Source: Allacma fusca (lineage: Eukaryota > Arthropoda > Collembola > Symphypleona > Sminthuridae). Taken from it: a DNA stretch of 64,000 nt. The notes under the pieces are model-generated. The model searched no databases, was not told where the DNA came from, and saw only the letters and a list, made by a program, of their open reading frames with translations. The stretch covers positions 46,549,067 to 46,613,066 of the forward strand of contig OX359245.1 in NCBI GenBank assembly GCA_947179485.1. The letters are read 5' to 3'. Positions 1-64,000 of the stretch are shown in pieces (positions within the stretch are counted from its first letter, which is position 1; each line of letters starts with the position of its first letter). Position numbers and translations under genes: made by a program.

Positions 1-627
1 CCCATGAATAGCTTTGGAGTACAAAATCAAAAAAAGAATTTGAACGAAAAAAAACTTTGCCATTATTTGAATGTTTTTACGTAATTTTTCAGATAAATTT
101 TAGTATGTATTGTGGTGTACAGCAAATCTTCGCTGATTTCTGTTTTCTTTCGAACCTAACACCCTTTTTATATAACACATGAACTTATGTACTTTGAATG
201 CTAATCCCACCATTACAATAGAATGGAAGGAAAATAAATTGTGCTTTAATTTACAACGGCAAAAATATACCACTTTTTGTTTTCAAGTGTTTCGTGACGT
301 GACAAAAGAACCGGATGCAAAATGTTTACAATTCTTATTTTAAGGGTCACTTCAATCTCCGACAGTATTTCCGGACGCACGAAATGTAAACAAATATGGA
401 CCAAATTTATGACGTATTTTCCTTCAAATGATTTTTCCGGGAGTGGATTATCAAATTATTTTTCCTTAAAATTGGTCGGAATTAATCTTTTGCATGAAAG
501 CATGCAGAGGATAAATCAGCAATGAATTTCTGCATTTACACGCTGAAACATTCACAACAACTTTCCAAAAGCGATCATTTTCTTTCCCGCTATCTTCTGG
601 TTAGAGTCATGGCTGCGTTTTTTCCCG
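1..627. other. Left flank, no gene seen
   Basis: AT-rich non-coding sequence. Short open frames here match no family I recognise and have no relation to the IR or WSD genes. Recognisable array sequence begins only at about 628. Confidence 0.5.
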
Positions 628-930
628 GGATTTCAAAATTCAAAATTTCGCCTCTTCAAATTGATCTTTCCAGCATGTTACCCTAAAAATACGGGTAGAA
701 TCAGCAAAAATTTATTTTACTGGGTTGAATCACATCCGCTCTTCTGCTGCATATAGAATTGTACGTTCGATTAGTAAGATGTCATGGACGAAAATTTCAT
801 GGAATAGTCAATCTTTAAAATTAATTTCCTCGTTCGTACAGATTCATAAATTTTATAGCAAACAATTGTACATACCTTGAATGGAGATATGAGATCTATT
901 AGTTCAATTTCATTAGTGAGAGACAATTTT
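628..930 (-). pseudogene. IR0: relic of ionotropic receptor 5' end
   Basis: On the minus strand this stretch aligns by eye with the N-terminal coding region of the other IR copies. It shows the CCCGGG..TTTCAAAATTC block, the ACGGGTAGAATC block, the segment encoding the ATTCATGGACG-like tract, and the GAGATCTATTAGTTCAATT block that encodes the post-signal-peptide segment. Many indels destroy the frame. The region that should carry the signal peptide and start codon is deleted: the match jumps from the AGAGACAATTTT block straight to the upstream TGACACAAAACTTTTC flank. The rest of the gene (S1, membrane segments, S2) is absent. It is clearly dead. It lies about 0.96 kb upstream of WSD1, the same divergent arrangement as the intact pairs. 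Confidence 0.72.
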
Positions 931-984
931 AATTAAGATTATTTCTGACACAAAACTTTTCAATCTCAAGATTGTGCTGATAGC

Positions 985-1764
985 TTGCAAGTAAAATTCA
1001 TAATTTTATATCAATATAAATAATCTTTTTTTTTGAGAACATAAGATTTTTGGAATTAGTTCCCACATTTTAATTACGTCCAATAGCTACTCCTATCAAA
1101 TAATGATAATTATTTATTGACCTATATTCCAAAAATATGTTTCTTCTTTTACATTTGACAACCTCAATAAATTTGATTTGTTGTGATAAAAGTGTGTGGC
1201 ATGATAATATTATAACAGCAATTTTATATTTTCGTGTTTTAATTTAAAAATTAGAAGGACTGGACTGAGAGAATAATTTCTTTTGTTCCCTTATGTTTGG
1301 GAAATTATTGGGTATTATCTCCCCGGCGTAGAACTAAATCCCGAATAATTGTGTACATCTTGCATCCTAACTAACGTCAATAAATACGTTTTGTTGAGAT
1401 TATTGTGCGAAATAATATAATTAAAACAAAATTTTAACATTTGTATAAATAATAATTCAAAGTCGAGAACCAATACAAGGATTGCTTATGAGCAAACAGA
1501 TAACAACTTTGTGAATACTCAGATCAATCTATGCATTTTAATTTCAAAAAGCACGTCATATATACGATACAATTTTTGGAGGAAATTATGCGGAGAAGTT
1601 TGGTTTTCCCACCGGCAGATATTACAGATAAACTTCATTGATATTGGATAAGTTTTCCTGCGAAATCATGGAAATTTTATCAGTGGTAAATTTTTAGAGG
1701 CAAGATTTTATTTCAAGCATTTATTATCTTCTATGTGGTACCAATTATTACAAAACCCTCTCTT
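985..1764. other. Divergent IR-WSD intergenic block, unit 0
   Basis: No gene. The sequence matches the intergenic regions of the other units, including the conserved stretch near 1565-1700 (ATACGATACAATTTTTGG, then TTTTCCCACCGGCAG, then a TGGTAAATTTTTAG block). Equivalent blocks recur near 5405, 11620, 26275, 26810, 35440, 36250 and 41930. Confidence 0.6.
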
Positions 1765-1889
1765 AATAAAAGCAGAAGCATCCGGTGTTGAGGCAGCAGT
1801 ATGACCAAAACTGTCCCTTAACTTGTCTGAATTCAGAGTAATTTAGAAAGAAACCTTTTTCAGAGAATTTGAGTGCAGGCATTAAAACC
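1765..1889 (+). promoter_or_regulatory. Conserved WSD-proximal 5' block (WSD1)
   Basis: About 125 bases before the WSD1 start are shared with WSD4, WSD5 and WSD6: a GCAGAAGCATCCGG block, a GAGGCAGCAGTATGA block, then a TGTCTGAATTCAGAG segment that may hold the initiator, and finally CATTAAAACCATG at the start codon. I infer core promoter plus 5' leader from conservation and position only; no transcript evidence is available. Confidence 0.45.
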
Positions 1890-3842
1890 ATGTCCGTTTT
1901 TAGGAAGTCCTGTGACATGCTGTTTTTTACTTACTTTTTCTAACGACAGTCCCCGTGCTGGTACCTCTAGGATTGATCTTCCTGGTTCTCCCAGTTTTAC
2001 TGTACAGGTTAATCGTTTGGATCTTTGTCAGAACCTTTCGAAGGGATTTACTCTCTTTCGTATCCGGTGTGGCAGGAATTTACTTGGACCCCAATCCGAA
2101 TAAAAGCATTGCAAATTTCCTTGTCGGACTTGTTCTTCCTGGTGACATCTCCTCCGAGAGAATTTCCCAACTTTTTAAGGAACGAGTCCTGAATTTGAAA
2201 GACTCAAACGGAAATTTTGTTTATCAACGACTACAGCAGAGCGTAGCACGATTCATGGGCTATGCGTTTTGGAAGACTGACCCGAACTTTCTGGTAAGCA
2301 ACCACGTGAGAGACTACGACTATCAAGGAGACCTGCGATTATCTCAAACACCGGATGAACATGAAATCCAGCGTATTTGGCTATCCTTGGCTGGAGCTCC
2401 TTGGAAAACCAATCAGAGCCCTTGGGAGTACCTGGTGGTCCGAAACTACTGTCACGAAGGGTCAACGACACCTCACACTTTCATTATATTTCGCGTGGAT
2501 CATGTCTTTTGCGATTATTACAGCTTAATTGGGTTATTCCGGGTTGCATTTTGCTCACCTTTCACAACGACAAAACTTTCCGGGAATAAATCCGGTTTGT
2601 CTTGGAAACAATTGAAATCTGTTTTAACATTGCCGTATGACATTTCCGTCAAAATGTGTACCAATGAGAACAAAAAACGGGCATTAGGCGAACGCCAAGG
2701 TTCCAATAACTTGTGCTTCAACTATACTTCAACCATACACGTGGATGATATTAAACGCATCAGGAAAAACCATGGAGTGGCATATAACGCCGTGATTCTT
2801 TCCGCCATAAATGGCGCTATAGCAAGAGCGCTAAGTGACGCTGGAACAACTCCCCCTGAAAGTATAAATCTGGGTTATGTCCTTCCGTTACCCAATCATC
2901 CTGGAGGATTTAATTGTCATGTGTAATACACTTTTTTTTTGTTCCGTGTTCGAAACGGGTACAGCAACCATGAAGCCGTACTCGAATAGCGAGTACTATT
3001 AACTTTTGCTTGAAATTAATATTAAATTGATGTGCCCAAAATTTACTCGGGACCGAAATGGTTCTTGAACCGGTACCCTTATATAAATACTACCGTGTTT
3101 TTACACCAATATTACAGGAGCTTGTGCAGCAATAATAGCGGATCATGTTTGCAGCTAGCTTTATGTCAACTCTATGCTTGGCAGAACTTAGCTAGAGTGT
3201 TTTAACCCAGTAGTAGTCCTTGAAGTACCCAAAATATTTGGGGTATTTAATTCACGGGGACATATATCTATTTTACATAGTGAAACGTTTGTATTTGATT
3301 TTCAGGACACAAAGCACTATGGAACTACCATGCGGTGCAGATTCCCCTAAGAACCGTTTGCGTCAAACTCACGATATCCTTGTGGAGGGTGCGGGTTCTT
3401 TTTTGCCATTAATCTTAGCATACTTTTTACGCTTGCTGGCGCTAGCTCCTGTACCAATTACTTCAACTTTGGAACGTCGAATCCTAGTGCCCAGTAAATT
3501 CCTGCCCAGCTATTTCTTAACAAATATGCCCATCACAACTCACAAGGATTATGTGGAAGGGCTGGAAATTGTTGATGTTTTTCATGGCATATCCGTTACA
3601 TATGGAATGGGTATTGTTTTTATGGATTGTTACACACATTTCTATAGACAACAATTTGTGAAAGTAGTTTGAATGTATGTTTGAATTGGAACACTGAATG
3701 ATTTTCAGGACTTTTTATCTCCTCTTTGGGAAGTAATAACAAACAAAGATTCTTTTTTAACATGGATAAGTCCGTTTTTGGCGAGGAGGCGTCCGCTTTA
3801 AAATTTTCTACGTACTTCGAGGAAGAGCTGAAGGCCATGTGA
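1890..3842 (+). pseudogene. WSD1: WS/DGAT-like O-acyltransferase, one frameshift
   Basis: Three exons: 1890-2922, 3306-3610 and 3709-3842, with GT-AG borders at the same codon positions as WSD4-6. The product would be a WS/DGAT-type acyl-CoA:alcohol or diacylglycerol O-acyltransferase with a hydrophobic N-terminus. The SPWE motif, a variant active-site motif DHVFCDY (HHxxxDG in the bacterial family) and the C-terminal ERLRxTH and LTNMP motifs are all visible. Exon lengths sum to 1472 nt, one less than the 1473 of the intact copies. The missing base is in the T run at 1922-1927, which puts a stop about 17 codons in. The rest of the frame is open to the normal stop, so this is either a very young pseudogene or a homopolymer assembly error. 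A start inside the frame at 1955 would lose the N-terminal hydrophobic segment. Confidence 0.75.
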
Positions 3843-4142
3843 AGACCCCATGCCTCGATTGACCAGCGAAGCTAGATTACTATCTGGCATTAACACAATT
3901 CAAAAAACCATCTGCTATCTTTGTAATCAGAGTGTCACATAGCTTTACTGCAGAAATATTTATTGAAATTGGATTTATTTTTACTGACACAAAAATTTGT
4001 TTTGCTAAATTAAAATGAAACTACGAAGATATTGAAATAAAAAATCAGTTACATAAATTCAAAATCCTACCTGTATGTTAGACTTTCCAAAACCCAGTAT
4101 GATAAATGCAATAATTATTTTATTGTTTTCGTCAAATATTTT

Positions 4143-4775
4143 TTAAAATGTCACAAATATAAAACTCTGACCAAATGTCTGAAAAAACCACCTTGGATTG
4201 AAAGTTTTGATTGCATCGCGTAACTCCATCTCTTCGACGCAAAATATCTTTCCCGGACAGAACCACTGGTGACGAAAGAGTTGGATCATTTCATATTTTG
4301 GAGAGGTTGATTGCACGACGTTTCCCGTCAGAACATTATCATGCTTGTTATGCAGCCAGGCTGGGAGAATGTTAACCTGGTCCATGGTTAGTGTTTGTGT
4401 TGATAAAACTACATAAATTAAGAATTCCCGGGCTTTCAAAATTCTGGATTTTACAACGTCAAATGTTTCGTTGTCAGACGTTTCCTTAAAAATGCGGGTA
4501 GCATCCACAAGATTTATTTTACATGGTTGATTCACGTCTGCAGTTCTGTTGTGGATTGAATTGTACGTTTGGATGAGTGGAATGTCTTGGACAAACATTT
4601 CATGCAATAGGAAATCTTTGAAATTAATTTCCTCTTTTGTGGGATCTCCAACCTTGTAGTACACAATCGTGCAGTTCTTGAGGGGAGATATAAAATCTAT
4701 TAGTTTAATGCCTATAGTGGGTGACAAATACAAGACAAAATTAATAAGAAATAAAATCCCTGATAACTGTTCCAT
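4143..4775 (-). pseudogene. IR1: ionotropic receptor, 3' two-thirds missing
   Basis: Open frame from MEQLSG (start 4775) for about 210 residues. It comprises a signal peptide and the N-terminal extracellular domain up to the RWFFQTF motif, then a few unrelated residues and a stop. Homology to the other copies ends abruptly near 4160, just beyond the motif. The ligand-binding S1 part, all three membrane segments, the pore loop and S2 are absent, so no channel can be made. The upstream flank (4776 to about 5560) is the usual IR flank. I chose the internal methionine because every copy begins with M-E-(R/Q/K)-L-S-G followed by a hydrophobic run. A secreted N-terminal fragment is conceivable but unsupported. 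Confidence 0.75.
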
Positions 4776-5560
4776 CTTGACAGAATTCGGCAAATTTAAA
4801 GCACAGTCAAAATTCTTATCTCGAAGTTTCGTGCTGTAAGAAAACTTTTCAACTCAACTATTGTGCAGCTCGTTTGCAAGTAAAATTCACTATTTCTGGG
4901 TAAATACGATTAATGCAACTATAGTTTGTGATTTTTTTTTACTTCCAATATCTACTCCCATCGCACAATGATATTGACATATATTTCAAAGATCCATTTT
5001 GTCTATGACGCCTTTGCACGAACGGTTATTGGCATACTGGATTTTACATGTTTAATACACGGGTTAGAATTTAAAATTAAGCTTTGAACAATTCCTTGAA
5101 TATTTGTCTTTAAATTATACACACACGTGTGGATTTATTAAATATTTACTAAAATATGGTTAACATTAGCGTCCAGCTTATAGTTACCCAATGCATACAA
5201 CTGATTATAGAACATTTTTATATGCATCTTGTTCCCAGCAACCTCAAAGAACAAGTTGTGTTGGAATAAAAATCCATTTAATCTGAAATTTTGCATTTAA
5301 TAACCTGTGATGTTGCTTTAAATATACGTTTGAAACAAACTGAAGGAATTTTTTGAGAAAGCAAATAACAACGTATTGAATAAATTGCTGTATTTCAAAA
5401 TAAAATGCATTTCATGCGATATATTTTTTCTGGTTTTCCCACCTGCAGTCATTGCCGATAGACGTTTTTGAAATTGGATCACTTGACCACTGACAATCAC
5501 GAGAATTCTTATCGGATGCTAAAATATTTTAGAATGTGTTGTTAGAACGTGTACAGGAAA
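4776..5560 (-). promoter_or_regulatory. Conserved IR 5' flank (IR1)
   Basis: No gene. This flank is shared with IR2, IR3, IR5 and IR6. It contains the GCAAGTAAAATTCAC block just upstream of the start, the palindrome CACACGTGTG at 5122-5131 (an E-box core, CACGTG), the GCGTCCAGCTTATAGTT block near 5170 and the TTTTCCCACCTGCAG block near 5433. A regulatory role is inferred from conservation. Confidence 0.5.
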
Positions 5561-5740
5561 TACTCGGTATAATGGATGGCTCTACAACGGATGTTTAGTT
5601 ACACCGGGGAGATTTATTTGTGCTTAACAATATTGCATACAGCGGAAATTTGTATACTAGAAAATTAGTTATAACGGACACACTTTGAAACCCTTTAGAA
5701 ACAATTTGTAAATGAAATTTTTTTTCTGGGTAACATTTTT
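5561..5740. repeat. Decayed TAACGGA-type repeat, shared by units 1 and 2
   Basis: The stretch with GGATGGCTCTACAA, GCATACAGCGG, GAAAATTAGTTATAACGG and ACACTTTGAA recurs at about 11755-11910 downstream of the IR2 flank. The TATAACGGA wording resembles the ends of pogo/Tigger-type DNA transposons, but I see no clean inverted ends. It most likely marks duplication of a whole block from unit 1 to unit 2. Confidence 0.35.
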
Positions 5741-5819
5741 CGGGGCACACGTTTACCCTACTGAAAATAGCATAAACTTCCTTACTTTGGCAGAACTCAG
5801 CATAAACTAATGTATGTAT

Positions 5820-6126
5820 GTAGGTATTTCTGAGGAGTCGATAATTATTTATGTACAGTACATATTTAGTTATCCCCCCTGGAGGTGCGATAATCCAGAA
5901 CTAATTGCGCTCGCCCCATTACAGGTTTACTGTTAGCTCCCTTTGAATCGTCTTGTTGCCATGAGAAAAGCAACAAGTGCATTCATAGGAGCTTATGTGA
6001 CAGATGCCGTAGTAGTTATGCCCTCATGCAGGTATACCAGTCTCTGCTCTATGTACAATGGGCACTCGCACATGATATGCTCCATTGACTCATCTGCCAG
6101 CCCACATTTGCAGGCTGGAGATCTCT
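5820..6126 (-). mobile_element. 5'-truncated LINE, C-terminal ORF2 remnant
   Basis: Read on the minus strand, 6126 to 5933 encodes a tract with the pattern CKCGLADESMEHIMCECPLY, then a helical stretch ending TRRFKGS and a stop at 5933-5935. The C-x-C-G...ES-x-EH-I-x-C-x-C-P-L-Y pattern is typical of the cysteine/histidine tail after the reverse transcriptase of Jockey/R1-like non-LTR retrotransposons. An in-frame stop at 5993-5995 and the missing upstream part show that it is dead. The 100 bases after the stop (5820-5932) are probably its 3' UTR. It sits between IR1's flank and the 3' end of IR2, where units lose their WSD gene. Confidence 0.6.
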
Positions 6127-6130
6127 GCTT

Positions 6131-6375
6131 ACAAATCATCGAAAACCACTTGAAATTCGCGTTTAAACTTTATTCGAATGTCAAAACACACTATTTCGGT
6201 TTGAAATTCAAGCGATTTTGCAGTTGTGGTTCGAATTTGGTTTGATAATTCCGTTTCATAGCATTCGGTTTGATTCGTATTCGAATCGAAAATCTGAATA
6301 ATGTTCATATTCAAATGCAGGTCTGAAAGGGTGCTAAAAACAAAGGTGGATATTTCAATAATTCATTACAATCAT
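6131..6375. repeat. TTCGAAT-rich low-complexity stretch
   Basis: Repeated variants of TTCGAAT and ATTCGGTTTGATTCG, with no coding sense. It resembles the motif arrays at the ends of the hAT-like elements elsewhere in the window, but I found no matching pair of ends. Confidence 0.35.
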
Positions 6376-7422
6376 TCAAGTCATTCTTGAACGAAACCTG
6401 ACATCATTATACCTTTTGATAATTTCGCAGATAAGATTCCTGCCTAGATCTTTCCACATCTCGTATATCAGTAAAATCACACAAGATACCAGGCACACAA
6501 CGAATATCATTAAGACACTCAAGGCTTCTGTGGATTTCAAGGAAAATACGAACGGCTCAATTGGTACTTCCCAATGAATGTAATCGTCAAATTGGCTTAC
6601 ACCCAATTCTGTTAATTACTCGCGCTCATTCAACAGTCTTAAGTAAATTGATTCATACTCGTCATAAATTGCAGTAAATCCCGTTGAAACTAAACGGTTC
6701 ACGTAGTTGTAGAAAATTCTCGCCAGTGAACCGTCAAACCGCCAATATATGTTTTTAAGGTAGAGTAATTGATTCCCTATTCTGCATCTAGTGCTGTAAT
6801 TTGTCCTTTTAGTATTGTATTGTACTTTGGCGAAAAGTACAAAAGTAGTACAACTAAAATATTGTTTTGTACTCCGAGTTTTGTTTTTGTTTTGTACTTC
6901 TATCAGATTGTTTTTGTTTTTGTACAATCTGTATTGTATTGTTCTAAGGTTCTAGAAGACGCTAGAAATTTGCTAAAGTGATAGTTGTATCTGAGGTCAA
7001 GAGCACGTAGGAATTGATTTGTGCAACTTTAGTTGTTTAAAAATTACGTGAAAGAACAAAAAACCAGTCATTGACTAATCTCCCATAAGAGATGCATGAG
7101 TCTGTTTTTTTGAAAACGGCCACCGTGAAAATCACTATTTTTTGAAACACTTTTAGATGTGCCCAACGGATGCACAATAAGATGAAAAAAATTCCAAGAA
7201 ATTGTTTTCCTCTAAATCTCAATAGGAAGGTCAAAAACCCGAAAAAACCCGAAAAATACTCTAATTTATTACAGCCTTACCAATTTGAATATTCAAAAAC
7301 TGGCTATCTCGAATATGTTGCACAACTAACTCCTACATTCATGATTTTTTTCCGCATCGTAGCATCAAAATTTCGATTTTTTTTGAAAAATCACATGGAC
7401 ATTTTTGAAATTTCGGAATTTT

Positions 7423-7541
7423 TTTTGACTGCCAGCAGACGCAAAAAAACGCTTTTTTAAAACTCTAAACTCAAGAAAAGCATAATAACAGTAGTTCAAA
7501 ATTTTGAAAAAGCGTTTTTTTGCGTCTGCCGGCAGTCAAAA
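7423..7541. repeat. Long hairpin inside hAT-A
   Basis: The left arm (7423-7457) and right arm (7507-7541) are inverted copies of about 35 bases, centred on GACTGCCAGCAGACGC and its complement, with one clear mismatch and a loop of about 49 bases. It may be a compact foldback element or the junction of two inverted element ends. Confidence 0.7.
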
Positions 7542-8715
7542 CGGGCAAAATCCGAAGCGGGTAATTTATATACATATCTGCTTAAGGCGTCGTGCACATA
7601 ATTGCGTTCCCAAATATGACTGTAACCCTGCGCAATCTCAATGGATTTATGTGCAAATAAATCAGTATGACCAATGCGGTGAACAATGGTGTTACAAAGG
7701 TCAAAGTCAGCCCCCACTAAAATGGGTGGGGTACAACCATGTAATGTGTGCCCCCCTGAATTTTGTAAAGCAACAACAAATAATTTTTTAATAAAACAGC
7801 GAGGAAAAAAGAAGCCGCTAACCAAGAGCCTACTACAACTAAATGAGAGTGGCAGGCGGCATGCTCGTCTAGATCCATGCACGCATGGATTGTATACGTA
7901 TACATACAGCCAGCATTGCTTGCTGTAGTAGACGAGGAGAGGAGGTTCCTCCCTACGTAATACACGGGCAGCGCCTTCCATGTAAATAGAAGGCCACATC
8001 ACGCTCCATTCTTTGGTGCCGTGCCGCAGCTCAAATAGTCCCATTTTATTTTCTTAATAATTTCGGATTGGTTCGCTACAGCCCTTTCATATTTGGACTC
8101 AATATCATACACATTATTGAAAATGTGTGTATGTACTTTATAAGTACATACCTAAAAAAATGCTTCACTATGGGAATGGCCGTCTTCAAAAAAACAGACT
8201 CGCATTGAATCTGTTGACGGTCGAATTTTGAAGGGTGCAATTCTGTGGCACCAACCTATTTGTGAATAATCCCTGTAATAACCACATCGTAATTTCCAGA
8301 ACAACATAATTTCATAAACAATATTCACTACCATTGCTTAAAATTTGAATGGATAGAGTAGACGCTTGGGCTCTGATATCTATATTTTCAATTTGCTCAG
8401 CCGTTGGCTTTTACCACCTATTTCATCGATGTAGAAATGTCCCCTATGCGTGGACTACATTTACAAATCGCATAGTTCGTTTGTCAGACTAGGTCTTTTG
8501 TCTTTGTTAGACACAGACTAGATTTCTCCAGGTCAACATTTAAACCATACGGTTAGCCAATTTTATTGATCAGTACCGATTCATTGGTATCATATCTGAT
8601 GCCATTGAATTGTCATTAGCCAGTGTTGATTTAATTCGTGACCTTTTTCATGACGTCTTACTAATCCACATTAAATGTAACCTACAACTAGTACATCTTA
8701 TCGGTGGCGTCTAAT

Positions 8716-8790
8716 AATCAATATAATATTAATAATAATAATAGGGTTTTATTGGTTGATATAGTAGCCTCAGCCGTTACAACCTTTAAT
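8716..8790 (-). mobile_element. LINE 3' tail with (ATT)n
   Basis: On the minus strand this reads GGTTGTAACGGCTGAGG, then an AATAAAACCC stretch, then (ATT)n. The same layout (GGTTGTAAGGGCTTAGGCC, then AATAAACATT and ATT repeats) recurs at about 32030-32090. This is the look of non-LTR retrotransposon 3' ends with a trinucleotide tail, here 5'-truncated and inside hAT-A. Confidence 0.5.
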
Positions 8791-8821
8791 AATCAATATG
8801 GTAACAGTCAAAGTCATGCAA

Positions 8822-8990
8822 CTATTAGTGACACAGTAAGGTCAATCTGAGGTCATGTGACTACTAGTGACACAGTAAGGTCAATCTGAGGTCATGTGAC
8901 TACTAGTGACACAGTAAGGTCAATCTGAGGTCATGTGACTACTAGTGACACAGTAAGGTCATGTGACCTCAAATTGACCTTATTGGGTCA
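8822..8990. repeat. 39-bp minisatellite carrying AGGTCA direct repeats
   Basis: Units start at 8822, 8861, 8900 and 8939, each 39 bases and nearly identical (CTACTAGTGACACAGTAAGG, then TCAATCTGAGGTCATGTGA). Each full unit contains AGGTCA, five bases, AGGTCA. The fourth unit runs into an inverted partner (TGACCT, five bases, TGACCT, about 8967-8983), so the array ends in a hairpin. Confidence 0.85.
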
Positions 8991-11002
8991 CCAATAGTCT
9001 CATGACAGATTACGGTTTTAAGGGGCGCATGACCTATAATGAAACTTGGTGAGTAACTAGTAGTAAATCACCTATGATTGACTTTATTGGCGCATTAATG
9101 GTCACATGACACTAGAATGACATACTCAATGTAAGTGTATATTTTATATGGGCGATAGTATGCGAATCTGCCAATAATTAGTCAATGCCCAGTTTTTGTG
9201 CTTTGACGTGTTTTTTCACGATTCCAGTTACACAAATCAATTCCTATGTGCTCTAGAAATCTATTACAACAATCACTTTAGTAAATTTCTAGCGTCTCTA
9301 GAACCTTCAAACAATACAATTTGGATTGTATTGTTTTTTTCAATTCCTGTTTTGTTTTTGTTTTAGTTTTGTATCTCGAAAATGGATATTGTTTGTTTAG
9401 TTTTGTACCAAAGACAAAAACAATACAAAAGTACAAAACTAAACGAGTACAATATTACAGCACTATCTGCATCGACATCGCCCGGAACGCCGTTTCCATG
9501 TGAATACCTTTGCGGCCGACTCTAAAATTCGAGATAAATGGCAAAAAACAAATTTACGATTTTTCGAAATGTAACCGATAACATCTTTCGGATTCGAGAA
9601 ATTAGTTTTCGTTACGGCAGTCTCCCGAAGTGTACGCAAGTAGGACCCGTTTTTAAAATCAGACACTGTTTCATCATTAAACAGCCGGTGCACCCAGGGA
9701 TCATCGATCAGTAGTCTGTAATTTCTCTCTGCTAGGTCTTTGAAGGACCTCGGACTGTCATCTTCTGGGTGAACCAGAACGCTTTCATAAAACGATGCGT
9801 ACATGATGCTAATAAGTAGGGCAACAAGGGTTCATAAAATCAATAATTTATGCGTCGACCTTTCCAAATGAACCTGGTTGAGCAACGCTGCAAACATGCT
9901 TAACACTCGTGAATATACACTTTGATTCCCGGACTTTCTCGTAAGTAGGACAGTAATTGCGACAGTTATTCCAACTAGTCCTATTGTGGGACCATAAAAC
10001 ACTGTCAAAATTTGTAGGATATTAATATCACCGTTACGAATACAGGAGCAATCGAGGAAATTTAGGCGGTCCCAAGGTACGGTAATAAGTAATACAGATG
10101 GTTCCGTTATATCGATGATACCGGCATATGCGGCAATTACTGGTGAGAACAGGCCCTCTTCTTGAGCACGTTAGTTATGGGGAGTAAAATTGAACCTTTT
10201 TGTCATTTCCTCTAGAAATTTCAAGCGTGGGGATCCCACTAAGTTCACATCAATCAATGAGGAACTCATTGCCCACATATATCGTAGACCTTTGTGAGGA
10301 ATCAATTCGAATATTTTGTCTTGTACTTGAAAAGTAGACAAAATTTAAGAAAATTGAAGAGTTAAAATTTTTTCTAGCCATAAAGCTCTGACTAAATGTC
10401 TGAAAAAACCACCGTGGGTTGCCATTTTTTATTTCGTCGGGACACAGCTCCATCTCTTCTGCGCAGATTTGTGTTTTTGGGCAGAACCACACGTGACGAA
10501 AGAGTTGGATCATTTCGTAATTCTGAGAGGATGATTTCACGACGGTCGCTGTCAGAACATTATCATGCTTGTTTTGCAGCAGGACTGGGAGAATGTTAAC
10601 CTGTTTCGTGGTTAGTGTTCGGGTTGACATCACAACAAAAATTAAGATTTCCCGGGCTATCAGAATTCGGGATTTTACCACGTCATATTTGTCCTTTTCG
10701 TACTTTTTCTTATGAATACGGGTAGCGTCCACAAAATTTATTCTACAGGGTTGATTCACATCCGCAGTTCTGTTGTGGATTGAATTGTACGTTTGGATGA
10801 GTGGAATGTCTTGGACAAACATTTCATGCAATAGGAAATCTTTGAAATTAATTTCCTCTTTTGTGGGATCTCCAACCTTGTAGTACACAACGGTACAGTT
10901 CTTGAAGGGAGCCATGAAATCAATTAGCTTAATGCCTTTAGTCGGTGACAAATACAAGACAAATTTAGTAAGAATTAAAAACCCTGATAACCGTTCCATC
11001 AT

Positions 11003-11910
11003 GAAAGAATTCAGCAAATTTAATATAGAAAAAAAGCTATTGTAGAGTTTTCGTTCTGTAAAAAACCTTTTCAAGGCAATTATTGTGCAGCTCGTTTGCA
11101 AGTAAAAATCACTATTTCTGGGTAAATAAGATTAATGCAACTATAGTTTGTGAATTTTTTTACTTCCAATATCTACTCCCATCGAACAATGATATTGGCA
11201 TGTATTTTAAAGATTTATTTTCTCTGTCATGTCTTTGCACGAATGGTTATTGGTATACAGGATTGTACACGTTTAATACAACACGGGTTCGAATTTAGAA
11301 TTAAGCTTTCAACAATTCCTGGAATATTTGTCTTTATTGTATACACACGCGTGGGAATCATTAAATATTTAGTCAAGTATGGTTTTCATTATCGTCCAGA
11401 TTATAGTTAATCAATGCATACAACTGAATATAGAACATTTTTATATGCACCGCATTCCTAGCAACCTCAAAGAACATGTTTTTTGGGATAAAAATCCATT
11501 GAAACTGAAATTTTGCATTTTTTTTGCCTTAAATATACGTTTAAAACAAATGGAAGGAAATTTTATGAGCAAACAAATAACTACTTTTCGAATAAGTTAC
11601 TGTATTTGAAAATAAAATGTATTTCATGCGATACATCTTTCAGGTTTTCCCACCTGCAGTCATTACGGACAATTTTTTCCAATATGATCATTTGGCCACA
11701 GACAATCACAAGAATTCTTATTGGATGCTAAAATATTTTTAGAACATGTACAGGAAAACCTCGATATAACGGATGGCTCTACAATTTTTTTGTCCCGGCA
11801 AGGATCCCATATAACCAATGCTGAACAATATTGTATGCAGCGAACATTTGTATACCGGAAAATTAGTTAAAACGGACACACTTTGAAGCCCTTTGGAAAC
11901 AATTGCTTTG
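11003..11910 (-). promoter_or_regulatory. IR2 5' flank, plus unit-1/2 shared block
   Basis: No gene. It matches the IR1 flank over most of its length. The E-box palindrome is degraded here to CACACGCGTG (11344-11353). The TAACGGA-type block (about 11755-11910) follows, as in unit 1. Confidence 0.5.
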
Positions 11911-12196
11911 CATATAACGGATTTTAAACGAAAATTTATTGCAAAATAGTGTATTGGCTCTCTTTAACATGTATTCGGTAGTGTAGTAAGTTCTCTAACG
12001 TTTATTACTCTACTCATATATGTATGTAGCAAAAATAGGCATATTGAGACCACACCGGTGTACATAAATTTTGGTTGCATAGATAATAAATCCTGAACTC
12101 TTGCGTACTTCTTCTAAGTAGTTTGGATTTATATTTTGCAATTTGTTCACGGTGATAAAATGTCCAAAACCCAAACCGAAAGGTTTATATTTAGAT
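11911..12196. other. Unassigned spacer before hAT-B
   Basis: No coding sense and no match to the IR/WSD units. It ends in the left target duplication of hAT-B. Confidence 0.4.
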
Positions 12197-13462
12197 TAGA
12201 GCTACTTGTGGGAACGAAAAGTTTGATCCCATTCCCGAACCCTATCCCGAAATTCGGGTCATCATGATTTTCGGACTCACACCCGAACCCGTTCCCGAAA
12301 TACTGGGATCGGGTGCGCTAAAATGTTTAAATCGTTGACCTCAAACCCGATTCCAATCCCGAACCTGGAATCGGATAAAATCTGCTCCCAATCCCGATCC
12401 CGAATCCCTTGAACCCGGACTCGTTCTCGGGACCAGTGCAGTTAGTGTAAACCAATTTTTATCTTCACATTTTTATTGATTTAACAATACTTATGAATGC
12501 GCGTCATGCAACAACAGATGTAGGCACTATTAAAAATCATTGCTACGTGATAATTTGAGGCTTCGCGTAGGAAGGCGTCAGCCGCGGCCGTCAAAGTAGA
12601 AAAAAATTTGGTTTTTTTCGAAATTTCAGAATTTTTTTCGAAAAAACTATCTGGCCTATTTCAACCAAATATACGACAACCATTACGTTTTACATAAACA
12701 ATATTCGCAAAACGTTTCATTGAAATCGATTCTGCAGTTTTAGAGATAAATCATTTGACATAAAGTCTTAAATTTCAAGAATTTTTTTTGAAAAACCTAT
12801 CCCGCCGATTTCAACCAAATGCGAACTCAGCCTTACTTTTGATACAAGTAATGCCCACAAAAAATTGAAATCGGTTCAGTAGTTTTTGCTTATTCGTGCG
12901 GAGGGACACACGGACGTACGGACACGGCTATTTTACTAGGGGGCTGACTCCACCCTAAAAATGGTCATTATACTAAGAGTCTGGTCTGTGTTGCCGAAAA
13001 AGATGCAGAAAGATTGCTTAGACGATTCCCACCATTGCGTTTTGCAATGACTTTCCTCTTGCAAGTTAGAGTAGGTGGAAATCACTACTACGCTATTCCA
13101 GCTGAAAAATACAAAACGGCTCAATCCGCGTACGCAAAATTACTATCTCAACACTTTCACGAAGCAACCCGTGCATGATTTATATTGTTTTCTCCGCTAG
13201 ATGGATGCGCATAGTTCCAGGGAATGTGATGCGTGTAACGGGTGTGGGAACGAAGATGTTCCCGGTTCCCGACGGGAACACAAATACTTTCATCAAGCTT
13301 GAACCCGTTCCTAAACCCGGTCCCGTTCCCGAAATCCCGGGTCTGCTGAGTATATTCTTGTACCTGGTCCCAAAGTATTTGGGAACATTAATTTGACACC
13401 CGAACTCGAACCCGTTCCCGAAACAAGGTCCCGGGTGCATCCCGATCCCAAAAGTAGCTCTA
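12197..13462. mobile_element. hAT-B: non-autonomous hAT-like element
   Basis: A 1266-bp element with ends TAGAGCTACTT (left) and its complement (right). It is flanked by a perfect 8-bp duplication, ATTTAGAT, at 12189-12196 and 13463-13470. Both ends carry long arrays of variants of CCCGAACCC and CCCGATCCC, on the same strand at both ends rather than inverted. The centre is occupied by a copy of the dispersed GGGTGGCGTCA repeat (12532-12960). There is no transposase frame. Confidence 0.85.
12532..12960 (+). repeat. Dispersed repeat X, copy 1 (nested in hAT-B)
   Basis: It starts at AAAAATCATTGCTACGTGATA and ends at GGGGGCTGACTCCACCCTAA. It shares with copy 2 the start block, the blocks of the type TTTCAACCAAATxCGAAC and TTTTxGAGATAAxTxxxTT, the CGGACGTACGGACA block and the end. 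Two near-identical internal segments suggest an internal duplication. It is inserted inside hAT-B, so it is younger than that element's arrival or arrived with it. Confidence 0.7.
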
Positions 13463-14397
13463 ATTTAGATAAAATTATTATTGAAATTCAAAGTGGGATC
13501 ACTCAAGGTCAAGTATGCAAAGATCGGACTTTATCTTCATCCATAGTAAATGACATTTGATTAAAAGTTTTTAAGTGATCACCTAAACATTGATCCAAAT
13601 GCTAAAATAGTACAGTTATGTGTATTTCCAACGAACTCCCTGCACTGGTTCAATAACCACTCGCTAACAATTATTGTAAGTTTATGTGTGTTGAAATAAA
13701 ATTGTATATTTCTATATTTAGTAAATTCAATGTTTCAACACTTGGTTAAATAATATATTATTAGTCTGGTGTTTTGCATGTTGTATTTCTTCGAAATTAA
13801 TTTAGCATGCTTAAGCAGCCTTGGTTGTCGTTTGGGAAATTATAAAACGGATTTTATTCATTATATGCATACAATAAATATTTTTATACCAGACAAATTT
13901 TATCGGTTCCCTTTGGAATCGATTGCTTAGTTGTAATGTTAGTAAAGTCTCAAGTTCGTCAGTCTCACTCCCGTTCAGTCCCAGAAGCGCTGTGATACAC
14001 TCACTTGACTCCCAGTGAACCAATACCATTACCTGAATATCAAATAAATGCTAGGAGCTAACCAATGAAGCATTACTTTAACATTAGGTTCCTATGATTT
14101 AGAAGCATTAAAATGTCCGCTTTCGTAGCATTCTCCAGACCGTCTTGAAATAACGCAGGGCATGCATTTAACCACAAGTAATGACATATGTTGGAAGTAA
14201 ACGTTATACTCGCCGCTTAATTATCAAATATAGTTGGTTTAGTGTTAAGTTCTTAAAATGAAATAATCAAATACAGGTTTCGGGTTAAAAAATTCACATT
14301 CATTTAATAATAATTAGGCAACACAAAGTAAATAAAAATGTTGTGATTTTAATGAATGAATGAAACAAGACGCCATCACTAAGCTACATCGAACGTT
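13463..14397. other. Unassigned region between hAT-B and the DUF4806 fragment
   Basis: I see no supported gene. A 72-codon frame at 13811-14029 (minus) is preceded by a fair splice acceptor (ATATTCAG) but matches nothing I know. The segment does not match IR/WSD unit sequence and probably arrived with the DUF4806 fragment. Confidence 0.35.
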
Positions 14398-14849
14398 TTA
14401 ACTTTCGCTGGATTTGGCATTTCTAAGCCAAGCTTTGATGTGAGCATCAATTCCGGATTTAGTGGCGTCAGGAATGCTTCGCATAGTGTCTGGAATGAAA
14501 ACCAATACCTGTATTGATCTCCTTGACACTGAAATAAAGACTAATAATAATAATAATAATGACAGAAAAAGAATGTGTACATAATCACATTTTTTAAATG
14601 ATAATTATTTTTACGGTTTAGATTTAAACATTTTCCGAAGAACTAATTTTACCATATTAGGACTAATCACTTACGGATGAGAATTGTAAGGAAAATTGAT
14701 TTGCTAATAGGGATTTTAACTTCCCGATCTTTACATTTCTTTCCCACCCAGTTAAACTTTGACGCTAGCTCAGGGGTCATAATCTCCTTCATGGCTCGCT
14801 CTGTTGCTTCCTTCTCGGTCCGTTCACCACAATAGGATAACAAGGTCAC
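14398..14849 (-). pseudogene. DUF4806-type domain fragment, two exons
   Basis: Two minus-strand exons can be joined: 14849-14675 and 14489-14398. The acceptor before 14849 is TTTTACAG, the donor after 14675 is GTAAGT and the acceptor before 14489 is CATTCCAG. The phases agree, and the reading ends at a stop at 14398-14400. The encoded piece has a helical E-K-E-A-T-E-R-A-M-K tract, the pattern ELASKFNWVGKK, a lysine-rich strand and the ending IKAWLRNA. In family knowledge (L-A-x-x-[FY]-N-W-x-G-x-K, then a closing I-x-x-W-L-x-x-A helix) this is the C-terminal half of DUF4806, a domain common in arthropod proteins of unknown role. No upstream exons are recognisable before repeat X at 15219, so I call it a gene fragment. 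The intron holds a (TAA)n microsatellite. Confidence 0.55.
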
Positions 14850-15218
14850 CTGTAAAATTATTTAAAAAGCGATTCAATTGAACAGCGAACAAATTACAAA
14901 GATTTTATACTTGAACTAAATTCAGAGATTTTAATTATCTATCCGATTTCCAGATTGCTGCCCGAGATTAATCTCTACACTGAAAGTCCACAACCACGAT
15001 CCAGCTTTTGATATTAATTCAAGTGATTTAGGATTGAACGTGTTCACAGCATACAAAACTCCCGTGGATTTTTAAATTGTGTCATAAACGCAAACGTAAA
15101 GCAAAAAAATACAAATTAAAGCAACAATCATTTGCAAAATATTTAAACTTTAATCAAGCAATCTAACTTTGTAATAAAAAATACTGAACAATATTACTTC
15201 AGAAATTGTTATAATATG
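14850..15218. other. Spacer, possible lost upstream exons
   Basis: No convincing exon. If the DUF4806 fragment was once complete, its 5' exons should lie here or beyond repeat X copy 2. Confidence 0.35.
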
Positions 15219-15828
15219 AAAAATCATCGCTACGCAATAATTTGAGGCTTCGCTTAGGGTGGCGTCAACCACCGCCGTAAAAGTAGGATGAATTTTGAGG
15301 TTTTTTCCAAATTTCAGATTTAAAAAAAACTATCCGGCCGATTTAAACCATATAAGCAATAATCATTCCGATTTATATAAGCAATATTCACACAAAATTT
15401 CGTTGAAATCGATTCATTAGTTTTAGAGATAGCTGTCACTTGACTTGAAGTTCAAAATTTCAATACTTTTTTTTCGAAAAAACTACAAGGCCAATTTCAA
15501 CAACATGAACAACAGATATTACTATTTACATAAGCAATACAGTATTCACAAAAAAATTCAGTGAAGTACATGCAGTAGTTTTGGAGATAACTGTCATTTG
15601 ACTTGAAGTCCAAAATTTCAATAATTTTTTCTCAAAAAATATCCGGCCGATTTCAACCAACTACGAACTTCCAATTAGCCTTACTTTTGACACAAGTAAT
15701 GTCCACACAACATTTCATTGAAATTGGACCAGCGGTTTTCGCGTAATCGTGCGGAAGGAAACACAGACGCACGGACGTTCGGACGTACGGACAAGGCTAT
15801 TTTTCTAGGGGGCTGACGCCACCCTAAG
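15219..15828 (+). repeat. Dispersed repeat X, copy 2
   Basis: The best-preserved copy. A perfect 15-bp inverted pair, CTTAGGGTGGCGTCA, lies at 15253-15267 and 15814-15828. About 34 conserved bases (AAAATCATCGCTACG and on) lie outside the left arm in all three copies, so the ends are asymmetric. Three diverged internal copies of a segment of about 120 bases (FTTCAACCA-type start, TTTTGGAGATAACTGTCATT-type end) make up the body. It ends directly against the WSD2 exon 1 remnant. Confidence 0.75.
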
Positions 15829-16445
15829 AACCATGGTGTGGCATATAACGAGGTGATTCTTTCCGCCATAAGTCAAGCTTGAGTAACACCCCCCCCCCCC
15901 CACACCCGAATGTATAAATCTTGTTTATGTTATACCGTTACCCAATCGTTCCGGAGGATTTAACTTGCATGTGTAATACACCATTTTTGTTTTTTAGTGT
16001 TGGAAACGGGTACAGCAACTATGCACTGGTACTTACCCTGACTTACAATTAGTCCAAGCACGGATTGAAATTTGCCATTGGGAACATTGGACATTCTCAT
16101 TTAGAACAATTTAATGATGCAACACTCTTCAACATGTTGTTAGCTATGAAATAGTAATTGAATGTGTGGATTTTCGAGAAACAAAGCTCTTTAATACTAT
16201 CGTGCTATGCAGATTGCTCTAAGGATCGGTTGTGTAGAACTCCCGATATCATTTTGGAGGATGCAGGTTCCGTTTTACCATTGATCTTGCCCCACTTCTT
16301 GCGTTTACTGTCACTAGCTCCTTTGCCGTTGACTTCGAATTTGCAAGATATAATACTGGTGCCCAGTAAGTTCGTACCCAGTTATTTCTTAATACTGTAC
16401 ATATGCCCGTCACAACTCCTAAGGATAATGTGGACGTCCCTGTGA
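15829..16445 (+). pseudogene. WSD2: O-acyltransferase pseudogene
   Basis: Only the last 144 bases of exon 1 remain (15829-15972; CATGGTGTGGCATATAAC to the usual CATGT|GTAATA donor). They are interrupted by a frame-breaking run of 14 C residues, with a TGA just before it. Exon 2 is recognisable from about 16178, but its acceptor is changed (TTTTCGAG instead of TTTTCAGG). An internal deletion then joins exon 2 (after the GTGGACG codons, 16436) directly to the last codons and stop of exon 3 (16437-16445). Repeat X copy 2 abuts the 5' side, and the first 0.9 kb of the gene is missing. Confidence 0.8.
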
Positions 16446-17445
16446 AGACCCCAGTCCACGGTTAACCAGGAATACACGAAGCTTCATTAGAACATGTCAT
16501 TAACATAATTCAATGGACCATATGCCGTCGTTGCAAATATACTATCCACAAAAAGTTTCTAAAAAAATGCTCATTGAAATCGGGTTTAATTTCGCTGAAA
16601 CAAAAAATTGTTTTGCTGAATAGATTGATGAATGATTTGATATGCAGGTATACGATCATTAAAATAAGAGAATGGATTTACAATATAATTACATGTCTCA
16701 ATCAGGAACCCTTTTGTGCACAAAATATGTTTAACAATGTATTGTATGTGCATTCAAATTTGTGTCCACGTTTGTTTATGAAGCACCGTTCAGAAAACGA
16801 GACGCACAGAATTATTCTTAATAAATAATTATTCAACTACTAAATTCGTAATACAATCAAGCTTTACTAATTTGAAGCGCAGAATATACAGATGAATGAA
16901 CAGAAATTTATTAGCAGGATACAAATCCTAGTACAACTAGGTTCGGATTTCGCCTATGTTAGTTATAAATCGTACATTGCAGGTTTGCCGTCAATCAAAC
17001 GGTAACACAATGCTATTTACATCAGAGTATATGAGTACGCAAATTTGACTTCCATGAACCAAAACTAAACACCAGTTTTTAAAAAGTGGTTCATTGCACG
17101 GAATTTATTAATAGTATTGTTACAATCTTACAACGCTTTCATAATTATTACAATTACGCTGCAATATTTTGATTCTTAAAAGTACCTATACCAGCAGAAT
17201 TGTTTTTCTAAACGTCTTTTTAAATTTTCCGTTTTTTAGAAATTCGAAAACACGTGTAATATGCACGTTTAGAGAAAACGTGTGTGCGTCGTGGTAACGG
17301 GCGAGTATCACGTAATAAACATAATTCTGACGGATTATGGTATTGGCATAAAGTTGCTTCGACTTTAATAGGAATTCCTTGTGCCTTAGAACTGCGTGCT
17401 AAGAGCAAAGCGCATGTTGCAATAATTCACTCCGTATACACTCAA
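16446..17445. other. WSD2-IR3 intergenic region
   Basis: No gene. The first 150 bases match the 3' flank of the other WSD genes (GAAGACCCC, then ATTCAATGGACCATxTGCC). The last 350 bases match the 3' flank of IR4 (22250-22620). The two 3' ends face each other. Confidence 0.5.
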
Positions 17446-20376
17446 TTAAGTCATTCTTGGACGATTCCTGATATCATTTAATCTTTTGATAGTTTCGCAG
17501 ATAAGATTATTACCTAGATCTTTCCATATCTCATATATCAGTAAAACCACACAAGATACTAAGCACACAACGAATATCATTAAGACACTCAAGGCTTCCG
17601 TGGATTTCAAGGAAAATACGAACGGCTCAATTGGTACTTCCCAATGAAGGTAATCCTTAAATTGGCTCACACCCAGTTCTCTTAAATACCCGCGCTCATT
17701 TAATAATCTTAAGTAAATAGATTCATACTCATCATAAATTGCAGAAAATCCCGATGAAACTAAACGGTTGACGTAGTCATAGAAAACTCTCGCTAGTGAA
17801 CGGTCAAACCTCCAGTATATGTTTTTAATGTAGAGTAATTGATACCCTATTCGGCATTGACATCTCCCAGAACGCCGCTTCCACGTAAATACCTTTGCGG
17901 CAGCCTCCAAAATTTGAGACAAATGGCACCAAACAAATTTACGGTTATTAGAAATGTATCCGATAACAGCATCCCGATTCGAGAAATTAGTTTTCGTTAT
18001 GGCAGTCTCCCGAAGTGTACGCAAGTAGGACCCGTTTTTAAAATCAGACACTGTTTCATCATTAAACAGCCGGTGCACCCAGGGATCATCGATCAATAGT
18101 CTGTAATTTCTCTCTGCTAGGGCTTTGAAGGACCTCGGACTGTCATCTTCTGGGTGAACAAGAACACTTTCATAAAATGCTCCGTACACGATGCTAATCA
18201 GTAGGGCAGCAAAGGTCCATAAAATCAATAATTTATGCGTCGACCTTTCCAAGTCAACCTGGTTAAGCAAAGCTGCAAACAGAGCTGCTTTCAGGTAGTA
18301 AAAAATCAAGATCCGCACCTGAACCCGACCCGCACCTGAAATATCAGGTTAATTTTTTTCGTCGACCCGAACTTGGCCCTCTGGATCCGAGTTAATATCC
18401 GCACCTGTCCGGTATTTTTGGATCAGGTATTGCTTGGCTACCCGCACCTGAAAAAATACCTGAGGTGCGGATCTCAAAACAAACCCGACCCGAACTTGAA
18501 CCCGACCCGAACTTGAACCCGAACCTGAACCCGAACCTGACTTTCATTTATTTTGTCAGAGGAAACTTATAAACATAAGTTCTATCCTAAGACTTTATCA
18601 TAGTAAATATGATTTACAAATAACGTTAAGTTAAAAATGCAAAAATTTGTACTAATTTTAAGTCACATGAAGAATGGGAACAGCTATTGAAGCTTCCCCA
18701 AGCATTCTCTGAGTGATAGCTTTAGAAAGAGATCGCAGATAATCGTCATGCTTTTCAAATTTTAACGAAGTTAAGGCACAAGTATACACGAAATAGATTC
18801 CAAATCGATGATGTCTATGTCTGCTACAACGCTAAGACTATATCATGAAATTAATTAGCAAAGTTTGACTGTTTGTTAATTTAATTAGTATGGCGGCTCT
18901 CACGCATCACTAAATACAACGTGTCTTTCAGCCATGTAAAGCTACATTAACGTTCAGATCAGCCTGAAAGTTTCATTCACGTGAACTTAAAGTTAAATTA
19001 TTAGGTAAAAAAATACTTGCAAAATACCTGAAATTGCAAGTTCGGGTTCAGGTATTTTGAATTCGTCGTACCGAACCTGTACCTGACATTGAGGTCAGGT
19101 ATATTTTTTAAACCCGAACTTGATCGTAACCCGACCTGTAATATCAGGTGCGGATCCTGGATGTACCCGCACTTGACCCGAACCTCAGGTACTTTTTTTT
19201 GTAGCTGACCCGAACCCGACCCGACGGGTATTTTTCAGGTACTACCTGATACCTGCAAGCAGCTCTGGCTGCAAACATGCTTAACGCCCTTTCATATACA
19301 CTTTGATTCCCAAATTTTCTTGTAAGAAAGACCGTTATTGCCACAGTTATCCCAATTAGTCCAATTGTGGGTCCATCAAACACTGTCAAAATTTGTAGCA
19401 TATTAATGTCACTGTTACGAATACAGGAGCAATCGAGGAAATTCAAGCCTTCCCAAGGTACGGTAATAAGTAATACGGATGGTTCCGTTATTTCTTCGAT
19501 ACCCGAATATGGGGCGATTTTTGATACAAGTAGGTCACCATGCCGGACAAGAACTTCACGGGGAGTAAAATTGAACCATTTTGTCATTTCCGCCACAAAT
19601 TTTAAATGGGGGGATCCCTCTATGTTTACATCAACCAATGAGGTGCTCATTGCCCACATATATCGCAAACCCTTGTGAGGAAGGTATTTCCATATTTTGT
19701 TCTTTTCTTGAAAGGTAGACACAAGGGATACTGACCAAGTATTAAAATGTTTTCCAGACGCGAAACTCTGACTAAATGTCTGAAAAAACCACCTGGGATT
19801 GTCATTTTTTATTGCGTCCGGTAACAGCTCCATCTCTTCCACGCAAACTAGTATATCTGGACAGAACCAGTGATAACGAAAGAGTTGGATCAATTCGTAA
19901 TTCTGAGAGGTTGATTGCACGACGTTGGCCGTCAGAACATTATCATGCTTGTTATGCAGCCCGGCTGGGAGAATGTTAACCTGGTCCATGGTTAGTGTTT
20001 GTGTGGATGCCACAACATAAATTAAGAATTCCCGGGCTTTCAAAATTCTGGATTTTACCACGTCGAATTTTTTGTTTTGAGATGTTTCCTTAAAAATGCG
20101 AGGAGCACCCACAAAATTTATTTTACATGGTTGATTCACATCCGTTGTTCTGTTACGGTTTGAATTGTACGCTTGGATCAGTGGGATGCCATGAACGAAC
20201 ATTTCATGCAATAGGAATTCTTTGAAATTAATTTCCTCTTTCGTAGAAGCTTCAATCGTGTAATACACAATTGTACAGTTCCTGAGGGGAGATATGAAAT
20301 CTATTAGTTTCATACCTTTAGTGGGTGACAAATACAAGACAAAAATAGGAATTAAAATCCCCGATAACCTTTCCAT
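17446..20376 (-). pseudogene. IR3: ionotropic receptor, open frame split only by a hAT-like insertion
   Basis: The 5' part is 20376-19268 and the 3' part 18279-17446; between them lies hAT-C. Removing the element and one copy of its 8-bp duplication gives 1935 nt, exactly 645 codons, open throughout. It would encode a 644-residue receptor with signal peptide, N-terminal domain, S1, three membrane segments and a normal C-terminus ending in PRMT. The insertion falls in the pore region between the first and second membrane segments (after SMFAA). Apart from this I see no disabling change. The copy is therefore recently inactivated, or still functional in individuals or cells lacking the element. 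Reading into the element adds about 40 unrelated residues before a stop. Confidence 0.82.
18280..19267. mobile_element. hAT-C: non-autonomous hAT-like element in IR3
   Basis: A 988-bp insertion with inverted ends CAGAGCTGCTTTCAGGTA (left) and CAGAGCTGCTTGCAGGTA (right, complement), matching at 17 of 18 positions. It is flanked by a perfect 8-bp duplication, GCTGCAAA, at 18272-18279 and 19268-19275. Both ends carry arrays of ACCCGAACCTG-like units, again same-strand at both ends, around an unrelated AT-rich core of about 450 bases. No transposase. Confidence 0.9.
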
Positions 20377-20905
20377 CTTGACAGAATCAGCAAATTTAAA
20401 GCACACACAAAATGCTTTTCTTGATGCTTCGCTCTGAAAGAAAACGTTTTAAACTAACTCGTGTGTAGACGGTTTGCAAGTAAGATTCACATATTCTGCT
20501 GTAAATTCGTGTACAGGATTTTACACGCTGACTACAACACGGGTTCGAATTTGAATTTAAGCTTTGAACAATTCCTTAAATATTTGTCTTTATTGGATAA
20601 ACACACGTGTGGAATCATTAATTATTTGCTCGAATATGTTAATCATTTGCTCCGACAACAAGCTTTGTTGGGATAAAACTCCATTTAAACTGAAATTTTG
20701 CATTTTTAATTCCTTAATAAATTGTACATTTGAAGGAAATAAAAAGGATTTTTAAGGAAAAAGACAAACTTTTTGAATATTCACATAAACTGCTGTAATT
20801 CAGAATAGAAAGCACTTCATGTTAAGGGGCATGCATTACAGTTAAAATGTATTGCAATTAGACCTGTTGGCCACATACAATCATGAGAATTCTTATCGGA
20901 TGCTA
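20377..20905 (-). promoter_or_regulatory. IR3 5' flank
   Basis: No gene. It is a shortened version of the IR flank, with the palindrome CACACGTGTG intact at 20602-20611 and the TGAAATTTTGCATTTTTAATxCCTTAA block near 20690. Confidence 0.5.
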
Positions 20906-21005
20906 AAACAAACAGCCATACCATATTACGTATGAAATGGGTAGGGTTTTTATGGAATATTACACAAATTTATACAAACATGTGGTAGTTATTGGAATGC
21001 CATAA
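20906..21005 (+). pseudogene. WSD3: short relic of exon 2 end and intron 2
   Basis: About 100 bases match the end of WSD exon 2 and the start of intron 2 in WSD4 (CCATATTACGTATGAAATGG|GTAGGG, then TTTTATGGAxTATxACAxAAATTT and GTTGGAATGCC). The rest of the gene is gone. It shows that unit 3 also once carried a WSD gene at the expected place upstream of IR3. Confidence 0.65.
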
Positions 21006-21595
21006 TTTTTGGCATCCCCATATATTGGCAGATTTCCAACGGGATGACAAAATCCCAGCCTATATGCGGAGCTGCCACTATATCTTAATGCCGTATAACG
21101 TAATTATAATCGTTGCAAAAAATTAATCATGGCAATATAAACGGAATGCCATCCATGAGGAAATCACTATATGGGAAATTCACTGTACATGCATACCAAG
21201 TGTTAGACAAAGCTAAAATTCAAATTATTAAACCGTAAATCTACAAGTTAAATAATGATACGAAATTAAATTTTGAATCGCCTTTCATTTCAAGCTTCGC
21301 AATTTCTGTCAGAGTTATTGATATCTTGATTCAGTTCTCCAGGACAAAAAGTTTTGTTCCCGAAAATACTTCCTCCAACTGTGTGGAATGAATAGATCTT
21401 TGAGATCCTCTGTAAATGTTTGATTGGTCAATAGAGTACATAAATTGCGCTAGATCATTCTCTGGGATATCATTCAGTTGTATCCTATTTGTCTATTGGT
21501 TTCGTGTATATTTATCGCCTGACAATATTTTCAATAATGAACTCCTCGAAATGAAAACATAATGGTTCATTCAAGCTATTTTGTTCATTCGTCCG
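21006..21595. other. Unassigned spacer
   Basis: No gene or clear repeat recognised. Confidence 0.35.
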
Positions 21596-21840
21596 AAATT
21601 TCGAACTTCAAGCCAAATTACAGTTATCTCTAAAACTACTGAATCGATTTCAGGGGAATTTTTTGTGAATATTGCTTATGTAAATCGTAATGCTTATTGC
21701 CAACGTGGTTGAAATCGGCCTAATTTGTTTTCCAAAAAAATTCTGAAATTTCAAAGAAAAACTAGAAATTTATCATGCTTTGACTGCGGTAGCTGACGCC
21801 ACCCTACGCGAAGCCTCAAATTATCACGTAGCGATGATTT
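21596..21840 (-). repeat. Dispersed repeat X, copy 3 (reverse, truncated)
   Basis: The complement of the left part of copies 1 and 2. It carries the terminal AAATCATCGCTACGTGATA block (at 21820-21840), the GGGTGGCGTCA block (21793-21807) and one internal segment. Its other end is missing. Confidence 0.75.
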
Positions 21841-22629
21841 TTTTTACGTTAATTCCGGCTCGCTCTTCATTGGAAAAGTTAAGCAACACTTGCCTTCGAT
21901 TTTAAAACTTCTAATCCTCCTGTGGCCAGAACTAAGCGAGATTAAAATTGTAAACATAATTATATTTCTCATAGAAAACTTGGTAACAAAATGGTTCCCA
22001 GCTAGTACCATATTATAAGAATGGACTGCCGTAGTGACATCAAAAGTCCTTTCAATGATTTCGCAATTTGCATTTTAATGTAACTCTAAGAGTATTAAAT
22101 TCGAGTTCATAAAGAATTAGAACCTTAGAATAGCACGCAAATTAATTCTAACGGGGTATCTATCCATCTATGAAGCTGTTATAAGTACGCGGGTTTCACT
22201 TCCATGAACCTGGAAACGGAGTTTTGGAAATTCTTAAATTGCAGGGAATTTATTAATAAAGTTGTTACATTCTTACTACGCTTTCATAATTATTACAATT
22301 GCACTGCAATATTTTGATTCTTCAAAGTACCAATACCAGCTAAATTGTTTTTCTAAACGTCGTTTTAAATTTTCTTTGATTTAGAAATTCGAAAACACGA
22401 TTAATATGAACGTGTAGAGAAAATTTGTGTGCATCGTGGCAACGTGCAAATAGCACGTAATAAACAGAATTCTGAAAGATTATGGTATTGGCATAAAGTT
22501 GTTTCGACTTTAATTGGGATTCCTTGTGTCATAGAACTGAGTGCTAAGTGCAAAGCGCATGTCCCAATAATTCACTCCGTATACACTCGTTCAAGTCATT
22601 CTTGGACGATTCCTTACTACAATATATCC
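21841..22629. other. WSD3-IR4 intergenic region
   Basis: No gene. From about 22080 it matches the WSD4-IR5 intergenic sequence (GAGTATTAAATTCGAGTTCATA and CTATGAAGCTGTTATAAGTACG). From about 22250 it matches the 3' flank of IR3. Confidence 0.5.
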
Positions 22630-22637
22630 TTCGATAG

Positions 22638-23030
22638 TATTGTTATGAAAGGGGGATGGGGATGAGGGATGATTTGTGTGTGTGTGAGTAACTGTGTATG
22701 TATGTATGTATAGAAAGGGGAATAGGGGTGTTGGGGACTCAAGCTTGGAGTGAGAGAGTACGTGACCCAATAATGTACTGTACGTGAGAGATGATAATAA
22801 TTTAGAGACTGTAAGATTTTACTAATTGTGAGTTAAGAGATAAATCAGAACTGAGGATTGAACTTAGGTTCAATCCTTATAAGCATGACAATGTTTATAT
22901 GGTTACTTACAATAATAATAACAATTGTTCAGTATTACTTATGTACCACATTCTTATACTATTGCATAATGGGGAGAGAGTCTTCACATGCTCTCTCTCT
23001 ACTATATATATGTACACGTACGTAACAGTA
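22638..23030. mobile_element. 393-bp nested insert at the left edge of hAT-E
   Basis: It lies exactly between the putative left target duplication (TTCGATAG, 22630-22637) and the left end of hAT-E (TAGAGCTTCC at 23031). Its own ends are imperfect inverted copies (TATTGTTATG at left; TACTGTTACG as the complement at right), with TA at the borders as in Tc1/mariner-type insertions. The interior has a TG/TATG microsatellite and no frame. The interpretation is tentative. Confidence 0.4.
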
Positions 23031-23910
23031 TAGAGCTTCCAATGTGGTCAACATTTTTGTTCCGTATGAAATTCCGTTCCGAAACTTACAAATAATATTG
23101 TTTCCAGTTCTGTTCGGACTGTCGGGACATCCGAACATTTTAACTGAAATTGTTTGGCACAACGAAGTAAAGTTTTCTTTCCGTCATAGTTAGTGTTCCG
23201 TTCCGAAGCAACCCGGAATTTTTACCGATATGTACATGAAATGCAATATAATATTGTACCTCTGTAACATTTCGGCAACTATTACAAATAACTATGTTCA
23301 AGTTTGTTATTTGATTGCACATAATGTTTTTTCTGTATTATAAAATAATTCAAATTTTTTCATAATCATGGAATGACAACAAACACTATACTGTTAATAT
23401 TTTTCAAGCTTGCTTCGTTGACACTAATAAGTTCGATTTCAGAATTTGCCTTTCTGGAAGGTTTACCCATGTTAATTGAATATGATTAGCTGTGCTTCCG
23501 TTATTTTTGTTGAAATTGATGTTCACGTTATGTATCTGCAGCTTCACGGGCTTCGAGAACATTTGTTTAAATGAAATCGATAACTTTGTTTATCTAATGC
23601 AGTTATTTTGCCAATTAAAGCATGATTATAAGCCAGAGCAGTAAGAATTGTGTTTCCATATTTGTTGAATGATGGCAAGACGTTTCAGACACTGAACCGG
23701 GATAGGATCGGAACGGAACATAACAGTTCCGTGTTTCGATATTTCGTACCGATGCTCTGGACCGTCCCAGTCTAAATATCTTCGGTACAAGTGCGCATGT
23801 TCCGGTTTTGTCCCGATTCAATGACGAAACCAAACAAAATGTCCCGAAATTGTTCCGTTCCGTTTCCGAAAACGGAACTCCGGGTTTTCGGAAACCCGAA
23901 GGAAGCTCTA
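23031..23910. mobile_element. hAT-E: non-autonomous hAT-like element at the IR4 3' end
   Basis: An 880-bp insert with ends TAGAGCTTCC and its complement, and arrays of GTTCCGTTCCGAAAC-like units at both sides. The right flank TTTGATAG (23911-23918) equals the IR sequence at this point in IR3. The matching left copy, TTCGATAG (7 of 8), lies beyond the 393-bp nested insert. It sits four codons beyond the IR4 stop. Confidence 0.65.
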
Positions 23911-23919
23911 TTTGATAGT

Positions 23920-25809
23920 TTAGCAGATAAGATTCCTACCTAGATCTTTCCATATCTCATATATCAGTAAAATCAAACAAGACACCACGCACACAACAAA
24001 TATCATTAAGACACTCAAGGCTTCCGTAGATTTCAAAGAAAATATGAAAGGCTCAATCGGCACTTCCCAATGAAGATAATCCTCAAATTGGCTCACATCC
24101 AATTCTCTTAAATACTCGCGCTCATTTGCTAATCTTAGGTAAACTGATTCATACTCATCATAAATCGCAGTAAATCCCGATGAAACTAAACGATTGACGT
24201 AGTCATAGAAAATTCTCGCTAGTGAACGGTCAAACCTCCAGTATATGTTTTTAATGTAGAGTAATTGATACCCTATTCGGCATTGACATCTCCCAGAACG
24301 CCGCTTCCACGTAAATACCTTTGCGGCAGCCTCCAAAATTTGAGACAAATGGCACCAAACAAATTTACGGTTATTAGAAATGTATCCGATAACAGCATCC
24401 CGATTCGAGAAATTAGTTTTCGTTATGGCAGTCTCCCTAAGTTTGCGCAAGTAGGACCCGTTTTTAAAATCAGATACAGTTTCATCATTAAACAGCCAGT
24501 GTACCCAGGGATCATCGATCAATAGTCTGTAATTTCTCTCTGCTAGGGCTTTGAAGGACCTCGGACTGTCATCTTCTGGGTGAACAAGAACGCTTTCATA
24601 AATTGATGAGTACATGATACTAATAAGTAGGGCTGCGAAGGTCCACAAAATCAAAAGATTATGCGTCGGCCTTTCCAAATGAACCTGATTGAGCAAAGCT
24701 GCAAACATGCTTAACGCCCGTGCATATACACTTTGATTCCCGTATTTTCTTGTAAGAAAGACCGTTATTACCACAGTTATCAGAATTAATCCTATTGTGG
24801 GTCCATCAAACACTGTCAAGATCTGGAGCATATTAATATGACTGTTACGAAAACAGGAGCAATCGAGGAAATTCAAGCCTTCCCAAGATACGGTAATAAG
24901 TAATACGGATGGTTCCGTTATTTCGACGATACCCGCATATGCGGCGATTTCTGATGGGAGTAGGTCCCCAACCCGAAGAAGAATTTGACGGGGAGTAAAA
25001 TTGAACCTTTTTGTCATTTCCGCTAGAAATTTTATGCTTGGGGATCCCGTTGACGACACATCAACCAATGAGGAACTCATTGCCCACATATATCGTAAAC
25101 CCTTGCGTGGAAGCAATTTCCATATTTTGTTCTTTCCCTGGAAAATGGACACAAGGGATACTGGCCAAGAGTTAAAATTTTTTCTGGCCACAAAGCTCTG
25201 ACTAAATGTCTGAAAAAACCACCTGGGATCGCCGTTTTTTATTGCGTCGGGTAACAGCTCCATCTCTTCGACGCAAACTTGTGTTTCTGGACAGAACCAC
25301 TGATAACGAAAGAGCTGGACCACTTCGTAATTCTGAGACGCTGATTGCACGACGTTTGCTGTCAGGATATTATCATGCTTGTTCTGCAGCCAGGCTGGGA
25401 GAATGTTAACCTGGTCCATGGTTAGTGTTTGTGTTGATATCACAATATAAATTAGGATTTCCCGGGCTTTCAAAATTCTGTATTTTATCACGTCTAATTT
25501 TTGTTCTTCAGACGTTTCCTTAAAAATACGGGTGGCGTCCTTAAAATTTATTTTACAGGGTTGATTCAAATCCACAATTCTATTGCGGAATGAATTGTGC
25601 GTTTGGATCAGTGGGATGACATGGACGAACATTTCATGGAGAAGAATTTCTTTGAAATTAATTTCCTCTTTCGTTGGATCTTCAATCGTGTAATACACAA
25701 TTGTACAGTTCTTGAGGGGAGACATAAAATGTATTAGTTGAATGCCTGTAGTGAGAGAAAAATATAACACAAATTTGATAAGAATGAAAATCCCAGATAA
25801 CCGTTCCAT
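23920..25809 (-). CDS. IR4: divergent ionotropic receptor
   Basis: Intronless frame of 629 residues from MERLSG (25809). In order: a signal peptide (about 1-22), an N-terminal domain with conserved cysteines, an S1-like segment with the F-L-A-E-M-T-K-R-F-N-F pattern, a first membrane segment (about 335-355), a pore-like LLNQ segment, a second membrane segment (LILWTFAALLISIMY) followed by the S-x-Y-E-S-x-L-x-x-P tail, S2, and a last membrane segment (SVLMIFVVCVVSCLILLIYEIW). This order, and the L-A-E-R-N-Y-R-L-L pattern after the second membrane segment, fit arthropod IRs (iGluR relatives used in chemosensation). GAA-to-TAA ends it about 18 residues early, beyond the last membrane segment, so it is probably still functional. 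The ligand is unknown; the usual iGluR glutamate-binding residues are not evident. Confidence 0.8.
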   Translation of the reverse strand: MERLSGIFILIKFVLYFSLTTGIQLIHFMSPLKNCTIVYYTIEDPTKEEINFKEILLHEMFVHVIPLIQTHNSFRNRIVDLNQPCKINFKDATRIFKETSEEQKLDVIKYRILKAREILIYIVISTQTLTMDQVNILPAWLQNKHDNILTANVVQSASQNYEVVQLFRYQWFCPETQVCVEEMELLPDAIKNGDPRWFFQTFSQSFVARKNFNSWPVSLVSIFQGKNKIWKLLPRKGLRYMWAMSSSLVDVSSTGSPSIKFLAEMTKRFNFTPRQILLRVGDLLPSEIAAYAGIVEITEPSVLLITVSWEGLNFLDCSCFRNSHINMLQILTVFDGPTIGLILITVVITVFLTRKYGNQSVYARALSMFAALLNQVHLERPTHNLLILWTFAALLISIMYSSIYESVLVHPEDDSPRSFKALAERNYRLLIDDPWVHWLFNDETVSDFKNGSYLRKLRETAITKTNFSNRDAVIGYISNNRKFVWCHLSQILEAAAKVFTWKRRSGRCQCRIGYQLLYIKNIYWRFDRSLARIFYDYVNRLVSSGFTAIYDEYESVYLRLANEREYLRELDVSQFEDYLHWEVPIEPFIFSLKSTEALSVLMIFVVCVVSCLILLIYEIWKDLGRNLIC

Positions 25810-27047
25810 CTTCAGCAAATTTAATAAGTCAGCGAACTAAAAGCACAGCCAAAATGTTTTGTTAAGGATTCGTTCTGAAACGAACCTTTTAAATCGAAGT
25901 ATTATACTGTTGGTTGACAAGTTAAATATACGTTTTTTGGTAAAATTAAATCTTATATATTATTTACGCCGTAACATCTAGTCCAACAATCTAGTCAAAC
26001 AACAACATGGGCATTTATTTCGAAGTCGTGTTTTTTCTTTTGCATTCTTGCACGAACGGTTTTTCTCCTTCATTGCTTTAATAGTTTAATCCAACTTTGT
26101 GTCCAATTTAAAATTAAACTTCGGAAATTTTAATGACTATGTTTCTTTACTGAGCATAAACACAGTCAGTGTTTAACCATTAGATATTTACTTTCAAATA
26201 CGTTAAACCCAGCGTCCAGCGTATAGTTCGGCCAATGTGCACGCGATTAGTTCCGTTGATGGTTTACTGTTAGCGCGTCATACGATACAATTTTATGAGA
26301 AATTATTCATACAAGTTTGGGTTTCCCACCAGTACGGGAATATCGGTACGGTGAGACCATCACGGGAATATTTTTCTGGTGGTAAATTTTTAGGGGAATG
26401 GTTTTATTTTAAGCATTTATTGTTCACTATTTGACAACAATTACAAATGAATCCGGTACTGAGAAACAATGATGGCTCCTCATGGGTACAAAAATCCTTT
26501 ATCACGACCTGTTACTATACCCATATAACGGGTACTTTAAAACTTTGTACATGTACTCATATATTAACAGGACCAAATATTTTGTACCTGTACCTAATCT
26601 CAATTTAAAACATTGCACCTGTACCTGATATGTACCTGTTCCCAGCAATAACCAGGGGGTACAGGGGTTACAGGTACCGTGCTGTACCTGAACCTGTACC
26701 CAGGTCCTTCTTTTAAGATTTTAAGAATTTGAACTGAATTTGCAAATTGGTAAAAATTTGGTGATTACATATTCAAATTAATCACTGTGTTTTTATACCA
26801 ACAGCACTTCATGCGATTCAATTTGGTTGGAAGCTATGCGAAAAAGTCTGGGTTTCCCACCGGCACACTTTACAGATCAAATTATTTGCAACTGGACAAG
26901 TTTTACTTGTATAATCATGAGATTTTTTTCAAATTGTAAATTTTTAAGGTAACCGTATTTCAAGAATTTATTCTTTTCTATTTGGTTTCTATTGTTTTCC
27001 TTTTCCGTCTAACAATTCCAAACGCAGTCGCTTAAATTAGTCAAAAA
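25810..27047. other. IR4-WSD4 divergent region, proximal part
   Basis: No gene. It contains IR-flank sequence near the IR4 start, the block with AAATACGTTAAACCCAGCGTCC near 26195 (also at 35660), and two copies of the TTTCCCACCxGxAC block (26320 and 26855). Between them, about 26480-26705, lies a low-complexity array of GTACCTGTACCC-like units that resembles the ends of the hAT-like elements. Confidence 0.5.
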
Positions 27048-27172
27048 TGAACGATAAGTCTTGCAGAGAAAAGCGCAAGCATCCAGCCCTGAGGAAGTAG
27101 TGTGATCAAAGGTCTCCGTTGACTAGTTTGAATGCAGTGTTTTAGAAAGTGAGCAATTGCTGAAAATTGCCA
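27048..27172 (+). promoter_or_regulatory. WSD4 5' block displaced by insertions
   Basis: This is the same conserved block found directly upstream of WSD5 and WSD6 (AATGAACGATAAGTC, GCGCAAGCATCCAG, CTCCGTTGACTAGT, then AATGCAGTGTTTTAGAAAG). Here it lies about 2 kb from the WSD4 start because hAT-D and a 25-bp minisatellite intervene. Confidence 0.55.
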
Positions 27173-27322
27173 CGAGCAAAACCGCTAAAAATATTTTCTG
27201 CCCGCTCCATAAATACTCAGATGGCAACAACTGCCACAATTCCAACTGCCACATTACGAACTGCTCCTAGTTGTCATGATAATACAGTGCTTTGCTTAGC
27301 ACCGTTGTTACACGATTTGAAT

Positions 27323-28092
27323 TAGAGGTGGGATTCGGGCTTGACTTCAGGCCCGAACCCGGAAGAAACCCGAACAAATACTGGATTAGCCCGACCCGGC
27401 CCACCAACGGGCTAAATATTTGATATTCAACCCGACCCGTTTTATGCACCTTACATTTTATGAAGCCCGAACCCGTTAAAAACCCGCTCTCCAAAATTTT
27501 TTACAACCCGAACCCGCTAAAAACCCGACCTTTAAATGGTTTTAAAACCCTATGAAAACCCAGCTTTTTAGTAACAATCGAATCGACGGTGAAACCTTTG
27601 TTTACATATTCTAATATATTTACATATACTAACCATGCCAACTCGTCACAATCAATACACGTGCACTTAAGCTAAACTTCTTATTGGCTCTGACAATTTT
27701 TGAACGTAAACTATCAAGTGGAAGGAATCGTTTCAAAATGTTTAAGCATGTATACGTATTAAATACATACAATGAACGATTATTTAGCTTTAGCATTAAT
27801 ATATGTGAAAGCAATGCTTGAACTCTGCGCAAAGTTGAATATGCATGCCACATATCCGTCCTAAATTCAATTTTAGTAGGATTGTCGGGTCATTTGCGAT
27901 TTCTGGCCCGCCCGAAGCCCGAACTGAAAACTAAATTCAGGCCCAAGCCCGATCTTAACCCAGTTTCATTGTTTTAGTGCAGCTCGAACCCGGTCGGAGC
28001 CCTATATAAGCTCGTATTTACAGCCCGAGCCCGTTCAAAAACCCGGCCGGGTCGGCCCGAATCAAAAAGCCCACTTCCAGGCCCCACCTCTA
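27323..28092. mobile_element. hAT-D: non-autonomous hAT-like element
   Basis: A 770-bp element with ends TAGAGGTGGG and its complement. The flanks ATTTGAAT (27315-27322) and ATATGAGT (28093-28100) agree at 6 of 8 bases, so it is an older insertion. Arrays of CCCGAACCC and AAGCCCG units lie on the same strand at both ends. The core is AT-rich, with no transposase. Confidence 0.8.
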
Positions 28093-28170
28093 ATATGAGT
28101 AGCGAGAGGTTTTCTAAGTCATATGGTAAAATCAATGCATGGTTTTAGAATTCTCATATGTTTTTCCTAT

Positions 28171-28968
28171 GACTTGTAGCATAGTTGTTCCTTATGAGAC
28201 TTAGCACAGTATTTCCCAACGGGACTTAGCATATTTCCCCATGAGATTTAACATAGTATTTCCCTATTACACTTAGCATAGTATTTCGCAACGAGACTTA
28301 GCATAGCATTTCTTAACGAGACTTAGCATAGTATTTCCCAACGAGACTTAGCATAGTATTTCCCAACGAGACTTAGCATAATATTTTTTAATGAAACTTA
28401 ACATAGTATTTCCCGACGAGACTTAGCATAGTATTTCCCAATGAAACTTAGCATGGTATTTCCCAATGAAACTTAGCATAGTATTTCCCAATGAAACTTA
28501 GCATTGTATTTCCCAACGAGACTTAGCATAATATTTTTTAATGAAACTTAAAATAGTATTTCCGAATGAAACTTAGCATAGTGCTGTATTTCCTAACCAG
28601 ATTTAGCATAGCATAGTGCTGTATTTCCTAACCAGATTTAGCATAACATAATGCTTCAATAAAGGTCTCCTCATAAAATTTATGAAACCTAGTACGGTGT
28701 ATCTCAACGAGACTTAGCATGATGTATTCCAATGATACTTAGAATAGTATTTCCCTGAGACTTAGCATAGTATTTCCCAATTAAATTTAGCATAGTATAT
28801 CCCAACGAGATTAACCATAACATCATGTTTCATTACAGGTCTCATCGTAATATTTCTGAAACTTAGTTGGGTGCTTCACAATGAGACCTAGCATGGTGTT
28901 TTCCAATGAGGCTTAGCAAAGTAATTATCTATGAGACTTACAATTAGCATAACATTTCATTATGAGAA
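28171..28968. repeat. 25-bp minisatellite upstream of WSD4
   Basis: About 30 degenerate units of GAGACTTAGCATAGTATTTC-CCAAC (25 bases) fill 0.8 kb. The units vary and are sometimes shortened; there are no constant spacers. It lies between hAT-D and the WSD4 start. Confidence 0.85.
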
Positions 28969-29143
28969 GACTAACCAGAGATCCATCCATAACAATATTA
29001 TTTTATATATAAGAAGGGACAGATGTGTCAAAGGTAATGAGTAATTCTGGCAGTTGCGCAGGCGGCAGTTACATGTGACAGTTGTGATTTTGGTAGTTGT
29101 GATTTTGGCAGTTGTGAGGGTGGCAGTACGCCCCATTGAAACC

Positions 29144-31343
29144 ATGGCCGTATTTAGGAAGTCGTGTGACATGCTGTATTTTTACCTATTTTTTCTAACG
29201 ACATTACCCGTGTTGGTACCTCTATTTTTGATATTCGGGGTCCTCCCAGTTTTACTGTACAGATCAATCGCTTGGGTCCTCGTCAGGACGTTTCGAAGGG
29301 ATTTACTATCTTTCGTATCCGGTGTGGCAAGTATTTACGTGGACCCCAACCCGAATAAAAGCATTGCAAATTTCCTTGTCGGATTTGTTCTTACTGGTGA
29401 CATCTCATCCCAGAGAATTTCCCAACTTTTCAAAGACAGAGTACTCAATTTAAGAGACGCAAAAGGTAAGTTAGTTTATCATCGACTACAGCAGAGCGTA
29501 GCACGATTCATGGGCTATGCGTTTTGGAAGAATGACCCAAACTTTCTGGTAAGCAATCACGTGAGAGACTACGACTATCAAGGAGACCTGCGCTTATCTC
29601 AAACTCCTGACGAACATGAAATCCAGCGTATTTGGCTATCCTTGGCTGAAGCTCCTTGGAAAACGAATCAGAGCCCTTGGGAGTACCTCGTGGTCCGAAA
29701 CTACTGTCACGAAGGGACAACGACACCCCACACTTTCATTATATTTCGCGTCGATCATGTCTATTGCGATTATTACAGCCTAATTGGGTTATTCCGGGTT
29801 GCATTTCGCTCACCTTTCACAACGACAAAACTTTCTGGGAATAAGGCGGGCGTGTCGTGGAAACAATTGAAATCCGTTTTAACGTTGCCGTATGACATTT
29901 TCGTTAAAATGTGTACCAATGAGAGCAAAAAAAGACCATTAGGTGAACGTCACGGTTCCAGTAACTTGTGCTTCAACTACACTTCAATCATAAACGTGGA
30001 TGATATTAAACGCATCAGGAAAAACCATGGAGTGGCATATAACGCCGTGATTCTTTCCGCCATAAATGGTGCGATAGCAAGAGCGCTAAGTGACGCTGGA
30101 GCAACCCCTCCTGAAACCATAAATCTGGGATATGTCCTTCCGTTACCCAATCATCCCGGAGGATTTAATGTGCATGTGTAATAATTTTTTATATTTTTAT
30201 TCAGTGTTTAAAATGGGTTCAGCAACCATGCATCCGTATTCAAATATTGGGTACGACGAAATTTTGTAAATACCTATACCCGTACCCGAGTTTCAGGGTG
30301 GATACTTTCAATGCCCGTTCCCACAATTTACCCGTCACAGCAAAACGTTTTGAGGCCGTACTCGTATCCGAATATCGTTTGTTTGAATCACTCGGGTTCA
30401 TGCAGCAACAATAACAGTATTATGCTCGCAGCTAACAAATTTATGCCAACTCCATAGTTTTCAGGTGGTACATATCCAGAGTATTCCATCAGAGTTGGAA
30501 TCCTTGAAGTACCCAAAACGTTTGGGGTACATTATGCATGTATACAGATATTTTACATGCACTACCAAAGTACCACTGACTGGGTGTCCAAATCCGTTCG
30601 CGTACCTATTTATCTAAAACTCTAGGGTACCTGGGTAGACGCCTTACCCAGTCCAAGCTCGGAATTTGTCAATAATTATTTTTGTACACAATATTTACAT
30701 TGAAAGTAGACCAGTTACAACTGGGACGTTCTTATTTAGAACAATTCAATTATGCGACAATCTAATGCTATTAGCTTTAAAATATTAATTGAATGTATGG
30801 ATTTTCAGGACACAAAGCACTATGGAACTACCGTGCTATGCAGATAGCCCCAAAGAGCGCTTGCGCCGAACTCACGATATTATTGTGAAGGATGCAGGTT
30901 CCCTGTCACCCCTGATCTTGGCCTACTTCTTGCGTTTGCTGTCACTCGCTCCTGTGCCAATCACTTCAGCTTTGCAAGGCAAAATACTTGTACCCAGTAA
31001 ATTTCTACCCAGTTATTTCTTAACGAATATGCCCGTCACAACTACCAGGGATGATGTGGATGGATTGGAAATTGTCGATCTTATCCATGGGATATCCGTT
31101 ACATATGGAATGGGTAGGGGTTTTATGGATAAGTACATAAATTTGTACAAACTTGTGAAAGCCGTTGGAGTGTCTTAATTTTTGAATTGTAACTTTCGTT
31201 GATTTTTAGGTCTTTTTATCTCCTCTTTGGGAGTTAATAACAGACAAAGATTCTTTTTCAACTTGGATAAATCCGTTTTTTGTGACGAGGCATCCGCTAT
31301 TAAATTTCCTACGTACTTTGAGGAGGAGCTTAAGGCCCTTTGA
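29144..31343 (+). CDS. WSD4: WS/DGAT-like O-acyltransferase
   Basis: Exons 29144-30177, 30809-31113 and 31210-31343 total 1473 nt, giving 490 residues. Donors are GTAATA and GTAGGG; acceptors are TTTTCAG and TTTTTAG. Residues 11-45 form one or two membrane segments, suggesting ER anchoring. SPWE is at 177-180 and the active-site motif DHVYCDY at 204-210 (H205 and D209 match the catalytic second His and the Asp of HHxxxDG). A YNAVILSAINGAIARAL helix is near 299 and GYVLPLPNHPGG near 329. The C-terminal domain carries ERLRRTH, LTNMP and GISVTYGMGLFISSLG, which mirror the ERLR..H, SNVPGP and GLGISVLSY patterns of the family. The likely role is acyl transfer from acyl-CoA to a fatty alcohol or glyceride, making wax esters or storage lipid. 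I chose the MAVFRK start because the other copies begin there, although the frame is open 90 nt upstream. Its leader is interrupted by a 2-kb insertion. Confidence 0.8.
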
Positions 31344-32021
31344 AGACCCCAGGCTAGGGTTTACCAACACGATAGGCAGCTCCTTTAGATCATGCCACTA
31401 ACATAATTCGATACACCATCTGCTGTTTTTGCAAATGGACTCCACAAAAATTGTCTATATAAATTTGCATTGCACTCGGGGTTAATTTTACCGAAACAAA
31501 ATTTTGTTTTGATTAAACACACTGCATCGTTAAAAAAACCGAATTGTATAGCTAAGTAAAGTAAAATATTACATTCAAAATATTTTTAACACTATATACA
31601 TACATATATGTGAACAAAATTCTCTACCATTTTGTGCACAAACTATGTTTACCAATGTATTATGCATTGAAATTTGTGCCCTCGTTAGTCCAAAAGACAC
31701 CCTTAAAAACCAGACGTGCGGATTTAATTGCGGTACTAGTAAATTCATTCCTCGAATTGTTTATTAAAAATTATTCAAATGCAAAATAAAGGGACAAATA
31801 ATTAAAAACCGTTCAAGACAATTATCTTTAATTAGGAACCGTTAATTTGTGTCTCTCAGCATTGTTTATACTGTATTGAAAATATTCCCGATTTTGTATT
31901 TAACTATAACTGTAGAAGTATTAAATTAGAGTTCATACAGAATTAGAACCTAATAAATTCCTTGTCATGAATACATACCACGCATATTAATTCAACCAGG
32001 GTAACTGTCAATCTATGACGC
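31344..32021. other. WSD4-IR5 intergenic region
   Basis: No gene. The common WSD 3' flank (GAAGACCCCAGGC, then ACACCATCTGCTGTTTTTGCAAA) is followed by sequence shared with the region upstream of 22170. Confidence 0.5.
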
Positions 32022-32029
32022 TGTTATAA

Positions 32030-32374
32030 TAATAATGTTTATTTAGGTCGATAATACGGCCTAAGCCCTTACAACCTTGCATTTGCAATCTCATGTGTAC
32101 ACAGCATATTTAAAAGATTAAAATTAAAAAAAAAAGAGTTGAGCTAAGTTACTACTCGTCAGTATACGTGAGTGCTGTCCATGGGAACGGAAATTTGGTA
32201 CCCATACCTGTTCCTGTCCCTGTACCCATTTTTTCAGGAACTAAAGTAATGGTCCTGTTCCTGTTCCCATAAAAATGGGTACCAATTCAAAGTTCCTGGA
32301 CCTGTTCCTGCAGGAATGTTCCTGTTCCTGTTCCCAAACCCGCTTTTGTTCCCATGTTTTGGGAACAATTTCTA
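32030..32374 (-). mobile_element. 345-bp insertion with LINE-like tail and CCTGTTCCT array
   Basis: It is flanked by a perfect 8-bp duplication, TGTTATAA (32022-32029 and 32375-32382). The homologous site near 22180 has a single TGTTATAA. The left edge holds an (AAT)n stretch and the GGCCTAAGCCCTTACAACC block, read on the minus strand as a LINE 3' tail like that at 8716-8790. From about 32166 it becomes an array of CCTGTTCCTGT units. Confidence 0.6.
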
Positions 32375-32382
32375 TGTTATAA

Positions 32383-32749
32383 GTACGCAATATGAACTTT
32401 CATAAACCTAAAAATGGAGGTATTGGAAATTCGTGCATTGCACGAAATATTTTATTAATAAAGTTACATACGTACATACTACGCATACATTTTAATTACA
32501 ATTGCACTTCAATATTCGGATTATTCAATTGCTTTTTTAAAATCCTTATCAATTTCTTACTGATTTAAAAACTAGGAAACACATACACTATACGGGATGA
32601 AATTGCTTCTGCGTTTTGGCGTAATGGAAAAAATTCTGAATGGTTTCGGTGTTGGCATAAGTTTTTTTACTCTTTAATTATGAATCATTGTACCATAGAG
32701 CTCAGTGCTAAGAGCAAAGTGCATATTCCAATAATTCACTCTAATGTAT
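32383..32749. other. IR5 3' flank
   Basis: No gene. It matches the 3' flanks of IR3 and IR4 (ACxTTCATxAACCT, TTGCACTTCAATATT, then AATAATTCACTC just before the stop). Confidence 0.5.
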
Positions 32750-34696
32750 TTAAGTCATTCTTAAACGTTTCCTGACATCATTGATTGATCCTTTGATTGT
32801 TCCGCAGATAAGTATCCTACCTAAATCTTTCCATATCTCATATATCAGTAAAATCAAACACGTTACCAAGCACACTACAAATACCATTAAGACACTCAAG
32901 GCTTCCGTGGATTTCAAGGAAAATACAAATGGCTCAATTGGTACTTCCCAACGAAGGTAATCATCAAATTGACTCACACCCAGTTCTCTTAAATACTCGC
33001 GCTCATTTAATATTTTTAAGTAAATTGATTCATACTCATCATAAATCGCAGTAAATCCCGTTGAAACCAAACGGTTGACGTAATCATAGAAAATTCTTGC
33101 CAGTGGACGGTCAAACCGCCAGTATATGTTTTTAATGTAGAGTAATTGATTCCCTATTCTGCATGGACATCGCCCGGAACGCCGGTTCCAGGTAAATACC
33201 TTTGCGGCTGCCTCCAAAATTCGTGATAAATGGCACAAAACAAATTTAGGATTTTTAGAAATATAATTAACAACAGCTTTCTGATCCGAAAAATTAGTTT
33301 TCGTTAGGGCAGACCCCTTAAGTTTACCTAAGTACGACTCGTTTTTAAAACCAGATACAGTTTTATCATTAAACAGCCAGTGTACCCAGGAATCATCGAT
33401 CAATAATCTGTAATTTCTCTCTGCTAGAGCTTTGAAAGACCTTGGAGTGTCATCTTCCGGATGAACAAGAATGCTTTCATAAAATGATGCGTACATGATA
33501 CTAATCAATAGGGCTGCGTAGGTCCATAAAATCAATAATTTATGTGTCGACCTTTCCAAGTGAACCTGGTTGAGCAGCGCCGCAAACATTCTTAACGCCC
33601 GTTCATATACACTTTGATTCCCGTATTTTCTTGTAAGAAAGACCGTTATTATCACAGTTATTCCAATTAGTCCTATTGTGGGTCCATCAAAGACTGTCAA
33701 AATTTGAAGGATATTAATATGACTGTTAGGAATACAGGAGCAATCGAGGAAATTCAAGCCTTCCCAAGGTACGGTAATAAGTAATACGGATGGTTTCGTT
33801 ATTTCGAGGATACCCGCATATGCCGCAATTACTGGTGTGAGTTGGTCCCCATGCCGAACACGAATTTTATGGGGAGTAAAATTAAACCTTTTTGTCATTT
33901 CCGCTAGAAATTTTAAACGTGGGGATCCCGCCAAGGTCACATCAACCAATGAGGAACTCATTGCCCACATATATCGTAAACCCTTGAGAGGAAGCAAATT
34001 CCATATTTTGTTCTTTTCTTTAAACGTTGACACAAGGGATACTGACCAAGAGTTAAAATTTTTTCCTGCCACAAAACTCTGACTAAATGTCTGAAAAAAC
34101 CACCGGGGATTGCCATTTTTTATTATTGCGTCGGGTAACAGCTCCATCTCTTCGGCGCATATTTGTGTTTCTGGACAGAACCACACGTGACGAAAGAGTT
34201 GGATCACTTCGTAATTTTTAGAACCAGATTGCACGACGTTCGCCGTCAGAATATTATCATGCTTGTTCTGCAACCACACTGGGAGAACGCTAACCTGGTT
34301 CGGGGTTAGTGTTCGGGTTGACATCACAACATAAATTAAGATTTCCCGGGCTTTCAAAATTCTGGATTTTACCACGTCAAATTTACCATCTTCAGATGTT
34401 TCCTTAAACACACGGGTAGCGTCCGCAAAATTTATTTTACATGGTTGATTCACGTCTGCAGTTATGTTGCGGATTGAATTGTGCGTTTGGATCAGTGGAA
34501 TGCCATGAGCGAACATTTCATGGAGAAGTAAGTCTTTGAAATTAATTTCCTCTTTTGTAGGATCTTCAATATTGTAGTACACAATTGTACAGTTCTTGAG
34601 GGGAGACATGAAATCTATTAGTTTAATGCCTTTAGTGAGAGACAGATTTAAGACAAAATTAATAAGAATAACAATTCCTGATAAACTTAGTTCCAT
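32750..34696 (-). CDS. IR5: divergent ionotropic receptor, intact
   Basis: The cleanest IR in the window: an uninterrupted frame of 648 residues from MELSLSG (34696). Signal peptide about 1-22; N-terminal domain about 23-235; RWFFQTF at 198-204; S1-like region about 236-330 with the FLAEMTKRFNFTP pattern near 263-275. First membrane segment about 335-354; pore-like segment with LLNQ near 374-377; second membrane segment about 386-405 with the YASFYESILVHP tail; LAERNYRLL at 424-432; S2 about 433-590; third membrane segment about 597-620; cytoplasmic tail ending RMT. The order and lengths fit arthropod ionotropic receptors, which form ligand-gated cation channels in chemosensory neurons. Like many divergent IRs it has no introns. 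Ligand and co-receptor are unknown. The upstream flank has an E-box palindrome 349 bases from the start. Confidence 0.83.
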   Translation of the reverse strand: MELSLSGIVILINFVLNLSLTKGIKLIDFMSPLKNCTIVYYNIEDPTKEEINFKDLLLHEMFAHGIPLIQTHNSIRNITADVNQPCKINFADATRVFKETSEDGKFDVVKSRILKAREILIYVVMSTRTLTPNQVSVLPVWLQNKHDNILTANVVQSGSKNYEVIQLFRHVWFCPETQICAEEMELLPDAIIKNGNPRWFFQTFSQSFVAGKNFNSWSVSLVSTFKEKNKIWNLLPLKGLRYMWAMSSSLVDVTLAGSPRLKFLAEMTKRFNFTPHKIRVRHGDQLTPVIAAYAGILEITKPSVLLITVPWEGLNFLDCSCIPNSHINILQILTVFDGPTIGLIGITVIITVFLTRKYGNQSVYERALRMFAALLNQVHLERSTHKLLILWTYAALLISIMYASFYESILVHPEDDTPRSFKALAERNYRLLIDDSWVHWLFNDKTVSGFKNESYLGKLKGSALTKTNFSDQKAVVNYISKNPKFVLCHLSRILEAAAKVFTWNRRSGRCPCRIGNQLLYIKNIYWRFDRPLARIFYDYVNRLVSTGFTAIYDEYESIYLKILNEREYLRELGVSQFDDYLRWEVPIEPFVFSLKSTEALSVLMVFVVCLVTCLILLIYEIWKDLGRILICGTIKGSINDVRKRLRMT

Positions 34697-35741
34697 CTTG
34701 ATAGAAATCGCCAAATTTAAAGTACAGCCAAAATGCCTTTGTTGATGTTTCCTTCTGAAACAAAACTCTTCAACCTAACTGTTGTGCTGCTGGTTTTCAA
34801 GTAAAATTCACTTATTCTGGATAAATAAGTTAATGGAGCTATTTATTGTGCATTTTATTGGCGTCCAACATCTAGTCCTATCATGCAATAATATTCCCAT
34901 TCGTTTCACAGATCTATTTTCTCGGTAACATTTTGGCACGAACGGCTATTCGCATAGAGGATTTTACACGTTTAATACAACACGGGTTCGAATATAAAAT
35001 TAAACTTTGGACAATTCCTTGAATATTTGTCCTCATTGGATAAACACACGTGTGGAACAATTGAAAATTTACTCAAATACGTTAATCCCTAGCGTCCAGC
35101 TCTTACCATCGTATACCAGCACGCGATTTACTCTTACTCTTAACTTTTTAAGATTACAAATTATAACTGATGGCTGTGATAATAATATCGTTCATTAGCT
35201 AATGCCTACAAAACAGTTATAGCTACCCAGTGTAACACAACAGTAAGTACATAACAGCAAACTTAAAGAACGAATTTTTGTTGGGATAAAACTCCATTTA
35301 AACTGAAATTTCTCATTTTTGATGACTTCATTTCATTGTACGCTTCAAACAAATGAAAGGAATTTTTACCTACAACTTTTTGACTATTCACCTGAATTTC
35401 TGTAGTAATTATTAATTGAAGAATTATTCAAAATATAAAGCACTTCATGCGATACAATTCTTCGGGACAAATCTGGTTTTCACACCGGCAGTAATAATTT
35501 ATTATGGTAGTAAAAATTATTACAGATCAAATTTATTCCAATTTAACCTTTGGAGTTTTCCTTAGATTATCCTGAGAAGTTTTTTCGAGTGGCAAATTCA
35601 TATAAGTCATACAAGTAACACCGCCAGTGTTTAGTCAGTACATATGTTTTTACGTTCAAATACGTTAAACCCAGCGTCCAGCTTATAGTTCAGCCAATAT
35701 GCACGCGATTAGTTTATTTGAGGGTTTACTCTCACTCTTAA
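34697..35741 (-). promoter_or_regulatory. IR5 5' flank
   Basis: No gene. Full-length IR flank: CAAGTAAAATTCACTTATTCTGG near 34800, the palindrome CACACGTGTG at 35045-35054, AGCGTCCAGCT near 35090, the CACTTCATGCGATACAATT block near 35440, then a second copy of the AAATACGTTAAACCCAGCGTCC block near 35660. Confidence 0.5.
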
Positions 35742-35854
35742 TTTTTCTTGAGGGGCTGCATGATATCTATTATATCTATTAGCCTAATGCCACTCCTAAG
35801 AGACAAATATAAAGCAGATTATTTGATAGTAAAAATCCTCTCTAGCCGTTCTAT
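35742..35854 (-). pseudogene. IR5b: relic of a second IR 5' end
   Basis: Minus-strand sequence matches codons 1 to about 36 of the IR genes (CTTGAGGGG block, ATCTATTAG block, GAGACAAATATAA block, then the start region). The start codon has become ATA (TAT at 35852-35854) and a stop follows within about 12 codons. Upstream of it (35855-36000) the normal IR flank begins again. So unit 5 once had two IR 5' ends, and this one is nearest to WSD5. Confidence 0.72.
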
Positions 35855-36496
35855 CTTGGCGGAAGTCAGCAATTTCAAAGCCCAGCCAAAATGTTTTTTT
35901 GAGTCGCAAAAATGAAGCAAGCACCTCAATATTGTGCTATTAGTTTGTAAGTAAAATTTATTTATTGCGAGTAAATTTGTTTTATGCAATTAGTTTGCAC
36001 AGTTTATAGTAACTACTGCTACGAAATTATAATACAGGTATTTCGAAACCCTATTTTTTCTTTTACATTTTGTAGGCTCGTTGAATAAGTTTTGTTGAGA
36101 TAAGTGTGTGACATAATAGTAATAAACACATAACACAAATTAGGAATTTTCAAGCTTTAATTAAAACTTTAGATTAAATAAACGTAATTTTTATGAACAA
36201 AAAGATACCAAACGTGATTAGTCAGATCAATCATTGTATTTTCATATCAAAAAGTATGTACTTCATGCGATACAATTTATGGTAAGTTTTGGAAACAAGT
36301 CTGGTTTCCTCATCGGCAGATTTTACAGATAGAATAATCTGCAATTCGACGTGTTTTCCTTACATAATCATGAGAAGCTTTGTCGAAGGACGCATTTGTA
36401 ATGAAATTGTATTTCAAGCATTTTTTATTCTTTCTCATTTGGTTTCTTTTGGTTTTTTAATCCTCTAACAATTAAAAACTCTGTCGAATAAATTAG
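35855..36496. other. IR5b-WSD5 divergent region
   Basis: No gene. It consists of IR-type flank plus a further copy of the CACTTCATGCGATACAATT ... TTTCCTCATCGGCAG block (about 36250-36330). Confidence 0.5.
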
Positions 36497-36648
36497 TCAA
36501 AAATAAACCATAAGTAATGCAGAAAAAGCGCAAGCACCCGGTCCTGAAGCAGTAGTATGATTAAAGATCTCCGTTGACTAGTGCGAAAGCAGTGGTTTTT
36601 AGAAGGCGATCAAATCCTGAAAATTTCTTGAGTCTAGACATTAAAACC
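36497..36648 (+). promoter_or_regulatory. Conserved WSD-proximal 5' block (WSD5)
   Basis: This is the undisturbed version of the block. It has AAAAATAAACCATAAGT, GCGCAAGCACCCGG, CAGTAGTATGAT, CTCCGTTGACTAGTGCGAAAG, then CATTAAAACC before ATG. It probably covers the promoter and leader. Confidence 0.45.
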
Positions 36649-38391
36649 ATGTCCGTATTTAGGAAGTTCTGTGACATGATGTTTTTTTACTTATTTTTTC
36701 TAACGACATCACCCCTATTGGTACCTCTGGCTTTGATCCTTGGGGTCCTCCCAGTTTTACTGTACAGATTAATCGTTTGGGCCCTCGTCCGAACCTTTCG
36801 AAAGGATTTACTCTCTTTCGTATCCGGTGTGGCAAGTTTTTACGTGGACCCCAATCCGAATAAAACCATTTCAAATTTCCTCGTCGGATTTGTTCTTACT
36901 GGTGACATCTCATCCCAGAGAATTTCCCAACTTTTCCAGGAACGAGTCCTCAATTTGAAAGACGCCAAAGGGAATTTTGTTTATCTACGACTACAGCAGA
37001 GCGTAGCACGATTCATGGGCTATGCGTTTTGGAAGAATGATCCAAACTTTCTGGTAAGCAACCACGTGAGAGACTACGACTATCAAGGAGACCTGCGTTT
37101 ATCTCAAACTCCGGATGAACATGAAATCCAGCGTATTTGGCTATCCTTGGCTGAAGCTCCTTGGAAAACGAATCAGAGCCCTTGGGAGTACCTCGTGGTC
37201 CGAAACTACTGTCACGCAGGGACAACGAAACCTCACAGTTTAATAATATTCCGCGTGGATCATGTCTATTGCGATTATTACAGCTTAACTGGGTTATTCC
37301 GGGTTGCATTTCGCTCACCTTTCGCCACGGTAAAACTTTCCGGGAAAAATACCGGCTTGTCGTGGAAACAATTGAAATCGCTTTTAACGATCCCATATGA
37401 CATTTTCGTTAAAATGTGTACAAATGAGAACAAAAAAACCCCATTGGGTGAACGACACGGTTCCAGTAACTTGTGCTTTAACTATACTTCAACCATACAC
37501 GTGGATGAAATTAAACTCATCAGGAAAAACCATGGAGTGGCATATAACGCCGTGATTCTTTCCGCCATAAATGGTGCGATAGCAAGAGCGCTAAGTGACG
37601 CGGGAGTAACCCCCCCTGAAAGTATAAAACTGGGTTATGTCCTGCCCTTATCCAATCATCCCGGTGGATTTAATGTACATGTGTAATCCACTTTCTTAAT
37701 TTTTATTTTTAACCAGTCCAAGCACAGGTTTTGCCAATAATTATTTTGGTACACGATATTAGAACAGTTGCAACTGGGCACATTGTACGTTTTTATTTGG
37801 AACAATTCAATGATGCTGTTAGCTTTTAAATAGTAATTGAATATGTGAATTTTCAGGACACAAAGCACTATGGAACTACCGTGCTATGCAGATAGCCCCA
37901 AAGAGCGCTTGCGTCGAACTCACGATATCATTGTGGAGGATGCAGGTTCCCTTTTACCCCTGATCTTGGCCTTCTTCGTGCGTTTGATGTCACTCGCTCC
38001 ACTGCCAATCACCTCAACTTTACAAGACAAAATTCTAGTGCCCAGCAAATACCTACCCAGTTATTTCTTAACAAATATGCCCATCACAACTACCAGGGAG
38101 GATGTGGACGGGTTGGAAATTGTTGATCTTTTTCATGGCATATCCGTTACATATGGAATAGGTATGATTTTTATTTATTATAACATAAGTTTGTACACAC
38201 ATCCGGAAGTTGTTGGAATGGGTGAATTTTTGAATTGGAACTCTCAACGATTTCTAGGTCTCTTTATCTCCTCTTTGGGAGTGAATGAGAAGAAAAGAGT
38301 CTTTTTCAACATGGATAAGTCTGTTTTTGGCAACGAGGCATCCGCTAGAAAATTTCCAAAATACTTTGAGGAGGAGCTTAAGTCCCTGTGA
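36649..38391 (+). CDS. WSD5: WS/DGAT-like O-acyltransferase
   Basis: Exons 36649-37682, 37857-38161 and 38258-38391; 1473 nt, 490 residues. Same domain order as WSD4: membrane segment(s) at 11-45, SPWE 177-180, DHVYCDY 204-210, GYVLPLSNHPGG 329-340, ERLRRTH 361-367, LTNMP 416-420, GISVTYGIG into LFISSLG across the last splice. Introns are 174 and 96 bases. Intron 2 is a multiple of three and has no stop in frame, so its retention would add 32 residues near the C-terminus without breaking the frame. The conserved borders and the lack of this insert in the sister copies favour normal splicing. The first His of the usual HHxxxDG motif is Asp in every copy here. Confidence 0.82.
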
Positions 38392-39286
38392 AAACCCCAG
38401 GCCACGGTTTACCAGGACGATACGAAAACTAAGAACATGCTTTAAACTATTAAAACATGTCGTCAACGTAATTCACTAGATTATCCGCCGGTTTTACAAA
38501 ATGACTGCCCTCAAAAATTGTCTATATAAATTTTCATTGAAATCGGGTTTAATTTTACTGAAAAAAAATTTTGTGTTGATAACTTGATACACATCTATAA
38601 GGTTATTCAAATCAGAAAATGGTTTGACAATATAACTAATTACACATATAATTCCGCTGAGAAAAACGTTGTTCACCTTTGAGAACAATTTACCTGCGCA
38701 AAACAGAACCCATTTTGTGCACAAAATGACCATGTATTGTGCATTGACATTTGTGCTCACGTTTGTCCACAAAGCTCAGTTTAGAAAACGTGACGCACAG
38801 AATTATTGATGGTACTGTCAAATTTATTTCTCAATACGCAAATGCTAAATAAACAGACACACTAAAATATTATTCATGAAGTGTATTTATTTAAAAAAAA
38901 AACTCTATGGCATTAAACATTGAAAATTCATTTTCTATGGGTTCTAGCACTTGATGCTCAAACCAAGTTGAGGTGTGTGCGACGGATTGATGGTGAAATT
39001 GTACACCTACTTGAAATACTATGAACGTTAATGAATAATGATTGTACATATCACTGGGTAAATGACATGCTCGAATACAATACAAAAATTACTAATCTGC
39101 ACATTAACAAGAATCTTTTTCAATGTGTTAACAGCTGTCTTAAATAGCTTTTCAAATTCTCCTTGAATTAAAAATTCAAAAACAGGTTAAATACATTCGA
39201 CAAAAACTTGTGTGCGTCCTGGGAACGTGCGCGTAATTGAACGAATTCTGAAGGGTTTGTAGTATTAGCATCGAATTGTTTCAGCT
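38392..39286. other. WSD5-IR6 intergenic region
   Basis: No gene. WSD 3' flank (AAAACCCCAGGCCACGG, TATCCGCCGGTTTTxCAAA), then AT-rich sequence, then IR 3' flank from about 39170. Confidence 0.5.
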
Positions 39287-41303
39287 TTAATTGGGATTCC
39301 TTGTGCCATATAACTGCGTTCTAAGAGAAAAGTGCATCCTTCTATAAATCACTTTGTTATAAACGCATTTAACGCATTCGCGGACCTTCATCACATACTT
39401 TTTTGCTATAGTCCTGCAGATAAGATTCCCTCCTACATCTTTCCATATCTCATACATCAGTAAAATCAAACAAAACACCAAGCACACTACAAATACCATT
39501 AGCACACTCAAGGCTTCCGTAGATTTCAAAGAAAACACAAACGGCTCAATTAGTAATTCCCAATGAAGGTAATCGTCAAATTGACTCACACCCAATTCTC
39601 TTAAATACTCGCGCTCATTGATTAATCTTAAGTAATCTGATTCATACTCGTCATAAATCGCAGTAAATCCCGTTGAAACTAAACGGTTGACGTAATCATA
39701 GAAAATTCTCGCCAGAGGGCGGTCAAACCGCCAGTATATGTTTCTAATGTAGAGTGATTGAAACCCTATTCTGCACGGACATTTTCCGGAACGACGGTTC
39801 CATGTGAATACTTTTGCGGCTGCCTCTAAAATTCTAGATAAATGACACAAAACAAATTTACGATGATTAGAAATGTAACTGATAACAGCTGTTGGATTCG
39901 AGAGATTAGTTTTCGTTATAGCAGTCTCCCTGAGTGTACGCAAGTTGGACCCGGTTTTAAAATCAGAAACAGCTTCATCATTAAACAGCCAGTGTACCCA
40001 GGAATCATAGATCAATAATCTGTAATTTCTCTCTGCTAGGGCTTCGAAGGACCTCGGAGTGTCATCTTCCGGATGAACAAGAGCGCTTTCATAAAACGAT
40101 GCGTACATGTTGCTAATCAATAGTGCAACAAAGGCCCATAAAACCAACAATTTATGCGTCGACCTTTCCAATTGAACCTGATTGAGCAAAGCTGCAAACA
40201 TGCTTAACGCCCGTGAATATACGCTTTGATCCCCGTATTTTCTTGTAAGAAAGACCGTAATTACCACAGTTATCCCAATTAGTCCTATTGTGGGTCCATC
40301 AAACATCGTCAAAATTTGCAGGATGTTAATATCACTGTTAGGAATACAGGAGCAATCGAGGAAATTCAAGCCTTCCCCAGGTACGGTAATAAATAATACG
40401 GACGGCTCCATTATACTGATGTTACCCGCATATGCGGCAATTTCTGGTGTGAGAAGTCCCCGGTACCGACGAAGAATATGAATGGGAGTCACATTGAACC
40501 ATTTTGTCATTTCCGCTAGAAATTTTAAATGCGTGAATCCCTCTACTGTCACATCAGCCAATGAGGAACTCATTGCCCACATATATCGTAAACTCTTGTG
40601 AGGAAGCAATTCGAATATTTTGTCTCCTTCCTGAAAAGTAGACACAAGTGATACTAGGCCAGAGTTGAAATTCTTCCTAGACATAAAGCTCTGACTAAAT
40701 GTTTTAAAAAACCACCGTGGGTTGCCATTGTTTATTTCGTCGGGACACAGCTCCATCTCTTCGGCGCAGATTTGTGTTTTTGGACAGAACCACACGTGAC
40801 GAAAGAGTTGGATCATTTCGTAATTCTGAGAAGTTGATTGCACGACGTTTGCCGTCAGAACATTATCATGCTTGTTTTGCAGCCGGACTGGGAGAATGTT
40901 AACCTGTTCCGTGGTTAGTGCTCGGGTTGACACCCCAACAAAAATTAAAATTTCCCGGGCTTTCATAATTCTGGATTTTACCACGTCATATTTGTCCTTT
41001 TCATACTTTTTCTTATAAATACGGGTAGCGTCCACAAAATTTATTTTGCAGGGTTGATTCACATCCGCAGTTCTGTTGTGGATTGAATTGTACGCTTGGA
41101 TGAGTGGAATGTCATGGACGAACATTTCTTGGAGAAGGGTATCTTTGAAATTAATTTTCTCTTTCGTTGGATCGTGGATAGTGTAGTACACAATTGTACA
41201 GTTTTTTTATGGGAGATATGAAATCTACTAGTTTAATGCCTTCAGTGAGAGACAAATATAAGAAAAATTTAGTAAGAACTAAAATCCCTGATAACTTTTC
41301 CAT
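39287..41303 (-). pseudogene. IR6: ionotropic receptor with one early frameshift
   Basis: From the conserved start MEKLSG (41303) the signal peptide and first 35 or so codons are normal. One extra base in the run of seven T residues near 41203 (A on the coding strand) then breaks the frame, where other copies read P-L-K-N-C. The total span of 2017 nt is one base over a multiple of three, consistent with a single insertion. After it the frame is open for 634 codons through all domains and membrane segments. The C-terminus is about 30 residues longer than in IR3 or IR5 and unrelated to theirs after LIC. Without correction, only a form lacking the signal peptide could be made. Because the lesion is in a homopolymer it may be an assembly error, in which case this is a functional IR. 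Confidence 0.75.
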
Positions 41304-42130
41304 CTTGTAAGAAGTCAACAAATTTAAAGCACAGTCAAAATGTTCTTATTTTAGGTTTCGTTCTGAAACAAAACTTTTCAACCGAACTACAGTGCTGCTG
41401 GTCCGCAAGTAAAATTCATTCATTCTTGATAAATAATTCTAATGCGACTGTAGTTTGCACATTTTATTTACGTTCAGTATCTAGTCCCATCGAACCATGA
41501 TATTGGCATATTTTTCAAAAATCTATTTTCTCAGTTACATTTAGGCACGAACAGTTATTGGCATGCAGTATTTGTCACGTTTTATGCAACACGGGTTCGA
41601 AACTAAAATGAAGCTTTGAGCAATGCCTTGGTGAATATTTGTCCTTTTAGATAAACACACGTTTGGAATCATTAAATATTTATTCAAATATGTTAATCGT
41701 TATTATGCCCGGTGCATGTAGCTGATTTCATAAAAATTTTATACGCCTCGCATTCCCAGCAACCCAAAAAGTACATATTTTGCTGTGATAAAATTCCATT
41801 GAAACTAAAATTTTGCATTTCTGATACCTTAATTATACGTTTGAAACAATTGAAAGGAATTTTTATAAGCAAAAAGATAACAACTTTTTGAATATTCCCA
41901 TAATTTGTTTTTTTCATAATAAAGTGCACTTCATACCATAAAATTTTCCGGAATAAGTCTGGAATTCCCACCAAAACACATTACCGATAAAATGTATTGT
42001 AATTAGAACAGTTCGCAAAAGACAATCATGCGAATTTTTGTTGGATCGTAAAACATTTGCAAAACCCTTTGAATCTCAAGTAATTCTTGTTTTCCATTTT
42101 ATAACAATAGTACGTGTATTGCCTTAATAT
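41304..42130. promoter_or_regulatory. IR6-WSD6 divergent intergenic region
   Basis: The shortest and cleanest version of the divergent spacer: 976 bases between the two start codons, including the WSD-proximal block. It has the IR-side CAAGTAAAATTCATTCATTC block, a degraded palindrome CACACGTTTG (41655-41664), the TTCATACCATAAAATTTTCC and TTCCCACCAAAACAC block near 41930, and then the WSD block. A shared control region is inferred from the repeated layout. Confidence 0.5.
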
Positions 42131-42279
42131 AGTCAAAAATGAACGATAAGTAACGAAGATTAAAGCACAGGCATCCGGAACAGAAGCAGGAGCACGTTAA
42201 AAGTCTCCGTTCACTAGTCTGAATTCAGATTGATTTAAAAGGAGCTCAATTTCAAAAAATCAGTTTAAACATTAAAATC
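42131..42279 (+). promoter_or_regulatory. Conserved WSD-proximal 5' block (WSD6)
   Basis: AAAAATGAACGATAAGTAAC, GCATCCGGAACAGAAGCAG, CTCCGTTCACTAGTCTGAAT, then CATTAAAATC before ATG. It matches the blocks of WSD1, WSD4 and WSD5. Confidence 0.45.
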
Positions 42280-43959
42280 ATGGCCGTATTTAGGAAGTTC
42301 TGTGACATGCTGTTATTTTACATATTTTTTCTACCCACAGTACCTCTGCTGTTAACTCTAGTTTTGATCTTCTGGCTCCTCCCAGTTTTGCTGTACAGAT
42401 CCATCGTTTGGGTCCTCGCCAGGACGTTTCGGAAGGACTTACTCTCTTTCGTATCAGGTATTGCAGGAGCTTACGTGGACCCCGATCCGAATAAAACCAT
42501 TTCAAATTTCCTCGTCGGATTTGTTCTCCCTGGTGACATCTCATCCCAGAGAATTTCCCAACTTTTTCAGGAAAGGGTCCTCAATTCCAAAGACGCAAAT
42601 GGGAATTTAGTTTATGAACGACTACAACAGAGTTTGGCACGATTCATGGGTTATGCGTTTTGGACGAACGATCCGAACTTTATGGTAAGCAACCACGTGA
42701 GAGACTACGACTATCAAGGAGACTTGCGTTTATCTCAAACTCCGGATGAACATGAAATCCAACGTATTTGGCTATCCTTGGCTGGAGCTCCTTGGAAAAC
42801 GAATCAGAGCCCTTGGGAGTACCTCGTGGTCCGAAACTACTGTCACGCAGGAACAACTGCACCTCACAGTTTAATAATATTCCGCGTGGACCACGTCTAT
42901 TGCGATTTTTACAGCTTAATTGGCTTACTCCAGGTCGTATTTCGCTCACCTTTTACAACGACAAAAATTTCCGGGAACAAAACCGCCTTGTCGTGGAAAC
43001 AATTGAAATCTCTTTTGACCTTGCCGTATGCCATTTTTGACCAAATGTTTACCATCGGAAACAAAAAAAGGCCGTTAAGTGAACGTCAGGGTTCCAGTAA
43101 CCTGTGCTTCAACTTTACTTCAATCATACCCGTGGATGATATTAAACGCATCAGGAAAAACCATGGAGTTGCATATAACGCTGTGATTTTATCCGCTATA
43201 AATGGCGCTATAGCAAGAGCGCTAAGTGACGCTGGAGCAACCCCCCCTGAAAGTATAAATCTGGGTTATGGACTGCCCTTATCTAATCATCCCGGAGGAT
43301 TTAATGCACATGTGTAATGCACCCTCATTTGATTTTACGCATTGAGCGGAATGTTTTGAACAACTTTGCGCGTGTTGTCGGAAGGCGGGAAAATTTTGAC
43401 AACGACAATTATTTGTGTGGAATTTCAGGACACAAAGCACTATGGAACTACCGTGCTATGCAGATAGCCCCAAAGAGCGCTTGCGCCGAACTCACGATAT
43501 CATTGTGGAGGGTGCAGACTCCCTGTTACCATTGGTCTTTGCCTACTTCTTGCGTTTCCTGGCACTAGCACCTGTGCCAATCATTTGGACTTTGCAGCGC
43601 CAAATCCTAGCGCCCAGTAAATTCCTGCCCAGTTATTTCTTAACAAATATGCCCGTCACAACTACCAAGGAGAATGTGGACGGGTTGGAAATTGTTGATA
43701 TTTTCCATGGCGTATCCGTTACACATGGAATAGGTAGGTTTTTATGGATTACTGTATAATTTCGTAAAAGCATTTTACGGAAGTTGTTGAATTATTTTTA
43801 AATTGGAATTTTTGTTGATTCCTAGGACTTTTTATCTCCTGTTTGGGAATAAATAACAAACAAAGATTCTTTTTCAACATGGATAAGTCCGTTTTTGGCG
43901 ACGAGGCATCCGCTAAAAAAATTTCAGTGTATTTTGAGGAGGAGCTTAAGGCCCTGTGA
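42280..43959 (+). CDS. WSD6: WS/DGAT-like O-acyltransferase
   Basis: Exons 42280-43313, 43429-43733 and 43826-43959; 1473 nt, 490 residues. The domain order matches WSD4 and WSD5. SPWE, the active-site variant DHVYCDF (Phe for Tyr at the position after the Asp), YNAVILSAINGAIARAL, GYGLPLSNHPGG, ERLRRTH, LTNMP and GVSVTHGIG|LFISCLG are present. This is the most diverged of the three intact copies, especially in the N-terminal membrane region and around residues 215-270. Introns are only 115 and 92 bases, lacking the degenerate GGGTACC-rich insert that swells intron 1 in WSD1 and WSD4. It is the last gene of the array; nothing recognisable follows for 20 kb. Confidence 0.82.
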
Positions 43960-46018
43960 ATTTACCCAGACCTGGGTTTACGAGGATGAGGCGAAGATTA
44001 ATAAAATGTTTTGAGCCATTCAAAAATGTCGTTCACATGATTCAATAGATCATCCGCCATGTTATGGAAAGAGACTGACCACGTAAATTTACTGCACACA
44101 TTTTTATTCAAATCGGCTTTAATTTTAATAACAGGAAATTTTGGACGGATGGCTCAATACGAAATTATAAAGTTCTTGAAATATGAAAATTGGATAAATA
44201 TGGTACTTACGCCAAAAATTCAGAATCCTTCTTTATTACATTTGCAGTACCATTACAAAAAAAAACTGATTTGCATAGAAAAGCATTGTAAAATATTTTA
44301 TTCAAAACAACCCATCTTTCTGAAATGCTCATGGAATATAACCTCCAGATCTAAAATGAAGTGTGTCATAAAAATGTAATCAAAGAAATATTTTACATAA
44401 ATAGACGTATCTTAGTTTCATATAAAATATTTTACAGAATTAATTTTTTTAAAGTAAAATTGTCTTATTGCATAAAGTCTGTGAATTTTGGGTTTTGACA
44501 TAAACATGAATAGTGACGATTCATTATTTCTACGGAAGGGAATTCTACATTTAAAAAAATTATTCCGCCGTACGAATTTTTTAAAATGTAAATTTCATAA
44601 ATTATTTAAGAATCTCACATTAAAAATCTGAAGTTATCGTGCGCACATGTGGCAAAACTGATATCATTATTCATGCAAACCAACATATTCAAACTTGTGG
44701 AATCTATTATCAAGTGACTCACTAGCCTAGATACGCTTGATATAGTTCTTGTACATATATCCAGAAAATTCTGGAATTGTGTGAGAAGCTAAAGTGGAGT
44801 TGGAGTTAATTATTTGTGTACTCTTTGTGGTAATGAGAATTGGACTGGTATAAAACATTAAATTAAAAAATTCCGTTCGAAATTCAGGCTTGCGCTCATT
44901 TAAATTTCCCGCCAAAATTTTAGAATAAAATAACATGGAAATTTACTTGGTTATGCGTTTTTACGGCAGTGCCCTCTAGATTGACTAAAAATTCTACCTG
45001 AATAAATCTTCTAACTGCATCTACGGTGGATAGATCCCTAACGGAAGATTCTTCGATGAAATAATTTTTTATAACCGATGCGTCCACGAATCCTTAAACC
45101 CGCATCGTTAACCACAAATTACGCTGAATTCCGCCTCAATAAAAGTATCTTACAGAGGCAAATTTGCACCAGATCCAGTACTGTACTTGGGGGATGTGGA
45201 AAAGTGGAGTGGTAATTTCTGGATGGTCTTCGGCAGAATTGAATCGTCCAAGAGACGATGCAAAAACCGTAAATATTGCTGAAAATATTTTTGTGATGTG
45301 ATTATCTGCTAGAATTCTTTTTAGCTCTCGAAAGAATTCAATTCCCCTTGAAAATGTTTCAGCTGAAGAAATTTCATCTTGACTGAAAATTTGTGGGAAA
45401 AATTTTGACTCGAAATTCAGATAGGTTACATAAATTTGAGTGAAATTTCCCCGACTAATACTTTTCCCTACCGTAATTGAAGGAACGTTAAAAATGTATT
45501 AATTTTCCCACCCACACAAGAACTTGTACGAGAGGCCTGGTTAAAAATTTTAATGGGCGCATTTGCCCAGGAACATCACCTCGCTCTCCGTCCCCACGTT
45601 CCCCATAAAAAGGCCGTTCAGAATGCAGAGGAGGGTTGCTAATCGGAAATTTGCGGACAATAGCCCATTAATTTGAGGGAAGAGCCTCATCCCAAGTCAT
45701 ATTCAAAGGTTCAGGTTTAATTTTCTCCCTAAGGAAATAATAACGCATGGAAATGTTCACCTTGGAAAAAATTCGGGCCCTTTTAACATTGTATGACAAG
45801 CAGACGACAGAACATCAGAAATGCATTAGAGGCGGCGTTTGTATATGGGAACACGTTCCTATGTCTCGTCCCTGGTTTAAACACATGTGCGTACATAATG
45901 GTGGACCCATCATGCCAAATAAAAATTTGTCTCGGAGCTAAAATATACGCACTCCCCCAAGTTATTGCATCATATAACAAACAAGGAGTAAATCTCTGAA
46001 TTTTTATGACTTGCCCAG

Positions 46019-46053
<35 letters not shown>

Positions 46054-46489
46054 TCGCTGGCCTCATGCAAATCCTCCTATTTATGACCATTATTATCTTT
46101 TTGCACGAGCGTGTTTCTCATGTATAGGATTTTCAGGCTTTGCATATATGATCCAATATGGCACTTGAGCATTGTGTAAAAAACCCATTCCTTTCTAACC
46201 CTTTTTCCTGTTGTTATTGTCTCTCCTCTCAGAATTCCGAGTCAAGTGCTGTGCTTTTGTTTCTTCTGTAAATAATTCAGATTTTCATGGCACTGGAGCT
46301 TCTTTCAGGGGTGCTTTTGACCTCTTTTTCATTTTTCCCATTTTGAATAAATGCGGAACATTGGGCCAGAGTAACTGAAAACATGTTTTTGATGTAATAT
46401 TTTTTCCGTCAAGTGTTACACAAGATTTTTCACTCGAATATTTATTTCGGATTCTTGTACTCAAAATATTGACTGGATGCAATTTCTAC
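43960..46489. other. Non-coding, array edge
   Basis: WSD 3' flank for about 150 bases, then no match to the array and no gene. A (CT)n microsatellite of about 28 bases is at 46023-46050; open frames across it are compositional. Confidence 0.5.
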
Positions 46490-46960
46490 CGAAATATTTG
46501 CTGGAAAATATTTTATACCCAAATATTTGTGGGTAAAAAAGGTTTTTGCCAAACAATTTGTCAAAGAAAAGTTGTTAACCAAATATTTTTTCCTTCAAAT
46601 TTTCCATTCAAATATTTTCTCCTTTGAATTTGTGCGGCCAAATATTTGTTTCATAAAAATGTTGGCCAAAATATTTGTTTCATAGAAATGTTGCGCCCAA
46701 ATATTTACTACAAAAATATTTTGTAAAAAAATATTTGCTCCATAAAAACTTTGCAACCAAATATTTGCTCGTTCAAACTTTTGCACCCAAATATTTGCCC
46801 CTTCAAACTTTTGCACCCAAATATTTGCTCCCTCAAAATTTTATCATTAGATTTTTTATTACAGTATTTTTCATTCAAACATGTTGTGTTCAAAATTGTT
46901 TGACAGAAAAGTTTGTAACAGAAAAATTTTCGCCCAAAATTTTTTCTAACAGAAATTAAA
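46490..46960. repeat. 30-bp minisatellite (AAATATTTG)
   Basis: Diverged units of CCAAATATTTGCTCGTTCAA-ACTTTTGCAC, 30 bases, clearest at 46745-46845 and fading to both sides. Open frames on both strands are by-products of the repeat. Confidence 0.75.
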
Positions 46961-49449
46961 TTTTGCAAGAATCTATTTAAAGAAATCTTTTACAAAATAG
47001 CTTTTGGGGCACTGTGAGACATCATTTCCCCTAAATTTCCCATCCCTTTCTTCAAATGTGAGATGAAAAATTGTGAGAGAAAAACAGGATAAGAATAATT
47101 GTAAAATTTGGTATGCTTTCTTTGTGTCATGTTAAGTTTTATCTGCTTCTTAACGGTCCTAGCCATAATACATGACAGAGTCTTTACATGTAATGTTAGG
47201 GTTATGCAAATGAACCTAATGAGGGATTTTTTCGTGGGAAACTTGAAAATGCAAATGCTCTCGAGAGGTCTTATGATAATTAATGGGAATGGAGGAGGAA
47301 TTAGGAAGACATCTCTTCCTAATCTCTTCACGCACTGTCCATTTAAATACATGGGGCTGTCTCCGAGACTGTAACAGTACATTATGGGGAAGTGCAATTG
47401 TGGAGAGTCCAGTGCTTGAAGCAAATCTTCTGAGACTTGTTCAACCGTGACGGAAATGGCTCAGAGACATTTCCAAAGTACGAGAGACCGTTACATAAGA
47501 ATTTTACCCTTGCCTTATTATATTACACAAGCACATCTCTTCAATTTGTTAAATCTCTGTTTTTTTTCCTCATGCCTTAATACACTGGGACTAATATGTG
47601 TGTTTGTGTATGGAAGGAGGATGGAAAGAGAGAGAGATATGGAAGGTGAGAAGTTTATAAGGAATAAATGTGGTATTTATTATCCGTTACGGTGGATTAA
47701 CTTGAGCATGAGGAATTAAAGGCATAGCTGAAAGGGCAAGTATAGAGAGTTGAATGGAACGCTTATTCCTTTTTTGGGTGCTTGCACTTCAGATCCCTGT
47801 AATGGACTGATGGACCAAATTTTAAAGTTCCACAAGAACGTGTTTCTTCCGAGCTTATAATTAAGCCAAAAATGTTTACCTACAAATTTTTCACTAAAAC
47901 GTTTTTATTTCAAAACATTTTACCGCCAGGTTTCCATACAATTGTGAAAATATTTCTGCGATAATAAATGCTCATATTTTGCAATTTGCGTTAAAAATTT
48001 ACAGAAAATATGCATAAAATTTGGAATGGTAGGAATGAAAATCCGTTAAATTTTTTGAAAATTTTATTCAAAATAACCAAACTTGGAAAACATATCTCAA
48101 ATTTTAAGGGCTGTAATAAAATTCGCCCAAATTTTTCACTTGAGCATAAAAATGCGTCTAAATTTTAACGTTACATTATTAGGGCAGTAAAAATTACTTG
48201 AAATTTTTGACCAGAAATGAAAATCAATAGTATTTTAAAGGCAGGAATGAAAATTTTGACTCTCAATGTTTGCTTCATAAATTTCTGTAAAAATTCCAAA
48301 ATTTTAATGAATACTCAAAGATTTTATATTTGCATAAAATTGTTAAAAAGGGCATTTGTGGTGATAAAATTTCTTGAAACAAATTTCAAAATTTCACTTC
48401 CATTTAATTTAAAATTCATGTATGGTTTATGGGGGAAACTGTGAAAATGCACCTCAAATTTAATGACAGAAAAGAAAATACACGCGTATTCTGAGAGGTT
48501 CTTTCTCAAAATAATTTTTATTATGACATGGAAGATTACCTCCATATAAATAAAAATAACCCCATGAAATTCTAAGGGTTTCCTCCTTTGCAAATGTCTG
48601 CCATTCTCCTTGATGCATTTGCAAAATAAATGAGCTCCCATTTTCCCCTCATTTCCAGGAGAGCAAGAGTATAGGAATGTGAGGTTCCTCATCCATCTCC
48701 ACTTTTCCCTATTGCACCCGTTGATTCAATATAAAACTTTTGTGTGTGTGTATAATTTACTAGATGAAGCCTTATTCTCTCTCCCTCTCTGTTTCTTTCC
48801 TTATGGAAAAAGGGCTCCTTCAGAAAAGCCCCCTTTCTTCCTCGTCCTGCATAAGAGCCCATATTCTCGAGCATTACTTTAAATAGAAGATCATCAGGGA
48901 AAGACGTGGCTCCATAAAACTCCCATGTGAAACAATACATTTCCCATTTGTGTCTCCTATGTTTGCTCTCACTTCGTATAAACTATTTCCATTTAAAAGT
49001 CATTTTGTCTGGAAAGCCCACAGACAACGTATTTTCTCTCCTCGTATATAAATTCCCCTATTTGGGAAAAAATACTCAATTTTCAGGGCCCTAGACATCC
49101 GACAATTTTTACCCATTCAGCGCCTCCATTCATTTTTCATTCAGTTTTCTCCAAGATTCACATTTGCATATGAATTCATAAAATGTACAGAAGAAATTGA
49201 TGCGAATTTGTGAGTTTTTCTTGGGATATTGAGTTGTTTCATAAAATATTGCATTAAATATTATATGACATTTAATATAAAATGTCAAAATTTCAAACAA
49301 TCTTATTTTCGAAAAAGTAGACCTTTCTTGGAAAATATCCACATATTGGAATTTTGTGAAATATTGAGATAATCTTTTCTGAAAATGCAGATCAAATATT
49401 AGGATTTTTAGGGAAATTTGAAAACTTTCATTGAACTATTGCAAGTTTT
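46961..49449. other. No gene seen
   Basis: AT-rich, with pyrimidine-rich tracts and scattered AAATTTT words. No frame has recognisable protein features. Confidence 0.45.
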
Positions 49450-49920
49450 GGGTAAATATTGCATTTATGGGGTAAATATTGCAATTTTTGGGGAAATTTT
49501 GCATTTTTTGGGGAAATATTGCACTTTTTGGGGAAATATTGAACTTTTTGGGGAAATATTACAATTTTCTGGAAAATATTGCAATTTTCTGGAAAATATT
49601 GCAATTTTGTGGGAAATATTACAATTCTCGGGAAAATATTAAAATCTTAGTAAACATATTTTAATTTTTGGAAAAAATTGCACTTTTCAGGAAAATATTG
49701 TAATTTTCGGGAAAGTATTGCAATTTTCGGGAAGGTTTCATATTTGTGGGAAAGTTTTACAATTTTCGGGAAAGTATTGCAATTTTCCGGAAAGTTTCGG
49801 AATTTTCAGGAAAGAATTGCAATTTTAAAGAAATTAGCGCAATTTTCGGGAAAGTATCACAATTTTGGGGAAAATATTCGATTTATCATGAAATTAATTC
49901 AAATTTTTGGGGAAAAATTT
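49450..49920. repeat. 20-bp minisatellite (GGGGAAATATTGCACTTTTT)
   Basis: About 22 units of 20 bases, nearly exact at 49510-49620 and more diverged after 49680 (GGGAAAGTATTGCAATTTTC). It creates three overlapping artificial frames with repeated F-G-K-Y-C-N-F wording. Confidence 0.88.
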
Positions 49921-51034
49921 AATTGAAATTGTTCGAACATGCAAAATGCATATATATATTATCCAGTTTTCCCTAATTTCGGAAACATTTTTCTAAAAAT
50001 TTGAAATGCAATAATAGGTTCAGAATTGCAGCAATCTTAAGCGTTCCCTTTAACGAGAATGTTTTAGAAACCCCCAAATGAAAGTTTTTTAGGGATCTCT
50101 TTATAACACAGTGTAAAAAAAGGGAAATATATGTAGTGAAATCCCGTGGGAGAAAAGTGTAATGGGATTTCCTTGGAGCTTAACTTATTTGCATTTAAAT
50201 GCATTACAATTAAACTAAAGGAGGATTTCCAGGGAGTGGCGTCCATTTTATTTTCAGGAGTCCGATTACGATTCAACTAATTGCCCTCATTTACATTATA
50301 CAAGCCCCAATTGCATTAGGGCTGAGGGAAATTCCGGGTTTTGAATATACAGTTGGCTGTCACTGTAAAAAATAGACGTTTGTTGTAACAGCGGATGTTT
50401 TAATTGTGGTCACCATTTTGTTGGTAAAAATATTTGCAGGTCCAGCCTATTTGTTTACGTGTTTTTTGTGAATATAGGAGATTACGAATGATTTTCAGTG
50501 GAAATTTTGGGATTCTTGGGGAGCAGCTATACAAAGAGGATACTGTATATGGGGGAGACTGTACCTGTTTAAAAATGCATTGGAATTTATTACAGCGCTT
50601 GTACAAATGGGAAAAGCAATTCCTGTGGGAGAAAATTCTAGCATCATTTTTTGGGGGTAATTGTGGCCCTGTTTTTTGCCATTTTTTTTAAATTCAAGGA
50701 GGAAAAATTTTCAATAAATTTCAAAGGGTTGTGAGAAAGTGCAGGGAAAATGTGGAACTTTTAGTGGGTAGAATCTGCCGGGGAAACGTATTGGCATTTA
50801 TGATTATGGCCGAGGATGTACATTAGAGATTATAGTTATTTTTTTTGACTCTCCGTTCCAGGGAGTGCAAGCGAAAGGAATTTTTTTTAGTTTGAGTGTA
50901 TCGTTGTGGCAAGTGAAAAAAAATCGGAAAGCTGGAGCTTGTTTCGTATTTGGGAAAGTATTTATAAGAAGAAAACATGTGCTGGGGAATTGGGGCAGGG
51001 ATTCGGATAGGATTATGAAATATTTGAAAAATTT
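49921..51034. other. No gene seen
   Basis: AT-rich non-coding sequence. The frame at 50434-50691 has no recognisable features. Confidence 0.45.
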
Positions 51035-52235
51035 AGGTCAAGTTCAAGTTTGACCTCGGTTTAAGTCAAGGTAGAATCAAGTTATGAGCACTTTTAAATT
51101 AAATTAAAGTCCAAGTTTCAAGCTCAGATCAAAAATACAATAAAGTGAACAACAGTGGACCAGAATTTGACCTGATCTACAGCTAAACTTGACCTGAAAT
51201 AAGATGGATAAACTTGAGTTTGATCTAAATTTAAGATTGAAGTTAAATTCGAATGTGCCAAATTATATTTGACCTTTAATTGAAGTTTGAACTTAATTTC
51301 ACTTAAACTTGAACTGCACTTGAAATTGAACTTAATTTTACTTACACTTGACCTATACATGACATTTGACCTAAATTTTGCTTAAACTTGACCTATACAT
51401 GACATTTGACCGTAATTTTTCTAAACTTGACCTATAAATGAAACTTGACTTTGATTTCGCTTAAGCTTGAAATGTACTTGAAATTTGAACTTAATTGCAC
51501 TTACACTTAACATATACATGCCATTTGACCTTAATTTCCCATAAACTTGACCTATACATGACATTTGACCTTAATTTTGTGGAACTTGACCTATACATGA
51601 AACTTGTCCTTGATTTCACTTTAACTTGAAATGTACTTGACATTTGACATTAATTTCACTTAATCTTGACCTGCACTTGAAATTTGACCTTACGTTTACT
51701 TCATCTTGACCTATAAATGATAAATGACATTTGACCTTATTTTCAGTTTAAACTTGACCTGGACATGACATTTTACCTTGATTTTACTTAACATTAACCT
51801 GAACCTAACAGTTTACAAAAATTTCAATTGCTCTTGAGCCGTACTTGACATTTGACCCTAACTTTGCTCAAACTTGACAGAAACGTCATATTTGACCTTA
51901 ATTTCAATGAAGTTTGACCCTGACTGGACATTTGACCTCTATCACATTTAAATTAGACCTGCATTTGCCTCAACACGTGAGCTCTGATCTTTGTCCTTAA
52001 TTTCATTCAAAATTCCCCTGTATTTGACATTAGACCTTAATTTAACCTAAACATGACCTGATCTTGACCTTTGCAATCAACCTCACTTAAACTTGACACG
52101 AATTTAATATTTTACATAAATTTCATTCTCACGCTACTTTTACGTAACTTTTGACCCCAATTTCCCTTAAATATGACCCGTACCTGATATTTGACCTAAA
52201 TATCCCTTAAACTTGACCCGTACCTGAAATTTATT
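51035..52235. repeat. 40-bp minisatellite (TTGACCT)
   Basis: About 30 diverged units of roughly 40 bases (ACTTGACCTATACATGACAT then TTGACCTTAATTTxxCTTAA). Each unit usually has two TTGACCT words on the same strand. The array spans 1.2 kb, with the clearest period at 51340-51720. Confidence 0.85.
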
Positions 52236-53279
52236 TCAAAGTCACGTCCTGCCCTGACCCGACCGCACCCCTGGTTAATACTAGTTGGCTGACGGACGGC
52301 TGGACAAGTTTCTAAGTGGCGGAGTGGAGAGGAGAAAAAAATATACAGAGCAACAGCTTTGAAATATAAGGGAAGCATTTCTCACTCGTATGGCTGATCG
52401 TGCGTAAATTTATTCGATTCTCTGCCCATTACCTTTCCCCTCTGCGACCCAAGAATAATAAGTGAAAGCTAACGTTTTTCTCTACCTCTAGGCAAAGGGA
52501 CTTTCACTTCCATTCCCAACACACACCCACGGACCATACATACCCAAAACTATTTTTCACACTCCAATATCAAATTTAATGTTACGGGACCTTCGCATGC
52601 CTCCCTTCCCTTTTTGAGACCTCTGCCTTTAAATAACATTGAAATGCTCACTATCCTCTCCCATCCTTCACGCTCACATTTCCCCAGACATAATAGACCT
52701 ATTAAATATTAACCAGTCGACGAAAAGGGAAAAATTACACTTTTGTTTTCCCCATATAGCCCACTGTCTCAAAAATTACATTCGTTTACATATATGCACA
52801 TAGTAGTTGTAAAAATGTCAGGTATTTTTCTCTACATTCAGCTTGTTATTAAAAACGCTATTTCAGAGTAGTTTTGTTTCCCTGGAATTTAGGGTTATTA
52901 AGGAATATAATAGCTAGGACGCATATATAGGAATCAACCCATTAGTTATTTATTAAACGGGTCCCTCCGCTTCCCTCCCACGCTTATAAAAAGTAGATAT
53001 ATTCAGACGAAAATTAAATGCTAAGAGGCTGTTCCAGTGTATTTTTTTTTTGTCAACGCAAACACAGTGAGATCTCATTATATATACTGGGGCCGTTAGA
53101 AAAAGCATTTTTTCCACTGGGGAAAATATTTCTACACGTTGGCATTGAACACAATGTTAATTTTTGTTCTTGTATGAAATATTTTGGGGAAATGTGTGAA
53201 ACAACTTTCTTAGTATTTACTTCAAAATCTTCTTCACAAAATTTGCCCTTAAAGATAAGAAAATTTGTTGCAAATATTT
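52236..53279. other. No gene seen
   Basis: Somewhat more GC-rich and pyrimidine-rich (52390-52700), otherwise featureless. No exons recognised. Confidence 0.45.
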
Positions 53280-53800
53280 GTCCATAAAATCATTTTGTTT
53301 GACGCAAAACGTTTTTTCTAGAATGACTTAATTTTGTATAAAAATTTGTGAAGATTTTGCTGTAAAATTTTTTGACTATTTTTAAACATTTTGTCACACA
53401 AGTTTTTCATAATTGTCTGTAGATTTTGCTGCTAAATTTTTCCTGGAATTTCGAAACTATTTTGTTGTCAAATTTGCTCTCAAATTCGACATGATTTTGT
53501 TGTAGAGTTTGTCCGTATATTGGTAAACATTTCGCTGTAAATTTTGCGAATTTTGCAATATTTGCTAGCAAAATTATAAAACCTGTTCCAAAATTTGTTC
53601 TTAAGTTTGTGAAAAATTTGGCCGAAATATTTTAAACAATTTTCTGCAAAATTTGGCAGAAATATTGTACACAATTTTCTGCAAAATCGTTTTGCAAAAC
53701 TTGTCTGCAAAATTTGGCCGAAATATTGTAAACAAATTTCTGCAAAACCGTTTTGCAAACTTTGTCTGCAAATTTGTCTGCAAATTTGTTAACAATTAAT
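53280..53800. repeat. GCAAAATTTGG minisatellite
   Basis: Two alternating unit types are visible at 53620-53790: one of about 35 bases (GCAAAATTTGGCCGAAATAT and on) and one of about 26 bases (GCAAAACCGTTTTGCAAACT and on). Both fade leftward. Confidence 0.7.
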
Positions 53801-56139
53801 TGCAAGCACTCGGCTGTAAATGTTTCACCCCCTCTTTGAAAAGCCCATAAGCAAATTCCTTGAAAACGTCGTGATAGGAAAAGGTTACCATGAAAAAAAT
53901 TATTGCCTCGGAATTAATAAAGTTTATAAAGTGTAAAAATTGTGATGGAAATGTTAACTCAAAGCAATTATGGCATCCTCCCAAAATTTCCTGAAGCCCC
54001 ATATGTTCCTGGCGAAGAAAATATTCACCCAAGGAATTGACTTCAGTTGTAAATAAATCCCCTTGAAATTTTACATGCTCATTATATTTGTTGGGATGTT
54101 ACGATGGGAGCTTTAAATTTTTTGTAGATACACTTATGTGTATGAACGTAAGATGAATGTAAACTGGAGATGATGTGTAACGTCGGTAGAAAAAAACTTG
54201 TAACAACTTTGACAGAAAATTGTAGCCATTGAGTGAGTATAGAAGGAGGTTCTGTGCAGAGTAGCTCCGGACTTAGTAGATATGTATCAAATTTGTGAAG
54301 AATTTAGATATAGATAAGATTCGATCCAAAGGGTTATATAGTGTGGATGGTGTGGAAAATTTGGGATTTCTGTCACATCCGGATTCTTTGGGTCTCGGTG
54401 GGAAAATATTGTTCCTTTTCCTTTCTGATGCCTCGCACTTTTCACCCGTTTTTCGGCTTAGACCTTGCAAAGCCCGTTACATGTACTTTTTTCTACAAGT
54501 TACACAAAACATTGGGGTTGTTTCAAAAACTATGCGGAATGATATAGAAAGGGGCACGCGTAACGGAGGCTCCGGTTATAACTGACCCCAAATATTTTTT
54601 TGGAAAATATTCTAGCAAAACCTGGATTTACCAAAATTTTGCAAAATTCCACTGAAAATCTTCAAACAAATTTGCCGCGTTTTATTTTTCCCATTAAAAT
54701 TTTTACTGAAAACTAAAACCTGCCTACTAAAAAATTTCCTCCTTCAAATATTTTAAGATAATTCGTATTCACCCCAATTTTACAAACTTGTAGTGAAAAA
54801 AATATGACTAAAGTTAGGTTTGCTCCATTGTAAAAAAACATTTCTTGAAACATTTAAAGAAAATTTTAAATTTAATATTTTTTCCCGTAATTGTTTTCCA
54901 AGAAAATCTGTATTTGCATGCATTTTAATATACTTACCGAAAATATTTACAGGAAACTCAGATTTTCACCAACTTTAATATTTTTTCACGCAAAATGCTT
55001 TAACTAATTTTGTGCCAATGTTTGAAATCTGCAGGAATACAAAAACCCTATAGTTGTATCACTGAAATTTTTTTCCCGCGTGTAAAATTGCATGGAATTT
55101 TTACAGACCAGGTTTGTGGGGAGCCCGTATAGAAAGAATGCACGTTGCCCATGAATATATCCATACATATTTAATATGTGTATAGGACAGCACGAGCCGG
55201 CTATATAGAACATTTCTTTCTCTCTCACTTTCTCCTCTGACTTTATTTTACGAACTTTCTCTGCGTGAAGCCGTCGCTGAAATTTCTTTTGACTCTTTGC
55301 CACGGAACGTAACATCACGGGGGAAAATTTTATCTGGTATATGTGCATTTGCGTGCATAGTGCTCAATGGGTGTGTATATGTGGATTTTCCTGGGCTTTT
55401 TCACCAGCTGTGATACTCCATGGTTTTTGGTATCTTCCGTAAAATATAGGGTAGCTTTGGATTCCCCGTCTGTCTCCATGTGTCGGGTTGGATCTACGAG
55501 GTTTCCCTGTCCACAAATAACTATTGGTTTATTGCCGCGGGTTTTATTTATCGGTGCTACTACATATACTCAGCATCAATGGCGGGGAAAATTTGGCCCG
55601 AGGAATGGGATAAAATCTTACTTTTGTAATCATAGACATATTTCAGATATGTATGTTTAGACACCTTGGGGGATTCCCAGTAGGTAATTACTGGATAAAG
55701 TGGTACGATTTTGAAGCAATAAGTTAGAAAAATTATGTGTACCGAAGTTTTTAAAATATTTTTAAAAATTTACCAGTTTTAGTCCAGAATTATCTGTGGT
55801 AATTACATTTGTTTACAAATCCTATTCCTTTTATCGGATTACAAAATCCTGAGAGCTGGCGAAAAGAAAACGAGCTTCGAAAAAATTAAGGGAAGCGAAT
55901 TGTTTTAAACTTTCTCATGATTTCTTGGTTTAAAATTCTTTCGATGTTTTTGAAAATTTCTTTCCGGTTATCCTAAAAACAATCCAAAATATTTGATTCA
56001 AAATTAGTTTCAAATTTGCAATTTTTAATGAATTTGCTTAAGAATTGTTTTTAATGTTCGATTACTTAATATGTTGTAAAAAGATTGGTTCAAAACTTGT
56101 AAAAGAATTGTCGGACATTCGTTAACATTTGTGGAAACT
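53801..56139. other. No gene seen
   Basis: AT-rich non-coding sequence. Frames at 54295-54585 and 55367-55660 show no domain, signal peptide or splice context that I can support. Confidence 0.45.
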
Positions 56140-56300
56140 ATTGTTCAAATTTGTGAAAAATTTTCGTCAGATTTGCTTAAACTTTTCGTCAAATTTGTTA
56201 AAAATTTTCGTCAAATTTGTTAAAAATTTTCGTCACATTTGTTAAAAATTTTCGGCAAATTTGTTAAAAAATCTCAATAAATTGTCTGAAAATGTACTTG
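56140..56300. repeat. 22-bp minisatellite (TTTTCGTCAAATTTGTTAAAAA)
   Basis: About five clean 22-base units at 56160-56270, with diverged derivatives on both sides to about 56580. Confidence 0.8.
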
Positions 56301-59300
56301 AAAGCTTTTTGAAACAAGTCCTAAAATTCTTTGAAAACATTTCGCAAAACTTGTGCCCATATTTCAGAGATTTTTTTTCAAATTTGCTGAAATTTCGTTT
56401 TTGAATTTACGGCAAAATTATTTTTGAATTTGTTGGAAATTCGGTTAGTTTTTCCTAAAAATTCAGTTAAAATCTGATGAAAAATCTTTTTAAATTTGCT
56501 GAAAATTTCGTTGAAATTTAACAAAAATTCCAACGGTTAATCCAACAATTAAAATTAATGAAATTAAATGAACCTTTTTTAAATTTGTTCTATACTGAAT
56601 TAAAATTTGCTACAAATTTGGGTACTACAAGCATCAAATACTGTGCCAAAGTGTTTCAGATTTTTTCTAATTTCACAAAAATTTCTCACTTAATTATGTT
56701 ACTGTTATTTGTTGGTTTGTAATGTTTTTATCAATTATTTATTCTATTTTAAAACACTTATGCGAGAATTTCCCATCAAATTTCGTCAAACAGTAAAATT
56801 TGTTTAAAAAATTTCTCCTCCCTAAATTTCTTCCTCAAACTTTTGAGCCTATTTAAATCTCAAATTGTTTTCAAAAACCCCCTGACAATTTCCCCAAATT
56901 TGACCTGCCTCTAAAACCCAGGAACACGCAAAGCCTTAAACTTAAAGCTCCAGAATAAAAGACCACCTCGGATAAAAAAAAGTGCTAAAGACCGGAAAGC
57001 CGAATGTAAATTCAATAACTGGAGTCATTCAATCTAAAATTTATCAACACTTGCCATACCTTCCCCTTTAGAAAATAGCCAGCCCTTTAATAAAAGACCC
57101 AGTCCACGTGCGAGCATAGGAGAGTCTCTATACAAGACCAACCTTAAAAAAAACGTTCAAGTCAATTTACCCGCACCAGGAAAAAAAAAACTTTTATAGT
57201 TATTTTTACTGCCAATGATGATGCTCTTCCCTTCACATCCACACAAATATCAAGAGTTGAGTCTCAAAGTATCTCCAGTATTTTCTATTTGAGGGAAAAA
57301 AACCTTTCCGCTCTCCACTCTGTCCGTATATGTACCTATAAGCGTAATATTTCCCCAATTTTTAATCCTTTCATTGAGAAGCATCCCATGTGTGGCCACA
57401 AGTGCCATTTCAACCTCAGAAAGTTCATTGCTGCCTACGGCCAGGTATTCCTTACATTTTCCTAAAGATAGCCTTTTTCCAACGAACGTATGTATGTACA
57501 TATCAAAACGAGGGGGAAATTCCCTCCAGGTAAAAATTCCCCGTCAGTTGTAACCGTAAAAATTGACTCTTTTTTTCCTCATTGGGTTCAATAAGACTGG
57601 GAGGAAGAAGAGAGTTCTGGAAGAAAAAGGGAAAACCTTTAGCTTTAAGGCTTTCTCAAGTCAATAAAGTCAACTCTCCTTACAAGGGACGTATTTTTTT
57701 AGCGTATTTTCTCAACCTACCCCTTTTACCCCAATATATTTTTCTCTTCCAAATTCAGCCTTTCCAAAATAATTCATATTCCCAGCATTGCCATTGAAAT
57801 TCCAAATAAAATACCATTAAAATATCAAAATTTTATCCGAAATCTGCTGTAAATTGAGAAATTACCAGAAATTTGTACGCAAAATTTTTTTTGCCCAATT
57901 TGAAAATATTTGTTATTTATTTTTGCCTAAAAAAACCCGAATGTTTTCTGTAGCCAGAGCAAACTGTAAAAATACGTTTTCCCCATAAAGTCCAAGCCCA
58001 TTTCTGTGTTTACAAATGGGTGACAAAATCTTGGGTGAGAATGATTCCGAGAAAAAATCTTTGTCTATTATGGGAGCCCTTGACAAAATGTCAGTTTTTC
58101 CGAGAGATAAAGACTCTACATTGAAAAGCTTTTTTTTTGTATCCAACCTTTTAGCTCATAGTTTACAGTTACGGTTCTCTTTCAGCCTCCTTAAATCTCA
58201 TGGACTTCCTATAATCCACATTTTTTGAGCCCCCAAAGGCAAAAACGCACTTTTACTTTTGTACGATAAAACCCTGTTCCAGGTTTTTTGTTGTAAAGAA
58301 TCCTCTTGCAATATTTTTTTAACCCAGAAATTTTTTTCATACACTTATACATACATGATATACGCGCCGAGTCAAAAATAGCGTATTTTTGTTCCAACAT
58401 TTGAACTCATATTTAAAAGAAAACAGGACTGGATTTTTGTTAAATTTTTTTCCTGGAATCTGATTTCAGAGACAATTTTCAGGAGAATTAATCCTCCAGA
58501 AAATCATATGCTGGTGGAGGAGCTTCCCTTTTTGCAAAAGCCAGAAGACCTCTAAGAATTAATTAAATTCCCTCCTCCGCTCTATTAAAGAGAAAAAGGA
58601 AGGAAATAAATTCCAGGTATTGCATTTATATGAAACTCATTAGAAGAAATCCTAAAAGGAAGAAATCTTCCCCATTCAATGTCCTTATAGCCCAAGCGTG
58701 CAGGAGGAGGAATAGCCTCTTCTATTAAAGAAACTGAAGCCTTTTCCATACCCTTGGTCCTTTTTTCTTACTCAAGCCAAGCATAGGAAATTAGCCTTAT
58801 GCAGTGAGCTCTGCTTGTATTGGTGCTGTCTTTAAAAATTCTGTAGAATATAATACCTCCAAAAAAAATTTCGTTGTGTACAAATTACATGGTAAATTAT
58901 TTCAGTGAGTACGGCCATGAAGGACCCTAATATCAAAAAAATACTATTGGGCTGTATAACCCGCGTTGTATTCATAAATCTCACTTTGCCCCAATAAAAG
59001 CTCCTGCTTCGTAACTATACAGGCAGCTTTTATAACCCGGGCCCACAATACGTCCTGGGAGCTAATAGCAGTTGTGTTTTGCTGCCTATGAGTCTATTAT
59101 CAAAAGTAGGAGCACGTCTGTGTTCAAAGTTGGCTCTCGAATTGAAAATAAAATTGGAAGTGCACGTCCATCCGTCATATCTCATCACATGTTATTCAAA
59201 CTAGGGTTTGCATGGAGCGTACATATGTACAATTATTCTTCCATTCGGCCGTACGTACTGTATAGGGCTTCTGTGGAGGAGTGTGTGCGTTGCGTATATG

Positions 59301-62300
59301 TCTGCATATGTACGTCCCTGTGTTGTGTGTGCAAGAGCTAGGGAGTTGGTTAGAAGGGAAAAGGCAAGTATAATTGAGATTTTGAAATCAAGTCAAAAAA
59401 GAGGATTTTTTTCATTTCAGGAACTTTTTCTGTGTCTTTGCCTCCTGGGGTAGGAAATCTCATCGTGTCTTTCCTGACTGTGTGGAGTCGGCCCAGAGAG
59501 AGAGAGAGTCTTTTTCTTATACACGAATTTCTTTAGGACTTGATTTCCTGTGGCTATATACCTATATGTGAGACTTATTTTGTACATATGTACATATGTA
59601 TGGAGACATATAGTAATTATATGTACGAACGTTTGGAGGAGACAGTCCGGACGGATATTTTCCCACGAATCTTATTACACAGAGTCGAATTAAATTTTAA
59701 TTATATTATCCAGCCAGGCTTTTTCTTATGTGGTCGAGACTCCTTCCTTCCCAGGGATGACTCAGTCCTGTCTACTAAAAATACAGATGCAGTCTAAAAG
59801 TCTGTGCTCAGAGTCAGTCCTACATAGAACTTAGCACAGATAATTATTACAGTCAACTCTCGCTATAAGGAATGTCTTTCTAACTCCGATTTTTAATTAG
59901 ATACTCAAATATGTTGTTTCTCAAAATTGGTTTCTCACAGTGCCCCATTGAACACTTTCTTAGCTACTTGAGTTGAAATTTTAACAGCAAATCAAATATT
60001 CCAAACGATCTTCCTCCAAGTATTATTAAAGAATTTTGGTGCTTATTTGCTCAACCATTGACACATATTTTAACTTCTCGATTGGCAACTTTATTATTCC
60101 TAATGAATGGAAAATTGGGTATATAACAAAAATGTATAAATTGATATAAAAATGTTACATTTAACCACGTGAGATTAATTACAAACACAAACCTCTTTTC
60201 AAAAATCCTCAAAAATCTTGTTTGCGTAAATTGCACTCAAAACTATACTGATTGTGAGAGCTAATCCGTAAATTTTGGTGAGGCAAAAATTTTAAGCAAG
60301 TCCAGTGTGGTGTGCGAATTTGAGCAAAATCGTCAAACACGAAATCTTTCTTGTGGGAATCATATTACCTAATTAAAAACTGGATCCTTTCAATGTGGTA
60401 TGGTCGTTGGAATAAAATCAAAAGCTTTGAAATTAACAAGCAAAAATAAAGCACGGACTCCTATACAACCTCTAAATGATAACTTTTGTGAGATTCGAAA
60501 ATAACTCTTGCAGAAGCCAGGTCTCACTGGGTCTTTTGACACAATCAGGGTTCTGTACACGCACGACTTAATAGTCGGGAAGTGTGACAATGATGTTGCA
60601 CAAACTTGGATTTTTACAGTGAGCTTGTAGTGTCATGAACCCCCTGGAAAGAGGATTTTTCTCATTTTACCCCAAACACAGGCAGTCCTATTTAAACCAA
60701 TGCTAATTTGTCTGGTTAAAGCAACATGTGGGATTCTAGGGTTAAAAAACAAGAGCATTTTTGCTGAACCCCTGAAACATTCCTGGACTGTATAGCATCT
60801 TCACTGTAGATCCTTCCTTCAGCTCCCCCTCAACCCACTAAATCATGGTACAATGACAATCCCATGACAATATGTTTTTTCCCTGTATCCACACACACAG
60901 AGAAAATAATAACAACAAAACGGGCCATTCTCCTTAAACATGGTGTTTATAAAAAGCCTCTTTATCCTATCTCTGGCTTTGCTCCTTGTAAATTCTAAGA
61001 ATGTACTCTCCGTTGGTCCATCCGTCCCAAGTCTGGTAAATACAGTACAGGCCAAGTATAACGACACTTAAAATTTCACCCCTAAATTCTCCCGCAAAAA
61101 TTTGAGCAAATTCGGACTTTACTATTGCATAAAAATTAACATACGGTTAAATGGGAATTTGATAAAATTCATTACGGGGCAACGTGAGAGGATCCTTTTC
61201 CAAGGCAGTCCTTCCTACTTTTAGGGCCCTGTACTAAATCCCATGTCGCACTTGAAAAGAAACATTTACGGGCTAAACTGTCCTCGTCACTGGGATATTA
61301 TTATTATTATTATTATTATTGTCCGATAGAAAAAATCCTATTCACCATGTTTTACATTATACATTTCCCGAACAATAAGATTCCTGTGTATGACAATTCC
61401 TAGGAATAATAAAAAAAAACATTCCACAGATGCTCTAACATTTGCATGAGCCGTCCCAATACTAAGTCAAGGCATGGGATTTTTTTTACCCTAGCTCTAA
61501 CACACATAAGATTGTTTTTTTTTTCAGGGGAATTCGCATCTCAAGTCACGACACAAGGATGGGACCCAACCACGACACAACATGCTCAAGAATTAAAAAC
61601 TCATTTGCTTCTCTCTTTTTAGAATTTTGGGCAGAGCTATGGGGAAGAAGCACTGCTTGAATTTTAAATGTGTCCTTGATTCATTACAAACCCCGGCTCT
61701 CACGTTCGTATAGACTCTTTGGCCCTAATTTGAGGCTCAAAATCCCTATTTTTCTCACATTGCCCCAAATGTCAAGTCCTATAGGGAAATTACAAAGTTT
61801 GCGTATTTTACTGAAAATTTTAGCAAATTGTCTGAAAAAAAATTTTGAACCCATATATGTTTTTGTGAGATTAAGTGTCCTAGTGTAGTGACCGTCGTAT
61901 AGCATTGTCTTAGAGGCAAGACACGATCTTCAGATTACAAATTACAACCCGATGAACCTCCACTGTTAGTTTTTCCCATTTTGCATATACACATACATAC
62001 ATACATAGACTCTGCGCACATATGGTACCTGGGTCGGTTGATGTATGTCTTCTTATTTTGCACTTGGCCCCTTTCGCATCCCTGACTCGACTCGTGTCCT
62101 CTTCTCGCTCTTGAAGACACAAAATCCTGTATTATTTCGTGTGTGGAGCCTAAGTTAATGTGTGTGTGTGTGGACGGGAGGGACATTAAGTAGGAATCCG
62201 AGTCAAAGTCGTGAGACAAACGTCTGGAGATCTCTGATCACTCCCAAAGATTACATCCCTTCTCCGCATCCCTTCCATTAAATACGATTCTTTACATTAC

Positions 62301-64000
62301 ATCCTATTCTTCAGCTTACAAGGTACGCAGGTTGTCCAGAAATCCTTTTAAAAAAAACCCTGGGATCAATAGAGGCCACAATTTAATTTAATTTGTCTTA
62401 CTTTGCCCCAAAAATGTTTCCTACCTGTAAATGTTTCAAAAATCCTTAAAAATGTCCCGGATTTTTGTGAATGTTTTCATAGTCAGAGTCGACTGTACCT
62501 GTGCACTACGTGAACCCTACGCTATACATATGAGCCATCCCAATATATGTGGTTATTACCTCATCACGTGTGTCCCTGATTTACGAGCAACGGGTCACAG
62601 GTTTTTACAATAGGGAATGCAAAATACTAGTGCAAATAACATTTATTTAATCTTCCACGGATCTTGAGAATGCAAAATGTGACATTTCCATTCCCTGACA
62701 TGTACACAATCATGGAGTCATATCTCTCCTATACCTTCCCATTGTGAAGGGGTTAATGCACGTGTAATTACTAACATGTAAAACACTCACTGAGAATGAT
62801 CACCAGGCACGTATGGTTCCTCATGTTAAGAGTAGGAATTTTAATCTCACTTTGCCCCCAAGCACTTCCACTGTACCCTAATCTCAGATGTTTACAATTT
62901 GTAATAAGCACACTCACTGTGGAGGCTCTCCTCTGCACTTATGTCCACGCTGGGTCAATAATACGTCACCTTTGCACATCTGCCTCTCAAGTGTGTCCCG
63001 CATATGAAGTTTTCCTGGCTATCCCGGCGCCCTTAAAAATCAAATAAATAAGCCGAGTCTCAAAAAATTTTTATACAAATTTTGCGCCCTTATTTGTGGG
63101 AATACCATTAATTTTTGGAGGATAGACTATAAGAGAGGTGTTTTCATGTTGCGGGTTCCGTTTCAGGGAGCTTTGACTGTAAGATAAAAATATGGGTCCA
63201 CTGAAGGTGAGGCGTGATCGAACGTGAGCACGTTTTTATATCCTTGCCATTGCAAATATTCCATCTATGAGGGAAATCACAAGAAGAAAAAAAGGCTTGT
63301 CATCAAAGTTCACACTTGGGAATGCACGATTTGTCATTATTTCATTCGGACCTAATAGTCCCGTGGCTTGGGCATTGTGATTTCTGTGGACAGCGTGCTA
63401 GGATACTCTGCCTTTTTCAAACGGCATGATTAGATTATCTCGGAATGGACGACATACAAGGGGTATATACACTGGCACTGGGACTGTTATCTCCGTTTTC
63501 AGCCTAAGATGTTAAATAGTAGTCATGACAGGACTCTGACGTTTTAATCACGACGAGGGACGTTTCATTGCGGACCATTGTTGTTGTGTGTGTGTGTGTG
63601 TGTGTATCCTGGGCCATGCATTTCATACTATCCTAGCTAAGGTACATGCTCTGTCTTAGGGTGTCTTAGACGTCTTAGAGTACCGTTGTGCTCTCCATTG
63701 ACTCACATATGCTCAAGTGTATGTTCACTTATGCACGCCTATGTGTTTGTCCACATGTGTTGTTGTGTTTGCAAGGTACATACTAGCTGTACAAAGTAGG
63801 TAATGAAAACCCGGTTATGTTGTAGCAAATTGCGATCATTATTACGATCGAACCAAACCAGCTCTTAACATTTCAATCAAAATTTTTTATATCCACGCTT
63901 TTGAAAACACCTATGAAAATCTGTTATTGCCGAGAATCTTTGAGGTTCTTAAGACAGAAATTTTACAAATAATTCCTGGCGGAATATAACGAGCGTCTTA
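56301..64000. other. No gene seen; microsatellites
   Basis: No supportable coding sequence. Simple repeats: (ATT)n at 61297-61320, (TG)n at 63585-63605, a short (GA)n near 59495 and a short (TG)n near 62158. The composition, with pyrimidine-rich and AAATTTT words, is like the rest of the right-hand desert. It could be a long intron of a gene outside the window. Confidence 0.45.

Follow-up and report, generated by a model that had tools for sequence, protein, structure and literature searches.

The window analyzed here is a 64,000-nucleotide stretch of Allacma fusca DNA. It was searched against itself by tblastn and blastn, and IR start codons were determined separately. This revealed eight copies of an intronless ionotropic receptor (IR)-like gene, some whole and others broken or reduced to relics, all on the minus strand, and six copies of a three-exon WS/DGAT-like gene (WSD), all on the plus strand. 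The copies, inserts and two of the spacers are located as follows.

621-940, minus strand: IR0, N-terminal relic of unit 0, 72-76% identical by blastn to six other IR copies
933-1889: spacer P0, from IR0 to the WSD1 start codon, 957 bp
1890-3842, plus strand: WSD1, exons 1890-2922, 3306-3610 and 3709-3842, splice sites as in WSD2-4
4116-4775, minus strand: IR1, N-terminal part only; its spacer runs on to about 5706 and no WSD follows
6331-10999, minus strand: IR2, pseudogene interrupted by four in-frame stops and by a 2.68-kb insert
6788-9465: insert in IR2, 2.68 kb, with inverted ends and an 8-bp target duplication
15826-16816, plus strand: WSD relic A, partner of IR2, retaining exon 2 together with the end of exon 1 and 3′ flank
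17446-20376, minus strand: IR3, open on either side of a 986-bp insert
18282-19267: insert in IR3, 986 bp, with inverted ends and an 8-bp target duplication
20926-21011, plus strand: WSD relic B, an 86-bp remnant of exon 2/intron 2 that accompanies IR3
22639-23910: insert at the end of IR4, 1.27 kb
23923-25809, minus strand: IR4, open, 629 aa, last residues removed by the 1.27-kb insert
27169-29133: insert upstream of WSD2, 1,965 bp, 10 bp before the WSD2 start codon
29144-31343, plus strand: WSD2, intact, 490 aa, exons 29144-30177, 30809-31113 and 31210-31343
32753-34696, minus strand: IR5, open, 648 aa; its spacer extends to about 35600, without a WSD of its own
35744-35899, minus strand: IR5b, relic of an IR-like 5′ end, followed by its own spacer and WSD3
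36649-38391, plus strand: WSD3, intact, 490 aa, exons 36649-37682, 37857-38161 and 38258-38391
39290-41303, minus strand: IR6, interrupted by a one-base frameshift close to the N-terminus but open over 639 codons apart from that
41304-42279: spacer P6, 976 bp from the start codon of IR6 to that of WSD4
42280-43959, plus strand: WSD4, intact, 490 aa, exons 42280-43313, 43429-43733 and 43826-43959

Both members lie back to back in six of the eight units (0, 2, 3, 4, 5b and 6); therefore the original prediction that the pair is repeated six or more times, relics included, holds. WSD is absent from units 1 and 5, and in unit 1 the segment 5700-6340 matched no unit by self blastn. The array extends to about 44.3 kb and ends directly after the 3′ flank of WSD4. 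Upstream of WSD3, the closest IR-like copy proved to be the relic IR5b and not the intact IR5. IR5b was missing from the earlier list of copies; its tblastn match is weak (E 0.009), and blastn aligned it at 61-65% to five IR starts and at 72% over 57 bp to IR0. Relic A was recognized from blastn pieces 68-83% identical to WSD2/WSD3, and relic B from 80% identity to WSD2 at 31099-31184.

Stops and frame changes in WSD exon 2 were considered as pseudogene lesions and ruled out: alignment of the copies showed that they reflect a second GT-AG intron, 92-98 bp long, and WSD2-4 are therefore scored as intact. Thus three of six WSD copies are intact and a fourth, WSD1, has a single one-base frameshift early in exon 1 (a gap at codon 12). 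Two of the eight IR-like copies are open and one more carries a single-base lesion. The single-base lesions of IR6 and WSD1 lie within homopolymer runs and might reflect errors of the assembly. Both partners are near-intact in two of the eight units, only the IR in one, only the WSD in two and neither in three. Retention of one partner was not associated with that of the other (Fisher p = 1, for a small number of units and by our own scoring of near-intact genes); the two genes of the pair decay independently of each other.

The non-coding parts of the units are also related. Spacers P0 and P6 align from end to end with 63.5% identity of aligned columns, compared with a mean of 45 (maximum 48.8) over 20 shufflings of P6, so the likeness is not due to chance. 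P6 is homologous to P0, P1, P2, P5 and P5b, and in pieces to P3 and P4; the convergent flanks are likewise homologous between copies in pieces. Homology of non-coding spacers and flanks, in a single orientation throughout, is that of a tandem two-gene unit. Therefore one block of about 5.6 kb (measured from the WSD3 stop to the WSD4 stop) was duplicated, and the earlier claim that both genes had been amplified as one unit is borne out by the coding sequence and the spacer, and by portions of the convergent flanks. Pairwise comparison covered the spacers other than P3 and P4, which were left out because they are cut or interrupted. In six like-for-like pairs spacer identity (61.9-73.9%) was below that of fourfold sites in the adjoining gene (73.8-78.0%). 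The P1-P2 pair, at 84.4%, was more similar than the fourfold sites of the other pairs for which these were measured. Insertions or rearrangements interrupt the spacers of units 4 and 5, and only unit 6 combines an uninterrupted spacer with two near-intact genes.

The plus-strand gene is WS/DGAT-like, in agreement with the original prediction. All three intact copies matched Pfam WS_DGAT_C (best E 2.1e-07; WSD2 22.2 bits against a cut-off of 20.7), the sole Pfam family listed for them at E up to 10, and TIGR02946 (best E 1.4e-18), where the 54.9 bits of WSD2 are far under the subfamily cut-off of 309.95. The Pfam N-terminal wax ester synthase-like acyltransferase domain was found in none of the three at E up to 10, and no PDB sequence matched the WSD alignment at this same limit. 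The HHxxxDG site reads DHVYCDY/F in WSD2-4 and DHVFCDY in WSD1: in all four, HxxxD (the second His and the Asp) is kept, and the first His and the Gly are replaced. Tyr or Phe in place of this Gly is unusual. TrWSD5 is an active enzyme with Asp in the first motif position (PMC5513132), and in the A. baylyi enzyme substitution of either His reduces activity (PMC11948995). With known WS/DGAT O-acyltransferases the three intact copies share the C-terminal domain, and WSD1-4 share HxxxD; they differ in the altered motif, in the low TIGR02946 score of WSD2 and in lacking matches to the N-terminal Pfam domain and in PDB. Judging by the retained HxxxD residues, the enzyme probably uses acyl-CoA to esterify an alcohol or diacylglycerol.

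For the minus-strand protein, the predicted topology fits the proposed IR identity, but no Pfam family model or PDB sequence match supports it. Hydropathy analysis of IR5 located an N-terminal segment (3-26) and spans at about 332-350, 387-411 and 600-618, with IR4 alike; a weaker peak at 289-307 is absent from IR4. These profiles define segment order only: a signal peptide and about 300 aa, then two spans with a short gap between them, about 185 aa, another span and a short tail. The motif following span 3 resembles that of iGluRs. Pfam gave no iGluR/IR family for the IR copies even at E up to 10; Holin_BlyA (E 0.07-5.6), DUF6456 (0.13-0.21) and DUF2157 (8.5) were all below cut-off or chance-like. 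PDB searches with the IR copies contained no iGluR among their sequence matches, and the weak matches obtained (H2B, interleukin-34, a Dot/Icm substrate, adiponectin receptor and ATP synthase OSCP) were dismissed as chance. An AlphaFold2 model of IR5 built from three sequences was unusable (pLDDT 30.9, pTM 0.21). These failures would also suit another kind of membrane protein that has several spans and a large outer domain. We regard that alternative as unlikely, given a segment order that fits an IR, the iGluR-like motif, and an intronless, tandem and pseudogene-rich gene like those of divergent IRs. Divergent IRs are often missed in such searches. On topology, layout and this motif, the protein is probably a ligand-gated channel subunit.

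Rates and trees were obtained from the copies other than IR0, IR5b and relics A and B, with IR0 entering one short-segment tree only; half-gene IR trees also excluded IR1. Omega was 0.30-0.41 for IR4/5/6 pairs and 0.20-0.33 for six WSD pairs; both genes are under purifying selection. The dS ranges overlap (0.32-0.34 for IR4/5/6 and 0.26-0.38 for WSD2/3/4). The best-match pattern along the IR copies is mosaic, with single windows reaching 96% for IR3-IR4 and 92% for IR2-IR6. The WSD quartet tree is weakly supported (support 53) and the IR halves yield conflicting trees, so no conclusion was drawn on joint descent unit by unit.

Selected ORFs around the array were searched against Pfam, the remaining flank ORFs among 198 being left out. 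No family scored above cut-off for the 11 longest ORFs of 44.3-64 kb, for two ORFs in the unit-2 gap, for one in the IR2 insert or for one overlapping the relic A 3′ flank. No tRNA was found (bacterial settings) and no Rfam match reached the gathering score. A pattern scan of genome contigs with the WSD alignment gave 43 matches, none of them a relative. In a literature search on this gene combination, "ionotropic receptor" was absent among the matches listed.

Unequal crossing-over can give rise to tandem arrays of multi-gene units. Like such arrays, the present one has genes and spacers that are homologous block by block, decaying copies and mosaic exchange; it differs in its particular gene combination. 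We think it reasonably probable that a neighbouring pair was multiplied by unequal crossing-over in a fast-turnover cluster, followed by birth and death, and that the linkage reflects hitch-hiking. IR-like and WS/DGAT-like genes would have started head to head, their start codons about 0.96 kb apart; unequal crossing-over is the most likely means by which the block of both genes, spacer and flanks would then have been multiplied in tandem, reaching at least eight units. Copies would subsequently have diverged, exchanged sequence, gained transposon inserts and decayed gene by gene, channel and enzyme each doing its own job. Alternation with homologous spacers and, in pieces, flanks, the end of the array right behind the WSD4 flank, overlapping dS, omega values below 1, independent decay, mosaic IR copies and the precedent of Campodea augens all favour this history. 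Against it, six WSD copies still adjoin IR copies, and four of the six are intact or a single base short of it, a retention that exceeds expectation for mere ballast; the constraint on both genes, the P1-P2 spacer, the weakly resolved gene trees and the unconfirmed IR identity also count on that side.

It is possible, though less probable, that selection for copy number acted on one gene while its neighbour hitch-hiked. In that case WSD dosage or diversity would be the better candidate, since proportionally more WSD copies are intact, and WSD omega is somewhat lower. However, the difference between the genes is small, the homopolymer lesions may not be real, and IR omega is likewise well below 1. 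More doubtful is a functional module, in which the spacer would be a bidirectional control region, the pair would couple making and sensing of a surface or secreted lipid, and amplification would diversify both. The head-to-head layout kept in six of eight units, the spacer length of about 0.96 kb kept in P0 and P6 and the high P1-P2 identity are in its favour, as are wax esters in Collembola cuticle (PMC10284698). On the other hand, coupling or shared control, raised in the original prediction, is not supported: partners were lost independently, spacers are less conserved than fourfold sites in six like-for-like pairs and broken in two units, an insert lies immediately upstream of WSD2, and unit 6 alone keeps an unbroken spacer with both genes near-intact. 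A cassette in which a lipid-ester enzyme and a receptor tuned to the ester share the spacer, paired duplication diversifying both and linkage resisting recombination as in self/non-self recognition loci, seems highly improbable.

The closest parallel to the IR-like copies is in Campodea augens, for which PMC6938034 describes intronless IR expansions with arrays, many pseudogenes and fragments (901 pseudogenes among 2,424) and occasional segmental duplications. The copies described here differ in that most are paired with a non-receptor enzyme gene and none matched an IR model. If the linkage is only hitch-hiking, the array is a clean case of receptor-cluster turnover multiplying an unrelated enzyme gene, and an example of partners decaying independently within one amplified block. 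If the pairing were functional, production and detection of a lipid signal would be genetically linked in an animal, and signal-receptor co-evolution would be directly testable.

Searching the window against itself with tblastn and blastn revealed a tandem array extending from position 621 to about 44.3 kb. Within it an intronless IR-like gene is present as eight copies or relics, all on the minus strand, and a three-exon WSD gene (WS/DGAT-like O-acyltransferase) as six copies or relics, all on the plus strand. These form eight units, in which the IR-like copy (minus) stands head to head with a WSD copy (plus) or with its lost place:

Unit 0: IR0 relic and WSD1
Unit 1: N-terminal part of IR1, without WSD
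Unit 2: IR2 pseudogene and WSD relic A (15826-16816)
Unit 3: IR3, split by an insert, and WSD relic B (20926-21011, 86 bp)
Unit 4: IR4 and WSD2
Unit 5: IR5, without WSD
Unit 5b: IR5b relic and WSD3
Unit 6: IR6 and WSD4

Both members lie back to back in six of the eight units, and the original prediction of 'six or more' divergent pairs at 628..43959 therefore holds in coordinates and count. An eighth IR-like relic, IR5b, which that prediction lacked, was found with its own spacer at 35744-36648, between the intact IR5 and WSD3. The nearest partner of WSD3 is consequently dead, intact IR5 is part of a unit that has lost its WSD, and the apparent intact IR5/WSD3 pair is composed of parts of two units. 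No array sequence was detected by these searches between 44.3 and 64 kb, where only chance-level tblastn matches occurred. AT-rich minisatellites are present in this flank (46579-46842, 49433-49919, 51286-51938, 53606-53795 and 56118-56293), and no recognised gene was found among the ORFs searched at 46-56.5 kb.

The array is a tandem array of a two-gene block. Between the two starts, the spacers of units 0 and 6 (P0 and P6, numbered as their units) measure 957 and 976 bp and align end to end. Identity over the aligned columns is 63.5%, whereas 20 shuffled versions of P6 averaged 45 and did not exceed 48.8. Spacers of units 1, 2, 5 and 5b are 64.9-73.9% identical to P6, and those of units 3 and 4 match it piecewise; P5b compared with P1, P2 and P5 gave only 50.0-50.7%, barely exceeding shuffles. 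The convergent stretch, from the WSD 3′ end to the next IR 3′ end, is also piecewise homologous between copies, and the repeated block measures ~5.6 kb from the WSD3 stop to the WSD4 stop. Homology of the spacers and, piecewise, of the convergent stretches bears out the proposal that both genes were amplified as one unit. Pairwise dS was 0.32-0.34 for IR4, IR5 and IR6 and 0.26-0.38 for WSD2, WSD3 and WSD4, and the overlap of their bootstrap ranges is consistent with joint duplication.

Identity among IR copies is a mosaic, single 200-nt windows reaching 93% for IR1-IR2, 92% for IR2-IR6 and 96% for IR3-IR4, which suggests gene conversion or recombination inside the array. Such exchange keeps the trees from being a clean test: they do not resolve the WSD quartet, and the two IR halves give conflicting topologies.

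WSD2, WSD3 and WSD4 share a three-exon structure with GT-AG introns and 490 aa each; WSD1 shares these splice sites and is one base short at codon 12, within a T-rich run. Reading frames are open throughout IR5 (648 aa) and IR4 (629 aa), the latter having lost its final codons to a 1.27-kb insert. In IR6 the frame shifts by one base close to the start, within an A run. Whole copies number two of eight for the IR-like gene and three of six for WSD, and the single-base lesion in one further copy of each could be an assembly error. IR3 is open on either side of a 986-bp insert (18282-19267), and IR2 carries four in-frame stops and a 2.68-kb insert (6788-9465). Inverted ends and 8-bp target duplications mark both inserts, as fits hAT elements; the one in IR2 contains a 39-bp tandem repeat (8813-8961). 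A 1,965-bp insert (27169-29133), with a degenerate 25-bp minisatellite inside (28177-28582 and on), stops 10 bp short of the start codon of WSD2 and separates this gene from the ancestral spacer. Copies of one repeat family adjoin both WSD deletions: 12528-12961 and 15215-15830, direct, in the gap before relic A, and 21595-21842, inverted, behind relic B. In all seven aligned IR rows (IR5b left out), the start codon is preceded at a distance of ~55-75 bp by a CAG following a T-rich stretch, a possible splice acceptor of the 5′ UTR.

Pfam WS_DGAT_C was matched by all three intact WSD copies (best E 2.1e-07), as was TIGR02946 (best E 1.4e-18), for which the only score displayed is well under the subfamily cut-off. 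None of these copies matched the family's N-terminal Pfam domain, and a PDB search with WSD gave no chain. At the HHxxxDG site the sequence is DHVYCDY or DHVYCDF (DHVFCDY in WSD1); WSD1-4 retain the second His and the Asp, and Gly is replaced by Tyr or Phe. A thraustochytrid WS/DGAT with Asp at the first position is described as active (PMC5513132) and an archaeal one with Asn there as apparently functional (PMC11948995). The catalytic His is reported to be the second, yet in the A. baylyi enzyme activity drops when either one is replaced (PMC11948995). The WSD enzymes are thus likely to be active.

The minus-strand gene is probably an ionotropic receptor, judging by its topology, a motif and its array habit. 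No iGluR/IR family was found in Pfam for the IR copies (Holin_BlyA, DUF6456 and DUF2157 appeared as chance-like matches), iGluR was absent from the results of five PDB searches, and an AlphaFold2 model from a three-sequence input had a pLDDT of 30.9, too low to be usable. The predicted order is signal peptide, about 300 aa, span, short gap, span, about 185 aa, span and short tail. Behind span 3, IR5 reads MYASFYES...PRSFKAL, which we take to resemble the iGluR pattern. The divergent IRs of Campodea augens are described as intronless, arranged in arrays and rich in pseudogenes (PMC6938034), a habit common to the IR-like gene. At least 15 IRs are reported for the Holacanthella genome (PMC5644144).

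It had also been proposed that the pair may couple production and sensing of a lipid, or share control. Wax esters are reported in Collembola cuticle (PMC10284698). The arguments in favour are that six WSD copies persist next to IR copies and that both genes are under constraint: omega was 0.30-0.52 for all 15 pairs of IR1-IR6, with the top values from the poorly aligned IR1 fragment, and 0.20-0.33 across six WSD pairs. In IR4, IR5 and IR6 constraint is weaker before span 1 (0.40-0.55) than in the spans plus S2 (0.23-0.25). However, the partners' states appear independent. Counting a copy as near-intact when whole or one base from whole, and IR3 as broken for its insert, both partners are near-intact in two units (4 and 6), only the IR in one (5), only WSD in two (0 and 5b) and neither in three (1, 2 and 3); Fisher's test gave p = 1 for these eight units, a small sample scored by judgement. 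Only unit 6 combines an uninterrupted spacer with two near-intact genes. Moreover, spacer identity was below the fourfold-site identity of the adjoining gene pair in all six comparable pairs:

Identity (%) of spacers and of fourfold sites in the adjoining gene pair
P5-P6: spacer 73.9, fourfold 76.9
P2-P6: spacer 69.8, fourfold 76.8
P2-P5: spacer 72.0, fourfold 75.0
P0-P6: spacer 63.5, fourfold 73.8
P5b-P6: spacer 64.9, fourfold 78.0
P0-P5b: spacer 61.9, fourfold 74.6

No extra constraint is thus seen across the full spacer, with room for short motifs. Contrary to the other pairs, P1-P2 reached 84.4%, a figure without a fourfold counterpart. Overall the evidence leans against coupling or shared control, and a make-and-sense module is improbable.

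The linked IR-like/WSD combination appears undescribed in the literature searched: like the original prediction, which knew of no description, our search found no report of an ionotropic receptor together with a wax ester synthase among the matches listed. A bark-beetle screen with plant WSD1 among its queries is reported to have found no acyltransferase (PMC13134222). On the simplest explanation of the array, a two-gene block would have been multiplied in tandem through unequal crossing-over, its copies would then have been subject to birth-and-death, and the linkage of the pair would reflect hitch-hiking.
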